Part shown: one piece after another, positions 1 to 64,000 of the stretch
Numbering within the stretch: position 1 is the stretch's first letter
How the letters are laid out: every line of letters starts with the position of its first letter
DNA from: Rugamonas rubra
GTDB taxonomy: Bacteria > Pseudomonadota > Gammaproteobacteria > Burkholderiales > Burkholderiaceae_D
NCBI RefSeq assembly: GCF_900114705.1
Contig: NZ_FOTW01000015.1
Location: 62,001 to 126,000 of the forward strand
Length of the DNA: 64,000 bases
Direction of reading: 5' to 3'
Position numbers and translations under genes: made by a program
Notes under the pieces: model-generated
What the model was told of the DNA's origin: nothing
The model's database searches: none
Seen by the model: only the letters and a program-made list of their open reading frames with translations

Positions 1-184
1 CGAGGGCGGCGCGCTCGTCTGGCGAGGAGAACAGCCGGCCCAGCGCCGGGCGCTGGGCCGCCGCCGGCGCGCCGGCCAGCAGCGCGGCCGAGGCCGCCAG
101 CACGGCCAGCAGCCGCGCCGCGCCCGGCCGTGGCGACGCCGTGGCCGGCACGGCCGGGCGCGACAAGAATCGGGACGGGCTCAT
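1..184 (-). CDS. Truncated small exported protein of pilus locus 1 (possibly MshK-like)
   Basis: Only the N-terminal 61 residues are in the window; the gene continues past the left edge. The ATG overlaps the stop of the PilO-like gene upstream (ATGA), so it is the last visible gene of the minus-strand pilus operon. It has an Arg-containing N-terminus followed by a hydrophobic stretch (LLAVLAASAALLAG) ending in APAAAQ, a plausible Sec signal peptide. The first mature residues read RPALGRLFSSPDERAAL. Its position after PilM/PilN/PilO-like genes matches that of MshK or PilP in related loci, so a periplasmic assembly role is inferred. The family cannot be fixed from this fragment. Confidence 0.55.
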   Translation of the reverse strand, partial: MSPSRFLSRPAVPATASPRPGAARLLAVLAASAALLAGAPAAAQRPALGRLFSSPDERAAL

Positions 185-864
185 CGGGTGCCTTTCTTGG
201 CGGCCGCCACGGGCGCCGGCGCGGCCGGCGTCAGCGTCAACCAGTTGAGGGTGCAGTCGGCCGCCAGGGTCGGCGCGTTGGCGACGTTCTGCGCCAGCGG
301 CAGGCGTTTCAGGCTGCAGTCCTGCGCCGCGTAGAAACTGCGCGCGCGCAGGTCGGCGAGGAAGTTGAACAGGTCCATCTCGTGCAGCAGGTCCATGTGC
401 AGGCGCATGCGGCTGGCGTGCAGGCGGTACTCGCCCAGGCCGACGGCGGCCTCCAGCCGCACCGGCTGCTGCGGATCGATCTCGTAGCTGAGCGGCGGCA
501 GGCGGCGCCGCTCCTGCACCTGGCGCACCGCCTCGACCCAGTCGAGCCGGTTCTCCTCGCCGATCATGCCGCGCGCGCGCAGCGCGATGAAGCGCGGCTG
601 GTAGGCGCGGATCTCCTGCTTCTCGTTCTCGACGTGGGCGAAGCGGGCGTAGGCGGCGTCGCGCGTTTGCTGCGCCTGGGCCAGGGCGTCGGCGGCGTCG
701 TGGCGGTACCACAGCGTGGTCAGCACCAGGGCCGCGCCGAGGCCGGCGGCGGCGGCCAGGCCCAGCGCGGCCAGGCGGAGCTGGCCGAACTCGCGCAGCC
801 AGTAGGGCAGCGCGATGACGGCGGCGGCCGCCTTCTTCTTGCCGGGGACGGATTGCGCGTTCAT
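181..864 (-). CDS. PilO/MshJ-like inner-membrane assembly protein
   Basis: This is a 227-residue protein with a short cytoplasmic N-terminus, one membrane segment at about residues 28-50 (LRLAALGLAAAAGLGAALVL), then a charged helical region (AQAQQTRDAAYARFAHVENEKQEIRA, about 57-82) and a small periplasmic domain. This is the layout of PilO/GspM/MshJ proteins, which form the inner-membrane platform with PilM and PilN. The ATG overlaps the TGA of the PilM/PilN-like gene and its own stop overlaps the next ATG, so translation is probably coupled. Sequence identity to known PilO is not obvious by eye; the call rests on architecture and position. Confidence 0.6.
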   Translation of the reverse strand: MNAQSVPGKKKAAAAVIALPYWLREFGQLRLAALGLAAAAGLGAALVLTTLWYRHDAADALAQAQQTRDAAYARFAHVENEKQEIRAYQPRFIALRARGMIGEENRLDWVEAVRQVQERRRLPPLSYEIDPQQPVRLEAAVGLGEYRLHASRMRLHMDLLHEMDLFNFLADLRARSFYAAQDCSLKRLPLAQNVANAPTLAADCTLNWLTLTPAAPAPVAAAKKGTR

Positions 865-2456
865 GGCGTGAGCACCAGGTTGAGGATGAATTTGGCCTTG
901 CCGTCGGCCGCCGCAGTGCCGGCCTTGCCGCTCAGCTTGACGTTGGGGCGGGTGTCGAGCGGCGGCTGCTCGATCTGGACGAGCAGGCGCGGCTGGCGCG
1001 CCAGCTCCTGGGTGAAGCGGTTCATCGCCTCGAGCACGCTGCGGTAGTTGTCCTGGCTGACGGCGATCTCGGCTTCGACGCGCAGCGTCTGCGGCGGCCG
1101 CCCCGGGATGCCGATCAGCGCCGACGACAGCGGCGCCGCCTGGCCGCCGTCGGCCGCGCCGCCGGCCAGCGCCGCCAGCGCCGCCGGCTGCGCCGCCGTC
1201 CCGGCCGGCGCCGACTGGCTGGCGGCGCCGGCCGGCTTGACGGCCCAGTCGAGCTGCAGCAGGCTGACCTGCGGCACCTTGTCCAGCGCGGCGCTGAGCA
1301 TGGCCATCATCGCCTGCGGTTGCGGCGCCTGTTCGGCCACCATCCGTTCGACGGTGACGGCGGCCTTCATGTTGGCGGTCTTGGCGACGCTCGGCGGCAG
1401 GTCCGCCATGACGCCCTGATAGCGCCGGTCGAACTGCTCGGCCTCGCGCGCCAGCCGTTCGCCGGCGCCGCTGTCGCCGACATAGTTCCACAGGTTGGCG
1501 CCCGACCACAGCAGCGCGCCGGCGCAGACGGCGGCGGCGGCGCCGGACAGCGCCAGGCGGGCGCGGCGCAGCAGGAAGTAGCGGCGCGCCTCGCCCAGCG
1601 CGTAGTGGCCGGCCGGCCGCGCGGCGGCCAGCAGGTGCAGCAGCAGCGGCTCGGCCAGCGCCGGCGCCTCGGCCAGGCCGAGCCGGGCAGCCGCCTCGGC
1701 CAGGGCGACGAAGCGGTAGCTGGTCTCGGCGCCGTCGCGGCACAGCGCCTCGAGCGCGGCGATCTGCGGCGCCGGCGCCAGCACCACGGTGTGCAGCATC
1801 TCGCCGCGCCCGAGCAGGCGCACGCTGGTGAGGAACTGCTGGGTCTTGCCGGTCTCGGCGGCCAGGTTGACGGGCGCGCCGTCGCGGTCCAGCGCCGGGG
1901 TCAGGCGCGAGAACTTCAGCTGGCCGCGCTGGAAATAGCTCTGCCGCAGGCCGGCCGACTGCTGGCTCACCAGCAGCAGGTGCGCCTCGTCCAGGGCCAG
2001 CTTGGGCAGCAGGGCGGCGCTCAGCAGGGTGGCCGAATACAGCCCGGCCAGCGGCGCCTTGAGTTGTTCCAGCGCGGCGATCCACGGCTGCACCACGGCC
2101 GGGTTGGTCAGCGCGCACAGCAGCACGATGTCGTCGCGCCGGCCGGCCGCGTCGCGGCCCTGCACGCCGAGGTGGCGGTAGGGCGTGTCGCGGTATTGCT
2201 GCAGCAGGCGGCGGGCGCGCAGCCGGCGGCCGGCGCCGCCGCGCACGTGCGGCAGCAACTGGCGCTGGAAGTCCTCCTCGATCAGGTCGGCCAGCAGGTG
2301 GATGGGGGCGTCGCCCTGCGCCTCGACGTAGTCCATGAACGCGTCGATGCCGGCCGGGTCGGGTGTGAAGCAGGCCGGCGCCGACAGGCGCCCGGCGCGC
2401 CACTGGTAGGCGCACAGCTGTTCGCTGCTCAGATAGTATAGTTGTTTGCGGAACAC
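861..2456 (-). CDS. PilM/GspL-like protein with PilN-like C-terminus, pilus locus 1
   Basis: This is a 531-residue protein. Residues 1-290 look soluble and lie where an actin-like PilM/MshI/GspL domain would be expected. A single membrane segment follows at about 300-320 (LALSGAAAAVCAGALLWSGA), then a roughly 200-residue periplasmic part containing an Ala/Gly-rich linker (about 415-440). This resembles a PilM-PilN fusion or GspL, the bridge between the cytoplasmic ATPase and the periplasmic platform. The start is GTG at 2456, 7 nt after the GspF-like gene; the end overlaps the PilO-like ATG. No clear nucleotide-binding motif was found, so the assignment rests mainly on architecture and operon position. 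Confidence 0.55.
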   Translation of the reverse strand: MFRKQLYYLSSEQLCAYQWRAGRLSAPACFTPDPAGIDAFMDYVEAQGDAPIHLLADLIEEDFQRQLLPHVRGGAGRRLRARRLLQQYRDTPYRHLGVQGRDAAGRRDDIVLLCALTNPAVVQPWIAALEQLKAPLAGLYSATLLSAALLPKLALDEAHLLLVSQQSAGLRQSYFQRGQLKFSRLTPALDRDGAPVNLAAETGKTQQFLTSVRLLGRGEMLHTVVLAPAPQIAALEALCRDGAETSYRFVALAEAAARLGLAEAPALAEPLLLHLLAAARPAGHYALGEARRYFLLRRARLALSGAAAAVCAGALLWSGANLWNYVGDSGAGERLAREAEQFDRRYQGVMADLPPSVAKTANMKAAVTVERMVAEQAPQPQAMMAMLSAALDKVPQVSLLQLDWAVKPAGAASQSAPAGTAAQPAALAALAGGAADGGQAAPLSSALIGIPGRPPQTLRVEAEIAVSQDNYRSVLEAMNRFTQELARQPRLLVQIEQPPLDTRPNVKLSGKAGTAAADGKAKFILNLVLTP

Positions 2457-2463
2457 GGCGGCC

Positions 2464-3669
2464 TCAGGTCTTGATCTTGCTGATGGTGTCGTAGATCGGC
2501 CCCAGCACCGACAACATGATCCAGCCCAGCAGCAGGCCGAGGATCACCGTCATGGCCGGCTCGATCATCGCCTGCACCCGCTCGATCATCTCCTTGACCT
2601 CGCGGTTGTAGAAGTAGCTGACGTTGCGCAGCGCGCCGTCGAGCGAGCCGGTGGCCTCGCCCACCTTGAGCATGCGGATCACCAGCGGCGGGAAGATGCC
2701 GGTGTGCTGGAAGGCCGCCGTCACGCCCTGGCCCTCGGCGATCAGCTGGGCGGCGCGGCGCAGGCCGGCGGCCACCACGCGGTTGCCGACGATGCCCTCG
2801 GACAGGCGGATGCACTCCAAAATGGTGATGCCGGAGGCGTACATCAGGGCGAAGAAGGTGGCGAAGCGGGCCAGGATGATCTTGTGCAGCACCGGGCCGA
2901 CCAGCCAGGCGCGCAGCTTGAAGGCGTCGAAGGCGTAGCGCGCCCGTTCGCTGCGGGCCAGCCAGGCGCGCAGGCCGAACCAGGCGGCGAAGGGCAGCGC
3001 CAGCAGCGCGTACCAGTAGGCGATGAAGACGTTGGAGACGGCGATCAAGACCTTGGTGTGCAGCGGCAGCTCGTTGCCCATGTTCTTGATGAAGGCGGTC
3101 AGCTGCGGCACCAGGTAGATCATCAGGAAGAAGGTCACGCCGAGCACCACCACGGCGACGACGGCCGGGTACATGACGATCTTCTTGGTCTGCGCGGCCA
3201 GCTCGTCCTGCCACTTCAGGCTCTCCGACAGGTTCTTGAAGACCTCGGCCAGCTTGCCGCTGTGCTCGCCGGCGGTGATCAGGCTGGTGAAGGTCAGGTC
3301 GAACACCTCGGGGTAGGCGGCCAGCGCGGCCGACAGCTGCAGGCCGCCCTCGATGTTCTCGATCAGGTCGGTGATGATCTCGCGGAAGCGCGGGTGGTCG
3401 AGGCTGTCGCGCAGGTCGCCCAGGCCCTCGAGGAGGGGCACGCCGGCGCCGCTCATCTGCTCCATGTGGAAGCAGAAGTTGATCAGGTCGCGCCGCTCGA
3501 TGGCGCGGCGGCCCAGCAGCACCACGCCCTGGCGGGTGGCGCGGCAGTCGATCAGGTCGAGGCCCATGCGGTGCAGGCGCAGCTCCAGGTCGGGCTCGTT
3601 GGCGGCGTCCATGCTGCCCGGCTGCATTTGGCCGGCGCCGTCCATGGCGCGGTAGATGTATTGCGGCAT
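2464..3669 (-). CDS. GspF/PilC/MshG-family platform protein, pilus locus 1
   Basis: This is a 401-residue polytopic inner-membrane protein. It starts with the usual N-terminal beta segment (MPQYIYRAMDGAG) and carries two T2SSF repeats. The first has FCFHMEQMSGAGVPLLEGL and HSGKLAEVF; the second has RFATFFALMYASGITILECI and GEATGSLDGAL. Three hydrophobic helices lie near residues 165-185, 215-235 and 370-395. GspF-type proteins sit at the centre of type IV pilus and type II secretion machines and couple to the GspE-type ATPase encoded immediately upstream. The ATG at 3669 overlaps the TGA of that gene. The open frame extends about 360 nt further upstream, but this is the first start that gives the family's normal N-terminus. 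Confidence 0.9.
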   Translation of the reverse strand: MPQYIYRAMDGAGQMQPGSMDAANEPDLELRLHRMGLDLIDCRATRQGVVLLGRRAIERRDLINFCFHMEQMSGAGVPLLEGLGDLRDSLDHPRFREIITDLIENIEGGLQLSAALAAYPEVFDLTFTSLITAGEHSGKLAEVFKNLSESLKWQDELAAQTKKIVMYPAVVAVVVLGVTFFLMIYLVPQLTAFIKNMGNELPLHTKVLIAVSNVFIAYWYALLALPFAAWFGLRAWLARSERARYAFDAFKLRAWLVGPVLHKIILARFATFFALMYASGITILECIRLSEGIVGNRVVAAGLRRAAQLIAEGQGVTAAFQHTGIFPPLVIRMLKVGEATGSLDGALRNVSYFYNREVKEMIERVQAMIEPAMTVILGLLLGWIMLSVLGPIYDTISKIKT

Positions 3670-5393
3670 CAGCCGAGCCGCTCCGTCAGGTCGACCACGC
3701 GGGCCACCTCGTCGAGCGTGGTGACGCCCTCGAGCACGCGGCGCACGCCGTCGTCGACCAGCGCGTGGAAGCCGGCGGCGGCGGCGGCGTTCTTCAGCTC
3801 GCGCGAGGAGGCGCGCCGCGCCACCATCTCGTCGAGCTCGGCCGTCATCTTGAGCAGCTCGATGATGGCGATGCGCCCCTTGTAGCCCTGGTGGGCGCAG
3901 CGCTCGCAGCCGACGGCGCGGTAGATGGTGCGCGCCGCCGCGTCGCCCGCGCCGCCGGCCTGCTCGGCGGGCAGGCCGAGCAGGCGGCGCTCGAGCGCGT
4001 CGGCCTCGGCCGGGGCGCGGCAGTGCGGACACAGCTTGCGCACCAGGCGCTGGGCGACGATGCCGATGATGTTGCCGGCCATGACGTCGGGCACGATGCC
4101 GATGTCGAGCAGGCGCGACACCGAGCCGATCGCCGAGTTGGTGTGCAAGGTCGAATACACCTGGTGGCCGGTCATGGCGGCGGCGAAGGCCATCTCGGCG
4201 GTCTCCTTGTCGCGGATCTCGCCGACCAGGATGATGTCCGGGTCCTGCCGCATCATCGAGCGGATGCCCTCGGCGAAGCCCATCTTGGCCGACTCGTTGA
4301 CCGAGGTTTGCCGGATCATGTTCATCGGGTACTCGACCGGGTCCTCCAAGGTCATGATGTTGACGCTCTCGGTGTTGATGTGGTTGAGGATCGAGTACAG
4401 CGTGGTGGTCTTGCCGCTGCCGGTCGGGCCGGTCACCAGGATCACGCCGTCGGGGCGGGCGATCATCAGCTTGAGCAGGTCGAGCTCCTTCTCGCCCAGG
4501 CCCAGGCCGTCGAGCGGGACGATGCCCTTTTGCCGGTCGAGCACGCGCAGCACGAAGTTCTCGCCGTGGGTGGTCGGCTGGGCCGAGGCGCGGAAGTCGA
4601 TCTGCCGGCCGGAGAACTTGATCGAGATGCGGCCGTCCTGCGGCGCGCGGGTCTCGGCGATGTTCATGTTGCTGATGACCTTCAGGCGCACGGCCATGGC
4701 CGGCCAGTAGGACTTGTGCAGGCTGCGGATCTGCCGCAGGATGCCGTCGATGCGGTAGCGGATGCGCAGGAAGCTCTGCTCGGGCTCGAAGTGGATGTCG
4801 GAGGCGCCGTTCTGCACGGCGTCGGCCAGCAGGGCGTCGATCAGGCGCACCATCGGCTGGCTGTACTCGTCGGACACGCTGCCCAGGCTCTGGTAGTTGA
4901 CCTCGCCCGTCTCGATCTCGTGCAGGATGCCGTCGATCGACAGCTCGAAGCCGTAGTACTGGTCGATGGCGCGGCCGATGTCGGACTCGGCCGCCAGCAG
5001 CGGGGTGACGCTGATGCCCTTGACCAGCATGGCGCTGATCTGGTCGAGCGCGACGATGTTGCTGGTGTCGGCCATGGCCAGGATCAGGTTGTCGCTGTGG
5101 CGCTCGTAGACGATGGGGAAGACGCGGTAGCGCTTGGCCACCTCCTTGGGGATCAGCTTGAGGGCGATGGCGTCGACCACCAGGTTGCCCAGGTCGGCGG
5201 TCTGCTGCTTGAGGTTCTCCGACAGCGCCTCGCGCACCGTCGCCTCGGTGACGAAGCCGAGCGTGATGAGCAGCTTGCCGAGCGGCTCGTTGCTGCGCTT
5301 TTGCTCGATCAGGGCGATGCGCAGCTGGTCCTCGCTGATCACGCCTTTCTGGATCAGCAGTTTGCCGAGCGGAAGTTTTGCTTGTTCTGCCAT
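3669..5393 (-). CDS. GspE/PilB/MshE-type assembly ATPase, pilus locus 1
   Basis: This 574-residue hexameric ATPase powers pilus or pseudopilus assembly. Residues 1-150 form a MshEN-type N-terminal domain (LGKLLIQKGVISEDQL, then LGKLLITLGFVTE). The catalytic core shows Walker A GPTGSGKTT at about 322-330, an Asp box (TLEDPVEYP), Walker B (DPDIILVGEIRD) and a His box (TGHQVYSTLHT). Two CxxC pairs near the C-terminus (CPHC and CERC) form the zinc site of GspE/PilB enzymes. All catalytic motifs are present. It follows the TPR gene by about 40 nt and overlaps the GspF-like gene. A paralogue lies at 11447-13147 on the other strand. Confidence 0.93.
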   Translation of the reverse strand: MAEQAKLPLGKLLIQKGVISEDQLRIALIEQKRSNEPLGKLLITLGFVTEATVREALSENLKQQTADLGNLVVDAIALKLIPKEVAKRYRVFPIVYERHSDNLILAMADTSNIVALDQISAMLVKGISVTPLLAAESDIGRAIDQYYGFELSIDGILHEIETGEVNYQSLGSVSDEYSQPMVRLIDALLADAVQNGASDIHFEPEQSFLRIRYRIDGILRQIRSLHKSYWPAMAVRLKVISNMNIAETRAPQDGRISIKFSGRQIDFRASAQPTTHGENFVLRVLDRQKGIVPLDGLGLGEKELDLLKLMIARPDGVILVTGPTGSGKTTTLYSILNHINTESVNIMTLEDPVEYPMNMIRQTSVNESAKMGFAEGIRSMMRQDPDIILVGEIRDKETAEMAFAAAMTGHQVYSTLHTNSAIGSVSRLLDIGIVPDVMAGNIIGIVAQRLVRKLCPHCRAPAEADALERRLLGLPAEQAGGAGDAAARTIYRAVGCERCAHQGYKGRIAIIELLKMTAELDEMVARRASSRELKNAAAAAGFHALVDDGVRRVLEGVTTLDEVARVVDLTERLG

Positions 5394-5435
5394 GAAATGG
5401 TGTTCTGTCCTATGCCGATGGGGGGGGGGCGGCGC

Positions 5436-6995
5436 TCAGCGCGCCGCGCCGCCGCCCGTGGCCGGGTTGGCCGCCTGGCCCGGTGCGGCGGCCAGCTCGC
5501 GCAGGCGCAGGTGGACGGCGGCCGGGTCGAAGCTGCCCGGGTGGTTCTGCGCCAGCGCCAGCGCCCTCTGGTAGTGGCTCAGCGCCAGCTTGGGCTGGTT
5601 CAGCCGGTCCAGCGCGACGGCCAGGTTGAAGGCGTAGTCGGCGTTGGCCGGCACGGCGCCGTGGGCGCGGAAGAACAGCGGCTGCGCCTCCGGCCAGCGG
5701 CCCTGGCGGGCGTACAGGTTGCCCAGCGCGAACAGCGCCGGGCCGGACTCGGGCGCGCCCTGCAGCAGCTTTTTCAGGCGCAGCTCGCTTTGCGCCGGAT
5801 CGCCCTGGCTCATGCCGATCAGGCCGGCCATGGCGTCGGCGTCGTTGGGGTCGAGCTCGAGCAGGCGGGCGTAGCCGGCGGCGGCCTGCGGGTCCTGCTG
5901 CTGGCGCAGCGCCAGCGCGGCCAGGCCGAGCAGGGCGTCGCGGTTGTTCGGGTCCTGCTGCAGCACCTGCTCGTACTGGGCGCGGGCGCCGCGCAGGTCG
6001 CCGCCGTTGTAGGCCTGGTAGCCGCCCTGCAGGGCCGGATTGAGCTGCGGCGCGACGTTGTTGCGCACCACGCGGATCTCGCCGCTGTCGGCCGCCGCCA
6101 GCGGCGCCAGCGTTTCCGGGCCGGGCTGCTGCGCCTGGCTCTGCGCCATCTGTTGCATGCGCGCCTGCAGCTCGGCCAGCTGCTGGGCCATCTGCTCCTC
6201 GCGCCGCTGCGCCTCGGCCGCCGCCGGCGCCGGCTCGGCGGGCGCGCTGTCGGCCAAGACCTGCGCCTCGGCCAAACCGCCCGGCTGCGCCACCACGATG
6301 GTGCCGCCGGTGGCGCCGGTGGCGTTGAACGGCGGCATCGGCACCATCGGCAGCTTGCTGCCGGCGCCGGGCGCGTACACCGCCTGCCAGTACATATAGG
6401 CGAACACCAGCGCGATCAGCACGGCGATGGCGCCGAGCACCATCACGCGCAGCCGCGCCGGGTCGATGCCGATCGGCGCCGCCGCCGCCACTGTGGCGGC
6501 GGCCCGGGCGCGCGCCGCGCCGCGCGGCGGCGGCTTGGCGCCGCCTTGGCGCGGCGCTTCGCCGGCCGTGGCGGCGGCGGCCGCGCCCGTCGGGGACGGC
6601 GCGGCCGCTTCGCGGGCGGCGTCGGCGCCGCCCTGGTGCCTGGCCTGGGGCGGCACCGGGTTGTGGATCGCCTCGGCGGCGACGTTGAGCACGGGAATCG
6701 GCGGCAGGCCGTCGGTGGCGAACGCCAGCGCGCTGGCCGGCGTGCCGGCCTCGGCGCGGGCCGCCGCCGGCGCGGCGGCGGGGCCGGCCTCGGCCAGCGG
6801 CGCCAGGCTCAGGCCGGCCGTCGGGTCCGCCGCCGGGGCGGCGCTCGGCGCCGGCGGGCGTGCCGGCGCGGCGGCCAGCGGTTCCAGCGAGAGCACCTCG
6901 TCGAAGGCCTCGGATGGCTTGTCCAGTTCGCTTTCCTGGATGCTGTTCTGTTTGGCGCGCTCGGCCTTTTTGAGCGCCTGCATCAATAGGCTCAT
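5436..6995 (-). CDS. TPR protein with MshN-like N-terminus, pilus locus 1
   Basis: This is a 519-residue single-pass membrane protein. The N-terminus (MSLLMQALKKAERAKQ) resembles that of the MshN-like protein at 23967 (MSLINKMLQDLDARGG). An Ala/Pro-rich cytoplasmic linker leads to one membrane segment at about 178-200 (VMVLGAIAVLIALVFAYMYW). A Gln/Ala-rich coiled stretch follows, and tetratricopeptide repeats fill residues 330-500 (for example AQYEQVLQQDPNNRDALLGLA). MshN-like proteins are accessory assembly factors in the periplasm. The ATG overlaps the secretin stop. The frame stays open far upstream, but this start has the family N-terminus and the coupled overlap. Confidence 0.75.
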   Translation of the reverse strand: MSLLMQALKKAERAKQNSIQESELDKPSEAFDEVLSLEPLAAAPARPPAPSAAPAADPTAGLSLAPLAEAGPAAAPAAARAEAGTPASALAFATDGLPPIPVLNVAAEAIHNPVPPQARHQGGADAAREAAAPSPTGAAAAATAGEAPRQGGAKPPPRGAARARAAATVAAAAPIGIDPARLRVMVLGAIAVLIALVFAYMYWQAVYAPGAGSKLPMVPMPPFNATGATGGTIVVAQPGGLAEAQVLADSAPAEPAPAAAEAQRREEQMAQQLAELQARMQQMAQSQAQQPGPETLAPLAAADSGEIRVVRNNVAPQLNPALQGGYQAYNGGDLRGARAQYEQVLQQDPNNRDALLGLAALALRQQQDPQAAAGYARLLELDPNDADAMAGLIGMSQGDPAQSELRLKKLLQGAPESGPALFALGNLYARQGRWPEAQPLFFRAHGAVPANADYAFNLAVALDRLNQPKLALSHYQRALALAQNHPGSFDPAAVHLRLRELAAAPGQAANPATGGGAAR

Positions 6996-8992
6996 TGTCC
7001 GTCCCCTCCGGCCGGCGGTAGTGGTGCCGGGGCCGGGGCGGCGGCCGGCTGGGCCTCGCCGTAGGGCTGGCTGTTGAGCGGCTTCTGGTCCGGCAGCAGG
7101 TAGCGGAAGTCCTTGTAGTCGCCGTTCAGGCTGGCGTCCTTGACCACCACCGGGCGCATGAAGATCACCAGCTCGGTCTTGGTGTTGTTCTCGTTGCGGT
7201 AGGCGAACAGGTTGCCGACCACCGGCAGCCCGCTCAGGCCGGGCACGCCGTCCTTGCTGTTGTCGAGCGAGTCCTGCATCAGGCCGCCCATCACCGCCAC
7301 CTGGCCGCTGGCCACCTTCATGATCGATTCGAGTTCGCGCGCCTGGATCACCGGCACCTTGCTGACCACCTTGGCGTCGGCCAGCGCCGGGTTGGGGTCC
7401 TGCACATAGCCGACGATGCGGGTGATGGTGGGGCGCACGTTGAGGGTCACCTCGTCGTTCTCGGCGATCTGCGGCGTCACGCTCATGACGAAGCCGACCG
7501 GCACCGTCTCCAGCCGCGACTCGTAGGTGGCCGGCGTGGTGATGGTGTTGCCGTCGCTCGAACGCACCGCCGGCGTCACCTTGATGGTGAAGAAGATGTT
7601 GTTGTCGACCACCTTGAGCAGCGCGGTCTGGTTGTTCAGCACGCTGATCTTCGGGCTCGACAGCACTTTCACCTTGCCGAACGATTCGAGCAGCTGGATG
7701 GTCGCGGCGATGTTGCCCAGGCGCGAGGTCGGGTTGGCGTAGTTGAGCACGAACAGGCCGGGCGAGGTATCGGGCTGCACGCCGGACGGCAGGGCGTTGC
7801 TGCCGACCTGGCGCTGGGTCATCGTCAGGCCGCCGTTGCCCAGGCCGCCGTTGCCCAAGCGTTGCCAGTTGATGCCCTGCTGGTATTGGTCGCCCAGGCG
7901 CACCTCGATGATGGTCGCCTCGATCAGCACCTGGCGCTTGGCGGCGCCCAGCACGATGTCGAGGAACTCCTGGATCTTCTCGTGCTGGCGGCCGGTGGCG
8001 CGCACGGCGATCAGGCCGCCCTCGATGTTGACCACCACCGAGTTGGCCGGCTTGACTGCCTGTTTGCCCTGCTGGCCCAGCTGGCCTTGCAGGTTCTGCG
8101 GGTAGGCCTGGTTCTGCTGGTTCGGCTCGTACTGGCCCTGCGCCTGCGGCTGCGGGTACTGGTTGTAGCCGCCCGGCTGCTGGCCCGGGAACTGCTGCTG
8201 GCCCGGCTGCTGTCCCTGCGACTGTTGCTGGCCCGGCTGCTGGCCCGGTGCTTGGCCCGGCTGCGCCGGCGTGGCCGGCTGCTCGCGGAACTGCGCCAGC
8301 GGATCGACTTGGTTGTCGTTCAGGTTGGTCGGGCGCAGCATGTCGCGGATGTTCTTCTCCAGCGTGTACCAGAAATTGTTGTCCGAGCGGTTGTTGACCG
8401 AGGTCGTCGAGTTGTTGTTGCCCGAGCCGGTGTTGCCGCTGTTGCCGCCGCTGGGGCTGTTGCTGCTGCCGGTCGAGCTGTTGTTTGAGCCGCCGCCGGT
8501 GGTCGAGATCTGCGTGGCGATGTTGACGCTGCTGCTGGTGCTGCGCGCGATGTTGACGTAGTCGACCTTGTAGTTGCGCCAGACGGGGGCGTCGGGCAGC
8601 ACCAGCAGGTTGTTGCCGTCGATCTCGTAGCGCATGTCGACCTGCTGCGCGATGCGTTTGAGCAGCTGGGGCATGGTCTGGTCGAGCGCGTTGAGGGTCA
8701 CACTGCCCTCGATGCCGGGGTGGATGTCGACGTTCAGGCCGGCGTCGCGCGCCAGCGCGAACAGCAGCGACTGCACCGGCACCTTGTGCACGGTGACGCT
8801 GTAGGTCTCCACCTTGGCCGCCGCCTTGGGCGCCGGCAGGGCGCTGCTGCGCTGCACCGTGTCGGGGATCGAGCCGGCCGGGCGCGGCGCCTCGTTGATA
8901 TGGGCGGGCGAGCTGGCCATCGGCGGTGCGGCACAGGCCGTCAGCAGCGCGCAGCAGGCCACGGGGAGCCAGGGAGTCGCGAGTTTGTTCAT
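6992..8992 (-). CDS. Secretin lipoprotein (MshL/PilQ-like), pilus locus 1
   Basis: This 666-residue protein is the likely outer-membrane gate of the assembly system. It has a lipoprotein signal peptide with lipobox LLTAC (Cys20). An N-terminal secretin/TonB short domain follows (VHKVPVQSLLFALARDAGLNVDI, then GSVTLNALDQTMPQLL). Next are a Ser/Asn-rich loop (about 155-200) and an unusually Gln/Pro/Gly-rich stretch built from GQQPGQQ-like units (about 240-314). The secretin domain starts near residue 320 (VVVNIEGGLIAVRATGR) and ends in VPGLSGLPVVGNLFAYRNE and KTELVIFMRPVVV. Low complexity apart, the protein looks intact. It is followed directly by the TPR gene. Confidence 0.9.
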   Translation of the reverse strand: MNKLATPWLPVACCALLTACAAPPMASSPAHINEAPRPAGSIPDTVQRSSALPAPKAAAKVETYSVTVHKVPVQSLLFALARDAGLNVDIHPGIEGSVTLNALDQTMPQLLKRIAQQVDMRYEIDGNNLLVLPDAPVWRNYKVDYVNIARSTSSSVNIATQISTTGGGSNNSSTGSSNSPSGGNSGNTGSGNNNSTTSVNNRSDNNFWYTLEKNIRDMLRPTNLNDNQVDPLAQFREQPATPAQPGQAPGQQPGQQQSQGQQPGQQQFPGQQPGGYNQYPQPQAQGQYEPNQQNQAYPQNLQGQLGQQGKQAVKPANSVVVNIEGGLIAVRATGRQHEKIQEFLDIVLGAAKRQVLIEATIIEVRLGDQYQQGINWQRLGNGGLGNGGLTMTQRQVGSNALPSGVQPDTSPGLFVLNYANPTSRLGNIAATIQLLESFGKVKVLSSPKISVLNNQTALLKVVDNNIFFTIKVTPAVRSSDGNTITTPATYESRLETVPVGFVMSVTPQIAENDEVTLNVRPTITRIVGYVQDPNPALADAKVVSKVPVIQARELESIMKVASGQVAVMGGLMQDSLDNSKDGVPGLSGLPVVGNLFAYRNENNTKTELVIFMRPVVVKDASLNGDYKDFRYLLPDQKPLNSQPYGEAQPAAAPAPAPLPPAGGDGQ

Positions 8993-9055
8993 TGGTGTTT
9001 CCGCCCCCGGGGGTGTGCAAGGTGTTGTGTTACTGGAATCGCTAGCGTCATGATC

Positions 9056-10471
9056 TTACAATTTGGATGCTACAGCAATTGTTTGGGTTTCAAATGGGCA
9101 AATAAGCGTCCTCGACGGTCCTTTCTCGCCCGCTGCGCCACACACCGCCGCCACGTCGGCGCGGATGGCGCCGATGGCCAGGATGTGCGGCCGGTAGGCC
9201 CAGCGCTCGGCCAGCAGCGTTTGCACCGCCTCGGCCTGGGTCCGGCTTGGATAGCTGCCGTAGGCCATGGCGATGTGCAACACGCCGTCGACGCGGCGCG
9301 GATAGGCGTGGATCTGGGTCAGGCCGATGGCTTCGCGCATTTGCAGCAGGAAGCGCTCCAGATGGGCGCGCTCGCTCAGCGGGATGCTGTCGATCTGCAG
9401 GCTGAGTCGTTCGGCCGGCTCGCCGCGTAGCCAGGTTTGGCTGTCGCGCAGCGTTTGCCGCAGCAGCTCGGCCGGCGCCGCCGGCACGGCGGCCGGGGCA
9501 TGCTCCGGGGCGCCGGGCGCAGCGCCGGCGGGGGAGGTGGACGGGGTGCCCGTCCACCGCTGCGGCGGCGCGGGCGGACGCAGCGCCAGCCAGGCGATGG
9601 CGCACAACAGCAGCACGATGGTCAGCGACAGGGCCAAGGTCAGCGGCGACGCGATACTGTTTTTAACGACGAACCTGCTTTCCTGTATCGCTTTCTTGGC
9701 GTGCGCCGCCTCGACGGTGGCGCTGTCGTCGGCGAAGGCGGCCAGCAGCGCCTTGTCGGCCAGGATGTTGATGCGCCGCACGATGCCCTGCGAGGCGCGC
9801 GCGATCAGCCGCGCCGCCGCCGGGCTGAACGCCGGCCCGCCCTGGTAGCCGGCGGCGCGCAGGCGGAAGTCGAGGAAGTCGGCCACCAGCTCGGGTGCCA
9901 TGGCCGGCACCTCGAAGCTGTGGGTGATGCGCTCCTTCAACTGGCGCATGTGCGGCAGGTTCAGGCTGGCGTCGAGCTCGGGCTGGCCGAACAGCACGAT
10001 CTGCAGCAGCTTGTGGTGGGCCGTCTCCAGGTTGGTCAGCAGGCGGATCTCTTCGAGCGTGGCTAGCGGCATGGCCTGCGCCTCCTCGACCAGCAGCACC
10101 ACCTGGCGGCCGGCGCCGTGCTTGGCGATCAGGTCGGCGTGCAGCTCGCGCAGCACCTCGTCGCCGCGCTTGCCGTCCGGCTTGAGGCCGAGCTCGCTGG
10201 CGATGGCGAACAGCGCCTCCAGCGGCGACAGGCTGGGGTTGACCAGGTAGATCACCTCTATGTGCGGCGGCAACTGGCTTTCGAGCATGCGGCACAGCAT
10301 GGTCTTGCCGCTGCCGACCTCGCCGGTGACCTTGGTGATGCCCTCGCCGTGGCCGACCACGTACAGCAGGGCCTGCAGGATCTCGCCGCGCGTGTTGCCG
10401 GAATAGAAGAAGCTGGGGTTCGGCGTGATGCCGAACGGCGACTGCGTCAGGCCGAAGTGGGCTTGGTACAT
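9056..10471 (-). CDS. ExeA/MshM-like AAA ATPase with C-terminal SPOR-like domain, pilus locus 1
   Basis: This is a 471-residue inner-membrane ATPase. The N-terminus MYQAHFGLTQSPFGITP is characteristic of the ExeA/GspA/MshM family; Walker A is GEVGSGKT (50-57), with a Walker B-like VVLLVEEAQAM and the sensor-type segment IVLFGQPELD. One membrane helix lies at about 273-293. The C-terminal 150 residues include a domain ending in YGSYPSRTQAEAVQTLL, resembling the SPOR peptidoglycan-binding fold. ExeA family members help secretins cross the peptidoglycan. The start was chosen because it matches the paralogue at 23071 residue for residue at the N-terminus. It lies 62 nt upstream of the secretin gene. 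Confidence 0.88.
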   Translation of the reverse strand: MYQAHFGLTQSPFGITPNPSFFYSGNTRGEILQALLYVVGHGEGITKVTGEVGSGKTMLCRMLESQLPPHIEVIYLVNPSLSPLEALFAIASELGLKPDGKRGDEVLRELHADLIAKHGAGRQVVLLVEEAQAMPLATLEEIRLLTNLETAHHKLLQIVLFGQPELDASLNLPHMRQLKERITHSFEVPAMAPELVADFLDFRLRAAGYQGGPAFSPAAARLIARASQGIVRRINILADKALLAAFADDSATVEAAHAKKAIQESRFVVKNSIASPLTLALSLTIVLLLCAIAWLALRPPAPPQRWTGTPSTSPAGAAPGAPEHAPAAVPAAPAELLRQTLRDSQTWLRGEPAERLSLQIDSIPLSERAHLERFLLQMREAIGLTQIHAYPRRVDGVLHIAMAYGSYPSRTQAEAVQTLLAERWAYRPHILAIGAIRADVAAVCGAAGEKGPSRTLICPFETQTIAVASKL

Positions 10472-10482
10472 GGCGGCCGGGC

Positions 10483-11199
10483 CTAGGCGATGCAGCGCAT
10501 GAAGGCCTGCTCCAGGCTGGCCGCGCCGTACTGCTCGCGGCACTGCGCCGGCGTGCCGGCGAAGGCGATGCGGCCGTCGTGCAGGATGGCCATGCGGTCG
10601 CAGATCTCGTCGACGTCGGCCAGCGCGTGCGAGGTGAAGAACAGGCCGTGGCCTGCGGCGCGCCAGCGCGCCAGTTCCTCCTTGAGCAGGGCGCGGGCCT
10701 TCGGGTCGAGCCCGCTCATCGGCTCGTCGAGCACCAGCATCGGCTTGCGCGCCAGCAGGCAGGCGGCCAGGCCGAGCTTTTGCGTCATGCCCTTCGAGTA
10801 GCCGCGCACGGTGCGCGTCAGGGCGGCCGGCGCCAGGTCGAGCGCGCGCAGCACGCGCACCACCGCCTCGGCGTCGTAGTCTATCTGTTGCAGGGTCAGC
10901 ACGTAGCGCAGGAAGTCGGCGCCGCTCAGGTAGTAGGGCGGTGTGAAGCGCTCCGGCAAAAAGCTCAGCGGCGCGCGGGCCGCCGCCAGCCGGTGCGGCT
11001 GGCCGAAGATGGCGATGTCGCCGCCGTCGAGCGGGCAAAAGTCGAACAGGCATTTGAGCAGGCTGGTCTTGCCGGCGCCGTTGACGCCGACCAGGCCGAA
11101 GAACTCGCCCGGCATGACCTCCAGGTCGACACCGTCGAGCACGCCGTGATCGGCATAACGTTTGACTATGTGCTGGAAGCGCAAGGCGGGAACGGTCAT
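10483..11199 (-). CDS. ABC transporter ATP-binding protein, orphan
   Basis: This is a 238-residue ABC ATPase. It shows Walker A GVNGAGKT (38-45), a degenerate signature YSKGMTQ where LSGGQ is usual, Walker B MLVLDEP and the H-loop FFTSHAL. The YSKGM signature and short length recall ABC-2 type exporters (CcmA/NatA-like). No permease gene is adjacent. It sits 11 nt upstream of the ExeA-like gene and probably begins the minus-strand operon. In-frame starts further upstream include an ATG 30 nt away and a TTG at 11238; none has a convincing ribosome site, so the N-terminus is uncertain. Whether it serves the pilus or an unlinked permease cannot be told. Confidence 0.85.
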   Translation of the reverse strand: MTVPALRFQHIVKRYADHGVLDGVDLEVMPGEFFGLVGVNGAGKTSLLKCLFDFCPLDGGDIAIFGQPHRLAAARAPLSFLPERFTPPYYLSGADFLRYVLTLQQIDYDAEAVVRVLRALDLAPAALTRTVRGYSKGMTQKLGLAACLLARKPMLVLDEPMSGLDPKARALLKEELARWRAAGHGLFFTSHALADVDEICDRMAILHDGRIAFAGTPAQCREQYGAASLEQAFMRCIA

Positions 11200-11446
11200 G
11201 GAGCGGTCAAGTGGAGGGCGACCCATACTGTAGCGCAATATCGGGGCGTTTGCCTAGGGAAACAGATCAAATTCCAGAGTGAAAAGAGGGCACGCGACGC
11301 AATCGCGCGCGGAATGCGAAATACCGGCCGCCGCTTGTCGACAAGCACGCTGTTCTGGCTTAGCATGGCCGCATTCGAGCCAGCGGGCCGGGCCGCAGAC
11401 AGGCGGCGCGGCGCGCGGACGGCTATTCAATGCGAACGGAGCGGGT

Positions 11447-13147
11447 ATGGCAAGGCCGGAAAAAGTCCGACTGGGGGAGATCCTGGTGCAGCAGAAGCTG
11501 CTGTCGGAGGAGCAATTGGGGCTGGCGCTGGCCGAGCAGAAGCGCAGCGGGCGCAAGCTGGGCCGCGTCTTCATCGAGAACGGCTACGTCAGCGAGGACC
11601 AGATCTCCGGCGCCCTGGCGCGCCAGCTCGACATCCCCTACCTGAACCTGAAGTTCTACAACATCAACGCCGAGATCGTCCGCCTGCTGCCCGAGACGCA
11701 GGCGCGGCGCTTCCGCGCGCTGGTGCTGGAGGACCGCCACGGCCGCCTGCTGGTCGGCATGTCCGACCCGACCGACCTGTTCGCCTACGACGAGATCGCC
11801 CGCATCCTCAAGCAGGCCATCGAGCTGGCGGTGGTCAACGAGACCGAGGTGCTGGCCGCCATCGACCGCATCTACCGGCGCACCGAGGACATCACCGACC
11901 TGGCGCGCGAGCTCGAGCAGGACATCGGCGACGTCTCGGTCGACTTCGGCGCGCTGGCCGTCAACCCGGGGTTGGAGGAGGCCCCCATCGTCAAGCTGCT
12001 GCAGTCGGTGTTCGACGACGCCACCCAGGTGCGCGCCTCGGACATCCACATCGAGCCGCAGGAGGGCCGCCTGCAGATCCGCTTCCGCATCGACGGCGTG
12101 CTGCACCTACAGACCGAGACCGACATCAAGATCGCGCCGGCGCTGGCGCTGCGCCTCAAGTTGATGTCCGACCTCGACATCTCGGAGAAGCGCCTGCCGC
12201 AGGACGGCCGCTTTGCCGTGCGGGTGAAGAACCAGCGCATCGACGTGCGCATCTCGACCATGCCGACCCAGTATGGCGAGTCGGTGGTGATGCGTCTGCT
12301 CAACCAGGGCGGCACCGCGCTGCGCCTCGACGCCATCGGCATGCCGCGCGCCATGGTCGAGCGCTTCCGCGCCATCGTGCAGCGCCCCAACGGCCTGGTG
12401 CTGGTCACCGGGCCGACCGGCAGCGGCAAGACCACCACGCTGTACTGCGCGCTGGCCGAGCTGAACTCGGTGGAGAAGAAACTGATCACGGTGGAGGACC
12501 CGGTCGAGTACCGCCTGGCCGGCATCAACCAGGTGCAGGTCAACGACAAGATCGAGCTGAGCTTCGCCCGCGTGCTGCGCTCGGCCCTGCGGCAGGACCC
12601 GGACATCGTGCTGGTCGGCGAGATGCGCGACCAGGAGACCGCCCAGATCGGCCTGCGCGCCGCCATGACCGGCCACTTGGTGCTGTCGACGCTGCACACC
12701 AACGACGCCCAGAGCACGCCGCTGCGGCTGATGGACATGGGCGTGCCGCGCTACATGGTGGGCAGTTCGCTGCAGGCGGTGCTGGCGCAGCGCCTGGTGC
12801 GGGTGATCTGCGAGAGTTGCTCGATGCCCTACCAGCCGACGCCGACCGAGGTCGAGTGGCTGCGCGCCGAGCTGGCCGACAAGGCCGAGGCCGGCCACTA
12901 CTTCCACGGCAAGGGTTGCTCGCACTGCAACGGCATGGGCTACCGCGGCCGCACCGGCGTCTACGAGCTGCTGGAGATGAGCAGCGCCGTGGTCGACGCC
13001 GCCAACCACCCCGACCCGGCGCACTTCCTCAAGGCGGCGGCCCAGATGGCCGGCAACACGCTGCGCCGCCACGCCGTCCAGCTGGTGGTCGAGGGCCGCA
13101 CCACGGTGGCCGAGGCCATGCGCATCAGCAACCAGTTCGAGGATTGA
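11447..13147 (+). CDS. mshE: MshE: GspE/PilB-type assembly ATPase, pilus locus 2
   Basis: This is a 566-residue ATPase for pilus assembly. The MshEN domain occupies residues 1-150 (LGEILVQQKLLSEEQL, then GRVFIENGYVSEDQI). The core has GPTGSGKTTTLY, VEDPVEYRLAG, DPDIVLVGEMRD and TGHLVLSTLHTNDA, followed by paired CESC and CSHC zinc ligands. The start is set by a GGAG ribosome site 5 nt before the ATG; the open frame runs about 170 nt further upstream without family similarity. It is the first gene of the plus-strand locus, divergent from the ABC ATPase across about 250 nt. The GspF-like gene begins 1 nt after its stop. It is a paralogue of the 3669-5393 ATPase. Confidence 0.92.
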   Translation: MARPEKVRLGEILVQQKLLSEEQLGLALAEQKRSGRKLGRVFIENGYVSEDQISGALARQLDIPYLNLKFYNINAEIVRLLPETQARRFRALVLEDRHGRLLVGMSDPTDLFAYDEIARILKQAIELAVVNETEVLAAIDRIYRRTEDITDLARELEQDIGDVSVDFGALAVNPGLEEAPIVKLLQSVFDDATQVRASDIHIEPQEGRLQIRFRIDGVLHLQTETDIKIAPALALRLKLMSDLDISEKRLPQDGRFAVRVKNQRIDVRISTMPTQYGESVVMRLLNQGGTALRLDAIGMPRAMVERFRAIVQRPNGLVLVTGPTGSGKTTTLYCALAELNSVEKKLITVEDPVEYRLAGINQVQVNDKIELSFARVLRSALRQDPDIVLVGEMRDQETAQIGLRAAMTGHLVLSTLHTNDAQSTPLRLMDMGVPRYMVGSSLQAVLAQRLVRVICESCSMPYQPTPTEVEWLRAELADKAEAGHYFHGKGCSHCNGMGYRGRTGVYELLEMSSAVVDAANHPDPAHFLKAAAQMAGNTLRRHAVQLVVEGRTTVAEAMRISNQFED

Positions 13148-13148
13148 C

Positions 13149-14384
13149 GTGCCATTTTTCGCCTACAAGGGCCGCAACGCGCGCGGCGAGCTGATGCAGG
13201 GCGTGCTGGAGGGTGCCGACAGCGGCGCCGTCGCCGAGCAGCTGTTCAACACCGGCGTGACGCCGATCGACATCAGCGTCACCAGCAAGGTGGTCAGCGC
13301 CAGCGGCGACGACCCCTGGTGGCGCCGGCTGGGCGAGAAGAAGGTCAGCTCGATGGACGTGCAACTGTTCAGCCGCCAGCTCTACACCCTGCTCAAGTCC
13401 GGCGTGCCGATCATGCGCGGCCTGGCCGGGCTGCAGGAGTCGGCCGTCAGCAAGGCCTTCGGCCGCGTCATCAAGGACCTGCGCGAGTCGCTCGACTCGG
13501 GCCGCGAGTTGTCGGCGGCGATGCGCCGCCATCCCGAGGTGTTCAGCCAGTTCTACCTGTCGATGGTGCGGGTCGGCGAGATGACCGGCCGGCTCGAGGA
13601 GGTCTTCCTGCGCCTGTTCGACCACCTCGAGTTCGACCGCGACATGCGCGAGCGCGTCAAGACGGCGACCCGTTACCCCAGCTTCGTCATCTTCGCCATG
13701 GTGGCGGCGATGGTGGTCGTCAACATGTTCGTCATCCCGTCCTTCGTCAAGGTGTTCGAAGGCTTCCACGCCGAGCTGCCGCTGATGACGCGCATCCTGA
13801 TCGGCACCTCGGCCTTCACCGTGCGCTACTGGCCGGCTTTGTTGGTGGCGCTGCTGGCCGGCGTGTTCGGCACGCGCGCCTGGCTGGCCACCACCGCCGG
13901 CCGCTACCGCTGGGACAAGTGGAAGCTGCACGTCCCGGTGGCCGGCAAGATCATCCTGAAGGGCACAATGGCGCGCTTCGCCCGCAGCTTCGCCTTGTCC
14001 AGCCGCAGCGGCGTGCCCATCGTGCAGGCGCTGACGGTGGTGTCGCAGACGGTCGACAACGCCTATTTGACGGCGCGCGTCGAGCAGATGCGCGACGGCG
14101 TCGAGCGCGGCGAGAGCATCTTGCGCACGGCGGCGGCGGCCGGCGTGTTCACCCCGGTGGTGTTGCAGATGATCGCCGTCGGCGAGGAGAGCGGCTCGCT
14201 CGACGAACTGATGGACGAGATCGCCCAGATGTACGAACGCGAGGTCGACTACGAGCTCAAGACGCTGTCGGCGCAGATCGAGCCGATTTTGATCGTCTTC
14301 CTCGGCGCCATGGTGCTGGTGCTGGCGCTGGGCATCTTTTTGCCGATCTGGGACCTGGGCAAGGCGGCTCTTCACCCCAAATGA
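13149..14384 (+). CDS. mshG: MshG: GspF/PilC-family platform protein, pilus locus 2
   Basis: This is a 411-residue inner-membrane platform protein with two T2SSF repeats. The first has LFSRQLYTLLKSGVPIMRGL and RVGEMTGRLEEVF; the second has RFARSFALSSRSGVPIVQAL and VGEESGSLDELMDEIA. Three hydrophobic helices lie near residues 175-200, 222-245 and 380-405. The GTG start gives the family N-terminus PFFAYKGRNARGELMQG. It lies immediately after the ATPase gene and overlaps the next pilin-like gene by 4 nt, so the three are almost certainly cotranscribed. Confidence 0.92.
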   Translation: MPFFAYKGRNARGELMQGVLEGADSGAVAEQLFNTGVTPIDISVTSKVVSASGDDPWWRRLGEKKVSSMDVQLFSRQLYTLLKSGVPIMRGLAGLQESAVSKAFGRVIKDLRESLDSGRELSAAMRRHPEVFSQFYLSMVRVGEMTGRLEEVFLRLFDHLEFDRDMRERVKTATRYPSFVIFAMVAAMVVVNMFVIPSFVKVFEGFHAELPLMTRILIGTSAFTVRYWPALLVALLAGVFGTRAWLATTAGRYRWDKWKLHVPVAGKIILKGTMARFARSFALSSRSGVPIVQALTVVSQTVDNAYLTARVEQMRDGVERGESILRTAAAAGVFTPVVLQMIAVGEESGSLDELMDEIAQMYEREVDYELKTLSAQIEPILIVFLGAMVLVLALGIFLPIWDLGKAALHPK

Positions 14385-14920
14385 GCAACTTTACATTTAA
14401 TGCAACTAATGTCGCTCTACGACAACAGCGACGGCAGGGCGGCGCCAGCCTGATGGAGTTCGCCGTCGCGGCAACGGTGGCCGCGATCCTGATCGGCATG
14501 CTGCTGAGCCGGCTGTCCGGCTACCAGGGCGAGGCCGAGCGCGTGGCCCTGCAATACACCGTGTCCGGCATGCGCAGTGCCCTACAGGCCAGGCTGGCGC
14601 AGGCGCGCTTGCCAGGGCACGCGCTGAACCTGGCGCAATTGGCCGAGCAAAACCCGCTGGAACTGCTGGAGCGCAAACCGAAGAACTACCTGGGCGAATT
14701 TTATTCGCCCGATGTGCGGGAATTGGCGCCGGGTAACTGGTATTTTGATAGGGACAAGAAAATTTTGGTTTATTTGTTAAATGAGAAGGGGATTTTCGGA
14801 GATTCTTCACTGAAACTGTTGCAGTTCAAGGTAAAATTATCGCGCTTGCCCACATCCCCCGCCAAGCCGTCGAGTGCCCCGGAAATACCCGGTGCGACTC
14901 TGGAACAATTGAACGGTTGA
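14381..14920 (+). CDS. Type IV pilin-like minor pseudopilin
   Basis: This is a 179-residue protein with a class III prepilin signal: a short charged leader, then GG followed by ASLMEFAVAATVAAILIGML, with Glu at +5 as in type IV pilins. The rest shows no recognised motif. The second half (14700-14880) is AT-richer than the flanks. The ATG overlaps the stop of the GspF-like gene. It probably encodes a minor pilin or initiator of pilus locus 2. Residue +1 is Ala rather than the usual Phe, Met or Leu, so processing is inferred rather than certain. Confidence 0.7.
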   Translation: MSNFTFNATNVALRQQRRQGGASLMEFAVAATVAAILIGMLLSRLSGYQGEAERVALQYTVSGMRSALQARLAQARLPGHALNLAQLAEQNPLELLERKPKNYLGEFYSPDVRELAPGNWYFDRDKKILVYLLNEKGIFGDSSLKLLQFKVKLSRLPTSPAKPSSAPEIPGATLEQLNG

Positions 14921-14988
14921 GGTCGCATTTCACCGCATGTTATCGTCGGCTCATACGCCTCAGTCCTCGCGACGATTTGGAGAATTTG

Positions 14989-15534
14989 ATGAAAAAGCCA
15001 GCATTTACCGCAATTCGCAGTTCCGCCCAAGCGGGTTTTACCTTGATCGAATTGATTGTCGTGATCGTGATTCTGGGCATTTTGGCGGCCACGGCACTGC
15101 CACGGTTCGCCGGCCTGTCGGGCGACGCCCGCTTGGCCGCCTTGAACGCGGCGCGCGGGGCTATGCAGTCGACCATCGCGATGGTTCATGGCCAGAGCTT
15201 GGCCGATCCTGCCGCCCCTAGCTTCACCAATGAGGGCGCGATTATTCCCGTTGCCCTGGGTTATCCGACCGCAACGGTCGGTTTCCTCGCGGGCGCAGGT
15301 ATCGGCAACAACGGTGCCACCAACAACGACTACACGATCACCGTCGGCGGTGCCGCTGCGGTTCCGGCAACCGCGAATACACCGGAGATTCCAGTCAACG
15401 GCGTGCTGGTCATTCCCACCGGCGTTGCTGGCAGCCCTCGCGGTCTGACATGCAACTTGATCTACACCCAGACCGCAGCCGCCAATACCCCGCCCACCGT
15501 TGTGGTGACCGGGACTGCGGCCGGCTGTCAGTAA
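14989..15534 (+). CDS. Type IV pilin, MshA/MshB-like (likely major pilin)
   Basis: This is a 181-residue prepilin. The cleavage site lies in QAGFTLIELIVVIVILGILA, a textbook class III signal (Gly-1, Phe+1, Glu+5). The segment RFAGLSGDARLAALNAARGAMQS is typical of MSHA pilins. Cys occurs twice near the C-terminus (LTCNLIYTQT and the final TAAGCQ), suggesting the usual C-terminal disulphide loop. The ATG is preceded by TTGGAGAATTTG, a good ribosome site, which favours this start over one 72 nt upstream. A 68-nt AT-richer gap precedes it, so it may be separately expressed as expected for a major subunit. Whether it is MshA or MshB cannot be decided. Confidence 0.82.
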   Translation: MKKPAFTAIRSSAQAGFTLIELIVVIVILGILAATALPRFAGLSGDARLAALNAARGAMQSTIAMVHGQSLADPAAPSFTNEGAIIPVALGYPTATVGFLAGAGIGNNGATNNDYTITVGGAAAVPATANTPEIPVNGVLVIPTGVAGSPRGLTCNLIYTQTAAANTPPTVVVTGTAAGCQ

Positions 15535-15586
15535 GCAACTAGCCTGGCCGCAGCAGGCCAGTCCGGCGCCGAGCTGCTTGGCCACC

Positions 15587-16249
15587 ATGTCGATCCGATC
15601 CGTTCCCTCGGCCTGCCGGCTGCCTGTTTCCCGCCGACGGCCCGGGCGAGGTGGCGGTTTCACGATGATCGAGTTGGTGGTGGTTCTGGTGATCACCGGC
15701 ATCCTCGGTGCCGCTGCCGTGGGGCGCTATTTTGACAATAGCGTCTTCGAGGCCAGGGAGTATGCCGACCAGGTCCGCGCCATCATCCGCTACGGCCAGA
15801 AAGTGGCGGTGGCGCAAAACCGGCCGATCTATGTGATCGCCGACGGCAACCGCTTCGCGCTGTGCTCGGCGCCGGTGTGCACGTTGGCCAACGCGGTAGC
15901 CACGCCGGCCGGCAGCAACAGCGGCAGCACCAGCAGCCGCGCGCAGTGCCGGATCAACGGTGATTATGTCGCCACCTGGATGTGCGAGGCGCCGCCGGCC
16001 GGCACCCTGATCGCCGGCAACAGCGCCAACGAGGTGGGGACGAACGGCTATTTCTATTTCGACGCGTTGGGCCGGCCCTACGCCAGGGCTGACGCCGCCA
16101 AAATCGCCGCCAACAATCCGGCCGGCGCGCCGTCGACCTTCGGCGTGGCGGCGGGGCAGGCCGCCTTGCAGCCCTTGAACATCACCATCACCAGCGCCGC
16201 CAGTAATGTTGTCATCGTCGTGCAACCGGAAACCGGCAATGTCTTTTAG
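15587..16249 (+). CDS. mshC: MshC-like minor pilin
   Basis: This is a 220-residue GspH/FimT-type pilin-like protein. The prepilin site lies in GGGFTMIELVVVLVITGILG with Glu at +5. The following region (FEAREYADQVRAIIRYGQKVAVAQNRPIYVIAD) is characteristic of GspH/MshC proteins, which cap or initiate pili. Four Cys residues (CSAPVC, QCRIN, WMCEA) may pair. An in-frame TTG lies 9 nt upstream of the chosen ATG. The gene overlaps the next by 11 nt. MshC is assigned by domain type and by its place between the pilin and the MshD-like gene. Confidence 0.75.
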   Translation: MSIRSVPSACRLPVSRRRPGRGGGFTMIELVVVLVITGILGAAAVGRYFDNSVFEAREYADQVRAIIRYGQKVAVAQNRPIYVIADGNRFALCSAPVCTLANAVATPAGSNSGSTSSRAQCRINGDYVATWMCEAPPAGTLIAGNSANEVGTNGYFYFDALGRPYARADAAKIAANNPAGAPSTFGVAAGQAALQPLNITITSAASNVVIVVQPETGNVF

Positions 16250-16865
16250 GTCGCCAGGCAGGCAACGGGGGCTCAGCATCATCGAGCTGATCATATTCAT
16301 CGTGGTCATGGGCATCGCCGCCGCCGGCATCATGCAGGTGTTCAATCTATCGACCAAGGCCAGCGCCGACCCGGTGCGGCGCAAACAAGCGCTGCTGCTG
16401 GCGGAAGCCTTGTTGGAGGAAATCGAGTTGGCCCGTTTCACCTATTGCGATCCGACCGACGCCAACGCGGCGACGGCGACCAGCACGGCTGGATGCGCCA
16501 CGTCGCCCGAGGGCTTCGACATCGAAGTTAACAACGTTGGCCGCCCCTTCGACAACGTCAGCGACTATGTGGCCGCCGCAGGCGTCGCGGCGACCCCGTT
16601 CACCGTCGGCGGCATGCTGGTCGATGCCGGCGGCACTCAGTTCCAGGGCAACGTCGCCGGCTTTACCGCTAGCGTGACGATGAATGTGATTGGCGCGGGG
16701 ACCGAGCAGGCGCTGGGGCCGGCGGCCCTGCCGGTCAGGTCAACCGCTCCGGCGGCCGGACTGAACGTGGTTCGCATCACCGTCAACGTCAACTACGGTG
16801 GCGCCAACGACAATGTGCGGCTGGACGGCTACCGCACCCGTTACGCGCCGACCTCCTATCCATGA
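16239..16865 (+). CDS. mshD: MshD-like minor pilin
   Basis: This is a 208-residue minor pilin. The prepilin motif is RGLSIIELIIFIVVMGIAAA with Glu at +5, followed by VRRKQALLLAEALLEEIELARFTYC, the typical MshD/GspI-like helix. The chosen ATG overlaps the end of the MshC-like gene by 11 nt; an in-frame start 33 nt upstream would add a Cys- and Ser-rich extension and is less likely. The stop overlaps the MshO-like ATG. Predicted role: a minor subunit in the tip complex of pilus 2. Confidence 0.77.
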   Translation: MSFRSPGRQRGLSIIELIIFIVVMGIAAAGIMQVFNLSTKASADPVRRKQALLLAEALLEEIELARFTYCDPTDANAATATSTAGCATSPEGFDIEVNNVGRPFDNVSDYVAAAGVAATPFTVGGMLVDAGGTQFQGNVAGFTASVTMNVIGAGTEQALGPAALPVRSTAPAAGLNVVRITVNVNYGGANDNVRLDGYRTRYAPTSYP

Positions 16866-17710
16866 AGCCGCCCGCGCAAACGTACTCGTACGCGCCGACT
16901 GGGCACCAGCGCGGCTTCACGCTGGTGGAGGCGATCATGGTCATGGTCATCACCGGCGTGCTGGCCGGCATCCTGGTGCTGTTCATCCGCCAGCCGGTGC
17001 AGAATTATCTGGACGCATCCGGCCGCGCCGAGCTGGGCGACCAGGCCGACCTGGCCTTGCGCCGCATGGCGCGCGAGCTGCGCGGCGCCTTGCCCAACAG
17101 CGTGCGCACGGGGCTGCCGGGCGGCGTCAGCATGATCGAATTCATCCCCACCAAGATCGGCGGGCGCTACCTGTCCGCCGAGGACGGCGCCGGCGGGCCG
17201 GTGCTCGACTTCGTGGGTGGCGCAGTCGACTTCACCGTGGACGGCAGCATGCCCGTTGGCGTTACCGCCATCGCGCCAAACGACGACATCGTGGTGTCGA
17301 ATTTCGGCACCGACTTCGCCGGCGCCGACGCCTACGTCGGTGGCAACCGCGTCCGCGTCGAGAGCGTGGCAGGCAACACGCTCACACTAGTGCAAAACAA
17401 TCTCACGTTGGCCAACCAATCGCCGAGCCAGCGTTTCCAAGTGGTGCGGCCGCCAGTCATGTTCGTCTGCGATCCCGTGGCCAGAACGCTGACGCGCTAC
17501 TGGAACTACGGTTTCCAAGCGGTGATTCCGGTGGCCGGCGCCGGCCAGTCGGCCGTGCTGGCCAGGAATGTGCTCGGCTGCACCTTCGAGTATCGCGTGC
17601 AGCCGAACGTGCACACTGCCCTGATCGGCCTGACCATCGTGCTGGGCCGCCCCAACAGCGATGAGGCGATCACGCTGGCCCATCAAATTCACGTCGATAA
17701 CACACCATGA
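16862..17710 (+). CDS. mshO: MshO-like minor pilin
   Basis: This is a 282-residue prepilin-like protein. The cleavage region is RGFTLVEAIMVMVITGVLAG with Glu at +5. It is followed by a GspJ-like helix (GRAELGDQADLALRRMARELRGALPNSV). The extended C-terminal domain contains Cys pairs (MFVCDP and VLGCTFEYR), consistent with a large minor pilin at the tip. Length and order (after MshD, before MshP) match MshO. Both ends overlap neighbours by 4 nt. Confidence 0.8.
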   Translation: MKPPAQTYSYAPTGHQRGFTLVEAIMVMVITGVLAGILVLFIRQPVQNYLDASGRAELGDQADLALRRMARELRGALPNSVRTGLPGGVSMIEFIPTKIGGRYLSAEDGAGGPVLDFVGGAVDFTVDGSMPVGVTAIAPNDDIVVSNFGTDFAGADAYVGGNRVRVESVAGNTLTLVQNNLTLANQSPSQRFQVVRPPVMFVCDPVARTLTRYWNYGFQAVIPVAGAGQSAVLARNVLGCTFEYRVQPNVHTALIGLTIVLGRPNSDEAITLAHQIHVDNTP

Positions 17711-18192
17711 ACCGGCCGACGAGATCCCCTACGAGTTTGCCAGCTTTCATGCGTGTACGCGCGCTGCGCCGCGCCGCCGGCGTTGGCATGGTGACGGCGA
17801 TATTCCTGCTGGTGGCGCTGGCCGGCTTGGCCGTGGCCATGGTGTCGCTGACCACCACGCAGCAGAGCAGCGCCGCGCTCGACGAGCAGGGCGCGCGCGC
17901 CTACCAGGCGGCGCGCGCCGGCCTCGAGTGGGCTTTGTGGGTCCGTCTGCAGGGCGCCAGCGCCACGCCACCCATCGCGCTGGCCTGCCCGGGAATCTAC
18001 AGTTTTGATATGCCGAGGTTGAACACCTTGTCGGCCTTCAGCGTCACAGTAAGCTGCACCGCGCCGACGGGCGTCGGCCAGCGCTTGCAGATCCAGTCGA
18101 CCGCCTGCGCGCCGGCGGCGGCCGGCAGCGTGTGCCCGAATCCGGCGCCGGGCGCCGACTATGTGCAGCGCCGGCTGGAGGCTGAGCTTTGA
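17707..18192 (+). CDS. mshP: MshP-like minor pilin/assembly protein
   Basis: This is a protein of up to 161 residues with one N-terminal hydrophobic helix (GMVTAIFLLVALAGLAVAMVSLTTTQQ) followed by ALDEQGARAYQAARAGLEWALW, the conserved PilX/MshP segment. The helix lacks the +5 Glu of ordinary pilins, as is usual for MshP. The start overlaps the MshO stop; a second in-frame Met 14 codons later is an alternative. After this gene there is a 125-nt gap, the largest break inside locus 2. Confidence 0.75.
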   Translation: MNRPTRSPTSLPAFMRVRALRRAAGVGMVTAIFLLVALAGLAVAMVSLTTTQQSSAALDEQGARAYQAARAGLEWALWVRLQGASATPPIALACPGIYSFDMPRLNTLSAFSVTVSCTAPTGVGQRLQIQSTACAPAAAGSVCPNPAPGADYVQRRLEAEL

Positions 18193-18317
18193 CATCGGGA
18201 AACTGTGCGTTTTTGCACGCGAAATGCAATATTGCAGCAAAAGGCGTAGGCATCTTGAATATAATCAAACAACTAGCGTGTTTTCCCCACGTCGTGTTGA
18301 CCACATAGATTGCAGGC
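18193..18317 (+). promoter_or_regulatory. Intergenic gap with a possible promoter before mshI
   Basis: This 125-nt AT-richer gap separates the pilin genes from the assembly genes of locus 2. It contains TATAAT at 18260-18265 about 50 nt before the mshI-like ATG. No good -35 box lies 16-18 nt upstream (TTGCAG at 18232 is 22 nt away), so a sigma-70 promoter is only a possibility. A short inverted repeat (TGCAATATTGCA at 18225-18236) precedes it and could be an operator. If real, this would let the platform genes be expressed separately from the pilins. Confidence 0.35.
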
Positions 18318-19262
18318 ATGGGTTTCTTCTCAAAATCTAAGAAAAAAGAAGGCTGGCTGACGATCAATCTGCTCGCCGACGGCATTTGCGTCGGCGCTGT
18401 GCGCCGGGTCAGCGAGGCCAAGCCGGTGGTCGAGCTGGCGCAGTTCTATCCGCTCCAGCCCAGCGACTCGCCCGAGGCGCTCGACAAGCTGGCGCGCGAA
18501 CTGCGCGCCGGCAGCTTCCGCTGCGGCACGCTGCTGAACGGCGGCGAATACCAGCTGCTGGCGGTCGAGGCGCCCAACGTGCCGCGCGAGGAGCTCAAGA
18601 CGGCGGTGCGCTGGCGCCTCAAGGACATGCTCGATTTCCATGTCGACGACGCCGCCATCGACGTGCTGGAGATCCCGGTCGACAAGAGCGCGGTGCAGCG
18701 CGCCAACACCATGTTCGTCGTCGCCGCGCGCAACAGCGTGGTCAAGGCGCGCCAGGAGCTGTTCGGCGCGGCCAAGTTCCGCCTGCGCGTGATCGACATC
18801 CCCGAGCTGGCCCAGCGCAACATCTCGGCCCTGCTCGAACCGCAGGGGCGCGGCCTGGCCATGCTGTCCTTCGGCGCCGACGGCGGCCTGCTCACCGTCA
18901 CCTACAACGCCGAGCTCTACCTGGCGCGCCACATCGACGTCACGCTGGCCCAGCTGCTCGAACCGGACTCCGACAAGCAGCAGGTCTGTTTTGAGAAGAT
19001 CGCGCTGGAGCTGCAGCGCTCGATGGACCACTTCGACCGGCAGTTCCATTTCATCAGCGTCTCCAAGCTGCTGCTGGCGCCGAGCGGCGCGCCCGGCCTG
19101 CACGAATACCTGGCCAGCAATCTGTACCTGCCGGTCGAGGCGATGGAGCTGAGCGACGTCTTCGACCTGGCCAACACGCCCGAGCTGGCCGAGGTGGAGC
19201 AGCAGCGCCGCTACTTCCTCACGCTGGGCGCCGCCCTGCGCTACGAGGAGAGCAGCCTGTGA
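18318..19262 (+). CDS. mshI: MshI: PilM-like cytoplasmic assembly protein
   Basis: This is a 314-residue soluble protein of the PilM/MshI actin-like family. The start MGFFSKSKKKEGW is typical. The body has VEAPNVPREELKTAVRWRLKDML (about 88-110), the MshI signature, and an ATPase-fold-like segment RGLAMLSFGADGGLLTVTYN. No membrane helix is present. PilM-type proteins bind the N-terminus of PilN and link the platform to the ATPase. It is followed by PilN- and PilO-like genes with 4-nt overlaps, reproducing the PilM-N-O order. Confidence 0.85.
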   Translation: MGFFSKSKKKEGWLTINLLADGICVGAVRRVSEAKPVVELAQFYPLQPSDSPEALDKLARELRAGSFRCGTLLNGGEYQLLAVEAPNVPREELKTAVRWRLKDMLDFHVDDAAIDVLEIPVDKSAVQRANTMFVVAARNSVVKARQELFGAAKFRLRVIDIPELAQRNISALLEPQGRGLAMLSFGADGGLLTVTYNAELYLARHIDVTLAQLLEPDSDKQQVCFEKIALELQRSMDHFDRQFHFISVSKLLLAPSGAPGLHEYLASNLYLPVEAMELSDVFDLANTPELAEVEQQRRYFLTLGAALRYEESSL

Positions 19263-19999
19263 GCCAGCAGATCAACCTGTTCAATCCGATTTTCCTGAAG
19301 AAGAAGCGGGTCTTCGGCGCAGTGCCGATGTTGCAGGCGCTGCTGGTGATCCTGCTCGGCGCGCTGGCGCTGGGCGGCTACGCGCGCGCCCGCGTCGGCG
19401 AGCTGGAGCAGCGCGCCGCCGCCGGCAAGCTGTTGCTGGAACAGCGCGAGGCGCGCCTGGCCAAGGTGACGGCGCAGTTCCAACCGCGCCTGGCCAACCC
19501 GGCGCTGGCCGGACAGCTGGCCAACGCCGAGCTGCTGCTCAAGTCGCTGCGCGACGCCGAAGCCGTGCTGCACAACGGCCGGCTCGGCAACACCGACGGC
19601 TACGCCGAGTATTTCCGCGCCCTGGCGCGGCAGAACGTCGGCGGGCTGTGGCTGACCGGCGTGTCCATCGTCGGCGCCGGCCACGACATCGGCGTGCAGG
19701 GCAGGGCGATGCAGCCGACCTTGATCCCCAACTACATCGCCCGCCTGAACGCTGAAAAAATCATGCGCGGCAAGACCTTCGCCAGCCTGCGCATCGAACG
19801 CGCCATGCTCGAGCCGGCCGCGCCGGCACCGGTAGCGGCGCCGGCAGCGATGCCGATATCGGCGCCGCTGGCCAAGCTGGCCGGCGTTGCCGCCCCGGCC
19901 CCGGCTGACGCCGCGCCGGCGCCGCCGGCCGCCACGGCCAAGCTGGCGCCCTTCGTCGAGTTCAGTCTGCAATCGAGCATGCCGGAGGCCGCCAAATGA
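19259..19999 (+). CDS. PilN-like assembly protein of the MSHA locus
   Basis: This is a 246-residue single-pass protein. It begins SQQINLFNPIFLKKKRVF; the INLFNP-type motif is the conserved PilN N-terminal tail that binds PilM. A membrane helix follows at about 23-42 (MLQALLVILLGALALGGYAR), then a coiled-coil-like stretch (ELEQRAAAGKLLLEQREARL) and a ferredoxin-like periplasmic domain (NVGGLWLTGVSIVGAGHDIGV). The C-terminal 60 residues are Ala/Pro-rich. The start is GTG overlapping the mshI stop; no ATG is available in the right place. Confidence 0.85.
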   Translation: MSQQINLFNPIFLKKKRVFGAVPMLQALLVILLGALALGGYARARVGELEQRAAAGKLLLEQREARLAKVTAQFQPRLANPALAGQLANAELLLKSLRDAEAVLHNGRLGNTDGYAEYFRALARQNVGGLWLTGVSIVGAGHDIGVQGRAMQPTLIPNYIARLNAEKIMRGKTFASLRIERAMLEPAAPAPVAAPAAMPISAPLAKLAGVAAPAPADAAPAPPAATAKLAPFVEFSLQSSMPEAAK

Positions 20000-20751
20000 A
20001 ACAGCAATGGCTCAAACTCACCACCCGGCTCGACGCGATGAGCCTGCGCGAACGCGCCATGGTGTTCGCCGGCAGCGCCGCTGCCATCGTCTTCCTGGTC
20101 TACATGATGCTGCTCGATCCCTTGTTGGCGCGGCAGAATGCGCTGCTGGCGCAGATCAAGCAGCAGCAAAACCAGGTCGCCGGCATCGATATGGAAATCA
20201 CCGGCAAGGTGACGGCCTTCGGCGTCGACCCCGACGAGGCCCTGCGCGCCCAGCTGAAACAAGCCGGCCAGGAGAGCGACAAGGCCAGCGCCGCCTTGCG
20301 CGCGCTGCAAAAGGGCTTGGTCGCGCCGGAGCGGATCGCGCCGCTGCTTGAACATCTGCTGCGCGGCAACGGAAAGTTGCAGTTGCTGTCGCTGAGCACG
20401 CTGCCGGTCAGCGGTATCAGCGAAGTCAGCGCCGGCTTCGACGCCATCACGCCGGCGGCGCCGCCCGCGCCCGCCGCCGCCCAGCCGGCCGCTGTGGCTG
20501 CCACCGTGGCCGGCACCGTTGCCAAGCCTGCCGCGCCGACCAAACCGCCGGAGTTGTTGTACCGCCACGGCGTCGAGGTGGTGCTGCAGGGCGGCTACGT
20601 CGACATGGTCAACTACATGGCCGCGCTGGAAGCCTTGCCGAGCCAGCTGTTCTGGGGCAAGGCCAAGCTGGACGCCGGCGACTACCCGAACGCCCGCCTG
20701 ACCCTCACGCTGTACACGCTCAGCCTGGACAAGAAATGGATCGCGATATGA
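19996..20751 (+). CDS. mshJ: MshJ: PilO-like assembly protein
   Basis: This is a 251-residue inner-membrane protein: a short cytoplasmic N-terminus (LTTRLDAMSLRERAMVF), one membrane segment at about 25-42, a coiled coil (QNALLAQIKQQQNQVAGIDME) and a small periplasmic domain ending in LTLYTLSLDKKWIAI. The MSLRER motif and the final LYTLSLDKxW are typical of MshJ. An Ala/Pro linker of about 35 residues interrupts the periplasmic domain. It overlaps both neighbours by 4 nt. Confidence 0.85.
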   Translation: MKQQWLKLTTRLDAMSLRERAMVFAGSAAAIVFLVYMMLLDPLLARQNALLAQIKQQQNQVAGIDMEITGKVTAFGVDPDEALRAQLKQAGQESDKASAALRALQKGLVAPERIAPLLEHLLRGNGKLQLLSLSTLPVSGISEVSAGFDAITPAAPPAPAAAQPAAVAATVAGTVAKPAAPTKPPELLYRHGVEVVLQGGYVDMVNYMAALEALPSQLFWGKAKLDAGDYPNARLTLTLYTLSLDKKWIAI

Positions 20752-21242
20752 CCGCCGCCCGCCACGCCTCCCCACGCCGCCGGCCGCCCGTGCCGGCACT
20801 GGGCCCGGCGCCCCGGCTGGCGCTGGCGCTGGGTTTGGCCAAGGCCACGGCCTTGGCCTTGACCACGGCCTTGGCCACGGCCTTGGCCACGGCCTTGGCC
20901 TTGGCGGCGGCATGCGTGCCGGCCGCCGCGCAGGGCCTGGCCGACCCGACCCGGCCGCCACCCGAGGCGGTGCGCGCACTGGGCGTCGGCGCCGCCGCCG
21001 CCGTCCCCGCGCCGCCGGCCAACGGCGGCCGGCCGCAGCTACAATCGGTGCTGACCGGCAGCCGTGGCCGCGAGGTCGCCGTGATCGACGGCCAGACCCT
21101 GCGCCGTGGCGACAAGTTCCACGGCGCCGTGTTGAGCAAGGTCGGCAAGAACAGCGTCGTGCTGCGGCGCGGCGCCAAGGTCGAGGTACTCACCCTATTG
21201 CCCGCCGAACAGGCGGACACGCGGCCGGCGACGGCCCGTTGA
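20748..21242 (+). CDS. mshK: MshK: small periplasmic assembly protein
   Basis: This is a 164-residue exported protein. The mature part starts near QGLADPTRPPPEA, the conserved MshK motif, and contains LQSVLTGSRGREVAVIDGQTL and GDKFHGAVLSKVGKNSVVL, a small beta domain like PilP/GspC. The signal region is unusually long because its hydrophobic core is built from repeated Leu-Ala-Thr-Ala units encoded by a 12-nt tandem repeat. The ATG at 20748 overlaps the mshJ stop (ATGA); an in-frame ATG 12 nt upstream is less likely. It joins the mshL frame as TGATG. Confidence 0.82.
   Translation: MTAARHASPRRRPPVPALGPAPRLALALGLAKATALALTTALATALATALALAAACVPAAAQGLADPTRPPPEAVRALGVGAAAAVPAPPANGGRPQLQSVLTGSRGREVAVIDGQTLRRGDKFHGAVLSKVGKNSVVLRRGAKVEVLTLLPAEQADTRPATAR
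20835..20906 (+). repeat. 12-nt tandem repeat in the mshK signal-peptide region
   Basis: The unit TTGGCCACGGCC occurs twice perfectly (20871-20882, 20883-20894). It is flanked by imperfect copies (TTGACCACGGCC at 20859) and partial TTGGCC units. Because the unit is a multiple of three, copy-number changes would lengthen or shorten the signal-peptide core in four-residue steps without shifting the frame. Confidence 0.85.
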
Positions 21243-21253
21243 TGTTGGTATTG

Positions 21254-23068
21254 ATGAAGAGACGCACTATGCAAAAACTACTCCTGGTCGTGGCGGTACT
21301 GTTGGGCCTGAGCGCCTGCCAGGCGCCGCATCGGCGCGACACCTACGACAAGATCAACGAGGAGCTGGCGGCGGCGGCCGCCAAGCCGGCCGCGACCACG
21401 CAGAGCGAGGCCGTGGCCAGCGCGCTGCTGCCGCCGGTGGCCAAGCTGGCCGAGCAACTGCCCAAGGCGCGCGCCGTGCTGGAGGAGCGCTTCAACGTCA
21501 ACTTCAACAACGTGGCGGCGCAGCAGTTCTACCACTCCATCGTCGCCGGCACGCGCTACAACATGCTGATCCATCCAGAGGTGGTCGGCAGCATCAGCGC
21601 CAACCTGAAGGACGTCACCCTGTTCGAGGCGCTCGACGCCGTGCGCGAGCTGTACGGCTACGACTACAAGGTCGAGGGCAGCCGCATCTACATCCGCCCG
21701 TTGACCATGCAGACGCGCATGTTTCAGGTCAACTACCTGACCTCGGTGCGGCGCGGCAGCTCCAGCCTGCGCGTCAACTCGACCTCGGTGGCCAGCGCCG
21801 GCACCAGCAGCAACAGCAACACCAGCAACAGCGGCGGCAACAACAGCACGCCGAACAACAACAACGACAATTCCGGCAACAACCCGACCGACGCCAACAG
21901 CCGCAACTCGCAACGCGACAGCAGCAACGTCTCGACCCAGACCAATAGCGACTTCTGGGCCGAACTGAAGATGGCGCTGGAGGCCATCATCGAAACCGGC
22001 AAGGACGGCCGCAGCGTGGTCATCAGCCCGCAGTCCGGCGTGGTGCTGATCCGCGCCATGCCCGAGGAGCTGCGCAACGTCGAGCAGTACCTGCGCGCCA
22101 CCCAGCTGTCGGTCGAGCGCCAGGTGATCCTGGAGGCGAAGATCCTCGAGGTCGAGCTCAACAGCGGCTTCCAGAGCGGCATCAACTGGTCCGCCTTCGG
22201 CCGCTTCCGCGACGGCCACGGCAACAACAAGTTCTCCACCGGCTTCCTGGCGCCCGGCACCGCGCTGAACCCGCTGCCCCAGGGTGGCGGCGGCGCCACC
22301 GCGCCGAGCGTCATCGCCAGCGCCGGCGGCGTCGGCATTACCGCCAGCAGCGGCTATTCGCTGGGCGCGGCCGGCGACGCCGTCGGCTCGCTGTTCGGCC
22401 TGGCCTTCCAGACCAGCAATTTCGCCGCGCTGATCTCCTTCCTCGAATCGCAGGGCACGGTGCACGTGCTGTCGAGCCCGCGCATCGCCACCTTGAACAA
22501 CCAGAAGGCCGTGTTGAAGATCGGCACAGACGAGTTCTACGTCACCGGCGTCAGCACCACCACCACCACCAGCGCCGGCAGCGCCCCGGTCACCTCGCCC
22601 AGCGTGACCTTGCAACCGTTCTTCTCCGGCGTGGTGCTCGACGTGACGCCGCAGATCGACGCGCGCGGCAACATCACGCTGCACGTGCACCCCTCGGTGA
22701 GCCAGGTGTCGACCGTCAGCAAGGGCGTCAATCTGGGCGTGGCCGGCAGCCTGACGCTGCCGCTGGCGGCCTCGTCGACCTCGGAAATGGACAGCATGGT
22801 GCGCGGCCAGGACGGCCAGGTGGTCGCCATCGGCGGCCTGATGCGCCAGGCCACCACCACCGACCGCTCGCAGGTGCCCGGCGCCGGCGACGTGCCGCTG
22901 CTCGGCGCGCTGTTCCGCAACACCAAGGACGTGATGCAGAAGCGCGAGCTGGTGGTGTTGATCAAGCCGACCATCGTCGAGAGCGGCGCTAGCTGGAACG
23001 AGGACCTGCTCGAGGCCGGCCGCCGCGTCAAGGAACTCGATCCGCGCCGTCCGATGGAGCGCCGCTAA
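21254..23068 (+). CDS. mshL: MshL: secretin lipoprotein of the MSHA locus
   Basis: This 604-residue secretin is the predicted outer-membrane channel of pilus 2. The lipoprotein signal ends in LLGLSAC. A secretin short domain follows (VNFNNVAAQQFYHSIVAGTRYNMLIHP, then GSISANLKDVTLFEALDAV), then a Ser/Asn-rich loop (about 175-230). The secretin core has VVISPQSGVVLIRAMPEELR, QVILEAKILEVEL and the final VPGAGDVPLLGALFRN and KRELVVLIKPTIV. Three in-frame starts exist: 21242 (TGATG coupling with mshK), 21254 (gives an MKRR n-region, chosen) and 21269 (near an AAGAG). The true one is uncertain by a few residues. Confidence 0.9.
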   Translation: MKRRTMQKLLLVVAVLLGLSACQAPHRRDTYDKINEELAAAAAKPAATTQSEAVASALLPPVAKLAEQLPKARAVLEERFNVNFNNVAAQQFYHSIVAGTRYNMLIHPEVVGSISANLKDVTLFEALDAVRELYGYDYKVEGSRIYIRPLTMQTRMFQVNYLTSVRRGSSSLRVNSTSVASAGTSSNSNTSNSGGNNSTPNNNNDNSGNNPTDANSRNSQRDSSNVSTQTNSDFWAELKMALEAIIETGKDGRSVVISPQSGVVLIRAMPEELRNVEQYLRATQLSVERQVILEAKILEVELNSGFQSGINWSAFGRFRDGHGNNKFSTGFLAPGTALNPLPQGGGGATAPSVIASAGGVGITASSGYSLGAAGDAVGSLFGLAFQTSNFAALISFLESQGTVHVLSSPRIATLNNQKAVLKIGTDEFYVTGVSTTTTTSAGSAPVTSPSVTLQPFFSGVVLDVTPQIDARGNITLHVHPSVSQVSTVSKGVNLGVAGSLTLPLAASSTSEMDSMVRGQDGQVVAIGGLMRQATTTDRSQVPGAGDVPLLGALFRNTKDVMQKRELVVLIKPTIVESGASWNEDLLEAGRRVKELDPRRPMERR

Positions 23069-23070
23069 CC

Positions 23071-23970
23071 ATGTACCAGCAACATTTCGGCCTGCGCGAG
23101 GTGCCGTTCAGCCTGACGCCCGACACCAGCTTTTTCTTCAGCAACGCGCGCTCGCAGGAGGCGCTCAACACCTTGCTGGTGGCGGCGCGCAACGGCGAGG
23201 GCTTCATCAAGATCACCGGCGAGGTCGGCACCGGCAAGACGCTGCTGTGCCGCAAGTTCATCGCCACCCTGGGCGAGAACTTCGTCACCGCCTACATCCC
23301 CAACCCGTACCTGGAGCCGCGCACCTTGATGCTGGCCCTGGCCGACGAGCTGGAAGTGACACTGGCGCGCGACGTCGACCAGCACCAGTTGCTCAAGTCG
23401 ATCACCTACCGGCTGATGGAGCTGGCCGGGCAGGGCAAGCAGGTGCTGCTGTGCCTGGACGAGGCGCAGGCGATTCCGCTGGAAAGCCTGGAGGCGCTGC
23501 GCCTGTTGACCAATCTGGAGACGGAGAAGCGCAAGCTGTTGCAGATCGTGTTGTTCGGCCAACCCGAGCTGAACCGCCACCTGGAGCTGGACTCGATCCG
23601 CCAGTTGGCGCAACGCATCACCTTCCACTACCACCTGGGACCGCTCACGCGCGACGACATGGAATACTATTTGGCACACCGCCTGCGCGTCGCCGGCTAC
23701 GGCGGCGCCCGCCTGTTCAGCCGGGGCGCTATCGGCAAGCTGTACGCAGCCAGCGGCGGCATTCCGCGCCTGGTCAACATCATCGCCAACAAGGCGCTGA
23801 TGTTGTGCTACGGCGAGGGCCGCCAGCAGGTCAGCCGGCGCCACGTCAAGCTGGCCGCCGGCGACACGCAGAGCGGCAAGCGCGCCGGCTGGCGCTGGCC
23901 CTGGCTGGCCGGCGCCGGCCTGACCCTGCTGGCCGCCGCCTGCGGACTCACCTGGACGCTGAGCAAATGA
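23071..23970 (+). CDS. mshM: MshM: ExeA-like AAA ATPase
   Basis: This is a 299-residue ATPase. The N-terminus MYQQHFGLREVPFSLTPD and Walker A GEVGTGKT (50-57) are typical of MshM/ExeA; VLLCLDEAQAI and IVLFGQPELNRHL follow. A single membrane helix lies at about 277-296 at the very C-terminus, and there is no SPOR-like domain, unlike the 471-residue paralogue at 9056. It starts 2 nt after mshL and overlaps the MshN-like gene by 4 nt. Role: probably secretin assembly or peptidoglycan passage for pilus 2. Confidence 0.9.
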   Translation: MYQQHFGLREVPFSLTPDTSFFFSNARSQEALNTLLVAARNGEGFIKITGEVGTGKTLLCRKFIATLGENFVTAYIPNPYLEPRTLMLALADELEVTLARDVDQHQLLKSITYRLMELAGQGKQVLLCLDEAQAIPLESLEALRLLTNLETEKRKLLQIVLFGQPELNRHLELDSIRQLAQRITFHYHLGPLTRDDMEYYLAHRLRVAGYGGARLFSRGAIGKLYAASGGIPRLVNIIANKALMLCYGEGRQQVSRRHVKLAAGDTQSGKRAGWRWPWLAGAGLTLLAAACGLTWTLSK

Positions 23971-25091
23971 GCTTGATCAATAAAATGCTGCAGGACCTGG
24001 ACGCGCGCGGCGGGCCGGGCGCCCAGGCCGACCGCCAGGAGATCAAGACGGTGCTGGCGCCGGCGCGCGACGGCAAGCGCGCCGTGCTGCTGGGCGCCGG
24101 CGCCGCCGCGCTGCTGGCGTTGGCCGCCGGCGGCTGGCTGGGTTGGCGCTATTATGTGGCGCATCGGCCGCCGGCCGCCGTGGCGCCGCCGATTGTGCTG
24201 GTGACACCGGGCGCCCGCGCTGCCCCGGTGGCGGCAACCGTCGCCCCGGCCGCAGCGCCGGCGGCGATGCCAGGCGCCGCCACTGCCACATTGGGCGCGC
24301 CGGCCGGCCCCGAAACCAGCGGCGTGGCGGGCTCATCCGCCCCGGCGGGGCAGGTGGCATTGCCGAATCCCGCGCCGGTGGCAGAGCGTTCGTCGGTGAA
24401 CCGCGCGGCTGTGGTGGCGCGTTCGGCGCCGGCCGCCGACCGTGTTGCCGAGCGCGCAGCGCGGGCGGAGAAAAAGCTGTTTGCCTCGCCGCGTGCCGTC
24501 GAGCGCATGGAAAACGAGCTGAGCCCGGCGGTGCGCGCCGAGAGCGCCTACCGTCGCGCTCTCGGCGGGTTGCAGGAAGGCCGCGTCAGCGAGGCGCTGG
24601 CCGGCTTGGAGCGAGCGTTGCAGCTGGACCCGCAGCACGAGGCGGCGCGCCAGACCCTGGTCAGCCTGCTGCTGGAAAACGGCCGCACGGCCGAGGCGAC
24701 GCAGCAACTGCGCGCCGCGCTGGCGGCCGACCCGCGCCAGCCGGCGTTGGCGATGCTGTTGGCCCGTCTGCAAGTGGAAGGCGGCGGTCCCGCCGTCGAG
24801 ACACTGTTGCGCACCATGCCTTACGCCGCCAACAACGCCGACTACCACGCCATGCTGGCCGGCCTGCTGCAACGCGGCCAGCGCAACGCCGAGGCGGCCG
24901 AACATTACCAGGCCGCCTTGCGCCTGGCGCCGCAAAACGCCGTCTGGTGGATGGGCTTGGGCATCGCCCTGCAGGCCGACAAGCGCCTGCCCGAGGCGCG
25001 CGAGGCCTACGGCCGCGCCAAGGCGGCGGGCAGCCTGACGGCGGAGCTGCAAGCCTTCGTCGAGCGCAAGCTGGAGCAGTTGGCGCGCTGA
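23967..25091 (+). CDS. mshN: MshN: TPR assembly protein
   Basis: This is a 374-residue protein with the conserved MshN start MSLINKMLQDLDARGG, one membrane helix at about 38-56 (VLLGAGAAALLALAAGGWLG), an Ala/Pro-rich periplasmic linker (60-180) and tetratricopeptide repeats from about 190 to the end (ALAGLERALQLDPQHEAARQTLV, then AAEHYQAALRLAPQNAVWWMGLGIAL). It overlaps mshM by 4 nt and is the last gene of pilus locus 2. The next gene converges on it across about 95 nt in which no clear terminator was found. Confidence 0.87.
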   Translation: MSLINKMLQDLDARGGPGAQADRQEIKTVLAPARDGKRAVLLGAGAAALLALAAGGWLGWRYYVAHRPPAAVAPPIVLVTPGARAAPVAATVAPAAAPAAMPGAATATLGAPAGPETSGVAGSSAPAGQVALPNPAPVAERSSVNRAAVVARSAPAADRVAERAARAEKKLFASPRAVERMENELSPAVRAESAYRRALGGLQEGRVSEALAGLERALQLDPQHEAARQTLVSLLLENGRTAEATQQLRAALAADPRQPALAMLLARLQVEGGGPAVETLLRTMPYAANNADYHAMLAGLLQRGQRNAEAAEHYQAALRLAPQNAVWWMGLGIALQADKRLPEAREAYGRAKAAGSLTAELQAFVERKLEQLAR

Positions 25092-25185
25092 GGCGTCGAT
25101 TGTCTCGATAGTAGCGCTTGCAGCGCGCACCGGCCGCGTCGCCGGCTCGGCGCCGGCCGGCAACGAGGCGGCATGGCGCCGGCGG

Positions 25186-26292
25186 CTACAGGCTGGCCTG
25201 CGCGCCCCAGATCTGCTTCATGCTGAAACGCACGCCGGCCTGGTCCTCGCTGAGCACCTCGGCGATGGAGCAGTCGCTGTCGCCGGTGCTGCGCAGCGGG
25301 CCGTCGGCCAGCGCCGCGCCGGCCGTGCCGCGTAGGCAGCGCACGCCCAGCAGGCCGTCGTCGGACAGGCGTTGCGTGACCACGCCGACCTCGCCGTTTT
25401 GCAGCCGCACCAGGCAGCCGGGCGGATAGTTGCCCAGCTGGTGGGCGAAGTGCTCGGCCAGCACCGGGTCGAGCGGCAGCTCATGGTCTTCGAGCAGGTT
25501 GCGCATGGCCTGGTCGGGCAGCACCGAGCGGCGGTAGTTGCGCGCCGAGACCTGGGCGCAATAGCGGTCGGCCAGACTGATCAGCTTGGCGTTCTGCGTC
25601 ACCTGCGGACTGGCGACGCCGGCCGGATAGCCGCTGCCGTCGTCGTTCTCGTGGTGCAGCAGCACGCAGGAGAGCCATTCCTCGTCCTCGACGCCGGCGC
25701 ACTTGAGCAGGTTGGCGCTGTCCTCCGGGTGGCGGTGGATGATCGCCATCTCCTCGCGGTTGAGCGGGGTGTGCTTGTTCTGGAAGTTCTCGTGGTGGCG
25801 CAGCATGCCGACGTTCATCGTCAGCGCCGCCGCCGTCACGGTCAGCGTGTCCTTCGGCGCCTTCTGCATGGCGCGCGCGATGACCACCGCCACCACCGCC
25901 GTCTCGATGCAGTGGCGCACCGCATAGCTGCCGGCGATCTGGTTGAGGAAGATGCAGGCCAGCGCGATGTCGGGGTTGAGCTCGACCGCCAGGATCACCT
26001 CGCGCGCGATGGCGCGCAGCTCGGCCTCGGCGTTGTGCTCGTTGCGCAGCTCGTGCAGCAGCCGCTCAAGGCGCCGGTTCGACAGGTTCAGCTGGTGCAG
26101 CACCGAGGTCGGCGGCTCCGCCTCGGCCGGCTGCGGCGCCGCCAAGGGCGCCTCCAGCGCCGCGCCGACGGGCGGCGCCGTCGCCGCGCCCCCCCCGGCC
26201 GCCGCGTCGCCGGCCTGGGCCGGCGCGAACAGTTTCCAGCGCGAAGACTTGCCCAGCACCAGATCCTTCAAATTGATACGCCGTTGCGCCAT
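25186..26292 (-). CDS. HD-GYP-like protein lacking the HD metal ligands
   Basis: This is a 368-residue cytoplasmic protein. The C-terminal two thirds align with the HD-GYP layout: an early His (VRHCIETA), then a region where HDIGK would be expected, then NKHTPLNREEMAIIHRHPE, then HHENDDGSGYP, then LISLADRYCAQVSARNYRR. The expected HD is MN (sequence TMNVGML), so two metal ligands are missing while HHE and GYP remain. It may bind rather than hydrolyse cyclic di-GMP. Residues 38-75 are an Ala/Pro linker. It is separated from the upstream aminotransferase gene by 59 nt. Its position next to pilus locus 2 fits a surface-lifestyle role, but that is inference. Confidence 0.75.
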   Translation of the reverse strand: MAQRRINLKDLVLGKSSRWKLFAPAQAGDAAAGGGAATAPPVGAALEAPLAAPQPAEAEPPTSVLHQLNLSNRRLERLLHELRNEHNAEAELRAIAREVILAVELNPDIALACIFLNQIAGSYAVRHCIETAVVAVVIARAMQKAPKDTLTVTAAALTMNVGMLRHHENFQNKHTPLNREEMAIIHRHPEDSANLLKCAGVEDEEWLSCVLLHHENDDGSGYPAGVASPQVTQNAKLISLADRYCAQVSARNYRRSVLPDQAMRNLLEDHELPLDPVLAEHFAHQLGNYPPGCLVRLQNGEVGVVTQRLSDDGLLGVRCLRGTAGAALADGPLRSTGDSDCSIAEVLSEDQAGVRFSMKQIWGAQASL

Positions 26293-26351
26293 GATCGTTC
26301 CCGTCTTGCTATGCCCCGCCGATCGTCGCCGGCGGGGCTGGTATGTGTCGC

Positions 26352-27536
26352 TTACACGCCGGCCAGCCGCTGCAAGGCCAAGGCGAGTGTCTCGTCCTGT
26401 TTGGCAAAGCAGAAGCGCACGATGCCCGACTCCTTGCCCTGTTGATAGAAGGCCGACACCGGGATCGCCGCCACCTTGACCTCGCTGGTCAGCCACTCGG
26501 CGAACTGCGCCTCCGGCAGGTCGGAGATGGCGGCGTAGCGGACGCACTGGAAATAGGTGCCGTCGGCCGGCAGCAGCTCGAAGCGGCTGCCTTGCAGGCC
26601 GGCGCGGAACAGGTCGCGCTTGCGCTGGTAGAAGGCGGGCAAGTCCAAATACGGCGCCGGGTCGGCCATGTAGCTGGCGAAGCCGTGCTGCATCGGCGTG
26701 TTGACCGAGAAAACATTGTATTGGTGTACCTTGCGGAACTCGGCGCTGAGCGCGGCCGGCGCCGCCACGTAGCCGACCTTCCAGCCGGTCACATGGTAGG
26801 TCTTGCCGAAGCTGGAGACGACGAAGCTGCGCGCCGCCAGTTCCGGCAGGCGGCACACCGACTCGTGGCGCGCGCCGTCGTAGACCATGTGCTCGTACAC
26901 CTCGTCGGACAGGATCAGCACCTCGCTGCCGCGCACGATGTCGGCCAGCGCAGCCAGGTCGGTGCCGCGCAGCACGCTGCCGGTCGGGTTGTGCGGGCTG
27001 TTGATGATGATCAGCCGGGTGCGCGCGCCGACGGCGGCCGCCACCTTGTGCCACGGCACGCTGTAGCCGCGTTCGCCCAGTTCCATCTGCACCAGCACCG
27101 GCACACCGCCGGCCAGCGCGATGGCCGGCAGGTAGGAGTCGTAGGCCGGCTCGATGACGACCACCTCGTCGCCTGGATGGACGCAGCACAGGATGGCCGT
27201 GGTCAGCGCCTCGGTGGCGCCGGCGGTGACGGTGATCTCGCTGCCGGCGTCGTACTCGTGGCCGTAGAGGGCGGCGATCTTCTGCACGATGGCGGCGCGC
27301 AGCGGCGGCGCGCCGGTCATCATCGGATACTGGTTGAAGCCGGCGCGCATGGCCTCGCCGACCATGTCGATCAGCGCCGGCTGGCAGGCGAAGTCGGGAA
27401 AGCCCTGGCCCAGGTTGACCGCGCCGAACTCGGCGGCCAGCTGCGACATGCGGCTGAACACGGTGGTGCCCACGGCCGGCAGGCGGCTGGGCAGCTGCGG
27501 GGTGGGGAAGGGCGCGGCGGAAAGACGACTATTCAT
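26352..27536 (-). CDS. PLP-dependent aminotransferase, class I/II (methionine aminotransferase-like)
   Basis: This is a 394-residue fold-type I aminotransferase. Motifs include VNLGQGFPDF and QYPMMTGAPPLR near the N-terminus, PHNPTG, LSDEVYEHMVYDG and the PLP-lysine site SSFGKTYHVTGWKVGYV, with the C-terminal Arg region GIVRFCFAK. These match the YbdL/kynurenine aminotransferase branch, which favours methionine, glutamine or aromatic donors; the exact substrate cannot be read. The ATG at 27536 is preferred over a TTG 12 nt upstream. It appears monocistronic. Confidence 0.85.
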   Translation of the reverse strand: MNSRLSAAPFPTPQLPSRLPAVGTTVFSRMSQLAAEFGAVNLGQGFPDFACQPALIDMVGEAMRAGFNQYPMMTGAPPLRAAIVQKIAALYGHEYDAGSEITVTAGATEALTTAILCCVHPGDEVVVIEPAYDSYLPAIALAGGVPVLVQMELGERGYSVPWHKVAAAVGARTRLIIINSPHNPTGSVLRGTDLAALADIVRGSEVLILSDEVYEHMVYDGARHESVCRLPELAARSFVVSSFGKTYHVTGWKVGYVAAPAALSAEFRKVHQYNVFSVNTPMQHGFASYMADPAPYLDLPAFYQRKRDLFRAGLQGSRFELLPADGTYFQCVRYAAISDLPEAQFAEWLTSEVKVAAIPVSAFYQQGKESGIVRFCFAKQDETLALALQRLAGV

Positions 27537-27715
27537 GGCGGCTGGCAAGTTGATTGGTCCTCTTATTCTAGCGCAGCCGGCCCCGTTTGGTGTTGCCCGG
27601 AGCGCCTTTCTATCGGCCGCGCGCCGGGCGCGGCCGCGGCCGAATGCCGCAGCCTTGGGATAGTGCTGGACCCGCAGCCCCAGATGGTTACCCCGTACCC
27701 CGAGCCGCCACGATC

Positions 27716-27745
27716 GGGGTCTGACCCCGTACGGGGTCAGACCCC
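27716..27745. repeat. Perfect 30-nt palindrome of the GGGTCAGACCC family
   Basis: GGGGTCTGACCCCGTAC followed by its exact complement forms a perfect 30-nt palindrome in the 240-nt gap between the aminotransferase and PIN-domain genes. It shares the GGGTCAGACCC half-site with elements at 29050 and 36758-36805 but has a CGTACG-type centre. The rest of the gap has no other recognisable element. Confidence 0.85.
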
Positions 27746-27776
27746 TTGGCTGATGGGGTTCGGCTGGCGCGCCGCC

Positions 27777-28223
27777 TCAGGCCGCCGGCTGGTCCAGCGT
27801 CCACGCCTCCGGCACGATGACGCGGAACATGCCGGCCTTGCCCAGCCGGCGCGCCAGCTTGAGCAGCGCCTTGTCCTTGGTGATCAGCACGTCGGCTTGG
27901 GCGTCGCGCGCCAGTTCGAGGAACTTCTGGTCGTCGCGGTCGGTGCAGACCGGCAGGCGCACGCCCGACACCGGCGGCGCCACCACCTTGATCAGCGCGT
28001 CGAAGCGGGCGGCGGCGAGCGGGCGGCTGGCCTCGTCGAGCGGCAAATGCTGGTAGTGCAACACCACCAGGTATTCGGCGCGGCAATCCTCGCGGGTGAT
28101 CGCCTCGACCGCGCCGGACTCGATGGCGGCCAGCAGGCCGGCCCAGCGCGGATCGTGGAACACGAACAGGTCGAGGCAAACATTGGTGTCTAGGATGATG
28201 CGTTTCGGTGGAACAGGTATCAT
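27777..28223 (-). CDS. PIN-domain protein (putative ribonuclease, VapC-like)
   Basis: This is a 148-residue PIN-fold protein. Acidic residues expected for the active site are visible: Asp in [13 protein letters not shown] (about residue 12), Glu in [11 protein letters not shown], Asp in [13 protein letters not shown] and Asp in LITKDKALL. It resembles COG1569-type PIN proteins often labelled toxin components. No antitoxin gene of normal size is adjacent; yaaA lies divergently 36 nt away. The ATG at 28223 was chosen because it gives the short N-terminus before the first catalytic Asp. Toxin activity is not demonstrated by sequence. Confidence 0.75.
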
Positions 28224-28259
28224 GTCGGCAATTCTGTAGATGTGTTGATTTGGAATCTT

Positions 28260-29030
28260 ATGCTGATTGTGCTTTCGCCCGCAAAAAGTCTCGATTTGGA
28301 GACGCCCCCCACCACGACCATTGCCACCACGCCGGACTTTCTCGGCCAATCGGCCCAGCTGATCGAGCGCCTGCGCCGTTTCTCGCCGGCCGACGTGGCC
28401 AGCCTGATGGACTTGTCGGACAAACTGGCCAGCCTGAACGTGGCCCGCTACGCTTCCTGGACGCCGGAACAGACCGACGGCCGCCAGGCCGTCATGGCCT
28501 TCAACGGCGACGTCTACACCGGCCTGGCGGCGCGCAGCCTGACGCCGGGCCAGCTCGACTACGCCCAGTCGCACATCCGCATCCTGTCCGGGCTGTACGG
28601 CATGCTGCGTCCGCTCGACCTGATCCAGCCGCACCGGCTGGAAATGGGCACCCGGCTCGACACGCCGCGCGGCAAGGACTTGTATTCCTTCTGGGGCGAC
28701 ACCATCACCCAGGCGCTCAACCGCAACGCCGAGGCGCAGGGCGCCAAGGTGCTGGTCAACCTGGCGTCGGAGGAATACTTCAAGTCCGTCCGGCCGGCCA
28801 AGCTGGCCGTGCCCGTCATCACCCCGGTGTTCCAGGAGTGGAAGGGCGGCAAGTATAAAATCATTTCCTTCTACGCCAAGCGGGCCCGTGGCCTGCTGGC
28901 GCGCTACGCCGCCGTCAACAATGTGCGCGACCCGCAACGCCTGAAGGACTTCGACGTCGACGGCTACGCCTACGTGCCGGCCGAGTCGAGCGCCAACAGC
29001 TGGATGTTCCGCCGCCGCGTCGCCGAGTAG
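28260..29030 (+). CDS. yaaA: YaaA family peroxide stress protein
   Basis: This is a 256-residue protein of the UPF0246/YaaA family. Hallmarks are [12 protein letters not shown] at the start, [31 protein letters not shown]-like [15 protein letters not shown] and [10 protein letters not shown]. In E. coli YaaA lowers free iron and DNA damage during peroxide stress. GGAA precedes the ATG at 28260; an in-frame ATG 18 nt upstream gives an N-terminus the family lacks. Divergent from the PIN gene and convergent with bamD. Confidence 0.93.
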
Positions 29031-29049
29031 CGGCCAGCCGGCCACCTTG

Positions 29050-29075
29050 AGGGTCAGACCCTAGGGTCTGACCCT
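29050..29075. repeat. Perfect 26-nt palindrome AGGGTCAGACCCTAGGGTCTGACCCT-type
   Basis: AGGGTCAGACCCT followed by its exact complement forms a 26-nt palindrome 20 nt after the yaaA stop. An identical 26-mer occurs at 36780-36805. It has no T-tract and is followed by a separate intrinsic terminator at 29163, so it is a dispersed element rather than the gene's terminator. Confidence 0.9.
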
Positions 29076-29162
29076 GGGGCCGCGCCGGTGGCTTGCCTCC
29101 GTCGCAGTATGCGCGCTGTGGCGGGCTCCGCGCGGGCCTGCCGGCACGGCGCCACGCCAACA

Positions 29163-29188
29163 AAAAACCGGGGCGGGCCCCGGTTTTT
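29163..29188. terminator. Bidirectional intrinsic terminator between yaaA and bamD
   Basis: AAAAACCGGGG, a CGGG loop and CCCCGGTTTTT form an 11-bp perfect stem with A/T tracts on both sides, lying between two convergent genes. It can stop transcription from either direction. Confidence 0.92.
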
Positions 29189-29208
29189 AGCTCAGCTCGG
29201 CAGCAAGC

Positions 29209-30009
29209 CTAGTTCCACAGCTTCCACCAGTGGCGTTCCGCCTTGACACCCTCGTCGAGGAAGGCGCTCTTCGGATAGTTCTGCTTGAACACGCGCATCG
29301 TGTCGTCGCGCAGCTCGCTCATGCCCAGCTTGTCGTAGCCACGGATCATGATGAACAGCGCTTCCTCGATCGCCGGCGAGTCGCGGTAGTCGTTGACGGC
29401 GCCCATCGCGCGGTTGACCGAGGCCAGGTAGGCGCCCCGGCGGTAGTAGTAGCGCGCCACGTGCACCTCGTACGACGCCATCGCGTTGATCAGATACTTC
29501 ATGCGATCGATCGAGTCCGGGGTATACTTGCTGTTCGGGAATTTGTCGACCAGCTGTTTGAAGGCGCTGAAGGCCTCGCGCGTGGCTTTCGGGTCGCGTT
29601 CGGTCGGATCTTGCTCGTAGATGAAGTTGAGGAAGCCGATCTGGTCGTTAAAGTTGATCAGACCGCGCAGATAGTACATATAATCCACGTTGGCGTGATT
29701 CGGGTGCAGCTTGATGAAGCGCTCGACGGCGGCCAGCGCCTGGGCCTGGTCCTGTGCCTTGTAGTAGGCGTAGGCGATCTCCATCTGCGCCTGCTGGGCG
29801 TAGGTGCCGAAAGGATAGCTCGATTCTAGCTTCTCGAACAACTGAATTGCGCGTTCGTAGTGGCCGCCCTCCAATTCATCGGTCGCCTCCGAGTATAATT
29901 TCGTAGCGCTCCAGCCTTTAGTCTCATCGACTTTTTCTGGCAATAAGCTGCAAGCTGACAAACCAAGCAGGACGACGGTTGCTGCAACTAACGATAATTT
30001 TTTTTGCAT
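29209..30009 (-). CDS. bamD: BamD: outer-membrane protein assembly lipoprotein
   Basis: This is a 266-residue lipoprotein of the Bam complex, which folds beta-barrel proteins into the outer membrane. The signal peptide ends in LLGLSAC. TPR-like motifs follow (LYSEATDELEGGHYERAIQLFEKLESSYPFGTYAQQ), with KLHPNHANVDYMYYLRGL and the conserved RDPKATREAFSAFKQLVDKFPNSKYTPD. The length is normal. The ATG at 30009 was preferred to a TTG 12 nt upstream. It is divergent from rluD over 67 nt. Confidence 0.95.
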   Translation of the reverse strand: MQKKLSLVAATVVLLGLSACSLLPEKVDETKGWSATKLYSEATDELEGGHYERAIQLFEKLESSYPFGTYAQQAQMEIAYAYYKAQDQAQALAAVERFIKLHPNHANVDYMYYLRGLINFNDQIGFLNFIYEQDPTERDPKATREAFSAFKQLVDKFPNSKYTPDSIDRMKYLINAMASYEVHVARYYYRRGAYLASVNRAMGAVNDYRDSPAIEEALFIMIRGYDKLGMSELRDDTMRVFKQNYPKSAFLDEGVKAERHWWKLWN

Positions 30010-30076
30010 GTTGTTTTGCAAGAAGGTGTTTTAACCAAGTTTTTACAATAGGCTGATTATAGCCGATGGGAATGCT

Positions 30077-31117
30077 GTGATATTAACTCCAAAGCCGAAT
30101 TTGGCTGATTCTTCCTCCGATCATGAACTCGACGCCGAGTTCGACGCGGAGATTCTAGCCGATGGCGACGACGACGGCCTGGCGCCTATCGAACTCGAAC
30201 TGACGCCGGATGCCTGTGGTCAGCGCCTCGACAAGGTGATTTCCAAGCTGGTGCCGCAATTCTCCCGTGGCCGCCTGCAAATGTGGATCGACGACGGCTT
30301 CGTCACGGTCGACGGCAAAGTTGCCCGCAGTAACAAGGACACCGTCTACGGCGACGAGAAGATCGTCATTCTGCCCCAACCGGCGCCGGAAGACGAGGCT
30401 TTTAAGCCCGAAGCGATGGAATTGAACATCGTCTACGAGGACGAACACCTGATCGTCATCAACAAGCCGGCCGGCCTGGTGGTCCACCCGGGCGCCGGCA
30501 ACTGGTCCGGCACGCTGCTCAACGGCCTGCTGCACCACTGCCCGCAGCTGAGCGGTGTGCCGCGCGCCGGCATTGTCCACCGCCTCGACAAGGACACCAG
30601 CGGCCTGATGGTGGTCGGCAAGAACCTGCCGGCCCAGACCGACCTGGTGCGCCAGCTGGCCGCCCGCACCGTCAAGCGCGAGTACTTCGCGCTGGTCTGG
30701 GGCACGCCGCGCCAGAGCGGCACCATCGACGCCTCGATGGGCCGCCATCCGAAGGACCGCATCAAGATGGCCGTCTCGACCAACTTCTCGGCCAAGCCGG
30801 CGATCACCCACTACGAGTTGCTGGCCTCGGGCGATCTCGACCGTCGTCCGGTCAGCCTGGTCCAGTGCCGCCTGGAAACGGGTCGCACCCACCAGATCCG
30901 CGTCCACATGATGTCGATCGGCTTCTCGCTGGTCGGCGACGTGATGTATGGCAAGCAGCATCTGGCCAACGTCTTCCCGCGCCAGGCGCTGCAGGCGCGC
31001 CGCCTCGGCCTGGTCCACCCGGCCACCGGCGAGCAGTGCGAGTGGCTGGTGCCGCTGGCCGACGACTTCGCCGCGCTGATCGCCCAGGCCGGCATCGAAG
31101 AGCCGGAGATGGTTTGA
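30077..31117 (+). CDS. rluD: RluD: 23S rRNA pseudouridine synthase
   Basis: This is a 346-residue enzyme that makes pseudouridines in helix 69 of 23S rRNA. After an acidic N-terminal extension of about 35 residues (many Asp/Glu) comes an S4 domain (GQRLDKVISKLVPQFSRGRLQ), then the catalytic domain with VVHPGAGN, the catalytic Asp in GIVHRLDKDTSGLMVV, and the closing ETGRTHQIRVHM motif. The start is GTG at 30077. The next gene follows within 11 nt, an arrangement (rluD-pgeF) common in proteobacteria. Confidence 0.95.
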   Translation: MILTPKPNLADSSSDHELDAEFDAEILADGDDDGLAPIELELTPDACGQRLDKVISKLVPQFSRGRLQMWIDDGFVTVDGKVARSNKDTVYGDEKIVILPQPAPEDEAFKPEAMELNIVYEDEHLIVINKPAGLVVHPGAGNWSGTLLNGLLHHCPQLSGVPRAGIVHRLDKDTSGLMVVGKNLPAQTDLVRQLAARTVKREYFALVWGTPRQSGTIDASMGRHPKDRIKMAVSTNFSAKPAITHYELLASGDLDRRPVSLVQCRLETGRTHQIRVHMMSIGFSLVGDVMYGKQHLANVFPRQALQARRLGLVHPATGEQCEWLVPLADDFAALIAQAGIEEPEMV

Positions 31118-31128
31118 CGGGGTTGAAC

Positions 31129-32109
31129 GTGCCAGCCGCCCCGCCTTCCTCGTCCTCGTCCTCGTCCTCGTCCTGGTTGTCGCCCGATTGGCCGGAGTTG
31201 CCGGCCAATGTGGGCGCGCTGTTCACCACCCGGCGCGGTGGTGTCAGCGTGGCGCCGTACGACGACGGCTTTGGCGGCGGCGGCTTCAACCTGGGCGTCC
31301 ACGTCGGCGACCAGCCGGGCTGCGTCGCCTTCAACCGTGGCTTGCTGCGCGCCGCCTTGCCGGCCGAGCCGGCCTGGCTGACCCAGGTGCACGGCACCAC
31401 CGTGTTCGACGTGACGGCGCATGCCGGTTTCGCCGCCGCCGCCGCCGCAGCAGCTGCGGAGGGCGGCGTACCGCAGGCCGACCCGCTGCTCGCCTCGGCG
31501 CCGGCGGTGCCGGGCGCCGCCACGGTGGAGGCGCACGCCAATTTCGCCCCGCCGTGGGCGGAAGGGCAGGTCGCCTTGCTGCCGACGGACCCCGCGCTGG
31601 CCGCGCCGGAGGCGGACGCCAGTCTGGCGCACGCGCCCGGCAGCGTCTGCGTCATCATGACGGCCGATTGTCTTCCCGTGCTGTTTTGCGACCGCGCCGG
31701 CAAGGTGGTGGCGGCGGCGCACGCCGGTTGGCGCGGCCTGGCCAACGGCGTGCTGGCGCGCACCGTGGCCGGCATGCGCGCGGCCGGCGCCGGCGAGATC
31801 CTCGCCTGGCTGGGGCCGGCCATCGGTCCGGCCCGCTTCGAGGTCGGCGCCGAGGTCAAACAAACCTTCCTGGAGCAGGGCAGCGCGGCCGACGCGGCGC
31901 GCCTGACGGCGGCCTTCACGCCGCTGCCCGGCCACCCCGGAAAATATCTTGCCGACATTTATGCGCTGGCCCGTTGTATGCTTGAGGCCGACGGCGTGTC
32001 GCGCATCGCCGGGGGCGAGCTGTGCACCGTCTCCGACGTCGCCAATTTCTACTCCTATCGGCGCGACGGTGTCACCGGACGGCAGGCGAGTTTGATCTGG
32101 ATCAAGTGA
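31129..32109 (+). CDS. pgeF: PgeF/YfiH-family protein with an inserted low-complexity segment
   Basis: This is a 326-residue protein of the YfiH (DUF152) family. PgeF corrects misincorporated L-Ser in peptidoglycan precursors; relatives act on purine nucleosides. Motifs: FTTRRGGVS, FNLGVHVGD, WLTQVHGT, MTADCLPVLFCD, VAAAHAGWRGL and FYSYRRDG. The family is usually about 245-260 residues. The extra length is a Ser-rich N-terminus encoded by a hexanucleotide repeat and an Ala-rich insertion of about 60 residues between QVHG and the TADC motif. The GTG at 31129 follows a GACGGGG stretch; an in-frame TTG at 31123 is possible. Confidence 0.88.
   Translation: MPAAPPSSSSSSSSSWLSPDWPELPANVGALFTTRRGGVSVAPYDDGFGGGGFNLGVHVGDQPGCVAFNRGLLRAALPAEPAWLTQVHGTTVFDVTAHAGFAAAAAAAAAEGGVPQADPLLASAPAVPGAATVEAHANFAPPWAEGQVALLPTDPALAAPEADASLAHAPGSVCVIMTADCLPVLFCDRAGKVVAAAHAGWRGLANGVLARTVAGMRAAGAGEILAWLGPAIGPARFEVGAEVKQTFLEQGSAADAARLTAAFTPLPGHPGKYLADIYALARCMLEADGVSRIAGGELCTVSDVANFYSYRRDGVTGRQASLIWIK
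31147..31174 (+). repeat. TCCTCG hexanucleotide repeat encoding a Ser run
   Basis: There are about 4.7 perfect copies of TCCTCG, giving an uninterrupted Ser run near the PgeF N-terminus. Six-nt steps keep the frame, so repeat changes would only alter the length of the disordered tail. Confidence 0.9.
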
Positions 32110-32126
32110 CGTGTGCGCCGTCTCGC

Positions 32127-32378
32127 TTAGTCTTCTGGCGGGGCGGCGGCCGGGGCGCTTGCCGCTGCGGCCTGTTGCGCCGCCAGTCGGGCCTGGTGGG
32201 CGGCCTGCCAGGCGGCATCGCGCTTGGCCTTGCGCTTGCGGCTGCCGGCCACGTAGTAGCCGAAGCCCAGCGGTAGCACGCAGTACAGTAGGAAGGTGAA
32301 AATCCCAGCGGAAACGCTGGCTTGCGTCACGGCGATCAAGCCGACGACGTAGATCCATGCAATAGCGACAATCAGCAT
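32127..32378 (-). CDS. Small two-helix membrane protein, unknown function
   Basis: This is an 83-residue protein with two hydrophobic segments (IVAIAWIYVVGLIAV, about 3-17, and GIFTFLLYCVLPLGFGYYVAG, about 25-45), then a basic stretch GSRKRKAKR and an Ala/Gln-rich tail. It lies opposite the end of pgeF and divergent from phaC with about 50 nt between. No family recognised. A small inner-membrane protein is likely from composition. Confidence 0.65.
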   Translation of the reverse strand: MLIVAIAWIYVVGLIAVTQASVSAGIFTFLLYCVLPLGFGYYVAGSRKRKAKRDAAWQAAHQARLAAQQAAAASAPAAAPPED

Positions 32379-32429
32379 ACAGCAGCCTTGGTGAAGTAAA
32401 GATATACAACTATTTTTAGGGAATCAAAC

Positions 32430-34223
32430 ATGAATGTGCCAGATCCTCAAGTCATTGCCAACGCATGGATGTCGCAGATCAGCGACCCCAGCCAGTGGCA
32501 ATCCTGGTTAAAAATGGTGCCGGAGGCCGACAGCCATCCGGTTGCCGCCGTCCTGAAAGACGTCGGCGCCGCCATCCAGCCGGAAGTCGTCGAGGAGCTG
32601 AAGAACCGCTACATGGCCGATGTCGGCACCCTGTGGCAGGATTTCCTGGCCGGCAAACCGCCGGCCATCGGCGACCGTCGTTTCAGCTCGGCCGCCTGGC
32701 AGGGCAACCTCTTGTCGTCGTTCAATGCGGCATCATACCTGCTCAACGCCAAGTTTCTCACCGCCATGGCCGACTCGGTCGAGTCGACGCCCCATCAAAA
32801 GCAAAAGATCCGCTTTGCCGTCCAGCAAATCGTCGACGCCATGTCGCCGGCCAACTTCCTCGCCACCAATCCGGAAGCCCAGCAAAAGCTCATCGAGACC
32901 AAGGGCGAGAGCCTGACCCGTGGCCTGGCCAACATGCTGGCCGACATCAACAAGGGCCACATCTCGCTGTCCGACGAGACCGCCTTCGAGGTCGGCCGCA
33001 ACCTCGCCACCACGCCCGGCCAGGTGGTGTTCGAGCATCCGCTGTTCCAGCTGATCCAATACAGCCCGAGCACGCCGAACGTGCACCAGCGGCCGCTGCT
33101 GATGGTGCCGCCGTGCATCAACAAATTCTACATCCTGGATTTGCAGCCGGAAAACTCGCTGGTCAAGTACGCCGTCGACCAGGGCAACACGGTGTTCCTG
33201 GTGTCCTGGAGCAATCCGGACAAGTCGCTGGCCGGCACCACCTGGGACCAGTACGTGGAGCAGGGCGCCATCCAGGCGATCCGCGTGGCGCAGGAGATTT
33301 CCGGCCAGGAGCAGCTCAACATGCTCGGCTTCTGCGTCGGCGGCACCATCATCTCGACCGCGCTGGCCGTGCTGGCCGCGCGCGGCGAGCATCCGGCCTC
33401 CAGCCTGACCTTGCTGACCACCTTCCTCGACTTCAGTGACACCGGCGTGCTCGACGTTTTCGTCGACGAGACCCAGGTGGCGTTGCGCGAAAAGACCTTG
33501 CGCGACGGCGGCCTGATGCCGGGCCGCGACTTGGCCAGCACTTTTTCCAGCCTGCGGCCGAACGACCTGGTGTGGAACTACGTGCAGTCGAACTACCTGA
33601 AGGGTAACGAGCCGCCGCCGTTCGACCTGCTGTACTGGAATTCGGACAGCACCAATCTGCCCGGCCCGATGTTCTGCTGGTATCTGCGCCACACCTATCT
33701 GGAGAACAGCCTGAAGGTGCCGGGCAAGCTGACGGTGGCCGGCACGCCGCTCGACCTGGGCGCGATCCGCACGCCGACCTTCGTCTACGGTTCGCGCGAG
33801 GACCATATTGTGCCGTGGCCGTCGGCCTACGGCTCGCTGGCCATCCTCAACCAGGACCAGCCGGAGCTGAACCGTTTCGTGCTGGGCGCCTCCGGCCACA
33901 TCGCCGGGGTGATCAATTCGCCGGTCAAGAACAAGCGCAGCTATTGGACCAACGACGCCGCCGCAGCGGCCAAGCCGGCGGCCAAGGGTAAAACGTCGAA
34001 GGCGGCCAAGGCCGCCGCCGCCGCCGCCGCCGCCGCGCTGCCCGACGCCGACAGCTGGATGGCCGGCGCCACCGAGCACGCCGGCAGCTGGTGGCCGCAG
34101 TGGTCGCAGTTCCTCGCCGAGCACGGCGGCAAGTCGGTGAAGGCCCGCAGCAGTCTGGGCAGCGCCAGCCATCCGACCATCGAGGCGGCGCCAGGACGTT
34201 ACGTCAAAGTAAGAGCAGATTAA
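32430..34223 (+). CDS. phaC: PhaC: class I polyhydroxyalkanoate synthase
   Basis: This 597-residue enzyme polymerises 3-hydroxyacyl-CoA into PHA on storage granules. The N-terminal PhaC domain includes FSSAAWQGN and the alpha/beta hydrolase core has the lipase-like box GFCVGG with catalytic Cys302. The catalytic Asp and His follow in YGSREDHIVPW and GASGHIAGV; WWPQWSQFL closes the protein. An Ala/Lys-rich linker of about 30 residues precedes the C-terminus and is longer than usual. AGGGAATCAAAC precedes the ATG. Its terminator and phaR follow. Confidence 0.95.
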   Translation: MNVPDPQVIANAWMSQISDPSQWQSWLKMVPEADSHPVAAVLKDVGAAIQPEVVEELKNRYMADVGTLWQDFLAGKPPAIGDRRFSSAAWQGNLLSSFNAASYLLNAKFLTAMADSVESTPHQKQKIRFAVQQIVDAMSPANFLATNPEAQQKLIETKGESLTRGLANMLADINKGHISLSDETAFEVGRNLATTPGQVVFEHPLFQLIQYSPSTPNVHQRPLLMVPPCINKFYILDLQPENSLVKYAVDQGNTVFLVSWSNPDKSLAGTTWDQYVEQGAIQAIRVAQEISGQEQLNMLGFCVGGTIISTALAVLAARGEHPASSLTLLTTFLDFSDTGVLDVFVDETQVALREKTLRDGGLMPGRDLASTFSSLRPNDLVWNYVQSNYLKGNEPPPFDLLYWNSDSTNLPGPMFCWYLRHTYLENSLKVPGKLTVAGTPLDLGAIRTPTFVYGSREDHIVPWPSAYGSLAILNQDQPELNRFVLGASGHIAGVINSPVKNKRSYWTNDAAAAAKPAAKGKTSKAAKAAAAAAAAALPDADSWMAGATEHAGSWWPQWSQFLAEHGGKSVKARSSLGSASHPTIEAAPGRYVKVRAD

Positions 34224-34239
34224 CTGCGGCAACACCGCA

Positions 34240-34265
34240 CGGGGCCACGTTGTGGCCCCGTTTTT
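34240..34265 (+). terminator. Intrinsic terminator after phaC
   Basis: CGGGGCCAC, loop GTT, GTGGCCCCG then TTTTT: a 9-bp perfect stem with a T-tract, 16 nt after the phaC stop. The remaining roughly 210 nt before phaR are AT-rich and probably hold the phaR promoter, but no box pair was confirmed. Confidence 0.93.
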
Positions 34266-34476
34266 GCGTCCAGGGTCTGTCACGTCGCCGTCACATACTT
34301 GTTATGTTGTAAATTTGGTTGCGTTGCAATAAAAACCTAAAAGTTATAAGTGGATGTGCAAATGCTGCTTTTTCCACTCTATAATAGGTGAAGTAGGCTT
34401 GTGGGAAAGCGGACCGAAGTTCGCTTTTTTTTCGAATTGTTAGAGTACGCGCTGCGGCGCAATAAGTGGACTTGTG

Positions 34477-35043
34477 ATGAGTAGTGCGAAAAAAAATGCT
34501 GACCGCCTGATTAAGAAATACCCCAACCGCCGTCTGTACGATACCCAGACCAGTTCCTACATCACGCTGACGGACGTGAAGCAGTTGGTGCTCGACAACG
34601 AAGAGTTCACCGTCGTCGACGCCAAGTCGAACGAGGATTTAACGCGCAGCATCCTGTTGCAGATCATCTTGGAGGAGGAGGCCAACGGCGCGCCGATGTT
34701 CTCCAGCGTCGTGCTGGCGCAGATCATCCGCTACTACGGCCACGCCATGCAGGGCATGATGGGCTCCTACCTGGAGAAGAACGTGCAGGCCTTCACCGAC
34801 ATCCAGCGCAAGTTCACCGGCGGCGGCGGCGCGGCCGGCACCTTCGAAGGCAAGCCCTTCAGCCCGGAAATGTGGACCCAGTTCATGAACGTGCAGGGCC
34901 CGATGATGCAGGGCATGATGAACAACTACATCGACCAGAGCAAGAGCCTGTTCGTGCAGATGCAGGAACAGATGCAAAGCCAGAGCAAGAACATCTTCGG
35001 CACCTTCCCCTTCGTGCCGCCGGTTCCGACCGACAAGACCTGA
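34477..35043 (+). CDS. phaR: PhaR: PHA synthesis repressor
   Basis: This is a 188-residue regulator of PHA granule-protein (phasin) genes. The N-terminal DNA-binding domain is [27 protein letters not shown]-accumulation regulatory repeats follow ([24 protein letters not shown]). The Met/Gln-rich C-terminus ([24 protein letters not shown]) binds PHA. A GTG immediately before the ATG is an alternative start. Its position after phaC is the usual betaproteobacterial arrangement. Confidence 0.93.
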
Positions 35044-35179
35044 TCCTGTTTCCGTCACCGCAGCGGCGGCGCCCGGGCTGGTTCCCGCGCGCCGCCGCTG
35101 TGTTTTCGGCGCCGCCGGCGGCCTTGTTGCCGCCCGCGCTCAATTCCCCACGGAAATCCTGCCCCATTGCGCCATGCGC

Positions 35180-35185
35180 TATAAT
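35180..35185 (+). promoter_or_regulatory. Likely -10 box for rimO
   Basis: TATAAT lies 38 nt before the rimO start at 35223, in the gap after phaR. The -35 region is poor, so activity is uncertain. A promoter here would argue against an in-frame ATG at 35184, which overlaps the box. Confidence 0.5.
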
Positions 35186-35222
35186 GGCAGATTCGCCTGA
35201 ATCTTCTTTCCCCGCACCCACT

Positions 35223-36641
35223 ATGTCCGAGATCTCCCGCATTCCCGCCGCCGCGCCAGCCCCGTCGCCAGCCGGCAGCACCACCTTCACCGGTTCCGCG
35301 CCGAAAGTCGGCTTCGTCTCGCTCGGCTGCCCGAAGGCGCTGGTCGACTCCGAACAAATCCTGACCCAGCTGCGCGCCGAAGGCTATGAGACGGCCAAGT
35401 CCTACGACGGCGCCGACCTGGTCATCGTCAACACCTGCGGCTTCATCGACGCCGCCGTGCAGGAATCGCTCGACGCCATCGGCGAGGCGCTGGCCGAGAA
35501 CGGCAAGGTCATCGTCACCGGCTGCCTGGGCGCGAAAAAAGACGCCGCCGGCGACGACATCATCATGAAGGTGCACCCGAAGGTGCTGGCCGTGACCGGC
35601 CCGCACGCGCTCGGCGAGGTGATGGACTCGGTCCACCTGTACCTGCCCAAGCCGCACGCCCCCTTCCTCGACCTGCTGCCGCCGCAGGGCGTCAAGCTGA
35701 CGCCGAAGCACTACGCCTACCTGAAGATCTCCGAGGGTTGCAACCACCGCTGCAGCTTCTGCATCATCCCGTCGATGCGCGGCGACCTGGTGTCGCGCCC
35801 GATCGCCGAGCTGATGATGGAGGCCGAGAACCTGTTCAAGGCCGGCGTCAAGGAACTGCTGGTGATCTCGCAGGACACCTCGGCCTACGGCGTCGACGTC
35901 AAGTTCCGCTCCGGCTTCTGGAACGGCCGCCCGGTCAAGACCCACATGACCCAGTTGACCGAAGCGCTGGGCGAGCTGGCCAAGACCTACGGCGCCTGGG
36001 TCCGCCTGCACTACGTCTATCCATACCCGCACGTCGACCAAGTGATCCCGATGATGAGCGGCGGCCACATCCTGCCCTACCTGGACATTCCGATGCAGCA
36101 CGCCCACCCCGAGGTGCTCAAGCGCATGAAGCGTCCGGCCAGCGGCGAGAAGAACCTCGACCGCATCCAAGCCTGGCGCGCCATGAACCCGGACCTGACC
36201 ATCCGCTCGACCTTCATCGCCGGCTTCCCCGGCGAGACCGAGGCCGAGTTCGAATACCTGCTGGACTTCCTCAAGGAGGCGCAGATCGACCGCCTGGGTT
36301 GCTTCGCCTACTCGCCGGTCGAGGGCGCCACCGCCAACGCGCTGGACAATCCGGTGCCCGAGGAACTGCGTGAAGAGCGTCGCGGCCGCGTCATGCTGCT
36401 GCAGGAGGAGATCTCCAAGCAGCGCCTGCAAGCCAAGGTCGGCAAGACCGTGCGCGTGTTGATCGACGAGGTGACCACCCGTGGCGCCGTCGGCCGCTCC
36501 AGCGCCGACGCGCCGGAAATCGACGGCGTGGTGCACATCAAGGGCTCGCTGATGCCGGGCAAGAAGCTCAGCGTCGGCCAGTTCGTCGACGTCACCATCA
36601 CCGCCGCCGACGCCCACGACCTGTGGGCCCAGGTGGCGTAA
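35223..36641 (+). CDS. rimO: RimO: ribosomal protein S12 methylthiotransferase
   Basis: This 472-residue radical SAM enzyme methylthiolates Asp in ribosomal protein S12. The N-terminal UPF0004 domain shows [25 protein letters not shown] and VTGCLGAKK, supplying three Cys for the auxiliary cluster. The radical SAM cluster is CNHRCSFC in [20 protein letters not shown]. The TRAM domain is at the C-terminus ([11 protein letters not shown]). The N-terminus has a Pro/Ala extension of about 30 residues. An in-frame ATG at 35184 is less likely because it overlaps a -10 box. Confidence 0.95.
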
Positions 36642-36675
36642 GCCGCCGGTCCGCCGCGCGGATCGACATATAATG

Positions 36676-36708
36676 AGGGCGGACCGGCGACGGTCCGCCC
36701 TTTTTTTT
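36676..36708 (+). terminator. Intrinsic terminator after rimO
   Basis: AGGGCGGACCG, loop GCGA, CGGTCCGCCCT then a run of T: an 11-bp perfect stem about 35 nt after the rimO stop. Confidence 0.94.
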
Positions 36709-36757
36709 GGTACACAAGACGCCAGTGCGCCGGCAAAACCCCGCGGCAAAGAGCCGC

Positions 36758-36805
36758 GGTCAGACCTAGGGTCAGACCGAGGGTCAGACCCTAGGGTCTG
36801 ACCCT
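36758..36805. repeat. GGTCAGACC cluster ending in the 26-nt palindrome
   Basis: Two direct copies of GGTCAGACC (from 36758 and 36770) lead into a perfect 26-nt palindrome at 36780-36805 identical to the one at 29050. The site lies between the rimO terminator and the cystathionine beta-lyase gene. It looks like an array of one protein-binding half-site or a degenerate REP element. Confidence 0.85.
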
Positions 36806-36865
36806 GGATTGGCGCCGCTGACTCTTGCCGCAGCCCCCGCAACCACATATCCGCCCGCCGACACC

Positions 36866-38032
36866 ATGACTCGCAAAAAATCCGCCCAGACCGCACTGAT
36901 CCACACCGACTACAAGGCGCCGGAGGGCTTCGCCGCCTTCCCCAGCGCGATCCACCACGCCTCCACGGTGCTGTTCAAGAACGTCGCGGCCATGCGCTCG
37001 GGCGACTGGAAGGAGAAGAACGCCTATACCTACGGCCTGCACGGCACGCCGACCACCTTCACGCTGGAGGCGCGGCTGGCCGAGATCGAGGACGGCAAGC
37101 ACTGCCTGCTGGCGCCCAGCGGCCTGGCCGCCATCGCCATGGTCGACTTCGCGCTGCTCAAGACGGGCGACGACGTGCTGCTGCCCGACAACGTCTACAA
37201 CCCCAACCGCGAGCTGGGCAAGTGGTTGTCGCAGGACTTCGGCGTCACCGCGCGCTACTACGATCCGCTGGTCGGCGCCGGCATCGCCGCGCTGATCCAA
37301 CCGAATACCAAACTGATCTGGACCGAGGCGCCCGGCTCGGTGTCGATGGAGGTGCCCGACTTGCCGGCCATCTGCGCGGCGGCGCACGCGCGCGGCGTCC
37401 TCGTCGCGCTCGACAACACCTGGTCGGCCGGGCTGGCGCTGCGCGGCTTCGAGCTGGGCGTGGACATCATCATGCAGGCGCTGACCAAGTACCAGTCGGG
37501 CGGCTCGGACGTGCTGATGGGCGCGCTGATCACGCGCGACCGCGCGCTGCATGAACGGCTGAGCCTGGCGCACATGCGCCTGGGCATGGGCGTCGGCGCC
37601 GACGACGCCTACCTGGTGCTGCGCAGCCTGCCGACCATGAAGCTGCGCTTCGACGCCCACGACAAGGCGGCGCGGCAACTGGCGGCCTGGCTCAAGGCGC
37701 GGCCGGAGATCGCCAAGGTGCTGCACCCGGCCTTCGAGGATTGTCCCGGCCACGCCGTTTGGCGGCGCGACTTCAGCGGCGCCGGCGGCCTGTTCTCGGT
37801 GCTGTTCGACGCCCGCTACACGGAGGAGCAGACCGACCGCTTCGTCGATTCCTTGAAGCTGTTCAAGCTCGGCTACAGCTGGGGCGGCGCCAACAGCCTG
37901 GTCATGCCCTACCGCATCGCGCAGATGCGCAAGGGCTGGCGGGAGGAGGGAATCTTGGTGCGCTTCAACGTCGGCCTGGAGGATGTGGCCGACCTGATCG
38001 CCGACATCGAGGCGGCGTTTGCCGCGATGTAG
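36866..38032 (+). CDS. metC: Cystathionine beta-lyase (MetC type)
   Basis: This is a 388-residue PLP enzyme of the Cys/Met metabolism family. Motifs: YTYGLHGTPTTFTLEARLAEIE, the PLP-phosphate region APSGLAAIAMV, VALDNTWSAGL and the PLP-lysine ALTKYQSGGSD; the C-terminus carries SLKLFKLGYSWGGANSLVMP. The GYSWGG region is typical of cystathionine beta-lyases that produce homocysteine in methionine synthesis. The frame is open 57 nt further upstream, but the ATG at 36866 gives the normal start MTRKKSAQTALIH. Confidence 0.9.
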   Translation: MTRKKSAQTALIHTDYKAPEGFAAFPSAIHHASTVLFKNVAAMRSGDWKEKNAYTYGLHGTPTTFTLEARLAEIEDGKHCLLAPSGLAAIAMVDFALLKTGDDVLLPDNVYNPNRELGKWLSQDFGVTARYYDPLVGAGIAALIQPNTKLIWTEAPGSVSMEVPDLPAICAAAHARGVLVALDNTWSAGLALRGFELGVDIIMQALTKYQSGGSDVLMGALITRDRALHERLSLAHMRLGMGVGADDAYLVLRSLPTMKLRFDAHDKAARQLAAWLKARPEIAKVLHPAFEDCPGHAVWRRDFSGAGGLFSVLFDARYTEEQTDRFVDSLKLFKLGYSWGGANSLVMPYRIAQMRKGWREEGILVRFNVGLEDVADLIADIEAAFAAM

Positions 38033-38050
38033 TATCAGCCGGTGTAGCCG

Positions 38051-38425
38051 TCAGAGGCTATTCATCCACGGCAGCGCGATTTTTGCGGCAATGGTCGCGA
38101 CGATGGCGACGACTATCGGCACAATTGGCTGAGTGGGGAATAGCAGCATGCAGAGCAAGCCGGTCGAGACGCCTGCCGTAACCACCGTAGCAAAATTGGT
38201 GAGCCGGCTCGGTTGTAACTTCTGCGGTGACGGCGTGCTCGACGTCCTTTGAGCATACTCGTGCAGTATGGACTGCAGCAGCTGAGCTTCATCGCTTGAG
38301 ATGCTGACGGGATGAGCCGCCCTGAGTTTTGCCTCCAGCGCTTCAATATCCTTTTTGTCAATAACCCGGGCTTGCCTGCTGTGCTCGACCACGATGTCGA
38401 CGGATCTGTCGTCATTACGGTTCAT
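38051..38425 (-). CDS. Small membrane protein, unknown function
   Basis: This is a 124-residue protein. The N-terminal half is polar and helical (DKKDIEALEAKLRAAHPVSISSDEAQLLQS). The C-terminal half has two hydrophobic segments (TVVTAGVSTGLLCMLLF and VPIVVAIVATIAAKIAL). GGAG lies 7 nt before the ATG, which decides the start over one 72 nt upstream. Base composition is clearly less GC-rich than in neighbouring housekeeping genes, suggesting acquired DNA. It is probably cotranscribed with the gene at 38427. No family recognised. Confidence 0.65.
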   Translation of the reverse strand: MNRNDDRSVDIVVEHSRQARVIDKKDIEALEAKLRAAHPVSISSDEAQLLQSILHEYAQRTSSTPSPQKLQPSRLTNFATVVTAGVSTGLLCMLLFPTQPIVPIVVAIVATIAAKIALPWMNSL

Positions 38426-38426
38426 T

Positions 38427-38699
38427 TCATTTCTCCAGACGCGGCAGTCGTTGCTCCGCAGATGGCTGTGCGGGCACGGACTGTGCGTTATACCCAAGTA
38501 CTATGGCCGAAATTACCAGAATAAGCGCGAATATTTGCAAAGGCAATGGCGGTTTCCAGGCGGGGTTTTGGCCCCGCTCGGTCATCGCGATGACCAGAAA
38601 AAGAGCGCAAAAGCATGCACAAATAATACACCATGTGCCGGTGAACGTCGCTTGGGGCGTGGAGGAAAAGCACTTGCTGGCGGCTTGAGCAGAAACCAT
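38427..38699 (-). CDS. Small membrane protein, unknown function
   Basis: This is a 90-residue protein with two hydrophobic segments (WCIICACFCALFLVIAM and LQIFALILVISAIVLGYNA). It ends 1 nt before the start of the 124-residue gene, so the two form a pair. The ribosome site is weak. The roughly 175 nt upstream, towards the flavin oxidase gene, show no recognisable element. Coding status is likely but less certain than for its partner. Confidence 0.5.
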   Translation of the reverse strand: MVSAQAASKCFSSTPQATFTGTWCIICACFCALFLVIAMTERGQNPAWKPPLPLQIFALILVISAIVLGYNAQSVPAQPSAEQRLPRLEK

Positions 38700-38876
38700 C
38701 TGAGCGAGGAGGGCGTGAACACTTGGTCAGATTGTCTACACGTTGGCAATGCTGGCAGCGTACCTCAACTGGAAATGCTCGTGCGGGCAAACCTCCACTA
38801 TGCTTGTGCGATGTCGAACTGGCGCTCTACGCTGCGGGCGACCGGCTGCCACCGGCCCGCCCGCAGTCCCGCCGAC

Positions 38877-40598
38877 TTACCAGCCCAGGTAGTAGCTGGC
38901 CGGCAGCCAGCTAGGCCGTGTCAGCCCGAAGTAGGATTCCAGCATCTTTTCCGCTTCGCAGAAGGCGCCCTCGACCCAGCCCTGTTGGTCGGAATAGGCT
39001 TCGCCGCAGATGTGGATGTTCTCGGCCTGGTCCGGCTTGCGCATGTAGGGCATGACGTTCTGCACCTTGTAGCCGGCCTTCCAGGCGTGGTAGCCTGCGC
39101 CGAACGGGTCGTCGCCCCAGTCCTTGAACCAGGTGACATAGGGCAAGGGCACGCCGACACCGTGCAGTTCGCGCAGCTCGTCGACCACCTCCTTGACCAT
39201 CATGTCGCTGGCCTGGACATCGTTGAGGGCCTCGACTTCCTGCAGCGAGGCCAGCCGCGTTTTGCGCACGCGGAACTTGACCGGGTCGTCGGACAGCGCC
39301 TTCCAGAATGATTCGGTTTCCATGTCGCCATAGCTGCCGAGCAGCATCGAATGGTCGCTGAATTGGCCGGTGCCGAAATAGTAGCACTGGCGCATCGGCA
39401 GGTCGGTGATCGAGTGGCCGGCCGTGATGCCCAGTTCGTTCCACCACGGCGTGTCGAATCCCATCAGGATCTTGTACGCCGGCTCCATGATGACCGAGCG
39501 GATGTTGTTGTTCAACGTGGTGTTTTCGTTGATGTTGAAGAAGAAATTGTCTTGGTCCAGCAGTTCCAGCGAGCGCCTCGGCATTGCCAGCACCAGGCTG
39601 TTGGCGTACACCTTCCATTGCTGGTTCGAACGTAGGTTGAGGAACACCAGCTCGTAACGGTGGGTGGCCGATTCCGCGTGCTCCTTGTTGAAGGTCAGCA
39701 GCTTGTTTTCCGTCCAGATGCAGGCGCCTTCGTAGGCCATGTACTCATTCGCCATCGCATACACGGTGCTGTCGAAACCGGAGGCGATGGTCTTGTAGAT
39801 CGCGCTGGCCGAGAAGTCGCCCATCATATAGGGAAACGCTTCGGCCGCGTTCCAGTTGATGGTGTTGGAATAATAGCCGCCGCCGGTCGACAGGAAGGTA
39901 TAGCCTTCCTGCGATACCTGGTCCTTGAGCAAATTCCAAAAGCCGATGTCGTTGACCAAGCGTTTATCGTATGGCGAACCTTCAAACTGGTAAGTCAGAT
40001 ACGGCTTGACCTGGTCCCACTGTTCCAGAGTCAATCGAACGGAATAGTTATATTCGTCGATCTTTTGCACATACTCGCCGAAATTCTCCATGAACCACGG
40101 GTCGGCGACCAGCACATCGTAAATCACCTTGCTGAATAACTGGTCGGCGCTGAAGCCGATGTCGTCGTCATTTAAATAGTAGCGGGTGAGTAGTTTATCG
40201 CCATTCGCCTGCGCGGCGGTCCAGGCGTTCTGTTTGCAGCGATCCTTGCGTAAATACATGAACAATGTCGCCGGGTCGCCCATCGGGAAATCGACGGCCT
40301 CCATTTGATCGGCGAACACCTCCTCGATCAGCGTGGTGACGATCTTTTGCGAGGTCAGGTAGCGCATGCCGCCCAGTTCGCCCTGCACCGTCGGCAAGCC
40401 GGGCAGGCGCACCGATTCGAGCCGGCCGGCGATGCGCGTGTTCATGTCGAACACCTGCACCTGGGCGCCGCTGTTGGCGCCCGCCGTGGTTAGGCGGTAC
40501 GCCGAGTAGATGCCGGAAATGCCGGCGCCGACGATGGCCACCTCCAACTTCAAGCCGTCCTGCATGCCGGTGTTCAGTGCTGTATTTTTATCAACCAT
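38877..40598 (-). CDS. Flavin monoamine/L-amino acid oxidase family protein
   Basis: This is a 573-residue FAD enzyme. The Rossmann motif is VAIVGAGISGIYSAYRL near residue 20, and the second FAD-contacting segment is HICGEAYSDQQGWVEGAFCEAEKML near the C-terminus, both typical of MAO/LAAO-type amine oxidases. GELGGMRY matches the conserved substrate-side Arg region. The closing AYSDQQGWVEGA resembles tryptophan oxidases of the VioA type, but the protein is much longer. AAGGAG is 6 nt before the second of two adjacent ATGs, which decides this start. GC content is visibly lower than the flanks. It follows the sarcosine-oxidase-like gene by 30 nt. Likely reaction: oxidation of an amino acid or amine with release of H2O2; substrate unknown. 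Confidence 0.8.
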   Translation of the reverse strand: MVDKNTALNTGMQDGLKLEVAIVGAGISGIYSAYRLTTAGANSGAQVQVFDMNTRIAGRLESVRLPGLPTVQGELGGMRYLTSQKIVTTLIEEVFADQMEAVDFPMGDPATLFMYLRKDRCKQNAWTAAQANGDKLLTRYYLNDDDIGFSADQLFSKVIYDVLVADPWFMENFGEYVQKIDEYNYSVRLTLEQWDQVKPYLTYQFEGSPYDKRLVNDIGFWNLLKDQVSQEGYTFLSTGGGYYSNTINWNAAEAFPYMMGDFSASAIYKTIASGFDSTVYAMANEYMAYEGACIWTENKLLTFNKEHAESATHRYELVFLNLRSNQQWKVYANSLVLAMPRRSLELLDQDNFFFNINENTTLNNNIRSVIMEPAYKILMGFDTPWWNELGITAGHSITDLPMRQCYYFGTGQFSDHSMLLGSYGDMETESFWKALSDDPVKFRVRKTRLASLQEVEALNDVQASDMMVKEVVDELRELHGVGVPLPYVTWFKDWGDDPFGAGYHAWKAGYKVQNVMPYMRKPDQAENIHICGEAYSDQQGWVEGAFCEAEKMLESYFGLTRPSWLPASYYLGW

Positions 40599-40628
40599 CA
40601 TAGTCTCCTTGTCGTTGTTCGAAGTGGT

Positions 40629-41849
40629 TTACATGGCCTTGAAGTAACGGTGGCCGGTCTGGAAGTGGGAGATGTCGTAGCTGCTTTTGCCGTCGAGCGC
40701 CATTTCCGACAGGATTTGGCCCAGCAGGGGGACGAACTTGGCCGCCCAGCCGGTCGCGTACATCGCGATGCTCTTGTGGTTCGGCACATAGATCGGTGCG
40801 AAATCGATCAACATTTCCTTGGCCGGGATATTGCTCAGCGCCACCAGGCAGGTCGACTTGTAGTGTGGCGTGGGGTCGAGGCCGCTCATGTGCTGCTGCA
40901 CCCACTCGACCGTGTAGGCGATCTCCTGGGGATTGGGGATGAAGCTGGCCTGGTTCGGGTCGGCCAGCGGCGTCATCACGAAGTCCGGCGCGACGCGGAT
41001 GTAGCCGGGGTGGTCCCAGTCCACTTCGGGAAAGCCGTAGAACTGGTTGCCGCTGTCGCCGGCCGGTTCCTGGAAAACAAACCAGGTCGGGTACTGAATG
41101 CTCGGATCGCTCTTCTTGAAATAGGTCGAGGCCATGTTCCAGTAGGTCGCGTCGATCCTGAATTTGAGCAGGTTGATGACGTCGTTGATGTACGGCCCCG
41201 GCACGATCACCAGCTTCTTGCCGACAAAGGTGCCGCCCGGGGTGGTGATCATGAACAGTTGATCGGACTGTTCGATGCCGATCACCGGCGACTGGTCGAG
41301 CATCGTCACGTGGGGGCTGGCCAGGTTGCAGTCGTACAAGGTGCGCTGGGTGGCGTGCAGGTCGATGCTGGCGCCGTCGGCCTGGAACAGGCCGCGATAG
41401 TTCTCCGGCAAGTCCTTAAAATGGTATTGCTCTTCGATTTGCGCCACCGTCAGCGAGGTGTAGGGCACGTCCAGCGCCTGCATGGCCAACTCGGCGGCGG
41501 CGATATTGCCCTCGGTCGATTGCACCGCCGGATCGCCGAACCACAGCGTGCCGACGGTGGTCAGCAGTTGCTCCTCGGTGTGGCTCTGCAGCTCGGCCCA
41601 GTAGGGCAGCGCGTCCTCGGCCATCTTCACCATGTATTCGTCGGGGTAGGGGATGCGGAACTGGCGCGACATGCCGGCCGAGCTGCCCTGCTGGTTGAAG
41701 TAGGTGAATTGTTCCAGCACCAGCGTCTTGGCGGCGCGTTTGCTGTTGTAGTAGGCGGTGGCGAGTCCCATCGGGCCACCGCCGATGACGATCACGTCAT
41801 ATGTTTCCTGAGAACTATTCGCTGGCTGGGTTCCTTTATCGACAGGCAT
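40629..41849 (-). CDS. Sarcosine/N-methyltryptophan oxidase-like flavoprotein
   Basis: This is a 406-residue protein of the DAO/SoxA/SolA family. It has the FAD-binding motif DVIVIGGGPMGLATAYY, SSAGMSRQFRIPY (the SSxGxxR region), VVVPG-like VIVPGPYIN and a C-terminal KSTCLVALSNIPAKEMLIDFAP. In monomeric sarcosine oxidase the Cys in this place binds FAD covalently, so covalent flavin is likely. It probably oxidises an N-methyl or cyclic amino acid and releases H2O2. AAAAGGATGCCGT precedes the ATG. It is the first gene of the two-gene flavoenzyme operon. Confidence 0.8.
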   Translation of the reverse strand: MPVDKGTQPANSSQETYDVIVIGGGPMGLATAYYNSKRAAKTLVLEQFTYFNQQGSSAGMSRQFRIPYPDEYMVKMAEDALPYWAELQSHTEEQLLTTVGTLWFGDPAVQSTEGNIAAAELAMQALDVPYTSLTVAQIEEQYHFKDLPENYRGLFQADGASIDLHATQRTLYDCNLASPHVTMLDQSPVIGIEQSDQLFMITTPGGTFVGKKLVIVPGPYINDVINLLKFRIDATYWNMASTYFKKSDPSIQYPTWFVFQEPAGDSGNQFYGFPEVDWDHPGYIRVAPDFVMTPLADPNQASFIPNPQEIAYTVEWVQQHMSGLDPTPHYKSTCLVALSNIPAKEMLIDFAPIYVPNHKSIAMYATGWAAKFVPLLGQILSEMALDGKSSYDISHFQTGHRYFKAM

Positions 41850-42186
41850 ACGGCATCCTTTTTAATAGTAAAGACGGATGGTTGGAGAATGCTGAAGTAG
41901 AAATTCCCGGTGAGCAGGCGAGATTCGACACCGGTGTTTTAGTATTGCAGAAATTGAACGGGAACAAGGCGGGTGTGGGACGATTCCAACGTCGAGTTAT
42001 GATATTTAAATAATAACTTGACACAGCAGGTGGCTAGCAAATCGATTGTATTTTCGATAAGCGGCCGGCCGTAACTATTAATATTGAATTGAATATGCCG
42101 AGGGCGATTGATTCGCGCGATCCGGGGGGCGGAGGCGATGGGACGGGCGGCGCGGCGCAACGGCCGCGATCCGCCGTCGAAACGGT
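41850..42186. other. AT-rich intergenic region upstream of the flavoenzyme operon
   Basis: This 337-nt stretch is markedly AT-richer than the surroundings (ATTTAAATAATAA near 42004-42016). It must hold the promoter for the flavoenzyme operon on the minus strand, but only weak candidate boxes were found. TTGACA at 42018 faces the plus strand and has no matching -10 or gene. No gene, repeat or RNA structure was recognised. Confidence 0.6.
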
Positions 42187-42732
42187 TTACTTGGCGGCGT
42201 CCAGCGTGAAGATGGCGTAGACCTTGGCGCCCGACTTCTCGGTTGGCTTGTCGATCTGCACCTGCAAGCAGTCCTCCACCACGATGCTGCGCCAGTTCGG
42301 CACGCCGGCGTTGGCGAAGGGCGAGTTGGCCTTGCAGGCCAGGCTCATGTCCAGCGCCAGGCGGGCGTTGCGCGGCTCGCCCTTGGTGTAGTTGACGCCG
42401 CGTAGTTCGATGCCGTACGGCGCCAGCCAAGGTTCCCACAGGCCGGACTCGACGCCCTGCACGATGCGCTCGAACATTTGCTCCAGCGTCAGGCCCTTCT
42501 TGACCACGCCGCGCAGGATGGCCAGCGAGGGCGCGGTGCGCGCATCGCCGCTCAGTTTGCTCGCGCCGCGCTCGCCGATCGCCTTCAACTCCTTCGAGAA
42601 GGCGGCGTCGCGCTCCGTGTAGTCGCGCATGCGCTGGAAGAACTCGGTGCTCAGGAAGGGGTTTTCCGGGCGACCGACAGGGGCTGTGGCCTCGACTGTG
42701 CGTTTGGCAGGAGGCTGTTTTTTGTTCGTCAT
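42187..42732 (-). CDS. Conserved-looking protein of unknown function
   Basis: This is a 181-residue soluble protein. It begins with a basic, Pro-rich tail (MTNKKQPPAKRTVEA) and continues with mixed alpha/beta composition (LSTEFFQRMRDYTERDAAF, GVPNWRSIVVEDCLQVQI). There is no signal peptide or membrane helix. Codon use and composition fit a real gene. No family recognised; neither neighbour gives a clue. Confidence 0.7.
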   Translation of the reverse strand: MTNKKQPPAKRTVEATAPVGRPENPFLSTEFFQRMRDYTERDAAFSKELKAIGERGASKLSGDARTAPSLAILRGVVKKGLTLEQMFERIVQGVESGLWEPWLAPYGIELRGVNYTKGEPRNARLALDMSLACKANSPFANAGVPNWRSIVVEDCLQVQIDKPTEKSGAKVYAIFTLDAAK

Positions 42733-42783
42733 GGCTTCATCAATTCGGTGTAAGGGGCGCAGTTTAACATTGTCTGCGCCAAC

Positions 42784-43119
42784 TCAGGCGATGCCGAGCA
42801 GCTGGATCGCCGCCAGGCTGATCGCCGCCAGCGCCAGCAGCGACAGCAACAGCACCACCGGCCCCGGCAACAGCACGCGCACCAGCTTGACCAGCGTGCC
42901 GATGTGCACGCTCAACAGCGACACCGAACCGGTCGCCGCCAGCACCTGCGGCACGGCGTACACGGTGGGGCTGGCGAACACGCCGTACTGGGTTGGCGAG
43001 AACGACAGCGCCGGCACCAGCAGGGGCAGGACCAGCACGACCACCATGCCGAGCACGGCGGTGAAGCCGATGGCGGCGGCGACGTCCTCGCCGTCGGCGG
43101 CGATCACCGGGCTCGCGCT
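42784..43119 (-). pseudogene. Truncated YeiH-type (UPF0324) membrane protein, C-terminal fragment
   Basis: About 110 codons remain, reading SPVIAADGEDVAAAI, then FSPTQYGVFASPTVYAVPQVLAATG, then LVKLVRVLLPGPVVLLL. These are the last segments of the YeiH/UPF0324 putative sulfate exporter family, which is normally about 330-350 residues. The homology stops abruptly near 43119 on its N-terminal side. A GTG at 43107 could start a short protein, but it would lack most membrane helices, so it is called a remnant. Confidence 0.7.
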
Positions 43120-43178
43120 ACAAGAGCAAGGCCTCGCTGGCCTTCGTGCAGATGCTGGAGTCGGCGCCGGCGGCTTGA
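43116..43178 (+). pseudogene. Possible C-terminal remnant of a LysR-type regulator
   Basis: The plus-strand frame reads RYKSKASLAFVQMLESAPAA then stop, abutting the truncated yeiH fragment with no start codon. LysR regulators often end with a Tyr/Arg-rich segment and a helix of this kind, and yeiH genes commonly have a divergent LysR gene. The fragment is too short for certainty. Confidence 0.35.
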
Positions 43179-43201
43179 TCCGTCGGCCGGCTCGGCAGGG
43201 C

Positions 43202-44224
43202 TCAGCGGCGGAACTCGGCGTAATCGATCAGCCCCATCGGCGGATAGGCGTCGATCGCCTCGGCCACCGCCAGATTGACAATGAGTGAAAAGCGTTGCAG
43301 CGTGTCGATCGGCACCTCCTGTTCGCCGCGCAGCATGCGCTGCGCCTTGTGGGCGGCGAACTGGCCGACCTGGTAGAACTTCGAGACCAGGCCCAGCAGC
43401 ACCGGCGCGCCGCCGCCCAGCAGCGATTCGACGGCGGCGAAGGTGGGCAGCGCGCGCTGCCGCGCCGCCTCGGCGACGGCGTCGAGCTGGGTGAACAGGT
43501 GCGTGTCCGGTCCCAGGTAGAGCCAGTTGGCGCCGCCCTCGCGCATGCCGTCGAGGACGGCGCCGAGCTCCTGCGGCGCCAGGGGCGCGGCGGCGCCGCG
43601 CCGGTCCAGCGGGAAGCTGCTGGCGAGCACCTTGAAGCCGCCCTGGCTGCCGGCGCGCCGCCAGGCGGCGAGGTTCGCCACCGAGTTCGCCTCCAGCCGG
43701 TTGTACAGGATGCCGACGCCGCCGATGGCCCGGTAGGCGCGCATCACCTCGATCTGCGTGGCCAGCGGCGCGACGTGGCAGACGCCCGAGATGTTGCGGC
43801 CGTGGCCGCGCAGCGCGGCGACGATGTTGGCGGCCAGCGGGTCGGCCGAGGGGGCGAACACCAGCGGGATGCGGCGGCCGATCACCGGGTGCGGCCGGTC
43901 GGCCGGTCCGGCCAGGCCCAGCGTGGCCGGGGTGCCCCAGCTGAACACCAGGTCGGGCTGGCCGCGCACGATATCGTCACCGATGGCGGCCAGCCGGGCG
44001 TGGCTCTGGGCCGCGTCCTGCCAGACGAATTCGACCTGTTCCGGCTGCCGCTTCCAATAGTCGACGAAGCCCCGCTCGACCTCGCTGGCGCCGCGCCAGG
44101 TGACCATGTGGATGCGCCGTTTCGGCGCCGCCGCCGCGCCGGCGGCGCCGAGCAGGGCCGGCGCGCCCAGCGCGGCGGCGAGCAGGAAGCGGCGCCGTGC
44201 GGCCCGCGCGGTGGCGCCGCTCAC
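43202..44224 (-). CDS. Orphan ABC substrate-binding protein (ABC_sub_bind-like), end of the RiPP/PKS cluster
   Basis: This is a 340-residue exported protein. The N-terminus ARRRFLLAAALGAPALLG resembles a twin-arginine or strong Sec signal. The mature part has VFSWGTPATLGLAG, IPLVFAPSADPLAANIV and NISGVCHVAPLATQIEVMRAY, then a region like PF04392 (YLGPDTHLFTQLDAVAE, LLGLVSKFYQVGQFAAHKAQRML). The GTG start overlaps the stop of the MFS fusion gene (GTGA), so it belongs to the cluster. No ABC permease or ATPase of an import system is nearby. It may pass a ligand signal to the sensor-MFS protein; that is inference. Confidence 0.78.
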   Translation of the reverse strand: MSGATARAARRRFLLAAALGAPALLGAAGAAAAPKRRIHMVTWRGASEVERGFVDYWKRQPEQVEFVWQDAAQSHARLAAIGDDIVRGQPDLVFSWGTPATLGLAGPADRPHPVIGRRIPLVFAPSADPLAANIVAALRGHGRNISGVCHVAPLATQIEVMRAYRAIGGVGILYNRLEANSVANLAAWRRAGSQGGFKVLASSFPLDRRGAAAPLAPQELGAVLDGMREGGANWLYLGPDTHLFTQLDAVAEAARQRALPTFAAVESLLGGGAPVLLGLVSKFYQVGQFAAHKAQRMLRGEQEVPIDTLQRFSLIVNLAVAEAIDAYPPMGLIDYAEFRR

Positions 44225-47127
44225 GGCGCCACCGCCACCGCCGGCGCCGCAGTCAATTGGCTGGGGCGGGCGAACAGCAGCGCGAACAGCAGGCCGCAGG
44301 CGAACACCACGCCGCCCAGCGCGAGGAAGGACAGCCGAAAGCCGAGCAGTTGCAGCATGGCGCCGGCGACGAGCGGTCCGAGCGCGCTGCCGATGCGTTC
44401 GACCAGCCGGTAGTAGCCGTACACCACCGCCTCGCCGTGGCGGGCGATCTCGCGGCGGGCCAGCTGCGGCACCATGGCCGCCTGGGCCGAGATGCTGAGC
44501 GCCTGCGCCGCGCCCAGCACGCCGGCCAGCACGGTGGCGGCCATGATCTCGCTGGGCAGCAGCATGGCACCGCCGGCCAGGCCGGAGCAGGCCACGCCGG
44601 CGCCGACGAACCAGGCGTGCGGGGTGATGCGGCGGCGCCGCCGCAGCCGCTCGAAGGCGTCGGCGCCGAGCGGCAGCAGCAGCACCATGACCACCGAGTA
44701 GACCATGATGACCCGTCCCGCCATCGCCGCCGAATAGCCGGCGGCGGCCAGGTACAGCGGCATCAGGTAGTAGCAGAACGCCACCAGGATCAGCTTGGCC
44801 GGCACCGCCGCCAGCAACAGCAGGCCGAGGAAGCGCCAGTTCCGCAGCGGGTGCAGCGGCAGCGCGCCGACGCCGGCCGGGCGCGCCGTGGCGGCGCCCG
44901 GCGGCGGCGCCGGCGCGGCGCGCGGCAGGGTGCGCCAGGCCAGCAGCAGCGCGGCGGCGGCCAGCAGGGCGGCCAGCAGGAAGGTGGCGCGGTAGCCGAG
45001 CGCGTCGGCCAGCAGGCCGCCGAGCGCCGGTCCGCAGGCCAGCGACACCAGCACCACGGCGACGAAGCCGGCCAGGCCCTTGGCGCGCGAGGACTGGTCG
45101 GTGTAGGCCAGCACCATGCCCTGCGCGGCGACGAAGGCGCCGGCCCAGGCCAGGCCGGCGGCGGCGCGCCAGGCCAGCAGGCCGGCCAGGCTGGCGGCCT
45201 GGGCCGAGAGCAGGTGGGCGGCCACGGCGAGCGCGGCGGCGAGCAGGAAGGCGGCACGGCGGCCGCGCCGCTCGCTCCAGGCGCCCAGGCCCGGCTGCGA
45301 CACCGCGACGATGAACATGAACAGGAAGATCGGCAGGCCGACCACCGCGCCGGGCGGGATGGCCAGCGCGCCGGTGGCCATTTGTCCGGCGTAGATGGGT
45401 AGGAAGCCGCGCGACAGGTCCTCGGCCAGCAGCAGCAGGAAGAAGGGCGCGCGCATGCTGCCGAGCGCGCCGGCGCGCTCGGGCGGCAAGGCGCGCGGCG
45501 CGCCGTGGACCAGGCCGTAGCGGTCGCGCAGCCGGCGCAGCGCGGCGAGGGCGGCGCGCGCCGGCGCGTCGGCGTCGGCGCCGTGGCGGGCCGCCAGCTG
45601 GTCGGCCAGGCGGCGCCGGCAGGCGCGGTAGTCGGCCAGCACGCGCGCCTGGCGCCGCTGCAGCGCCAGCGCCAACGCGCCCATGGCGCCGGGGTGGTCG
45701 GCGGCGACGGCGACACCCAGGCGGCCGGCGCCGAGCGCGCGGGCGTCGCGGCACAGGGTGCGCAGCGGCCTGAGCAGCAGGGCGCCGGTCAGCGCGTCGG
45801 CCAGTTCCAGCATCAGGAACAGCGCCACCAGCAGGATCACCGCGAAGTCGAGGGCCAGTTCGGCGAACAGCTGCTCGACGACGCCGGGGTCGAGCGCCAC
45901 CTGCAAGCGGGCGTCGGCGCCGCCGCCGGCGCTGGCCAGCGGCACGGTGCGCGACAGCTCCGGCCGCGCCGCGCCGGCGTCGCCGCTGCGGTACAGCGTG
46001 GCGCCGCCGGCCAGCACGGCGAGGCCGGCCAGTTCGCCGTTGCGGGCGCGCACCTCGTCGAGCGCGGCGGCCACGCCGGTGATCCGTTCGAGCGGAATGC
46101 CGAGCAGTGCGGCGCGTTCGAAGGTGCCGGCCAGCGACAGGGCGACCGCTTCGGCCTTGCCCGCCGCCTCGTCGAGCAGCGCGCCTTCGGCCCGCAGCAG
46201 CGCGTAGCCGCACAGCGCCGCCATCGCGGCGGCGGCGATGAGCAGCATGGCGGCCATGCCCAGCCGGCCTAGGCGGCGCCCGGGCAGCGCCTCGGCGTCG
46301 TCGTACATCGGTGCCGGCGCGCCGGCCGGCGGCGCCGTTGGCGCGCCGGCGCGCCAGGCGGCCAGCGCGGCCTCGGCGCCGTCGAGCTGGCGCAGCGCCG
46401 GGCCGACCAGGGCGGCCCAGCCGTCGCCGCCGGCGGCGGCGGGCAGCTTGCCGTCGACGCCGGCGACGGCGCGCGCCAGCTCGCGTTCGAAGCGCCGCGC
46501 CAGCCAGGTGGCGAGCAGGCACAGCGCGGCGGCGGCGGCGCCGAGCACGGCCAGCGCGGCCGGCCACAGCGCCACCGCCAAGTGGCGCCGCGCCTGGCCT
46601 TCCCGGCCGCTGACGTAGCGCACCGCCACGTAGCCCTGCGGCACGGCGAAACTGTTGTCGACGAACGCGCCGGCGACCGCTTCGTCGTCGTCGTCGCCGC
46701 GCCAGCGCCAGCCGGCCGCGGCGGCCGCCGTTCCGGCGCCGCTTGGCGGCCGCCGCAGCGCCGCGCGCCAGGCGGCCGGCATGGCCCGCGCCCGGCGCTC
46801 GGCGGCGCTGCTGTAGAGCACGCGCCCGGCGGCGTCGGCGACGTCGATCGACAGGATCGCGCCGTCGGCGCGGCCGCGCCGTTGCAGCAGGGCGTCGAGC
46901 GCGCCCAGGTCGGCCAGGTCCATGCCGAGCGAGAGGCTGTGTTCGACGACGCGGGCGACGTCGCCCGCGACCAGGCTGAAGCGGCCGTGGCGCAGCTCGC
47001 GCAGGGTGTTGTCCAGCTTGAACGCGACCAGCAGCACGCTCATGCCGACGCTGAACAGGGCCAGGCCGGCGGCCAGCGCCAGCAGGCGGCGGCGCAGCGT
47101 GGCCGGCGCGGATGCGGCCTCAGCCAT
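44221..47127 (-). CDS. Fusion of two sensor-like modules to an MFS transporter
   Basis: This is a 968-residue protein. Module 1: membrane helix at about 14-36, periplasmic domain 37-182 (with ILSIDVADAAGRVLYSS), helix 183-210. Module 2: helix at about 288-311, periplasmic domain 312-425 (DEVRARNGELAGLAVLAGGATLYRSG), helix 426-452 and a cytoplasmic part LLRPLRTLCRDARALGAGRLGVAV that recalls HAMP. From about 556 to 960 it is an MFS transporter (PIFLFMFIVAVSQPGLGAWSERRGRRAAF, GPALGGLLADALGYRATF). The two double-helix units look like duplicated PAS/Cache-type sensors. It overlaps both neighbours by a few nt. Possible role: ligand-regulated export or self-resistance. Confidence 0.8.
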   Translation of the reverse strand: MAEAASAPATLRRRLLALAAGLALFSVGMSVLLVAFKLDNTLRELRHGRFSLVAGDVARVVEHSLSLGMDLADLGALDALLQRRGRADGAILSIDVADAAGRVLYSSAAERRARAMPAAWRAALRRPPSGAGTAAAAAGWRWRGDDDDEAVAGAFVDNSFAVPQGYVAVRYVSGREGQARRHLAVALWPAALAVLGAAAAALCLLATWLARRFERELARAVAGVDGKLPAAAGGDGWAALVGPALRQLDGAEAALAAWRAGAPTAPPAGAPAPMYDDAEALPGRRLGRLGMAAMLLIAAAAMAALCGYALLRAEGALLDEAAGKAEAVALSLAGTFERAALLGIPLERITGVAAALDEVRARNGELAGLAVLAGGATLYRSGDAGAARPELSRTVPLASAGGGADARLQVALDPGVVEQLFAELALDFAVILLVALFLMLELADALTGALLLRPLRTLCRDARALGAGRLGVAVAADHPGAMGALALALQRRQARVLADYRACRRRLADQLAARHGADADAPARAALAALRRLRDRYGLVHGAPRALPPERAGALGSMRAPFFLLLLAEDLSRGFLPIYAGQMATGALAIPPGAVVGLPIFLFMFIVAVSQPGLGAWSERRGRRAAFLLAAALAVAAHLLSAQAASLAGLLAWRAAAGLAWAGAFVAAQGMVLAYTDQSSRAKGLAGFVAVVLVSLACGPALGGLLADALGYRATFLLAALLAAAALLLAWRTLPRAAPAPPPGAATARPAGVGALPLHPLRNWRFLGLLLLAAVPAKLILVAFCYYLMPLYLAAAGYSAAMAGRVIMVYSVVMVLLLPLGADAFERLRRRRRITPHAWFVGAGVACSGLAGGAMLLPSEIMAATVLAGVLGAAQALSISAQAAMVPQLARREIARHGEAVVYGYYRLVERIGSALGPLVAGAMLQLLGFRLSFLALGGVVFACGLLFALLFARPSQLTAAPAVAVAP

Positions 47128-47767
47128 GTTCGCAGGGCGCCCCGGCGGCGGCCCCGGCGGCGCGCCGGCCGCGCGCCAGCAGCGTGCGCAGATGAATCTC
47201 GAGCGCCGGCCACTCGCTGTCGAGCATGCTGTAGTAGACCGACGAGCGGGCCGTGCCGTCGGCCAGCACGATGTGGTTGCGCAGAACCCCCTCGCGCTGC
47301 GCGTGCAGGCGCTCGACGGCGGCGATGGAGGCGAGGTTGCGGTGGTCGATCTTGAACTGCACGCGGGCCACGCCGAGCCGCTCGAAGGCGTGCTGAAGCA
47401 TCAGATACTTGCTCTCCAGGTTGATGCCGCCGCCCTGGTGGGCCAGGCCGATCCAGGTGCCGATCTCGACCACCCGGTTGTCGAGTTCGATCTCCATGAA
47501 GCGGGTGGTGCCGACGGCGCGGCCGGAGTCCAGTTCGACGATGGCGAACGGCAGGTCGCTGCCGGCGCCGCGCCGCTCGAGCAGGCTGCGCACCAGGCCG
47601 TCCATGCCGCTGGCGCGGTAGATGCGGGCGTCGAGCAGGTAGCGCCAGATGCTGCGGCTGCCGTCGGCCGAGTCGGCGCAGGCCAGCGCCAGGTCGGCGG
47701 CGTGGTGCTGCGCCAGCGGTTCCAGGCGGATCGTGCTGCCGCGCAGCGTGGGATGGTCGAGTTGCAT
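47120..47767 (-). CDS. GNAT acyltransferase, RimJ/RimL-like
   Basis: This is a 215-residue GNAT-fold protein. It has the Acetyltransf_3 layout: LRGSTIRLEPLAQHHAADL, AIVELDSGRAVGTTRFMEI, the CoA-loop region TWIGLAHQGGGINLESKYLML and FKIDHRNLASIAAVERL. It overlaps the MFS-fusion ATG by 8 nt and joins the other GNAT gene as ATGA, so all are cotranslated. In hybrid PKS-RiPP pathways GNATs attach acyl chains to peptides; this enzyme or its neighbour is the natural candidate. Its donor could also simply be acetyl-CoA. Confidence 0.85.
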   Translation of the reverse strand: MQLDHPTLRGSTIRLEPLAQHHAADLALACADSADGSRSIWRYLLDARIYRASGMDGLVRSLLERRGAGSDLPFAIVELDSGRAVGTTRFMEIELDNRVVEIGTWIGLAHQGGGINLESKYLMLQHAFERLGVARVQFKIDHRNLASIAAVERLHAQREGVLRNHIVLADGTARSSVYYSMLDSEWPALEIHLRTLLARGRRAAGAAAGAPCEHG

Positions 47768-48683
47768 CAAATTCCTTGGTCGGGTGGGGCCAGCCGCTTG
47801 CCACAGGCCCAGCTTTCGCTGCGCTGTGCCAGGTAGGGCGCCATGAACCTGTCGTTGAACGCCAGCATGGCCGGGCGCTGCCGCGCCACCGCCCAGGACA
47901 CCGTGCGGTAGCCGGCGGCGGCGGCGGCGCCGAAGGCGGCGCGCCACAGCGACAGCATCAGCAACTGCTGCTGGAGCTCGGGCCGCACGAAGGTGCAGCT
48001 GGCGCGCACGGTGTCGGCGTCGAGCCGGTGGGCCAGGTTCCAGCCGACCACCTCGCCCCAGACGGTGTAGGCCAGGGCCAGCCGGGGTTCGGCGGCGGCG
48101 CCGTCCAGGCCGGCGCCGGCGAAGTCGAACGGCACCAGGTCGGGCGGCACCCAGGCCTCGAAGCGCACCGCCTGGCGCAGCGTGGCCAGCTGGCCGGCGT
48201 CGAGCCCGGACCAGGGCACGATGGCGTGGCCGGCCGGCGGCTCGGCCAGGCCGAGCAGCCAGTCGGCCCGCGCCAGCCGCGCCAGGTCGGCGCGGTAGAG
48301 CACCATGCGCGGTTGCGGTTCGGCCCAGGCGGCGTCGCGCAGCAGGGCGGCGAAGGCGGCGGCGGCCGGCATGTTGTCCATCCACGCCGTGGCGACGGCC
48401 TGGCCGCCGCCGCGCACCAGTTGCTGTTCGAGCGCCGCCAGCAGGCGCCGCGCAAGTCCCTGGCGGCGCTGGCCGGCGGCGACGAACAGCGACAGCAGCG
48501 AAGCCTCGCCGCGCCGCGCCAGCAGCAGGGCGCAGGGCAGGCCGTCGTGCAGCACCGCCAGCGCCAGCAGGTCGGCCGCGTCGGCGTCGGCCAGCAGCGG
48601 GCGGTAGTGCGGGAAGGTCATCGCCGCCAGCGCGGCGCCGCCGGCGCGCAGCTGGCCGGCCGACAGCACCAGCACCGCCGCGC

Positions 48684-48687
<4 letters not shown>
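47767..48687 (-). CDS. Tandem-GNAT-like acyltransferase
   Basis: This is a 306-residue protein. The N-terminal half has the GNAT motif A (LFVAAGQRRQGLARRLLAALEQQLV), then MDNMPAAAAFAALL. The C-terminal half repeats the fold in diverged form (YTVWGEVVGWNLAHRLDADTVRASCTFVRPELQQQLLM, then AMLAFNDRFMAPY), suggesting two GNAT domains of which the second may be non-catalytic. The GTG start overlaps the PKS stop (GTGA). This tight coupling to the PKS makes it a good candidate for offloading the polyketide chain onto an amine. Substrates are inferred. Confidence 0.8.
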
Positions 48688-54962
<6,275 letters not shown>

Positions 54963-55019
54963 GGTTGGTGCGTCTTCAGGTTGCGGCGGGCGGGGGGGGG
55001 CGATGGGAATGGGGATGGC

Positions 55020-55060
55020 GGCGCGCCCCGACCCGAGTGGGGCCGGGGCCGGGGCGCGCC
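55020..55060 (-). promoter_or_regulatory. Strong GC hairpin between precursor A and the PKS gene
   Basis: GGCGCGCCCC at 55020-55029 pairs perfectly with GGGGCGCGCC at 55051-55060 (10 bp, further pairing possible inside). On the minus-strand transcript it lies just after the precursor A stop and is followed by a C-rich stretch rather than T residues. It may be a partial terminator or an mRNA-stability element that keeps peptide mRNA above PKS mRNA. Confidence 0.55.
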
Positions 55061-55067
55061 GGGGCGC

Positions 55068-55409
55068 TTAGCCTTTGGGTCCGTCCATGATGACGCCGCC
55101 CGGCACGACGAACCGCGGCGGGAAGAGCGGGCCGTGGCTGTGCTGTCCGCTCGATATGCCCGGGCCGGCCTTGCCGCCGGCCACTGTCTCGAGCTGCAGG
55201 TCGTCGAGCTCGCCGTTGCGCGTCGCCGCCGCCTTGGCGGCGATCCAGCCGGCCGCCTCCTGCTCGCTGAAGGCGCAGCCGTGGGCGGCGCCGAGCAGCA
55301 CGGCGGCGGCGGCGTAGGCGGCGGCGTCGCCGTCGCTGGGCAGGCCGGCGACCAGTGCCGGGTTGGCGTGGGCCATCGCGTACAGCTTCTCGATATTTTC
55401 TATGGACAT
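55068..55409 (-). CDS. Nif11-like RiPP precursor peptide A
   Basis: This is a 113-residue precursor. The leader (1-79) follows the Nif11-like pattern: SIENIEKLYAMAHANPALVAGL, GAAHGCAFSEQEAAGWI, then GELDDLQLETVAGG, ending in a double-glycine site. The predicted 34-residue core begins KAGPGISSGQHSHGPLFPP and ends MDGPKG; it is rich in Gly and Pro, has two His and no Cys. The cluster's C39-peptidase exporter should cleave after GG. AAGAG lies 8 nt before the ATG. The leader matches precursor B in length and motif placement, while the cores are unrelated. Confidence 0.88.
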   Translation of the reverse strand: MSIENIEKLYAMAHANPALVAGLPSDGDAAAYAAAAVLLGAAHGCAFSEQEAAGWIAAKAAATRNGELDDLQLETVAGGKAGPGISSGQHSHGPLFPPRFVVPGGVIMDGPKG

Positions 55410-55437
55410 GTGTTTGCTCTTTTCAGTTGGTGGATGG

Positions 55438-55465
55438 GGCCGCCGCCCAGGGCGGGGCGGCGGCC
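55438..55465 (-). promoter_or_regulatory. Perfect 10-bp hairpin between the two precursor genes
   Basis: GGCCGCCGCC and GGCGGCGGCC pair perfectly around an 8-nt loop, about 30 nt upstream of the precursor A ATG. The 113-nt gap here contrasts with the 4-nt overlaps elsewhere in the cluster. It has no T-tract, so it would act as an RNA-stability or pausing element rather than a standard terminator. Confidence 0.5.
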
Positions 55466-55522
55466 GGTTGGCGCCGGTTGGCGCCGGGGCCGGTGGCGCC
55501 CCGTTTTTTCGTGCGCGCCGCG

Positions 55523-55918
55523 CTACGGCAGCATCTTGGCGATCTGCATGATCGCCTGCACCGATTTGCCGCCGTTGCCGTTGTCGGCGCCGTAGGTCAT
55601 CGAGCTGGGATTGGTGAAGTAGGAGTAGCTGTTGAAGGCGGTGCTGGCGACACTGCCGATGGCGACAAACGGATCGCCCTTGCCGCCGGCCACCGCCTCC
55701 AGTTGCTGGTCGTCGAGCTCGCCGGCCGCGATGGTGGCGGCCTTCGCCTCGGTCCAGGCCGCGACCTCGGCGGCGTTGAAGTCGCAGCCGTTGGCCGCGC
55801 CCAGTTCGATCGCCAGCTTGGTGTAGACCTCCCGCTCGGTCACCGCCTTGAGGCCCTCGACCAGCGCCGGGTTCTGGTAGGCCAGCGCGTAGAACTTCTC
55901 GATATTTTCCGTCGACAT
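55523..55918 (-). CDS. Nif11-like RiPP precursor peptide B
   Basis: This is a 131-residue precursor. The leader (1-79) reads STENIEKFYALAYQNPALVEGL, GAANGCDFNAAEVAAWT and GELDDQQLEAVAGG. The predicted 52-residue core starts KGDPFVAIGSVASTAF, continues through a Ser/Tyr/Asn-rich middle (SYSYFTNPSSMTYG) and NGNGGKS, and ends with an amphipathic-looking AIMQIAKMLP. It has no Cys, so lanthionine or Cys-azole formation is impossible in the core. AAGGGAATCAAC precedes the ATG. Ser, Thr, Asn and Lys are the obvious modification targets. Confidence 0.88.
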   Translation of the reverse strand: MSTENIEKFYALAYQNPALVEGLKAVTEREVYTKLAIELGAANGCDFNAAEVAAWTEAKAATIAAGELDDQQLEAVAGGKGDPFVAIGSVASTAFNSYSYFTNPSSMTYGADNGNGGKSVQAIMQIAKMLP

Positions 55919-55983
55919 GTTGATTCCCTTTGTAGAAGCTTGCTGTGCAGCTGAATGGCGCTGCCCCAGGTTCGTCGCCGTAG

Positions 55984-56196
55984 CTACGGTGTGTCGGGTT
56001 TGGCCGGCGCGGGCGGTGCGAAGCCGTCGCCGGCGGCCGACAGCCAGTCCAGCTGTTCGTCGCTGAGCTCGCCGTCGCAGGCCGCCACGCGGGCGGCGAT
56101 GCGCGCCGCCAGGTCCGGTGCCGGGCGCTGTTGCTCGTACCATTGGGCCAAGCGGTCCAGGCAGGCGTCCAGCTTGTCGCCGTTCGGTCCGCTCAT
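55984..56196 (-). CDS. Small protein downstream of the sigma factor (leader-like or anti-sigma-like)
   Basis: This is a 70-residue protein. AGGGAGG is placed 6 nt before the ATG at 56196, which decides this start over a GTG 18 nt upstream. The N-terminal half is helical (LDACLDRLAQWYEQQ, DLAARIAARVA); the second half reads CDGELSDEQLDWLSAAGDG, echoing the GELDD-QLE-VAGG end of the precursors but without a GG site. It lies 52 nt after the sigma-factor stop. Either a minimal regulator of that sigma factor or a decayed precursor is possible. No membrane helix or zinc motif is present. Confidence 0.6.
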   Translation of the reverse strand: MSGPNGDKLDACLDRLAQWYEQQRPAPDLAARIAARVAACDGELSDEQLDWLSAAGDGFAPPAPAKPDTP

Positions 56197-56248
56197 CGCC
56201 GGCCTCCCTGACACATGAGCAACACGGCGCGGAAAAAGGTTCCGTCGT

Positions 56249-56818
56249 TCATGATAAATATTCCCTCATTTCGTCGCTCAGCCTGTCCCTGCCGCGCGCC
56301 AGGCGGCTCTTGATGGTGCCCACCGGCGTGCCCAGCACCACGCCGGCCTGCTCCAGCGACAGGCCGTCGAAGCGCACCAGGCGCAGCGCCTCGCGCATCT
56401 CCTCGGGCAGGCCGGCGATGGCGCGCTCGAGCGCGGCCAGGGTGCCGCGCAGCTGCAGCTGGCCGAGCGGGTCGCCGGCGGCGCCCAGCGCGGCGTCGAG
56501 CGCGGCCTCGTCGGGCAGCTCGACCTCGCGCCGCTGCGCCTGGCGCCGGTTGTGGTGGTTGCGCGCCAGGTTCAGCGCGATGCCCAGCAACCAGGTGGTG
56601 AACTGCGCCTCGCCGCGGAAGCCGGGCAGGCGCTGCCAGGCCGCCAGGAAGGTCTCCTGGGTCAGCTCGTCGGCGTCGTGGCGGTTGCCGACCCGGCGCA
56701 GCAGGAAGCGCCAGACGCGCGGGTGGTGCAGCTCGACCAGCTGGCCGAAGGCGCGCTGGTCGCCGTCGCGGGCGCGCGCCAGGCGCGCCGCGGCGGGTAG
56801 GTCGAGCACCTGGTTCAT
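56249..56818 (-). CDS. ECF-type RNA polymerase sigma factor
   Basis: This is a 189-residue sigma-70 family protein. Region 2 is visible in DGDQRAFGQLVELHHPRVWRFLLRRVGNRHDADELTQETFLAAW and FTTWLLGIALNLARNHHN; region 4 in LPEEMREALRLVRFDGLSLEQAGVVLGTPVGTIKSRLARGRDRL. Regions 1 and 3 are absent, as in ECF factors. The ATG overlaps the stop of the lipoprotein gene. It probably controls the cluster or a linked regulon; no conventional membrane anti-sigma gene is adjacent. Confidence 0.92.
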   Translation of the reverse strand: MNQVLDLPAAARLARARDGDQRAFGQLVELHHPRVWRFLLRRVGNRHDADELTQETFLAAWQRLPGFRGEAQFTTWLLGIALNLARNHHNRRQAQRREVELPDEAALDAALGAAGDPLGQLQLRGTLAALERAIAGLPEEMREALRLVRFDGLSLEQAGVVLGTPVGTIKSRLARGRDRLSDEMREYLS

Positions 56819-57972
56819 CGCGCCGCCGCCTCGGCCTGGGTGGCGAAGCGGCCGTTGCGCACCATCTTGATGGCGATGTGCTTGTGCGGGATGTCGCCGT
56901 TGGCCTCGAAGCTGTATTCGCCGGTCGCGCCGCGCCAGCCGCGGGTGGCGTGCAGCGCCGCGGCGATGCGCTCGGGCGCGCTGCTGCCGGCCTTGCCGAT
57001 CGCCTGGGCCAGCAGGCGCAGGCTGTCGTAGCCCTGCGCCGCGATGGCGCTCGGCGCCGCGCCGTAGCGCCGCTGGTACAGCGCGCTGAAGCGGCGGTAC
57101 TCGTCGTTGGCCTCGTCGCGCACGACGAACTCGGGCAGGCGCACGCCCTCGGCGGCGGCGCCGGCCACCTGCATCAACCAGTTGTCGTCGATGCCCTCGC
57201 TGCCGAAGATCGGCTGGCGCAGGCCCAGCTTGCGCGCCTGGGCGATGATGTGGCCGGATTCGGGCATCGAGGCGGCCAGGAACAGGGCGTCGAACTGGTA
57301 CAGGTCGCGCCAGTTCCCGATCACCTCGCTGAAGTCGCGGCTGCCGTGCAGGTAGGCGCGGCGGTCGACGATGCTCAGGCCCAGCTCCTGGGCGCGCTGC
57401 TCGAAATAGTTGGCCATGTTCTGGCTGTTGGTGTCCTTGACGTAGTACACCGCCACCCGCTTGTGGCCCTGCGCCGCCACGTCCTCGGCCATGCGGCGGC
57501 CGATGCTGCGGTTGCTCGGCGTGCTGCGGAAACACAGCGCGAAGCCCTGGTCGTTGATGCGGTAGCTCGACGCGCCCGGCGTCAGGTAGACCAGGCCGGC
57601 GCCCTGGTAGATGCTGGAGGCGGGCAGCGCGATGTAGGAGTTGAGGTGGCCGATCACGGCCACCATGTCGCGGTCCTCGGCGAACTGTTGCGCCACCAGG
57701 CGGCCCTTGGCCAGCGAGGACTCGTCGTCGGCCTTGACGATGCGCAGTTTGCGGCCGAGCACGCCGCCGGCGGCGTTCAGCTCGCCGCTGGCCAGCTCGA
57801 TGCCCTGCCACAGCTCGCCCTTGCCGCCGCTGAACGGCCAGGCGGCGCCGATGACGATGTCGCCGCCCTCGGCGGCGCGGCGGGCGCGCGCCGCCGCCGG
57901 CGCGTCCCAGTCGCCGCAGGCGCCCAGCAGCAGTGCCAGGGCGGCGGGAATGATGATGGTGCAGAATTTCAC
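56815..57972 (-). CDS. Lipoprotein substrate-binding protein, Leu/Ile/Val-binding type
   Basis: This is a 385-residue lipoprotein. The signal peptide ends in LALLLGAC. The mature part is a type I periplasmic binding fold: IVIGAAWPFSGGKGELWQGIELASGELNAAGGVLG, then VAVIGHLNSYIALPASSIYQGAGLVYLTPGAS and RVAVYYVKDTNSQNMANYF. A GTG start with GGAG 5-6 nt upstream is preferred to a TTG 12 nt further out. It follows the exporter gene by 19 nt and has no matching permease here. Sensing of a small molecule for the sigma factor or exporter is plausible but unproven. Confidence 0.85.
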   Translation of the reverse strand: MKFCTIIIPAALALLLGACGDWDAPAAARARRAAEGGDIVIGAAWPFSGGKGELWQGIELASGELNAAGGVLGRKLRIVKADDESSLAKGRLVAQQFAEDRDMVAVIGHLNSYIALPASSIYQGAGLVYLTPGASSYRINDQGFALCFRSTPSNRSIGRRMAEDVAAQGHKRVAVYYVKDTNSQNMANYFEQRAQELGLSIVDRRAYLHGSRDFSEVIGNWRDLYQFDALFLAASMPESGHIIAQARKLGLRQPIFGSEGIDDNWLMQVAGAAAEGVRLPEFVVRDEANDEYRRFSALYQRRYGAAPSAIAAQGYDSLRLLAQAIGKAGSSAPERIAAALHATRGWRGATGEYSFEANGDIPHKHIAIKMVRNGRFATQAEAAAR

Positions 57973-57991
57973 TATGCTCTCCAAAGGATAC

Positions 57992-60682
57992 TCAAACGAT
58001 CTGCCGCTGGGCCAGGGCGCTGAAGCGCCCGCCCAGCGCGAGCAGTGCCGTGTAGCTGCCGCTTTCGACCACGCGGCCGCGCTCCATGACCAGGATGCGG
58101 TCGGCGTTGACGACGGTGCTGAGGCGGTGGGCCACCACCACGCGGGTGGCGCTGAGCCCGTCCAGGCTGTCGCTGACCATCTGCTGGGCGCGGTTGTCGA
58201 GGGCGCTGGTGGCCTCGTCGAACAACAGGATGCGCGGCCGGTTGACGATGGCGCGGGCGATCAGCAGGCGCTGGCGCTGGCCGCCCGACAGGGTGCCGCC
58301 GCCGTCGTTGACCATCGTGTGCATGCCCATCGGCATGGCGCGGATGTCGTCGGCGATGCCGGCCTGGGCGGCCGCCAGCCAGGCGTCGTCCAGCGTCAGC
58401 GCGCTGGCCGCGCCGATGATGTTGGTGAAGATGTCGCCGGCCAGCAACTGGCCGTTCTGCAGCACCACGCCGAGCTGGCGCCGGACGGCGCCCAGGTCGA
58501 GGCCGGCCAGGTCGCGGTCGTCGTAGTAGACGGCGCCGCTGGCCGGCGCCTCGAAGCCGAGCAGCAGGCGCAGCAGGGTCGACTTGCCCGAGCCGGAGGC
58601 GCCCACCAGGGCGACGAACTCGCCGGCCTCGATGCGCAGCGTGACCTCGTCGAGGATGCGCGGGCCGTCGGCGGCGTAGCTGAAGCACACCTGGTTCAGT
58701 TCGATGCGGCCCTGCAGCCGGCCGGGCTGGGCGCGGCCCTGGCCGACCTCGGTGGCGCCGCGCAGGATCGGCTTGGCCCGCTCGTACAGCGGCACCACGC
58801 CGAGCACGCTGGCCAGCGCCGCGCTGGCGCCGAGCATGGCGCCGAGGAAGCCGCCGAAGGCGGCGTTGAAGGCCAGGAAGCTGCCGGTGCTGAAGCCTTG
58901 CTCGGCCGCCAGCAGGGCGGCGATGGTGAAGAAGATCGCCATGCTCGACAGGGTCGGAAACACGCTGTTGAACACCGCCACGGCGCTGTTGAGCATGGCC
59001 GCCTTGAACTGGTGCTCCTGCTGCTGGGCGTACAGCCGCGCCCAGTTGGCGAAGGCGCGGCCCTCGGCGCCGGTGGTGCGCAGCTTGGCGATGCCGCCGA
59101 GCAGCTGGAACACCAGGCCGGCGATGCGCCCCTCGACGGCGGCCAAGGCGCGGGCGTGGCGCAGGCGCAGGCGGGCGGCGCCGACGCTGAAGACCAGCGC
59201 GACGGCCACCAGGGCGACGGCCAGCAGGGCCAGTTTGCTGTTGTAGTAGAACAGCAGCACCAGGTTGAACAACGCGAACACCGCCGACAGCAGCGTGTGC
59301 AGCGTGTGGCCGGAGAGGATCTGGCGCATGCTGTTGATGCCGCCGGCGCGCGCCGCCAGGTCGCCCGCCGTGTAGTCGCGAAAGAAGCCGGTGGGCAGGC
59401 GCAGCAGGCGGTCCCAGACGGCCGACTGCACCGCCGAGTCCATGCGCCCCTCGACGCGCAGCATGGCGAAGCCCTGGGTCAGCGCGAACATCGCCGCGCC
59501 GAAGGCGGCCGCCAGCAGCATCAGCGTCAGCTGCAGCAGCTGGCCGCGCTCGGCGCCGGGGATGACGCTGTCGAACAGCATGCCGGTGGCCAGCGGCGTG
59601 AGCATGCCGAGCAGGCCGCCGGCCACGCCGGTCGCCGCCACCAGCAGCAGTTCGCGCAGCTGGCCGGCGGCGCCGAAGCGCAGCATGTCGCGCAGCTCGA
59701 CGGCGGCGGCGCCGAAGCCGCGGTAGAACAGGAAGGCGAACGGCGCCAGGCCGGCCGCCAGCTCGGCCGTCAGCGGCCGCGCCGCGCCGCCCGGCTGCTG
59801 CAGCGTGTAGCCGCCGGCGCCGCGCAGCAGCGCCACCGGGCTCTGGCCGTCGGCCAGGAAGCCGAGCAGGTGGCCGTGGTCGGCGCGCCACCAGGCGCCC
59901 TTCAACGCCACGCGGCGGCGCCGCACCCGGCTCGCCTCGACGATCTCGCCGAGCGCGTCGCGTCCGGCCTGGGCCGCTTCGCCGGCGTCGGCCGGGGCGC
60001 TGAACTCGATGCCGGCGGCGCCGCCGACCAGGCGGCAGGCGGCCAGCAGGCCCGGCCCGTCGGCCGCCTGCCCGGCGCCGTCGCCGGCCGGCCGCAGGAT
60101 CGCCGCCAGCCGGCCCAGCGCGGCGCGCATGCCCTCGTCCTGGCGCGCGTTCTTGCGCGCCAGGCGGCGCTGCTCGCCGTCCTCCTCGTGCTCGAGCTCG
60201 ACCAGCAGATGGGCCAGCAGCGCCCGGTGGTAGTGGTCCAGCGCGTCCCAGTCCGGCGCGCCGGCCGGCGCCGGCGCGGCCGGTGCCGCCGTCGCCGCCG
60301 GCCGGCCGCCGCGCCAGGCCGGCGCCGCCGCCGTCTGCGCCAGCCAGTGGCCGAGCGCCGCCGCCGTCTCGGCCGGCGCCGCGCCGAGCCGCTCGCGCGC
60401 CAGGCGCAGCAGGGTGGCGCCGGGCAGGCCGATGGCCACCAGCTGCCAGCCGGCCGCCGCCGTCGGCTGGCCGCACAGCAGCGCGCCGGCTTCGGCGCGG
60501 AACAGCGCGCGCAGCGCGCGGCTGGGCCGGCCGGCGTCGTCGAGGCGGGCCAGGAAGACGTCGACCGGCACCGCGCCGACCCGCCAGACGGCCGCCCCGT
60601 GCAGCGCCAGCGGCGCCCCCGAGCGGGCCGCGCAGGCGTCGCCGTGCTGCTCGAACAATGTGGCAAGGCTGGTCTGGCTCAT
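57992..60682 (-). CDS. NHLM-type ABC exporter, second permease/ATPase subunit
   Basis: This is an 896-residue ABC transporter half. Residues 1-300 form the poorly characterised N-terminal region typical of the NHLM ABC2 group. A permease domain with six helices follows (about 320-640; LRELLLVAATGVAGGLLGML). The nucleotide-binding domain has Walker A GASGSGKST, signature LSGGQRQR and Walker B ILLFDEATSALD. There is no C39 peptidase, in contrast with its partner. The group exports Nif11/NHLP precursors. It starts 10 nt after the upstream ABC gene. Confidence 0.92.
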   Translation of the reverse strand: MSQTSLATLFEQHGDACAARSGAPLALHGAAVWRVGAVPVDVFLARLDDAGRPSRALRALFRAEAGALLCGQPTAAAGWQLVAIGLPGATLLRLARERLGAAPAETAAALGHWLAQTAAAPAWRGGRPAATAAPAAPAPAGAPDWDALDHYHRALLAHLLVELEHEEDGEQRRLARKNARQDEGMRAALGRLAAILRPAGDGAGQAADGPGLLAACRLVGGAAGIEFSAPADAGEAAQAGRDALGEIVEASRVRRRRVALKGAWWRADHGHLLGFLADGQSPVALLRGAGGYTLQQPGGAARPLTAELAAGLAPFAFLFYRGFGAAAVELRDMLRFGAAGQLRELLLVAATGVAGGLLGMLTPLATGMLFDSVIPGAERGQLLQLTLMLLAAAFGAAMFALTQGFAMLRVEGRMDSAVQSAVWDRLLRLPTGFFRDYTAGDLAARAGGINSMRQILSGHTLHTLLSAVFALFNLVLLFYYNSKLALLAVALVAVALVFSVGAARLRLRHARALAAVEGRIAGLVFQLLGGIAKLRTTGAEGRAFANWARLYAQQQEHQFKAAMLNSAVAVFNSVFPTLSSMAIFFTIAALLAAEQGFSTGSFLAFNAAFGGFLGAMLGASAALASVLGVVPLYERAKPILRGATEVGQGRAQPGRLQGRIELNQVCFSYAADGPRILDEVTLRIEAGEFVALVGASGSGKSTLLRLLLGFEAPASGAVYYDDRDLAGLDLGAVRRQLGVVLQNGQLLAGDIFTNIIGAASALTLDDAWLAAAQAGIADDIRAMPMGMHTMVNDGGGTLSGGQRQRLLIARAIVNRPRILLFDEATSALDNRAQQMVSDSLDGLSATRVVVAHRLSTVVNADRILVMERGRVVESGSYTALLALGGRFSALAQRQIV

Positions 60683-60692
60683 GGCGTCGGTT

Positions 60693-62867
60693 TCATAGGG
60701 AATGCATCAGGGTGGAGTACAGGCCGCCGGCGTCGCGCAGCTGTTCGTGGGTGCCGCGTTGCACCACGCGGCCCCGCTCGAGCACCAGGATCTGGTCGCA
60801 GTCGCGGATGGTGCTGAGGCGGTGGGCGACGATCAGGCAGGTGCAGCCGCGCCGGCGCAGGTTGTCGTCGACCTGGCGCTCGGTGATCGGGTCGAGCGCG
60901 CTGGTGGCCTCGTCGAGCACCAGGATGCGTGGATTGATGGCCAGCGCGCGGGCGATCTCGATGCGCTGCTTCTGGCCGCCGCTGAAGTTGCCGCCGCCCT
61001 CCTGCAGGCGGCTCTCGTGGCCGCCCGGGCGCGCCGCGATCGCCTCGTGGATGCGGGCGTCCTTGGCGGCCTGGACGAACTGCGCCTCGGCGATGCTGTC
61101 GTCCCACATGGTCAGGTTGTCGCTCAGGCTGCCCTCGAACAGGGCGACCTCCTGGCTGACCATGGCCAGCGAGTTGACCAGGCTGTCGCGCGCCAGCTCG
61201 GCGCGCGGCCGGCCGTCGAACAGGATCTGGCCCGACCAGGGCTCGGCCAGGCCCATCACCAGCTTGGCGATGGTCGACTTGCCGCAGCCCGAGCTGCCCA
61301 CCAGCGCCACCCGCTCGCCCGGCCGGATGCTCAGGTTGAAGTCCTCGATCAGCGCCGGCTCGAGCCGGCTGTAGCCGAAGCTGACGTTGCGCAGCTCGAT
61401 GTGGCCCTCCAGCAGGGGCGCCGCGGCGCCGTCGCGGCGCGCCGCCGGCGGCGCGACCTGCGGGTCGGTCGGGTAGTTGAGCACGTCGTCGAGGCGGTTC
61501 ATGTCGCCCTGCATCTCCTGCACCCGCGCGCCCATGCCGACCAGTTGGTTGATCGGCCCGATGAAGCCGGCCATCAGGCTTTGGAACGCCACCAGCATGC
61601 CCATCGTCAGGTGGCCGTCCATCACCCGCAGGCCGCCCAGCGCCAGGATCAGGATGCCGTTGACCGCGCTCAGCATGGCCGGCACGCCGCCCAGCAGCAC
61701 GCCGCTGGCGCCGATGGCCTGCTGGCCGTTCATCACCTTGGCCTGGTGGCCCGACCACTTGCCGAAGAAGTCGCCCTCCATGCCCGACGCCTTCAGCGTC
61801 TCCATCATCTGCAGGCCGCTCATCGAGACGCCCATCAGCCGGCCGCCGTCGTTGGCCAGCTTCTGGTTGGCGTCCTTGCGGCGCCGCGCCACCAGGCGCA
61901 GCAACAGCACGTTGAGGGCGGCGACGGCGATCCCGGCCAGCGTCAGCGTGACGTCGTAGAACAGCATCAGGGCGGCGTAGAACAGCACCATCACCAGGTT
62001 CAGCACGGTCGCCGCCAGGTCGCCCGTCAACAGCGCCGCCACCTGGTTGTTGATGCCGACGCGGGCGCTGATGTCGCCGGCCGAGCGCTGCGCGTAGAAG
62101 CCGACCGGCAGGCGCAGCACGTGCCACAGGAAGCGGCTCGAGGCGGCCAGCGCCAGCTTGGTGTGGAAGCGCGCCAGGTAGTATTGCTGCAGCCAGGTCA
62201 GCGCGCCGCCCAGCAGCATGGTCGCGCCCATGCCCAGCAGCAGCGGCCGGACCCAGCCGTCCATGTGGCCGACCAGCACCTCGTCGATGAAGACCTTGCT
62301 GAACACCGGCAGCACCAGGCCGGGCAGCACCAGCGCCAGGCCGGCCAGCACCAGGTAGGCCAGCGCCGGCTCGCCCAGCGGCATGCGGGCGCGCAGCGCC
62401 GCCAGCAGGCCGCGCGCCCGGCCGCCGGCGACGAACTCCGGCCCCGGCTCGATCGCCAGCACCACGCCGGTGAAGGACTGGTCGAACTCCTCCTCGCTGA
62501 CCGTGCGCGGGCCGCTGGCCGGGTCGTTCAGGTAGACCAGGCCGCGGCGGAAGCCCTCGACCACCAGAAAGTGGTTGAAGTTCCAGAACACGATCAGCGG
62601 CAGGCGCATCGCCTTCAGCTCGGCCGGCTCCTTGCGGTAGCCCTTGGCGCTGAAGCCGTAGCGGCGCGCCGCCTTGACCACGTTGCTGGCCTTGCTGCCG
62701 TCGCGCGACACGCCGCAGGCCTCGCGCAGCTCCTCCAGCGTGACCACCTTGCCGTGGTAGCCCATGACGATGGCCAGCGCCGCCGCGCCGCACTCCATCG
62801 CCTCCATCTGCAGCACCGTCGGCGTCTTGGCGCGCCAGCCGCGCGCCGCTGTCTTGGTCGCCGCCAT
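60693..62867 (-). CDS. NHLM-type ABC exporter with C39 peptidase domain
   Basis: This is a 724-residue peptidase-containing ABC transporter. The N-terminal C39 domain has the catalytic Cys in VLQMEAMECGAAAL (about residue 26), His in NFNHFLVVEGF and Asp in LNDPASGPRT, all in place. A six-helix permease follows, then Walker A GSSGCGKST, signature FSGGQKQR and Walker B ILVLDEATSALD. It should remove leaders after GG and export the core. Its ATG overlaps nothing but lies 1 nt before the adaptor's stop, giving a continuous exporter unit. Confidence 0.94.
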   Translation of the reverse strand: MAATKTAARGWRAKTPTVLQMEAMECGAAALAIVMGYHGKVVTLEELREACGVSRDGSKASNVVKAARRYGFSAKGYRKEPAELKAMRLPLIVFWNFNHFLVVEGFRRGLVYLNDPASGPRTVSEEEFDQSFTGVVLAIEPGPEFVAGGRARGLLAALRARMPLGEPALAYLVLAGLALVLPGLVLPVFSKVFIDEVLVGHMDGWVRPLLLGMGATMLLGGALTWLQQYYLARFHTKLALAASSRFLWHVLRLPVGFYAQRSAGDISARVGINNQVAALLTGDLAATVLNLVMVLFYAALMLFYDVTLTLAGIAVAALNVLLLRLVARRRKDANQKLANDGGRLMGVSMSGLQMMETLKASGMEGDFFGKWSGHQAKVMNGQQAIGASGVLLGGVPAMLSAVNGILILALGGLRVMDGHLTMGMLVAFQSLMAGFIGPINQLVGMGARVQEMQGDMNRLDDVLNYPTDPQVAPPAARRDGAAAPLLEGHIELRNVSFGYSRLEPALIEDFNLSIRPGERVALVGSSGCGKSTIAKLVMGLAEPWSGQILFDGRPRAELARDSLVNSLAMVSQEVALFEGSLSDNLTMWDDSIAEAQFVQAAKDARIHEAIAARPGGHESRLQEGGGNFSGGQKQRIEIARALAINPRILVLDEATSALDPITERQVDDNLRRRGCTCLIVAHRLSTIRDCDQILVLERGRVVQRGTHEQLRDAGGLYSTLMHSL

Positions 62868-62868
62868 C

Positions 62869-64000
62869 TCAGACCCCCAGCTCGGCGCGCAGCAGCGGGA
62901 TCACCAGGCTGATCGGACGCTGCCGCCGCACCGTGATGCTGGCGTCGCACATCGTGCCGCTTTCGATGCGGCCCTGCGGCCCCTGCGGCGACGACCACTT
63001 GTAGCCGCTCGCCGTGGTGGCGCTGGGGATCAGGTCGGACTGCACCTCGATCGGCGCGGCGCCGGCGGCCAGCTGCTGCACCAGCTTGTCGTTCTTCAGG
63101 CTGCGCATCATGCCCTCGGCGCTGGCCGGGAAGGCGGCCACGCTGCGCACCTTGCCGAGCATGACGCCGAACTCCTCGCGCTTGGCGGTCGACGGCGAGA
63201 TCTGCACGTCCATGTTGTTCCTCACCTTCTTGCCGTCGAGCGGGGCCAGGTAGATGCGCGCCTCGAGGTCGTTGACGCTGGCGCCGGTCTGCTCGATGGT
63301 CAGGATCGGCGTGCCGGCGCCGGCCATCGCGTTCTCCGACAGGCGGATCTCCAGCACCCGGCCGTTGTACGGGCTGAGCACCCGCGACACCTCGTTGGCG
63401 GCGCGCATCTGGCTGGCCAGGCCGCGCTCGGCCTCGCCGATCTGCGCGGCCAGCGCGCGCCGCTCGGCCTGGCGCTGCTTGTCGGCGTCGAGCCGGCTCA
63501 CGCCGATCTTCAGGATGTCGCTGCGGTTGCCCTCGACCTCGCGCTGGGCGTTGGCGTAGTCGAGCCGGGTGCCGAGCAGGGTCTGCTGGGTGATCAGGCC
63601 CTGCTCGAGCAGGCGGCTCTGCACCTCGATCTTGGCCGCCAGCGCCTTGACGGTCTGCTGGCCGCTGCCGATGCGCTTGTCGAGACTCTGCTCCGACGAG
63701 CGCAGGTAGGCCTCCTGGCTGCGCGCCTCGCGCAGGCTGTCGCTGTCCAGCTTGGCCTGCTGCGCGCGCAGCTCGGCCAGCCGGGCGGCGCTGCCCTTGA
63801 TCTGGTCGAGCGCGTCGTAGCGCTCGATGCGCGCCACCACCTGGCCCTCGCGCACCGTGTCGCCGACCTCGACCGAGATGTCGGCGACGCGGCCGGCGCC
63901 GGGCGCGGCCAGCTCGCTGACGCCGCCCGGGCGGATCAGGATGCAGCTGCCGTTGATCTTGGTCGGGATGCTGCCGAACACGCCCCAGGCAAGCGCGGCG
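62869..64000 (-). CDS. HlyD-type adaptor of the NHLM exporter (5' end outside the window)
   Basis: About 377 C-terminal residues are visible; the N-terminus, including the rest of the membrane helix (AALAWGVFGSIPTKING), lies past the right edge. The body has the biotinyl-lipoyl-like segment GGVSELAAPGAGRVADISVEVGDTVREGQVVARIE, a coiled coil (about residues 60-200) and the barrel part SPYNGRVLEIRLSENAMAGAGTPIL. This is the membrane-fusion protein that links the two ABC subunits to the outer membrane. More cluster genes may lie to the right. Confidence 0.92.
   Translation of the reverse strand, partial: AALAWGVFGSIPTKINGSCILIRPGGVSELAAPGAGRVADISVEVGDTVREGQVVARIERYDALDQIKGSAARLAELRAQQAKLDSDSLREARSQEAYLRSSEQSLDKRIGSGQQTVKALAAKIEVQSRLLEQGLITQQTLLGTRLDYANAQREVEGNRSDILKIGVSRLDADKQRQAERRALAAQIGEAERGLASQMRAANEVSRVLSPYNGRVLEIRLSENAMAGAGTPILTIEQTGASVNDLEARIYLAPLDGKKVRNNMDVQISPSTAKREEFGVMLGKVRSVAAFPASAEGMMRSLKNDKLVQQLAAGAAPIEVQSDLIPSATTASGYKWSSPQGPQGRIESGTMCDASITVRRQRPISLVIPLLRAELGV

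What the first reader, a model, noticed from the sequence alone, without database searches (positions are those of the whole stretch)
43202..64000. Candidate lipidated-RiPP cluster: Nif11-like precursors plus a type I PKS and two GNATs
One minus-strand run of 13 genes, many overlapping by about 4 nt, links a peptide exporter, two Nif11-like precursors, a one-module PKS and two GNAT acyltransferases. Known precedents are lipolanthines and goadvionin, where PKS/FAS-type chains are joined to RiPPs (a GNAT does this in goadvionin), and selidamides, where GNATs acylate Nif11/NHLP-class peptides with fatty acids. A Nif11 peptide with a dedicated cis-encoded PKS, GNATs and no Cys in the core would be a distinct combination. 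The acyl-peptide product is inference.
Basis: partly seen in the sequence, partly recalled or inferred. Interest (0 to 1): 0.92.

Follow-up and report, generated by a model that had tools for sequence, protein, structure and literature searches.

The report
Polyketide synthase inside a peptide operon
A bacterial operon encodes two small precursor peptides, a machine that builds a carbon chain, an enzyme of a type that fastens fatty chains to such peptides, and a dedicated exporter, so it probably makes lipid-tailed peptides of an unusual kind, although no product has been seen.

Summary
In detail: thirteen minus-strand genes at 43202-64000 hold a complete NHLM exporter, two Nif11-type double-Gly precursors without Cys in the core, a one-module PKS and two GNATs. 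GNAT1, a tandem GNAT, belongs to a group found beside Nif11 precursors and NHLM exporters, usually without a PKS. Precursors beside its clade nearly always have Lys right after Gly-Gly, as both window precursors do; NpuN, also a tandem GNAT, acylates that residue in nostolysamide. The PKS resembles mycocerosic acid synthase, has a decayed enoylreductase and no thioesterase. The PKS-GNAT1 pair, overlapping by 4 nt, recurs in one Baikal MAG. Best reading: the PKS builds an unsaturated chain and GNAT1 puts it on Lys1 of the precursors, a selidamide-like RiPP fed by its own PKS. Against it: that MAG shows no Nif11 precursor and no NHLM exporter, so the pair may make a separate amide. GNAT2 is a generic RimJ/RimL-type enzyme. 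No product is known. New variant of a known kind.

The parts
62869..64000 (-). NHLM_micro_HlyD secretion protein (runs to 64134, beyond the window); a TolC-like gene lies at 64154-65731 outside the window
   Evidence: TIGR03794 346.7 bits over cut-off 156.2; TolC-like: TIGR01844 66.6 bits, below its cut-off 225.15 (coordinates)
60693..62867 (-). NHLM_micro_ABC1: C39 peptidase/permease/ATPase that should cut after Gly-Gly
   Evidence: TIGR03796 1098.6 bits over 853.3; ECG at 25, HFLV at 99, DPASG at 115
57992..60682 (-). NHLM_micro_ABC2 exporter subunit
   Evidence: TIGR03797 913.5 bits over 709.4
56815..57984 (-). Peripla_BP_6 substrate-binding protein, role unknown
   Evidence: PF13458 E 3.3e-54; 193 plasmid records with relatives, all under 60% identity
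56249..56818 (-). ECF sigma factor, likely regulator
   Evidence: Sigma70_r2 and r4_2; overlaps the previous gene by 4 nt; a 43.5% identical relative follows the GNAT in L012
55984..56214 (-). 76-aa ORF, possibly a degenerate third Nif11-like leader (GELSDEQLDWLSAAG)
   Evidence: local leader HMM E 0.007, over the 1e-3 line; no Pfam hit
55523..55918 (-). precursor A: 79-aa Nif11 leader ending AVAGG, 52-aa core starting with Lys, no Cys in the core
   Evidence: PF07862 25.2 bits over 23.8; core
55068..55409 (-). precursor B: 79-aa leader ending TVAGG, 34-aa core starting with Lys, no Cys in the core
   Evidence: 54% identical to A over 89 residues, E 2.4e-23; core
48684..54962 (-). type I PKS, KS-AT-DH-(decayed ER)-KR-ACP, no TE found; probably iterative
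   Evidence: Pfam; motifs; best match among solved structures mycocerosic acid synthase; ER-like stretch aligns to PpsC ER but lacks GGVGMA; 58.7% identical over 2067 aligned residues to the L019 PKS
47767..48687 (-). GNAT1, tandem GNAT; proposed acyltransferase from PKS ACP to precursor Lys1
   Evidence: Acetyltransf_1; tandem-GNAT fold; clade with precursor-linked GNATs; 4-nt overlap with the PKS here and in L019
47120..47767 (-). GNAT2, RimJ/RimL-type acetyltransferase; self-protection or second acylation (guess)
   Evidence: PF13302 E 5.7e-17; relatives in 201 plasmid records, 21 of them over 80% or more of the query, all under 60% identity
44221..47127 (-). 968-aa protein with C-terminal MFS transporter and a long N-terminal region
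   Evidence: MFS_1 at 574-892, E 1.1e-30
43202..44224 (-). ABC_sub_bind protein without its ABC transporter among the 13 genes, role unknown
   Evidence: PF04392 E 3.7e-20

Best explanation
A dedicated lipidated-RiPP operon. Shown: the genes, their order, the family of GNAT1, the Lys after Gly-Gly, the PKS domain set. Inferred: the PKS, working iteratively, builds a chain on its ACP which, since its own enoylreductase is decayed, stays unsaturated (or is reduced by an enzyme elsewhere). Lacking a thioesterase, it is off-loaded by GNAT1, which moves it from ACP or CoA to the side-chain amine of Lys1 of both Nif11 precursors while the leader is still attached. ABC1 then cuts after Gly-Gly and the ABC1/ABC2/HlyD/TolC channel exports two lipopeptides. 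GNAT2, the MFS protein and the binding proteins serve protection, sensing or transport (guess). Confidence is for a PKS-derived acyl group put on the precursors by GNAT1; the Lys1 side chain as site is somewhat less sure.
For: PKS and GNAT1 overlap by 4 nt, and GNAT1/GNAT2/MFS/ABC_sub_bind overlap in turn. No minus-strand terminator-like site in 54900-56300. GNAT1 relatives sit beside a Nif11-like precursor in 11 of the 16 other loci read, among them 10 of the 11 from Pseudomonadota other than L019 (two pairs, L045/L046 and L065/L066, are near copies). Tree of 18 GNAT rows: a 98/97 split separates the window's clade from the rest. GG-bearing precursors beside the window's clade, or in the same genome, have Lys next in 14 of 15 cases, against 0 of 9 beside the other clade; by locus 6 of 6 against 0 of 5, Fisher p 0.0022 on these hand-entered counts. 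NpuN, described as a tandem GNAT, acylates Lys1 of a Nif11 precursor (PMC13060382, sections 9 and 11). The PKS-GNAT1 pair with a 4-nt overlap recurs in L019; the two GNATs are sisters at 100/99 and share an insert at window residues 191-196 (gap in 15 of 18 rows at 191, in 16 of 18 at 192-196).
Against: No product known. L019's MAG (3.1 Mb, completeness not given) has no Nif11 match and no NHLM ABC1 or HlyD over cut-off, so the pair may work without a RiPP. PKS plus precursors together are seen in the window only; none of 293 other genomes of the family gave a GNAT1 relative or a precursor-A relative at the limits used. The Lys1 correlation rests on few loci; leaders and GNATs may simply share ancestry, the leader HMM includes the Lys column, and one of the six loci (L067) is outside the tree. 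NpuN itself was not compared. In L012, 1 of 3 precursors lacks Lys1. The operon genes BP6, MFS, ABC_sub_bind and GNAT2 have no clear place in the scheme.
Confidence: 0.58

Rival explanations
1. PKS and GNAT1 form a self-contained cassette that makes a small polyketide amide (chain on a free amino acid or amine), which was inserted into, or only shares regulation with, a Nif11/NHLM operon.
For: In L019 the pair has no precursor within the sequenced contig, and the MAG shows no Nif11 match and no NHLM ABC1 or HlyD over cut-off. L019's GNAT has a longer branch than the window's (0.87 against 0.34) and Glu in place of the Asp of PDLVPF. Of six GNAT1 loci searched with the PKS, only L019 has it.
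Against: L019's contig ends 335 nt before the PKS and the MAG may be incomplete. Window GNAT1 belongs to a clade linked to precursors with Lys1, and the window precursors have Lys1 and lie directly upstream of the PKS.
Confidence: 0.22
2. An ordinary selidamide-type RiPP: GNAT1 uses a fatty acyl group from primary metabolism, and the PKS product is a separate or companion metabolite.
For: Relatives of GNAT1 beside precursors lack a neighbouring PKS in Xylophilus, L012, L018 and L049. Phaeornamide takes its fatty acid from primary metabolism (PMC9505594 passages).
Against: The 4-nt PKS-GNAT1 overlap, also in L019, and the sister relationship of the two PKS-linked GNATs.
Confidence: 0.1
3. Goadvionin-like N-terminal acylation: GNAT1 acylates the alpha-amine of the core after leader removal, not the Lys1 side chain.
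For: N-terminal acylation with a polyketide or fatty acid chain is the known PKS-RiPP precedent (PMC13060382, PMC10435860 and PMC10373908 passages). Lys1 carries both amines.
Against: The only protease among the 13 genes is the C39 domain of the exporter, which would free the alpha-amine during export (inference). Lys, not just any residue, is kept at position 1. NpuN acts on Lys1.
Confidence: 0.08

Closest known systems
Selidamides, above all nostolysamides (NpuA/NpuN); also phaeornamide and kamptornamide
   Same: Nif11/NHLP leader with double Gly, tandem GNAT (NpuN), Lys at core position 1 (nostolysamide), peptidase-containing exporter (PMC13060382 passages and sections 9 and 11)
   Different: No lanthionine synthetase among the 13 genes, no Cys in the core, a PKS in the operon where phaeornamide draws on primary metabolism
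Goadvionins and lipolanthines (polyketide/fatty acid-RiPP hybrids)
   Same: Ribosomal peptide joined to a polyketide or fatty acid chain; GNATs attach the acyl group (PMC13060382 passages)
   Different: Those are class III lanthipeptides with an avionin ring and N-terminal acylation (PMC10435860, PMC10373908 and PMC13060382 passages); here there is no Cys in the core and no lanthionine synthetase in the 13 genes
Mycocerosic acid synthase
   Same: Same domain order and best match among solved structures
   Different: Enoylreductase decayed here, partner is a GNAT
Nif11 - radical SAM - GNAT - NHLM cluster of an Aminobacter plasmid (and an IS-rich Mesorhizobium one)
   Same: GNAT on the same side of the tree, same leader type, Lys after Gly-Gly, NHLM exporter in Aminobacter
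   Different: Radical SAM epimerase and C-methyltransferase in place of a PKS

Membership tests
Selidamide-type RiPP | GNAT acylates an Orn or Lys side chain | not testable with these tools
   needs a product; Lys1 conservation only suggests it
Selidamide-type RiPP | Nif11 or NHLP leader ending in Gly-Gly | tested here: met
   precursor A over Pfam cut-off; A and B leaders end VAGG. A is under the NCBIfam cut-off and B has no family hit
Selidamide-type RiPP | GNAT of the NpuN kind (tandem GNAT with N-terminal P-loop) | tested here: inconclusive
   tandem-GNAT fold and RRQGLA P-loop in the N-terminal half; NpuN sequence not in hand, so no direct comparison
Selidamide-type RiPP | acyl group from primary metabolism | not testable with these tools
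   a cis-encoded PKS suggests otherwise
Lipolanthine/goadvionin | class III lanthionine synthetase and avionin ring (Ser and Cys; recalled) | tested here: not met
   no such gene among the 13; no Cys in either core
Lipolanthine/goadvionin | PKS/FAS-derived chain joined to a ribosomal peptide | not testable with these tools
   genes present, product unknown
NHLM-exported peptide cluster | HlyD, ABC1 with peptidase, ABC2 | tested here: met
   all three over their NCBIfam cut-offs
Iterative MAS-like PKS | KS-AT-DH-ER-KR-ACP order in one chain | tested here: met
   the ER is present only as a decayed domain
Iterative MAS-like PKS | enoylreductase with the cofactor loop GGVGMA | tested here: not met
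   window reads AGGANAAPW where PpsC reads ATGGVGMAA; L019 has lost it too
Iterative MAS-like PKS | one module used repeatedly | not testable with these tools
   inferred from a single module and the MAS match

The most novel reading that the evidence does not exclude
A pair of Gram-negative bacteriocin-like peptides whose first core residue, Lys1, carries an unsaturated, possibly polyene, polyketide chain handed by a tandem GNAT directly from the ACP of an enoylreductase-dead iterative PKS: selidamide-like lysine acylation fed by a dedicated PKS, outside the lanthipeptides.
Probability: 0.38. Interest if true: 0.82.

Novelty: new variant of a known kind. Interest (0 to 1): 0.66.

Why it matters
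Lipidated RiPPs are few, and the polyketide-RiPP hybrids that I could read about are class III lanthipeptides. A side-chain-acylating GNAT coupled to its own PKS would join two logics known apart, give an enzyme pair for putting polyketide chains on Lys1 of a peptide, and offer a rule (GNAT clade predicts Lys after Gly-Gly) that can be tested on other clusters.

Tried and rejected
Considered and dropped: both GNATs as lipidating enzymes (GNAT2 has relatives in 201 plasmid records, led by Enterobacter 29, Klebsiella 20 and Streptomyces 18); lanthionine, YcaO or radical SAM maturation (none among the 13 genes); a plain KS-AT-DH-KR-ACP module (a decayed ER is present). Searches that led nowhere: decayed-ER segment on plasmids, no match; GNAT alignment in viral contigs, 27 pattern stretches, none a relative; VIA-align library not available. 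A background rate for Lys after Gly-Gly in precursors without a GNAT could not be set: two samples of 200 and 249 genomes, own genome included, gave few true precursors. Ten stretches were fetched for the first sample: two are Xylophilus, and of the other eight two held a precursor-like ORF without Lys there (L073 NAG-R, L079 AAGG-V), two only short Nif11 proteins without Gly-Gly (L075, L077) and four no leader-HMM match (L076, L080, L081, L082); none of the ten held a GNAT1 relative at E 1e-6. For the second sample the new loci L083-L087 were not read.

Rows left out of counts: L016 and L017 (match over one GNAT domain only); Mesorhizobium hits H6, H10 and H11 (not fetched); L020 and L022 (same contigs as L010/L011 and L012). 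L067 is in the precursor count but not in the tree, because its GNAT lies in two frames. Three hits without a true Gly-Gly (Xylophilus SAG-R, L071 TAG-L, window 76-aa ORF) are outside the 14 of 15 and 0 of 9, and so is the annotated NHLP precursor of L070 (GG-I), which came from the annotation, not from the HMM.

Full report
WHAT IS THERE. The window is part of a 202-kb contig of a 6.83-Mb draft genome. The minus strand from 64134 down to 43202 carries 13 reading frames in one direction, preceded by a TolC-like gene at 64154-65731. In order of transcription: NHLM HlyD, NHLM ABC1 with C39 peptidase, NHLM ABC2 (each over its NCBIfam cut-off), a Peripla_BP_6 protein, an ECF sigma factor, a 76-aa ORF, Nif11 precursor A, precursor B, PKS, GNAT1, GNAT2, a 968-aa MFS protein and an ABC_sub_bind protein. 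My simple codon-position caller picked 8 of the 13 unaided; GNAT1, GNAT2, the ECF and ABC_sub_bind rest on family matches, the 76-aa ORF on little. Five of the 12 junctions overlap, three by exactly 4 nt (HlyD/ABC1 gap). The gaps before precursor A, between A and B, and between B and the PKS are 65, 113 and 105 nt; the consensus scan of 54900-56300 finds no promoter-like site and only plus-strand terminator-like sites, at chance level. GC is 75.5% in 43202-64000 against 67.0% in the rest of the window, which hints at acquisition from elsewhere but does not prove it.

PRECURSORS. A (131 aa) and B (113 aa) are 54% identical over 89 residues; both have 79-residue leaders ending in VAGG, cores of 52 and 34 residues that both begin with Lys, and no Cys in the core. 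A passes Pfam's Nif11 cut-off (25.2 against 23.8 bits) but not NCBIfam's (22.4 against 32.3); B has no family hit. The 76-aa ORF has a leader-like GELSDEQLDWLSAAG stretch (E 0.007).

PKS. KS, AT, DH, KR and ACP are found by Pfam with the expected motifs (patterns recalled; positions). The best solved match is mycocerosic acid synthase, aligned over residues 14-1928. Between DH and KR lies a domain that aligns to the enoylreductase of PpsC and of a fatty acid synthase, but the cofactor loop is gone: PpsC reads ATGGVGMAA where the window reads AGGANAAPW; the L019 orthologue has lost it too, with other letters. Pfam found no thioesterase. So the chain should stay unsaturated unless another enzyme reduces it, and needs a partner for release (inference).

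GNAT1 AND ITS KIN. None of 293 other genomes of the same family has a GNAT1 relative (E 1e-10) or a precursor-A relative (E 1e-3) (294 searched with the own genome). In the order, 2 of 398 others have one (G460, G639). In the phylum, with a three-row alignment, 4 of 397 others match: G460 again, G816, and G939 and G959, which match over one GNAT domain only. A scan of genome contigs gave 4 loci: L019, Xylophilus sp. Leaf220 (same contig as G460), L021 and L022 (same contig as L012 of G639). The order of L019's genome gave, in 145 genomes, itself and G1103. The plasmid collection gave 13 records with the Xylophilus GNAT as query; I read 10 of them.

NEIGHBOURS. I read 16 loci with a GNAT1 relative besides the window: Xylophilus, L012, L018, L021, L049, L045, L046, L069, L070, L071, L072, four cyanobacterial plasmid loci (L065-L068) and L019. 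A leader HMM seeded with A and B finds a precursor-like ORF (E 1e-3 or better) in 11 of 16: the Pseudomonadota loci other than L021 and L019, plus L067. NHLM exporter genes are beside the GNAT in Xylophilus, L012 (part, contig end), L018, L021, L049, L046, L070 and L071; a C39 protein and an ABC protein are annotated in L069; no NHLM gene is annotated in L045, L065, L066 or L068; L067 and L072 have no protein-coding annotation. L012 also has an ECF sigma factor 43.5% identical to the window's beside the GNAT. The window PKS was sought by tblastn in Xylophilus, L012, L018, L021, L049 and L019 and found in L019 only; the plasmid loci were judged by annotation where there is any, and show none. 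So GNAT plus precursor looks like the wider partnership and the PKS like an addition.

LYS AFTER GLY-GLY. The tree of 18 GNAT rows has a 98/97 split. On the window's side are window, L019, Xylophilus, L012, L021, L049, L045, L046, L065, L066, L068. GG-bearing precursors linked to this side: window 2, Xylophilus 5 (2 at the GNAT locus, 3 elsewhere in the genome), L012 3, L045 1, L046 1, L049 2, and L067 1 (its GNAT is outside the tree). The next residue is Lys in 14 of 15, the exception being one L012 precursor. On the other side (L018 3, L069 1, L070 1, L071 3, L072 1) it is Lys in 0 of 9. By locus, L045 and L046 counted once: 6 of 6 against 0 of 5, Fisher p 0.0022. Two precursor-like ORFs without a GNAT1 relative nearby lack it too (L073, L079), too few for a background rate. 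Caveats: shared ancestry of leaders, paralogues within a genome, an HMM that includes the Lys column. In nostolysamide NpuN acylates Lys1 of a Nif11 precursor, and of the mutants only K3A still took the acyl group (PMC13060382, section 9), which makes Lys1 the obvious candidate here.

STRUCTURE. AlphaFold2 with five rows gives mean pLDDT 81.2 and pTM 0.75. Foldseek's best matches are tandem GNATs, first the one from clavulanic acid biosynthesis (2wpx, E 1.1e-12). The stretch 177-197, which includes the insert shared by both PKS-linked GNATs (residues 191-196; gap in 15 of 18 rows at 191 and in 16 of 18 at 192-196), is modelled at pLDDT below 50, so its role (ACP docking is a guess) stays open. 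NpuN is also described as a tandem GNAT with its P-loop in the N-terminal half (section 11); GNAT1 has RRQGLA there.

THE PAIR ELSEWHERE. L019 (Baikal-deep-G147 MAG, 8199 bp) carries a PKS 58.7% identical over 2067 aligned residues, with the same decayed ER, followed by a GNAT1 relative with a 4-nt ATGA overlap; the two GNATs are 44% identical and sisters at 100/99. This coupled pair, seen twice, is the best evidence that GNAT1 handles the PKS chain. But the 335 nt before the PKS and the 617 nt after the GNAT hold no recognised precursor, and the MAG has no Nif11 match at E 0.1 and no NHLM ABC1 or HlyD over cut-off. Completeness of the MAG is not given. This is the main result against the RiPP reading, and the reason for a confidence of 0.58.

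LITERATURE. Searches of the open full-text library for Nif11 with GNAT, PKS and RiPP, selidamide, lipopeptide/GNAT/RiPP/polyketide/goadvionin, Nif11/PKS/precursor peptide/lipidation (15 of 21 listed), iterative PKS with ribosomal lipopeptides (15 of 17 listed), lipolanthine with polyketide (15 of 20 listed) and Nif11 with GNAT listed no paper that, from title and abstract start or the passages read, describes a Nif11 precursor with a dedicated PKS. I read passages of PMC13060382 (plus sections 9 and 11), PMC9505594, PMC10373908, PMC10435860, PMC12636437, PMC12703449, PMC2887384 and PMC7726476, none whole. [quoted passage not shown] its supplementary cluster lists were not seen and could contain this cluster. 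The papers on the first selidamides and on non-modular FAS lipopeptides were not held; what I say of them is from citing papers.

VERDICT. Real, rare and coherent: a RiPP-type operon with a Lys1-type tandem GNAT and a coupled PKS. The product is inferred. A new variant of a known kind, of good interest because the central claim can be tested with one co-expression experiment.

Noticed in passing
L065:7696-9807, L066:7696-9807, L068:7828-9822: Cyanobacterial plasmid proteins annotated TIGR03032 carry a GNAT1-like tandem GNAT towards their C-terminal end; cadherin-like or Ig-like domain protein genes follow in L065 and L068. Acylation of a non-RiPP protein is possible.
   Followed up: no
window 44221-47127: 968-aa protein: MFS transporter at 574-892 behind about 560 residues with further hydrophobic segments and a weak SiaA match far below its cut-off; an unusual fusion that may couple sensing to transport.
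   Followed up: partly
window 55984-56214 and Xylophilus L011:1020-1424 (joined coordinates 20020-20424): Small ORFs with a Nif11-like leader whose cleavage site reads SAAG or SAG instead of GG, near the exporter genes in both clusters.
   Followed up: partly
window 14917-18192: Run of plus-strand genes, several with prepilin-like N-termini (GFTLIELIVVI and the like), probably a pilus or pseudopilin cluster.
   Followed up: no
L067 (Microcoleus vaginatus PCC 9802 plasmid) 8947-9868: The GNAT lies in two overlapping frames, so it is broken or misread; a precursor-like ORF ending SGG-K lies upstream at 5725-5904.
   Followed up: no
window 38001-42000: GC falls to about 58% beside the GC-rich operon; two genes there look like flavoproteins from their N-termini (recalled motif).
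   Followed up: no
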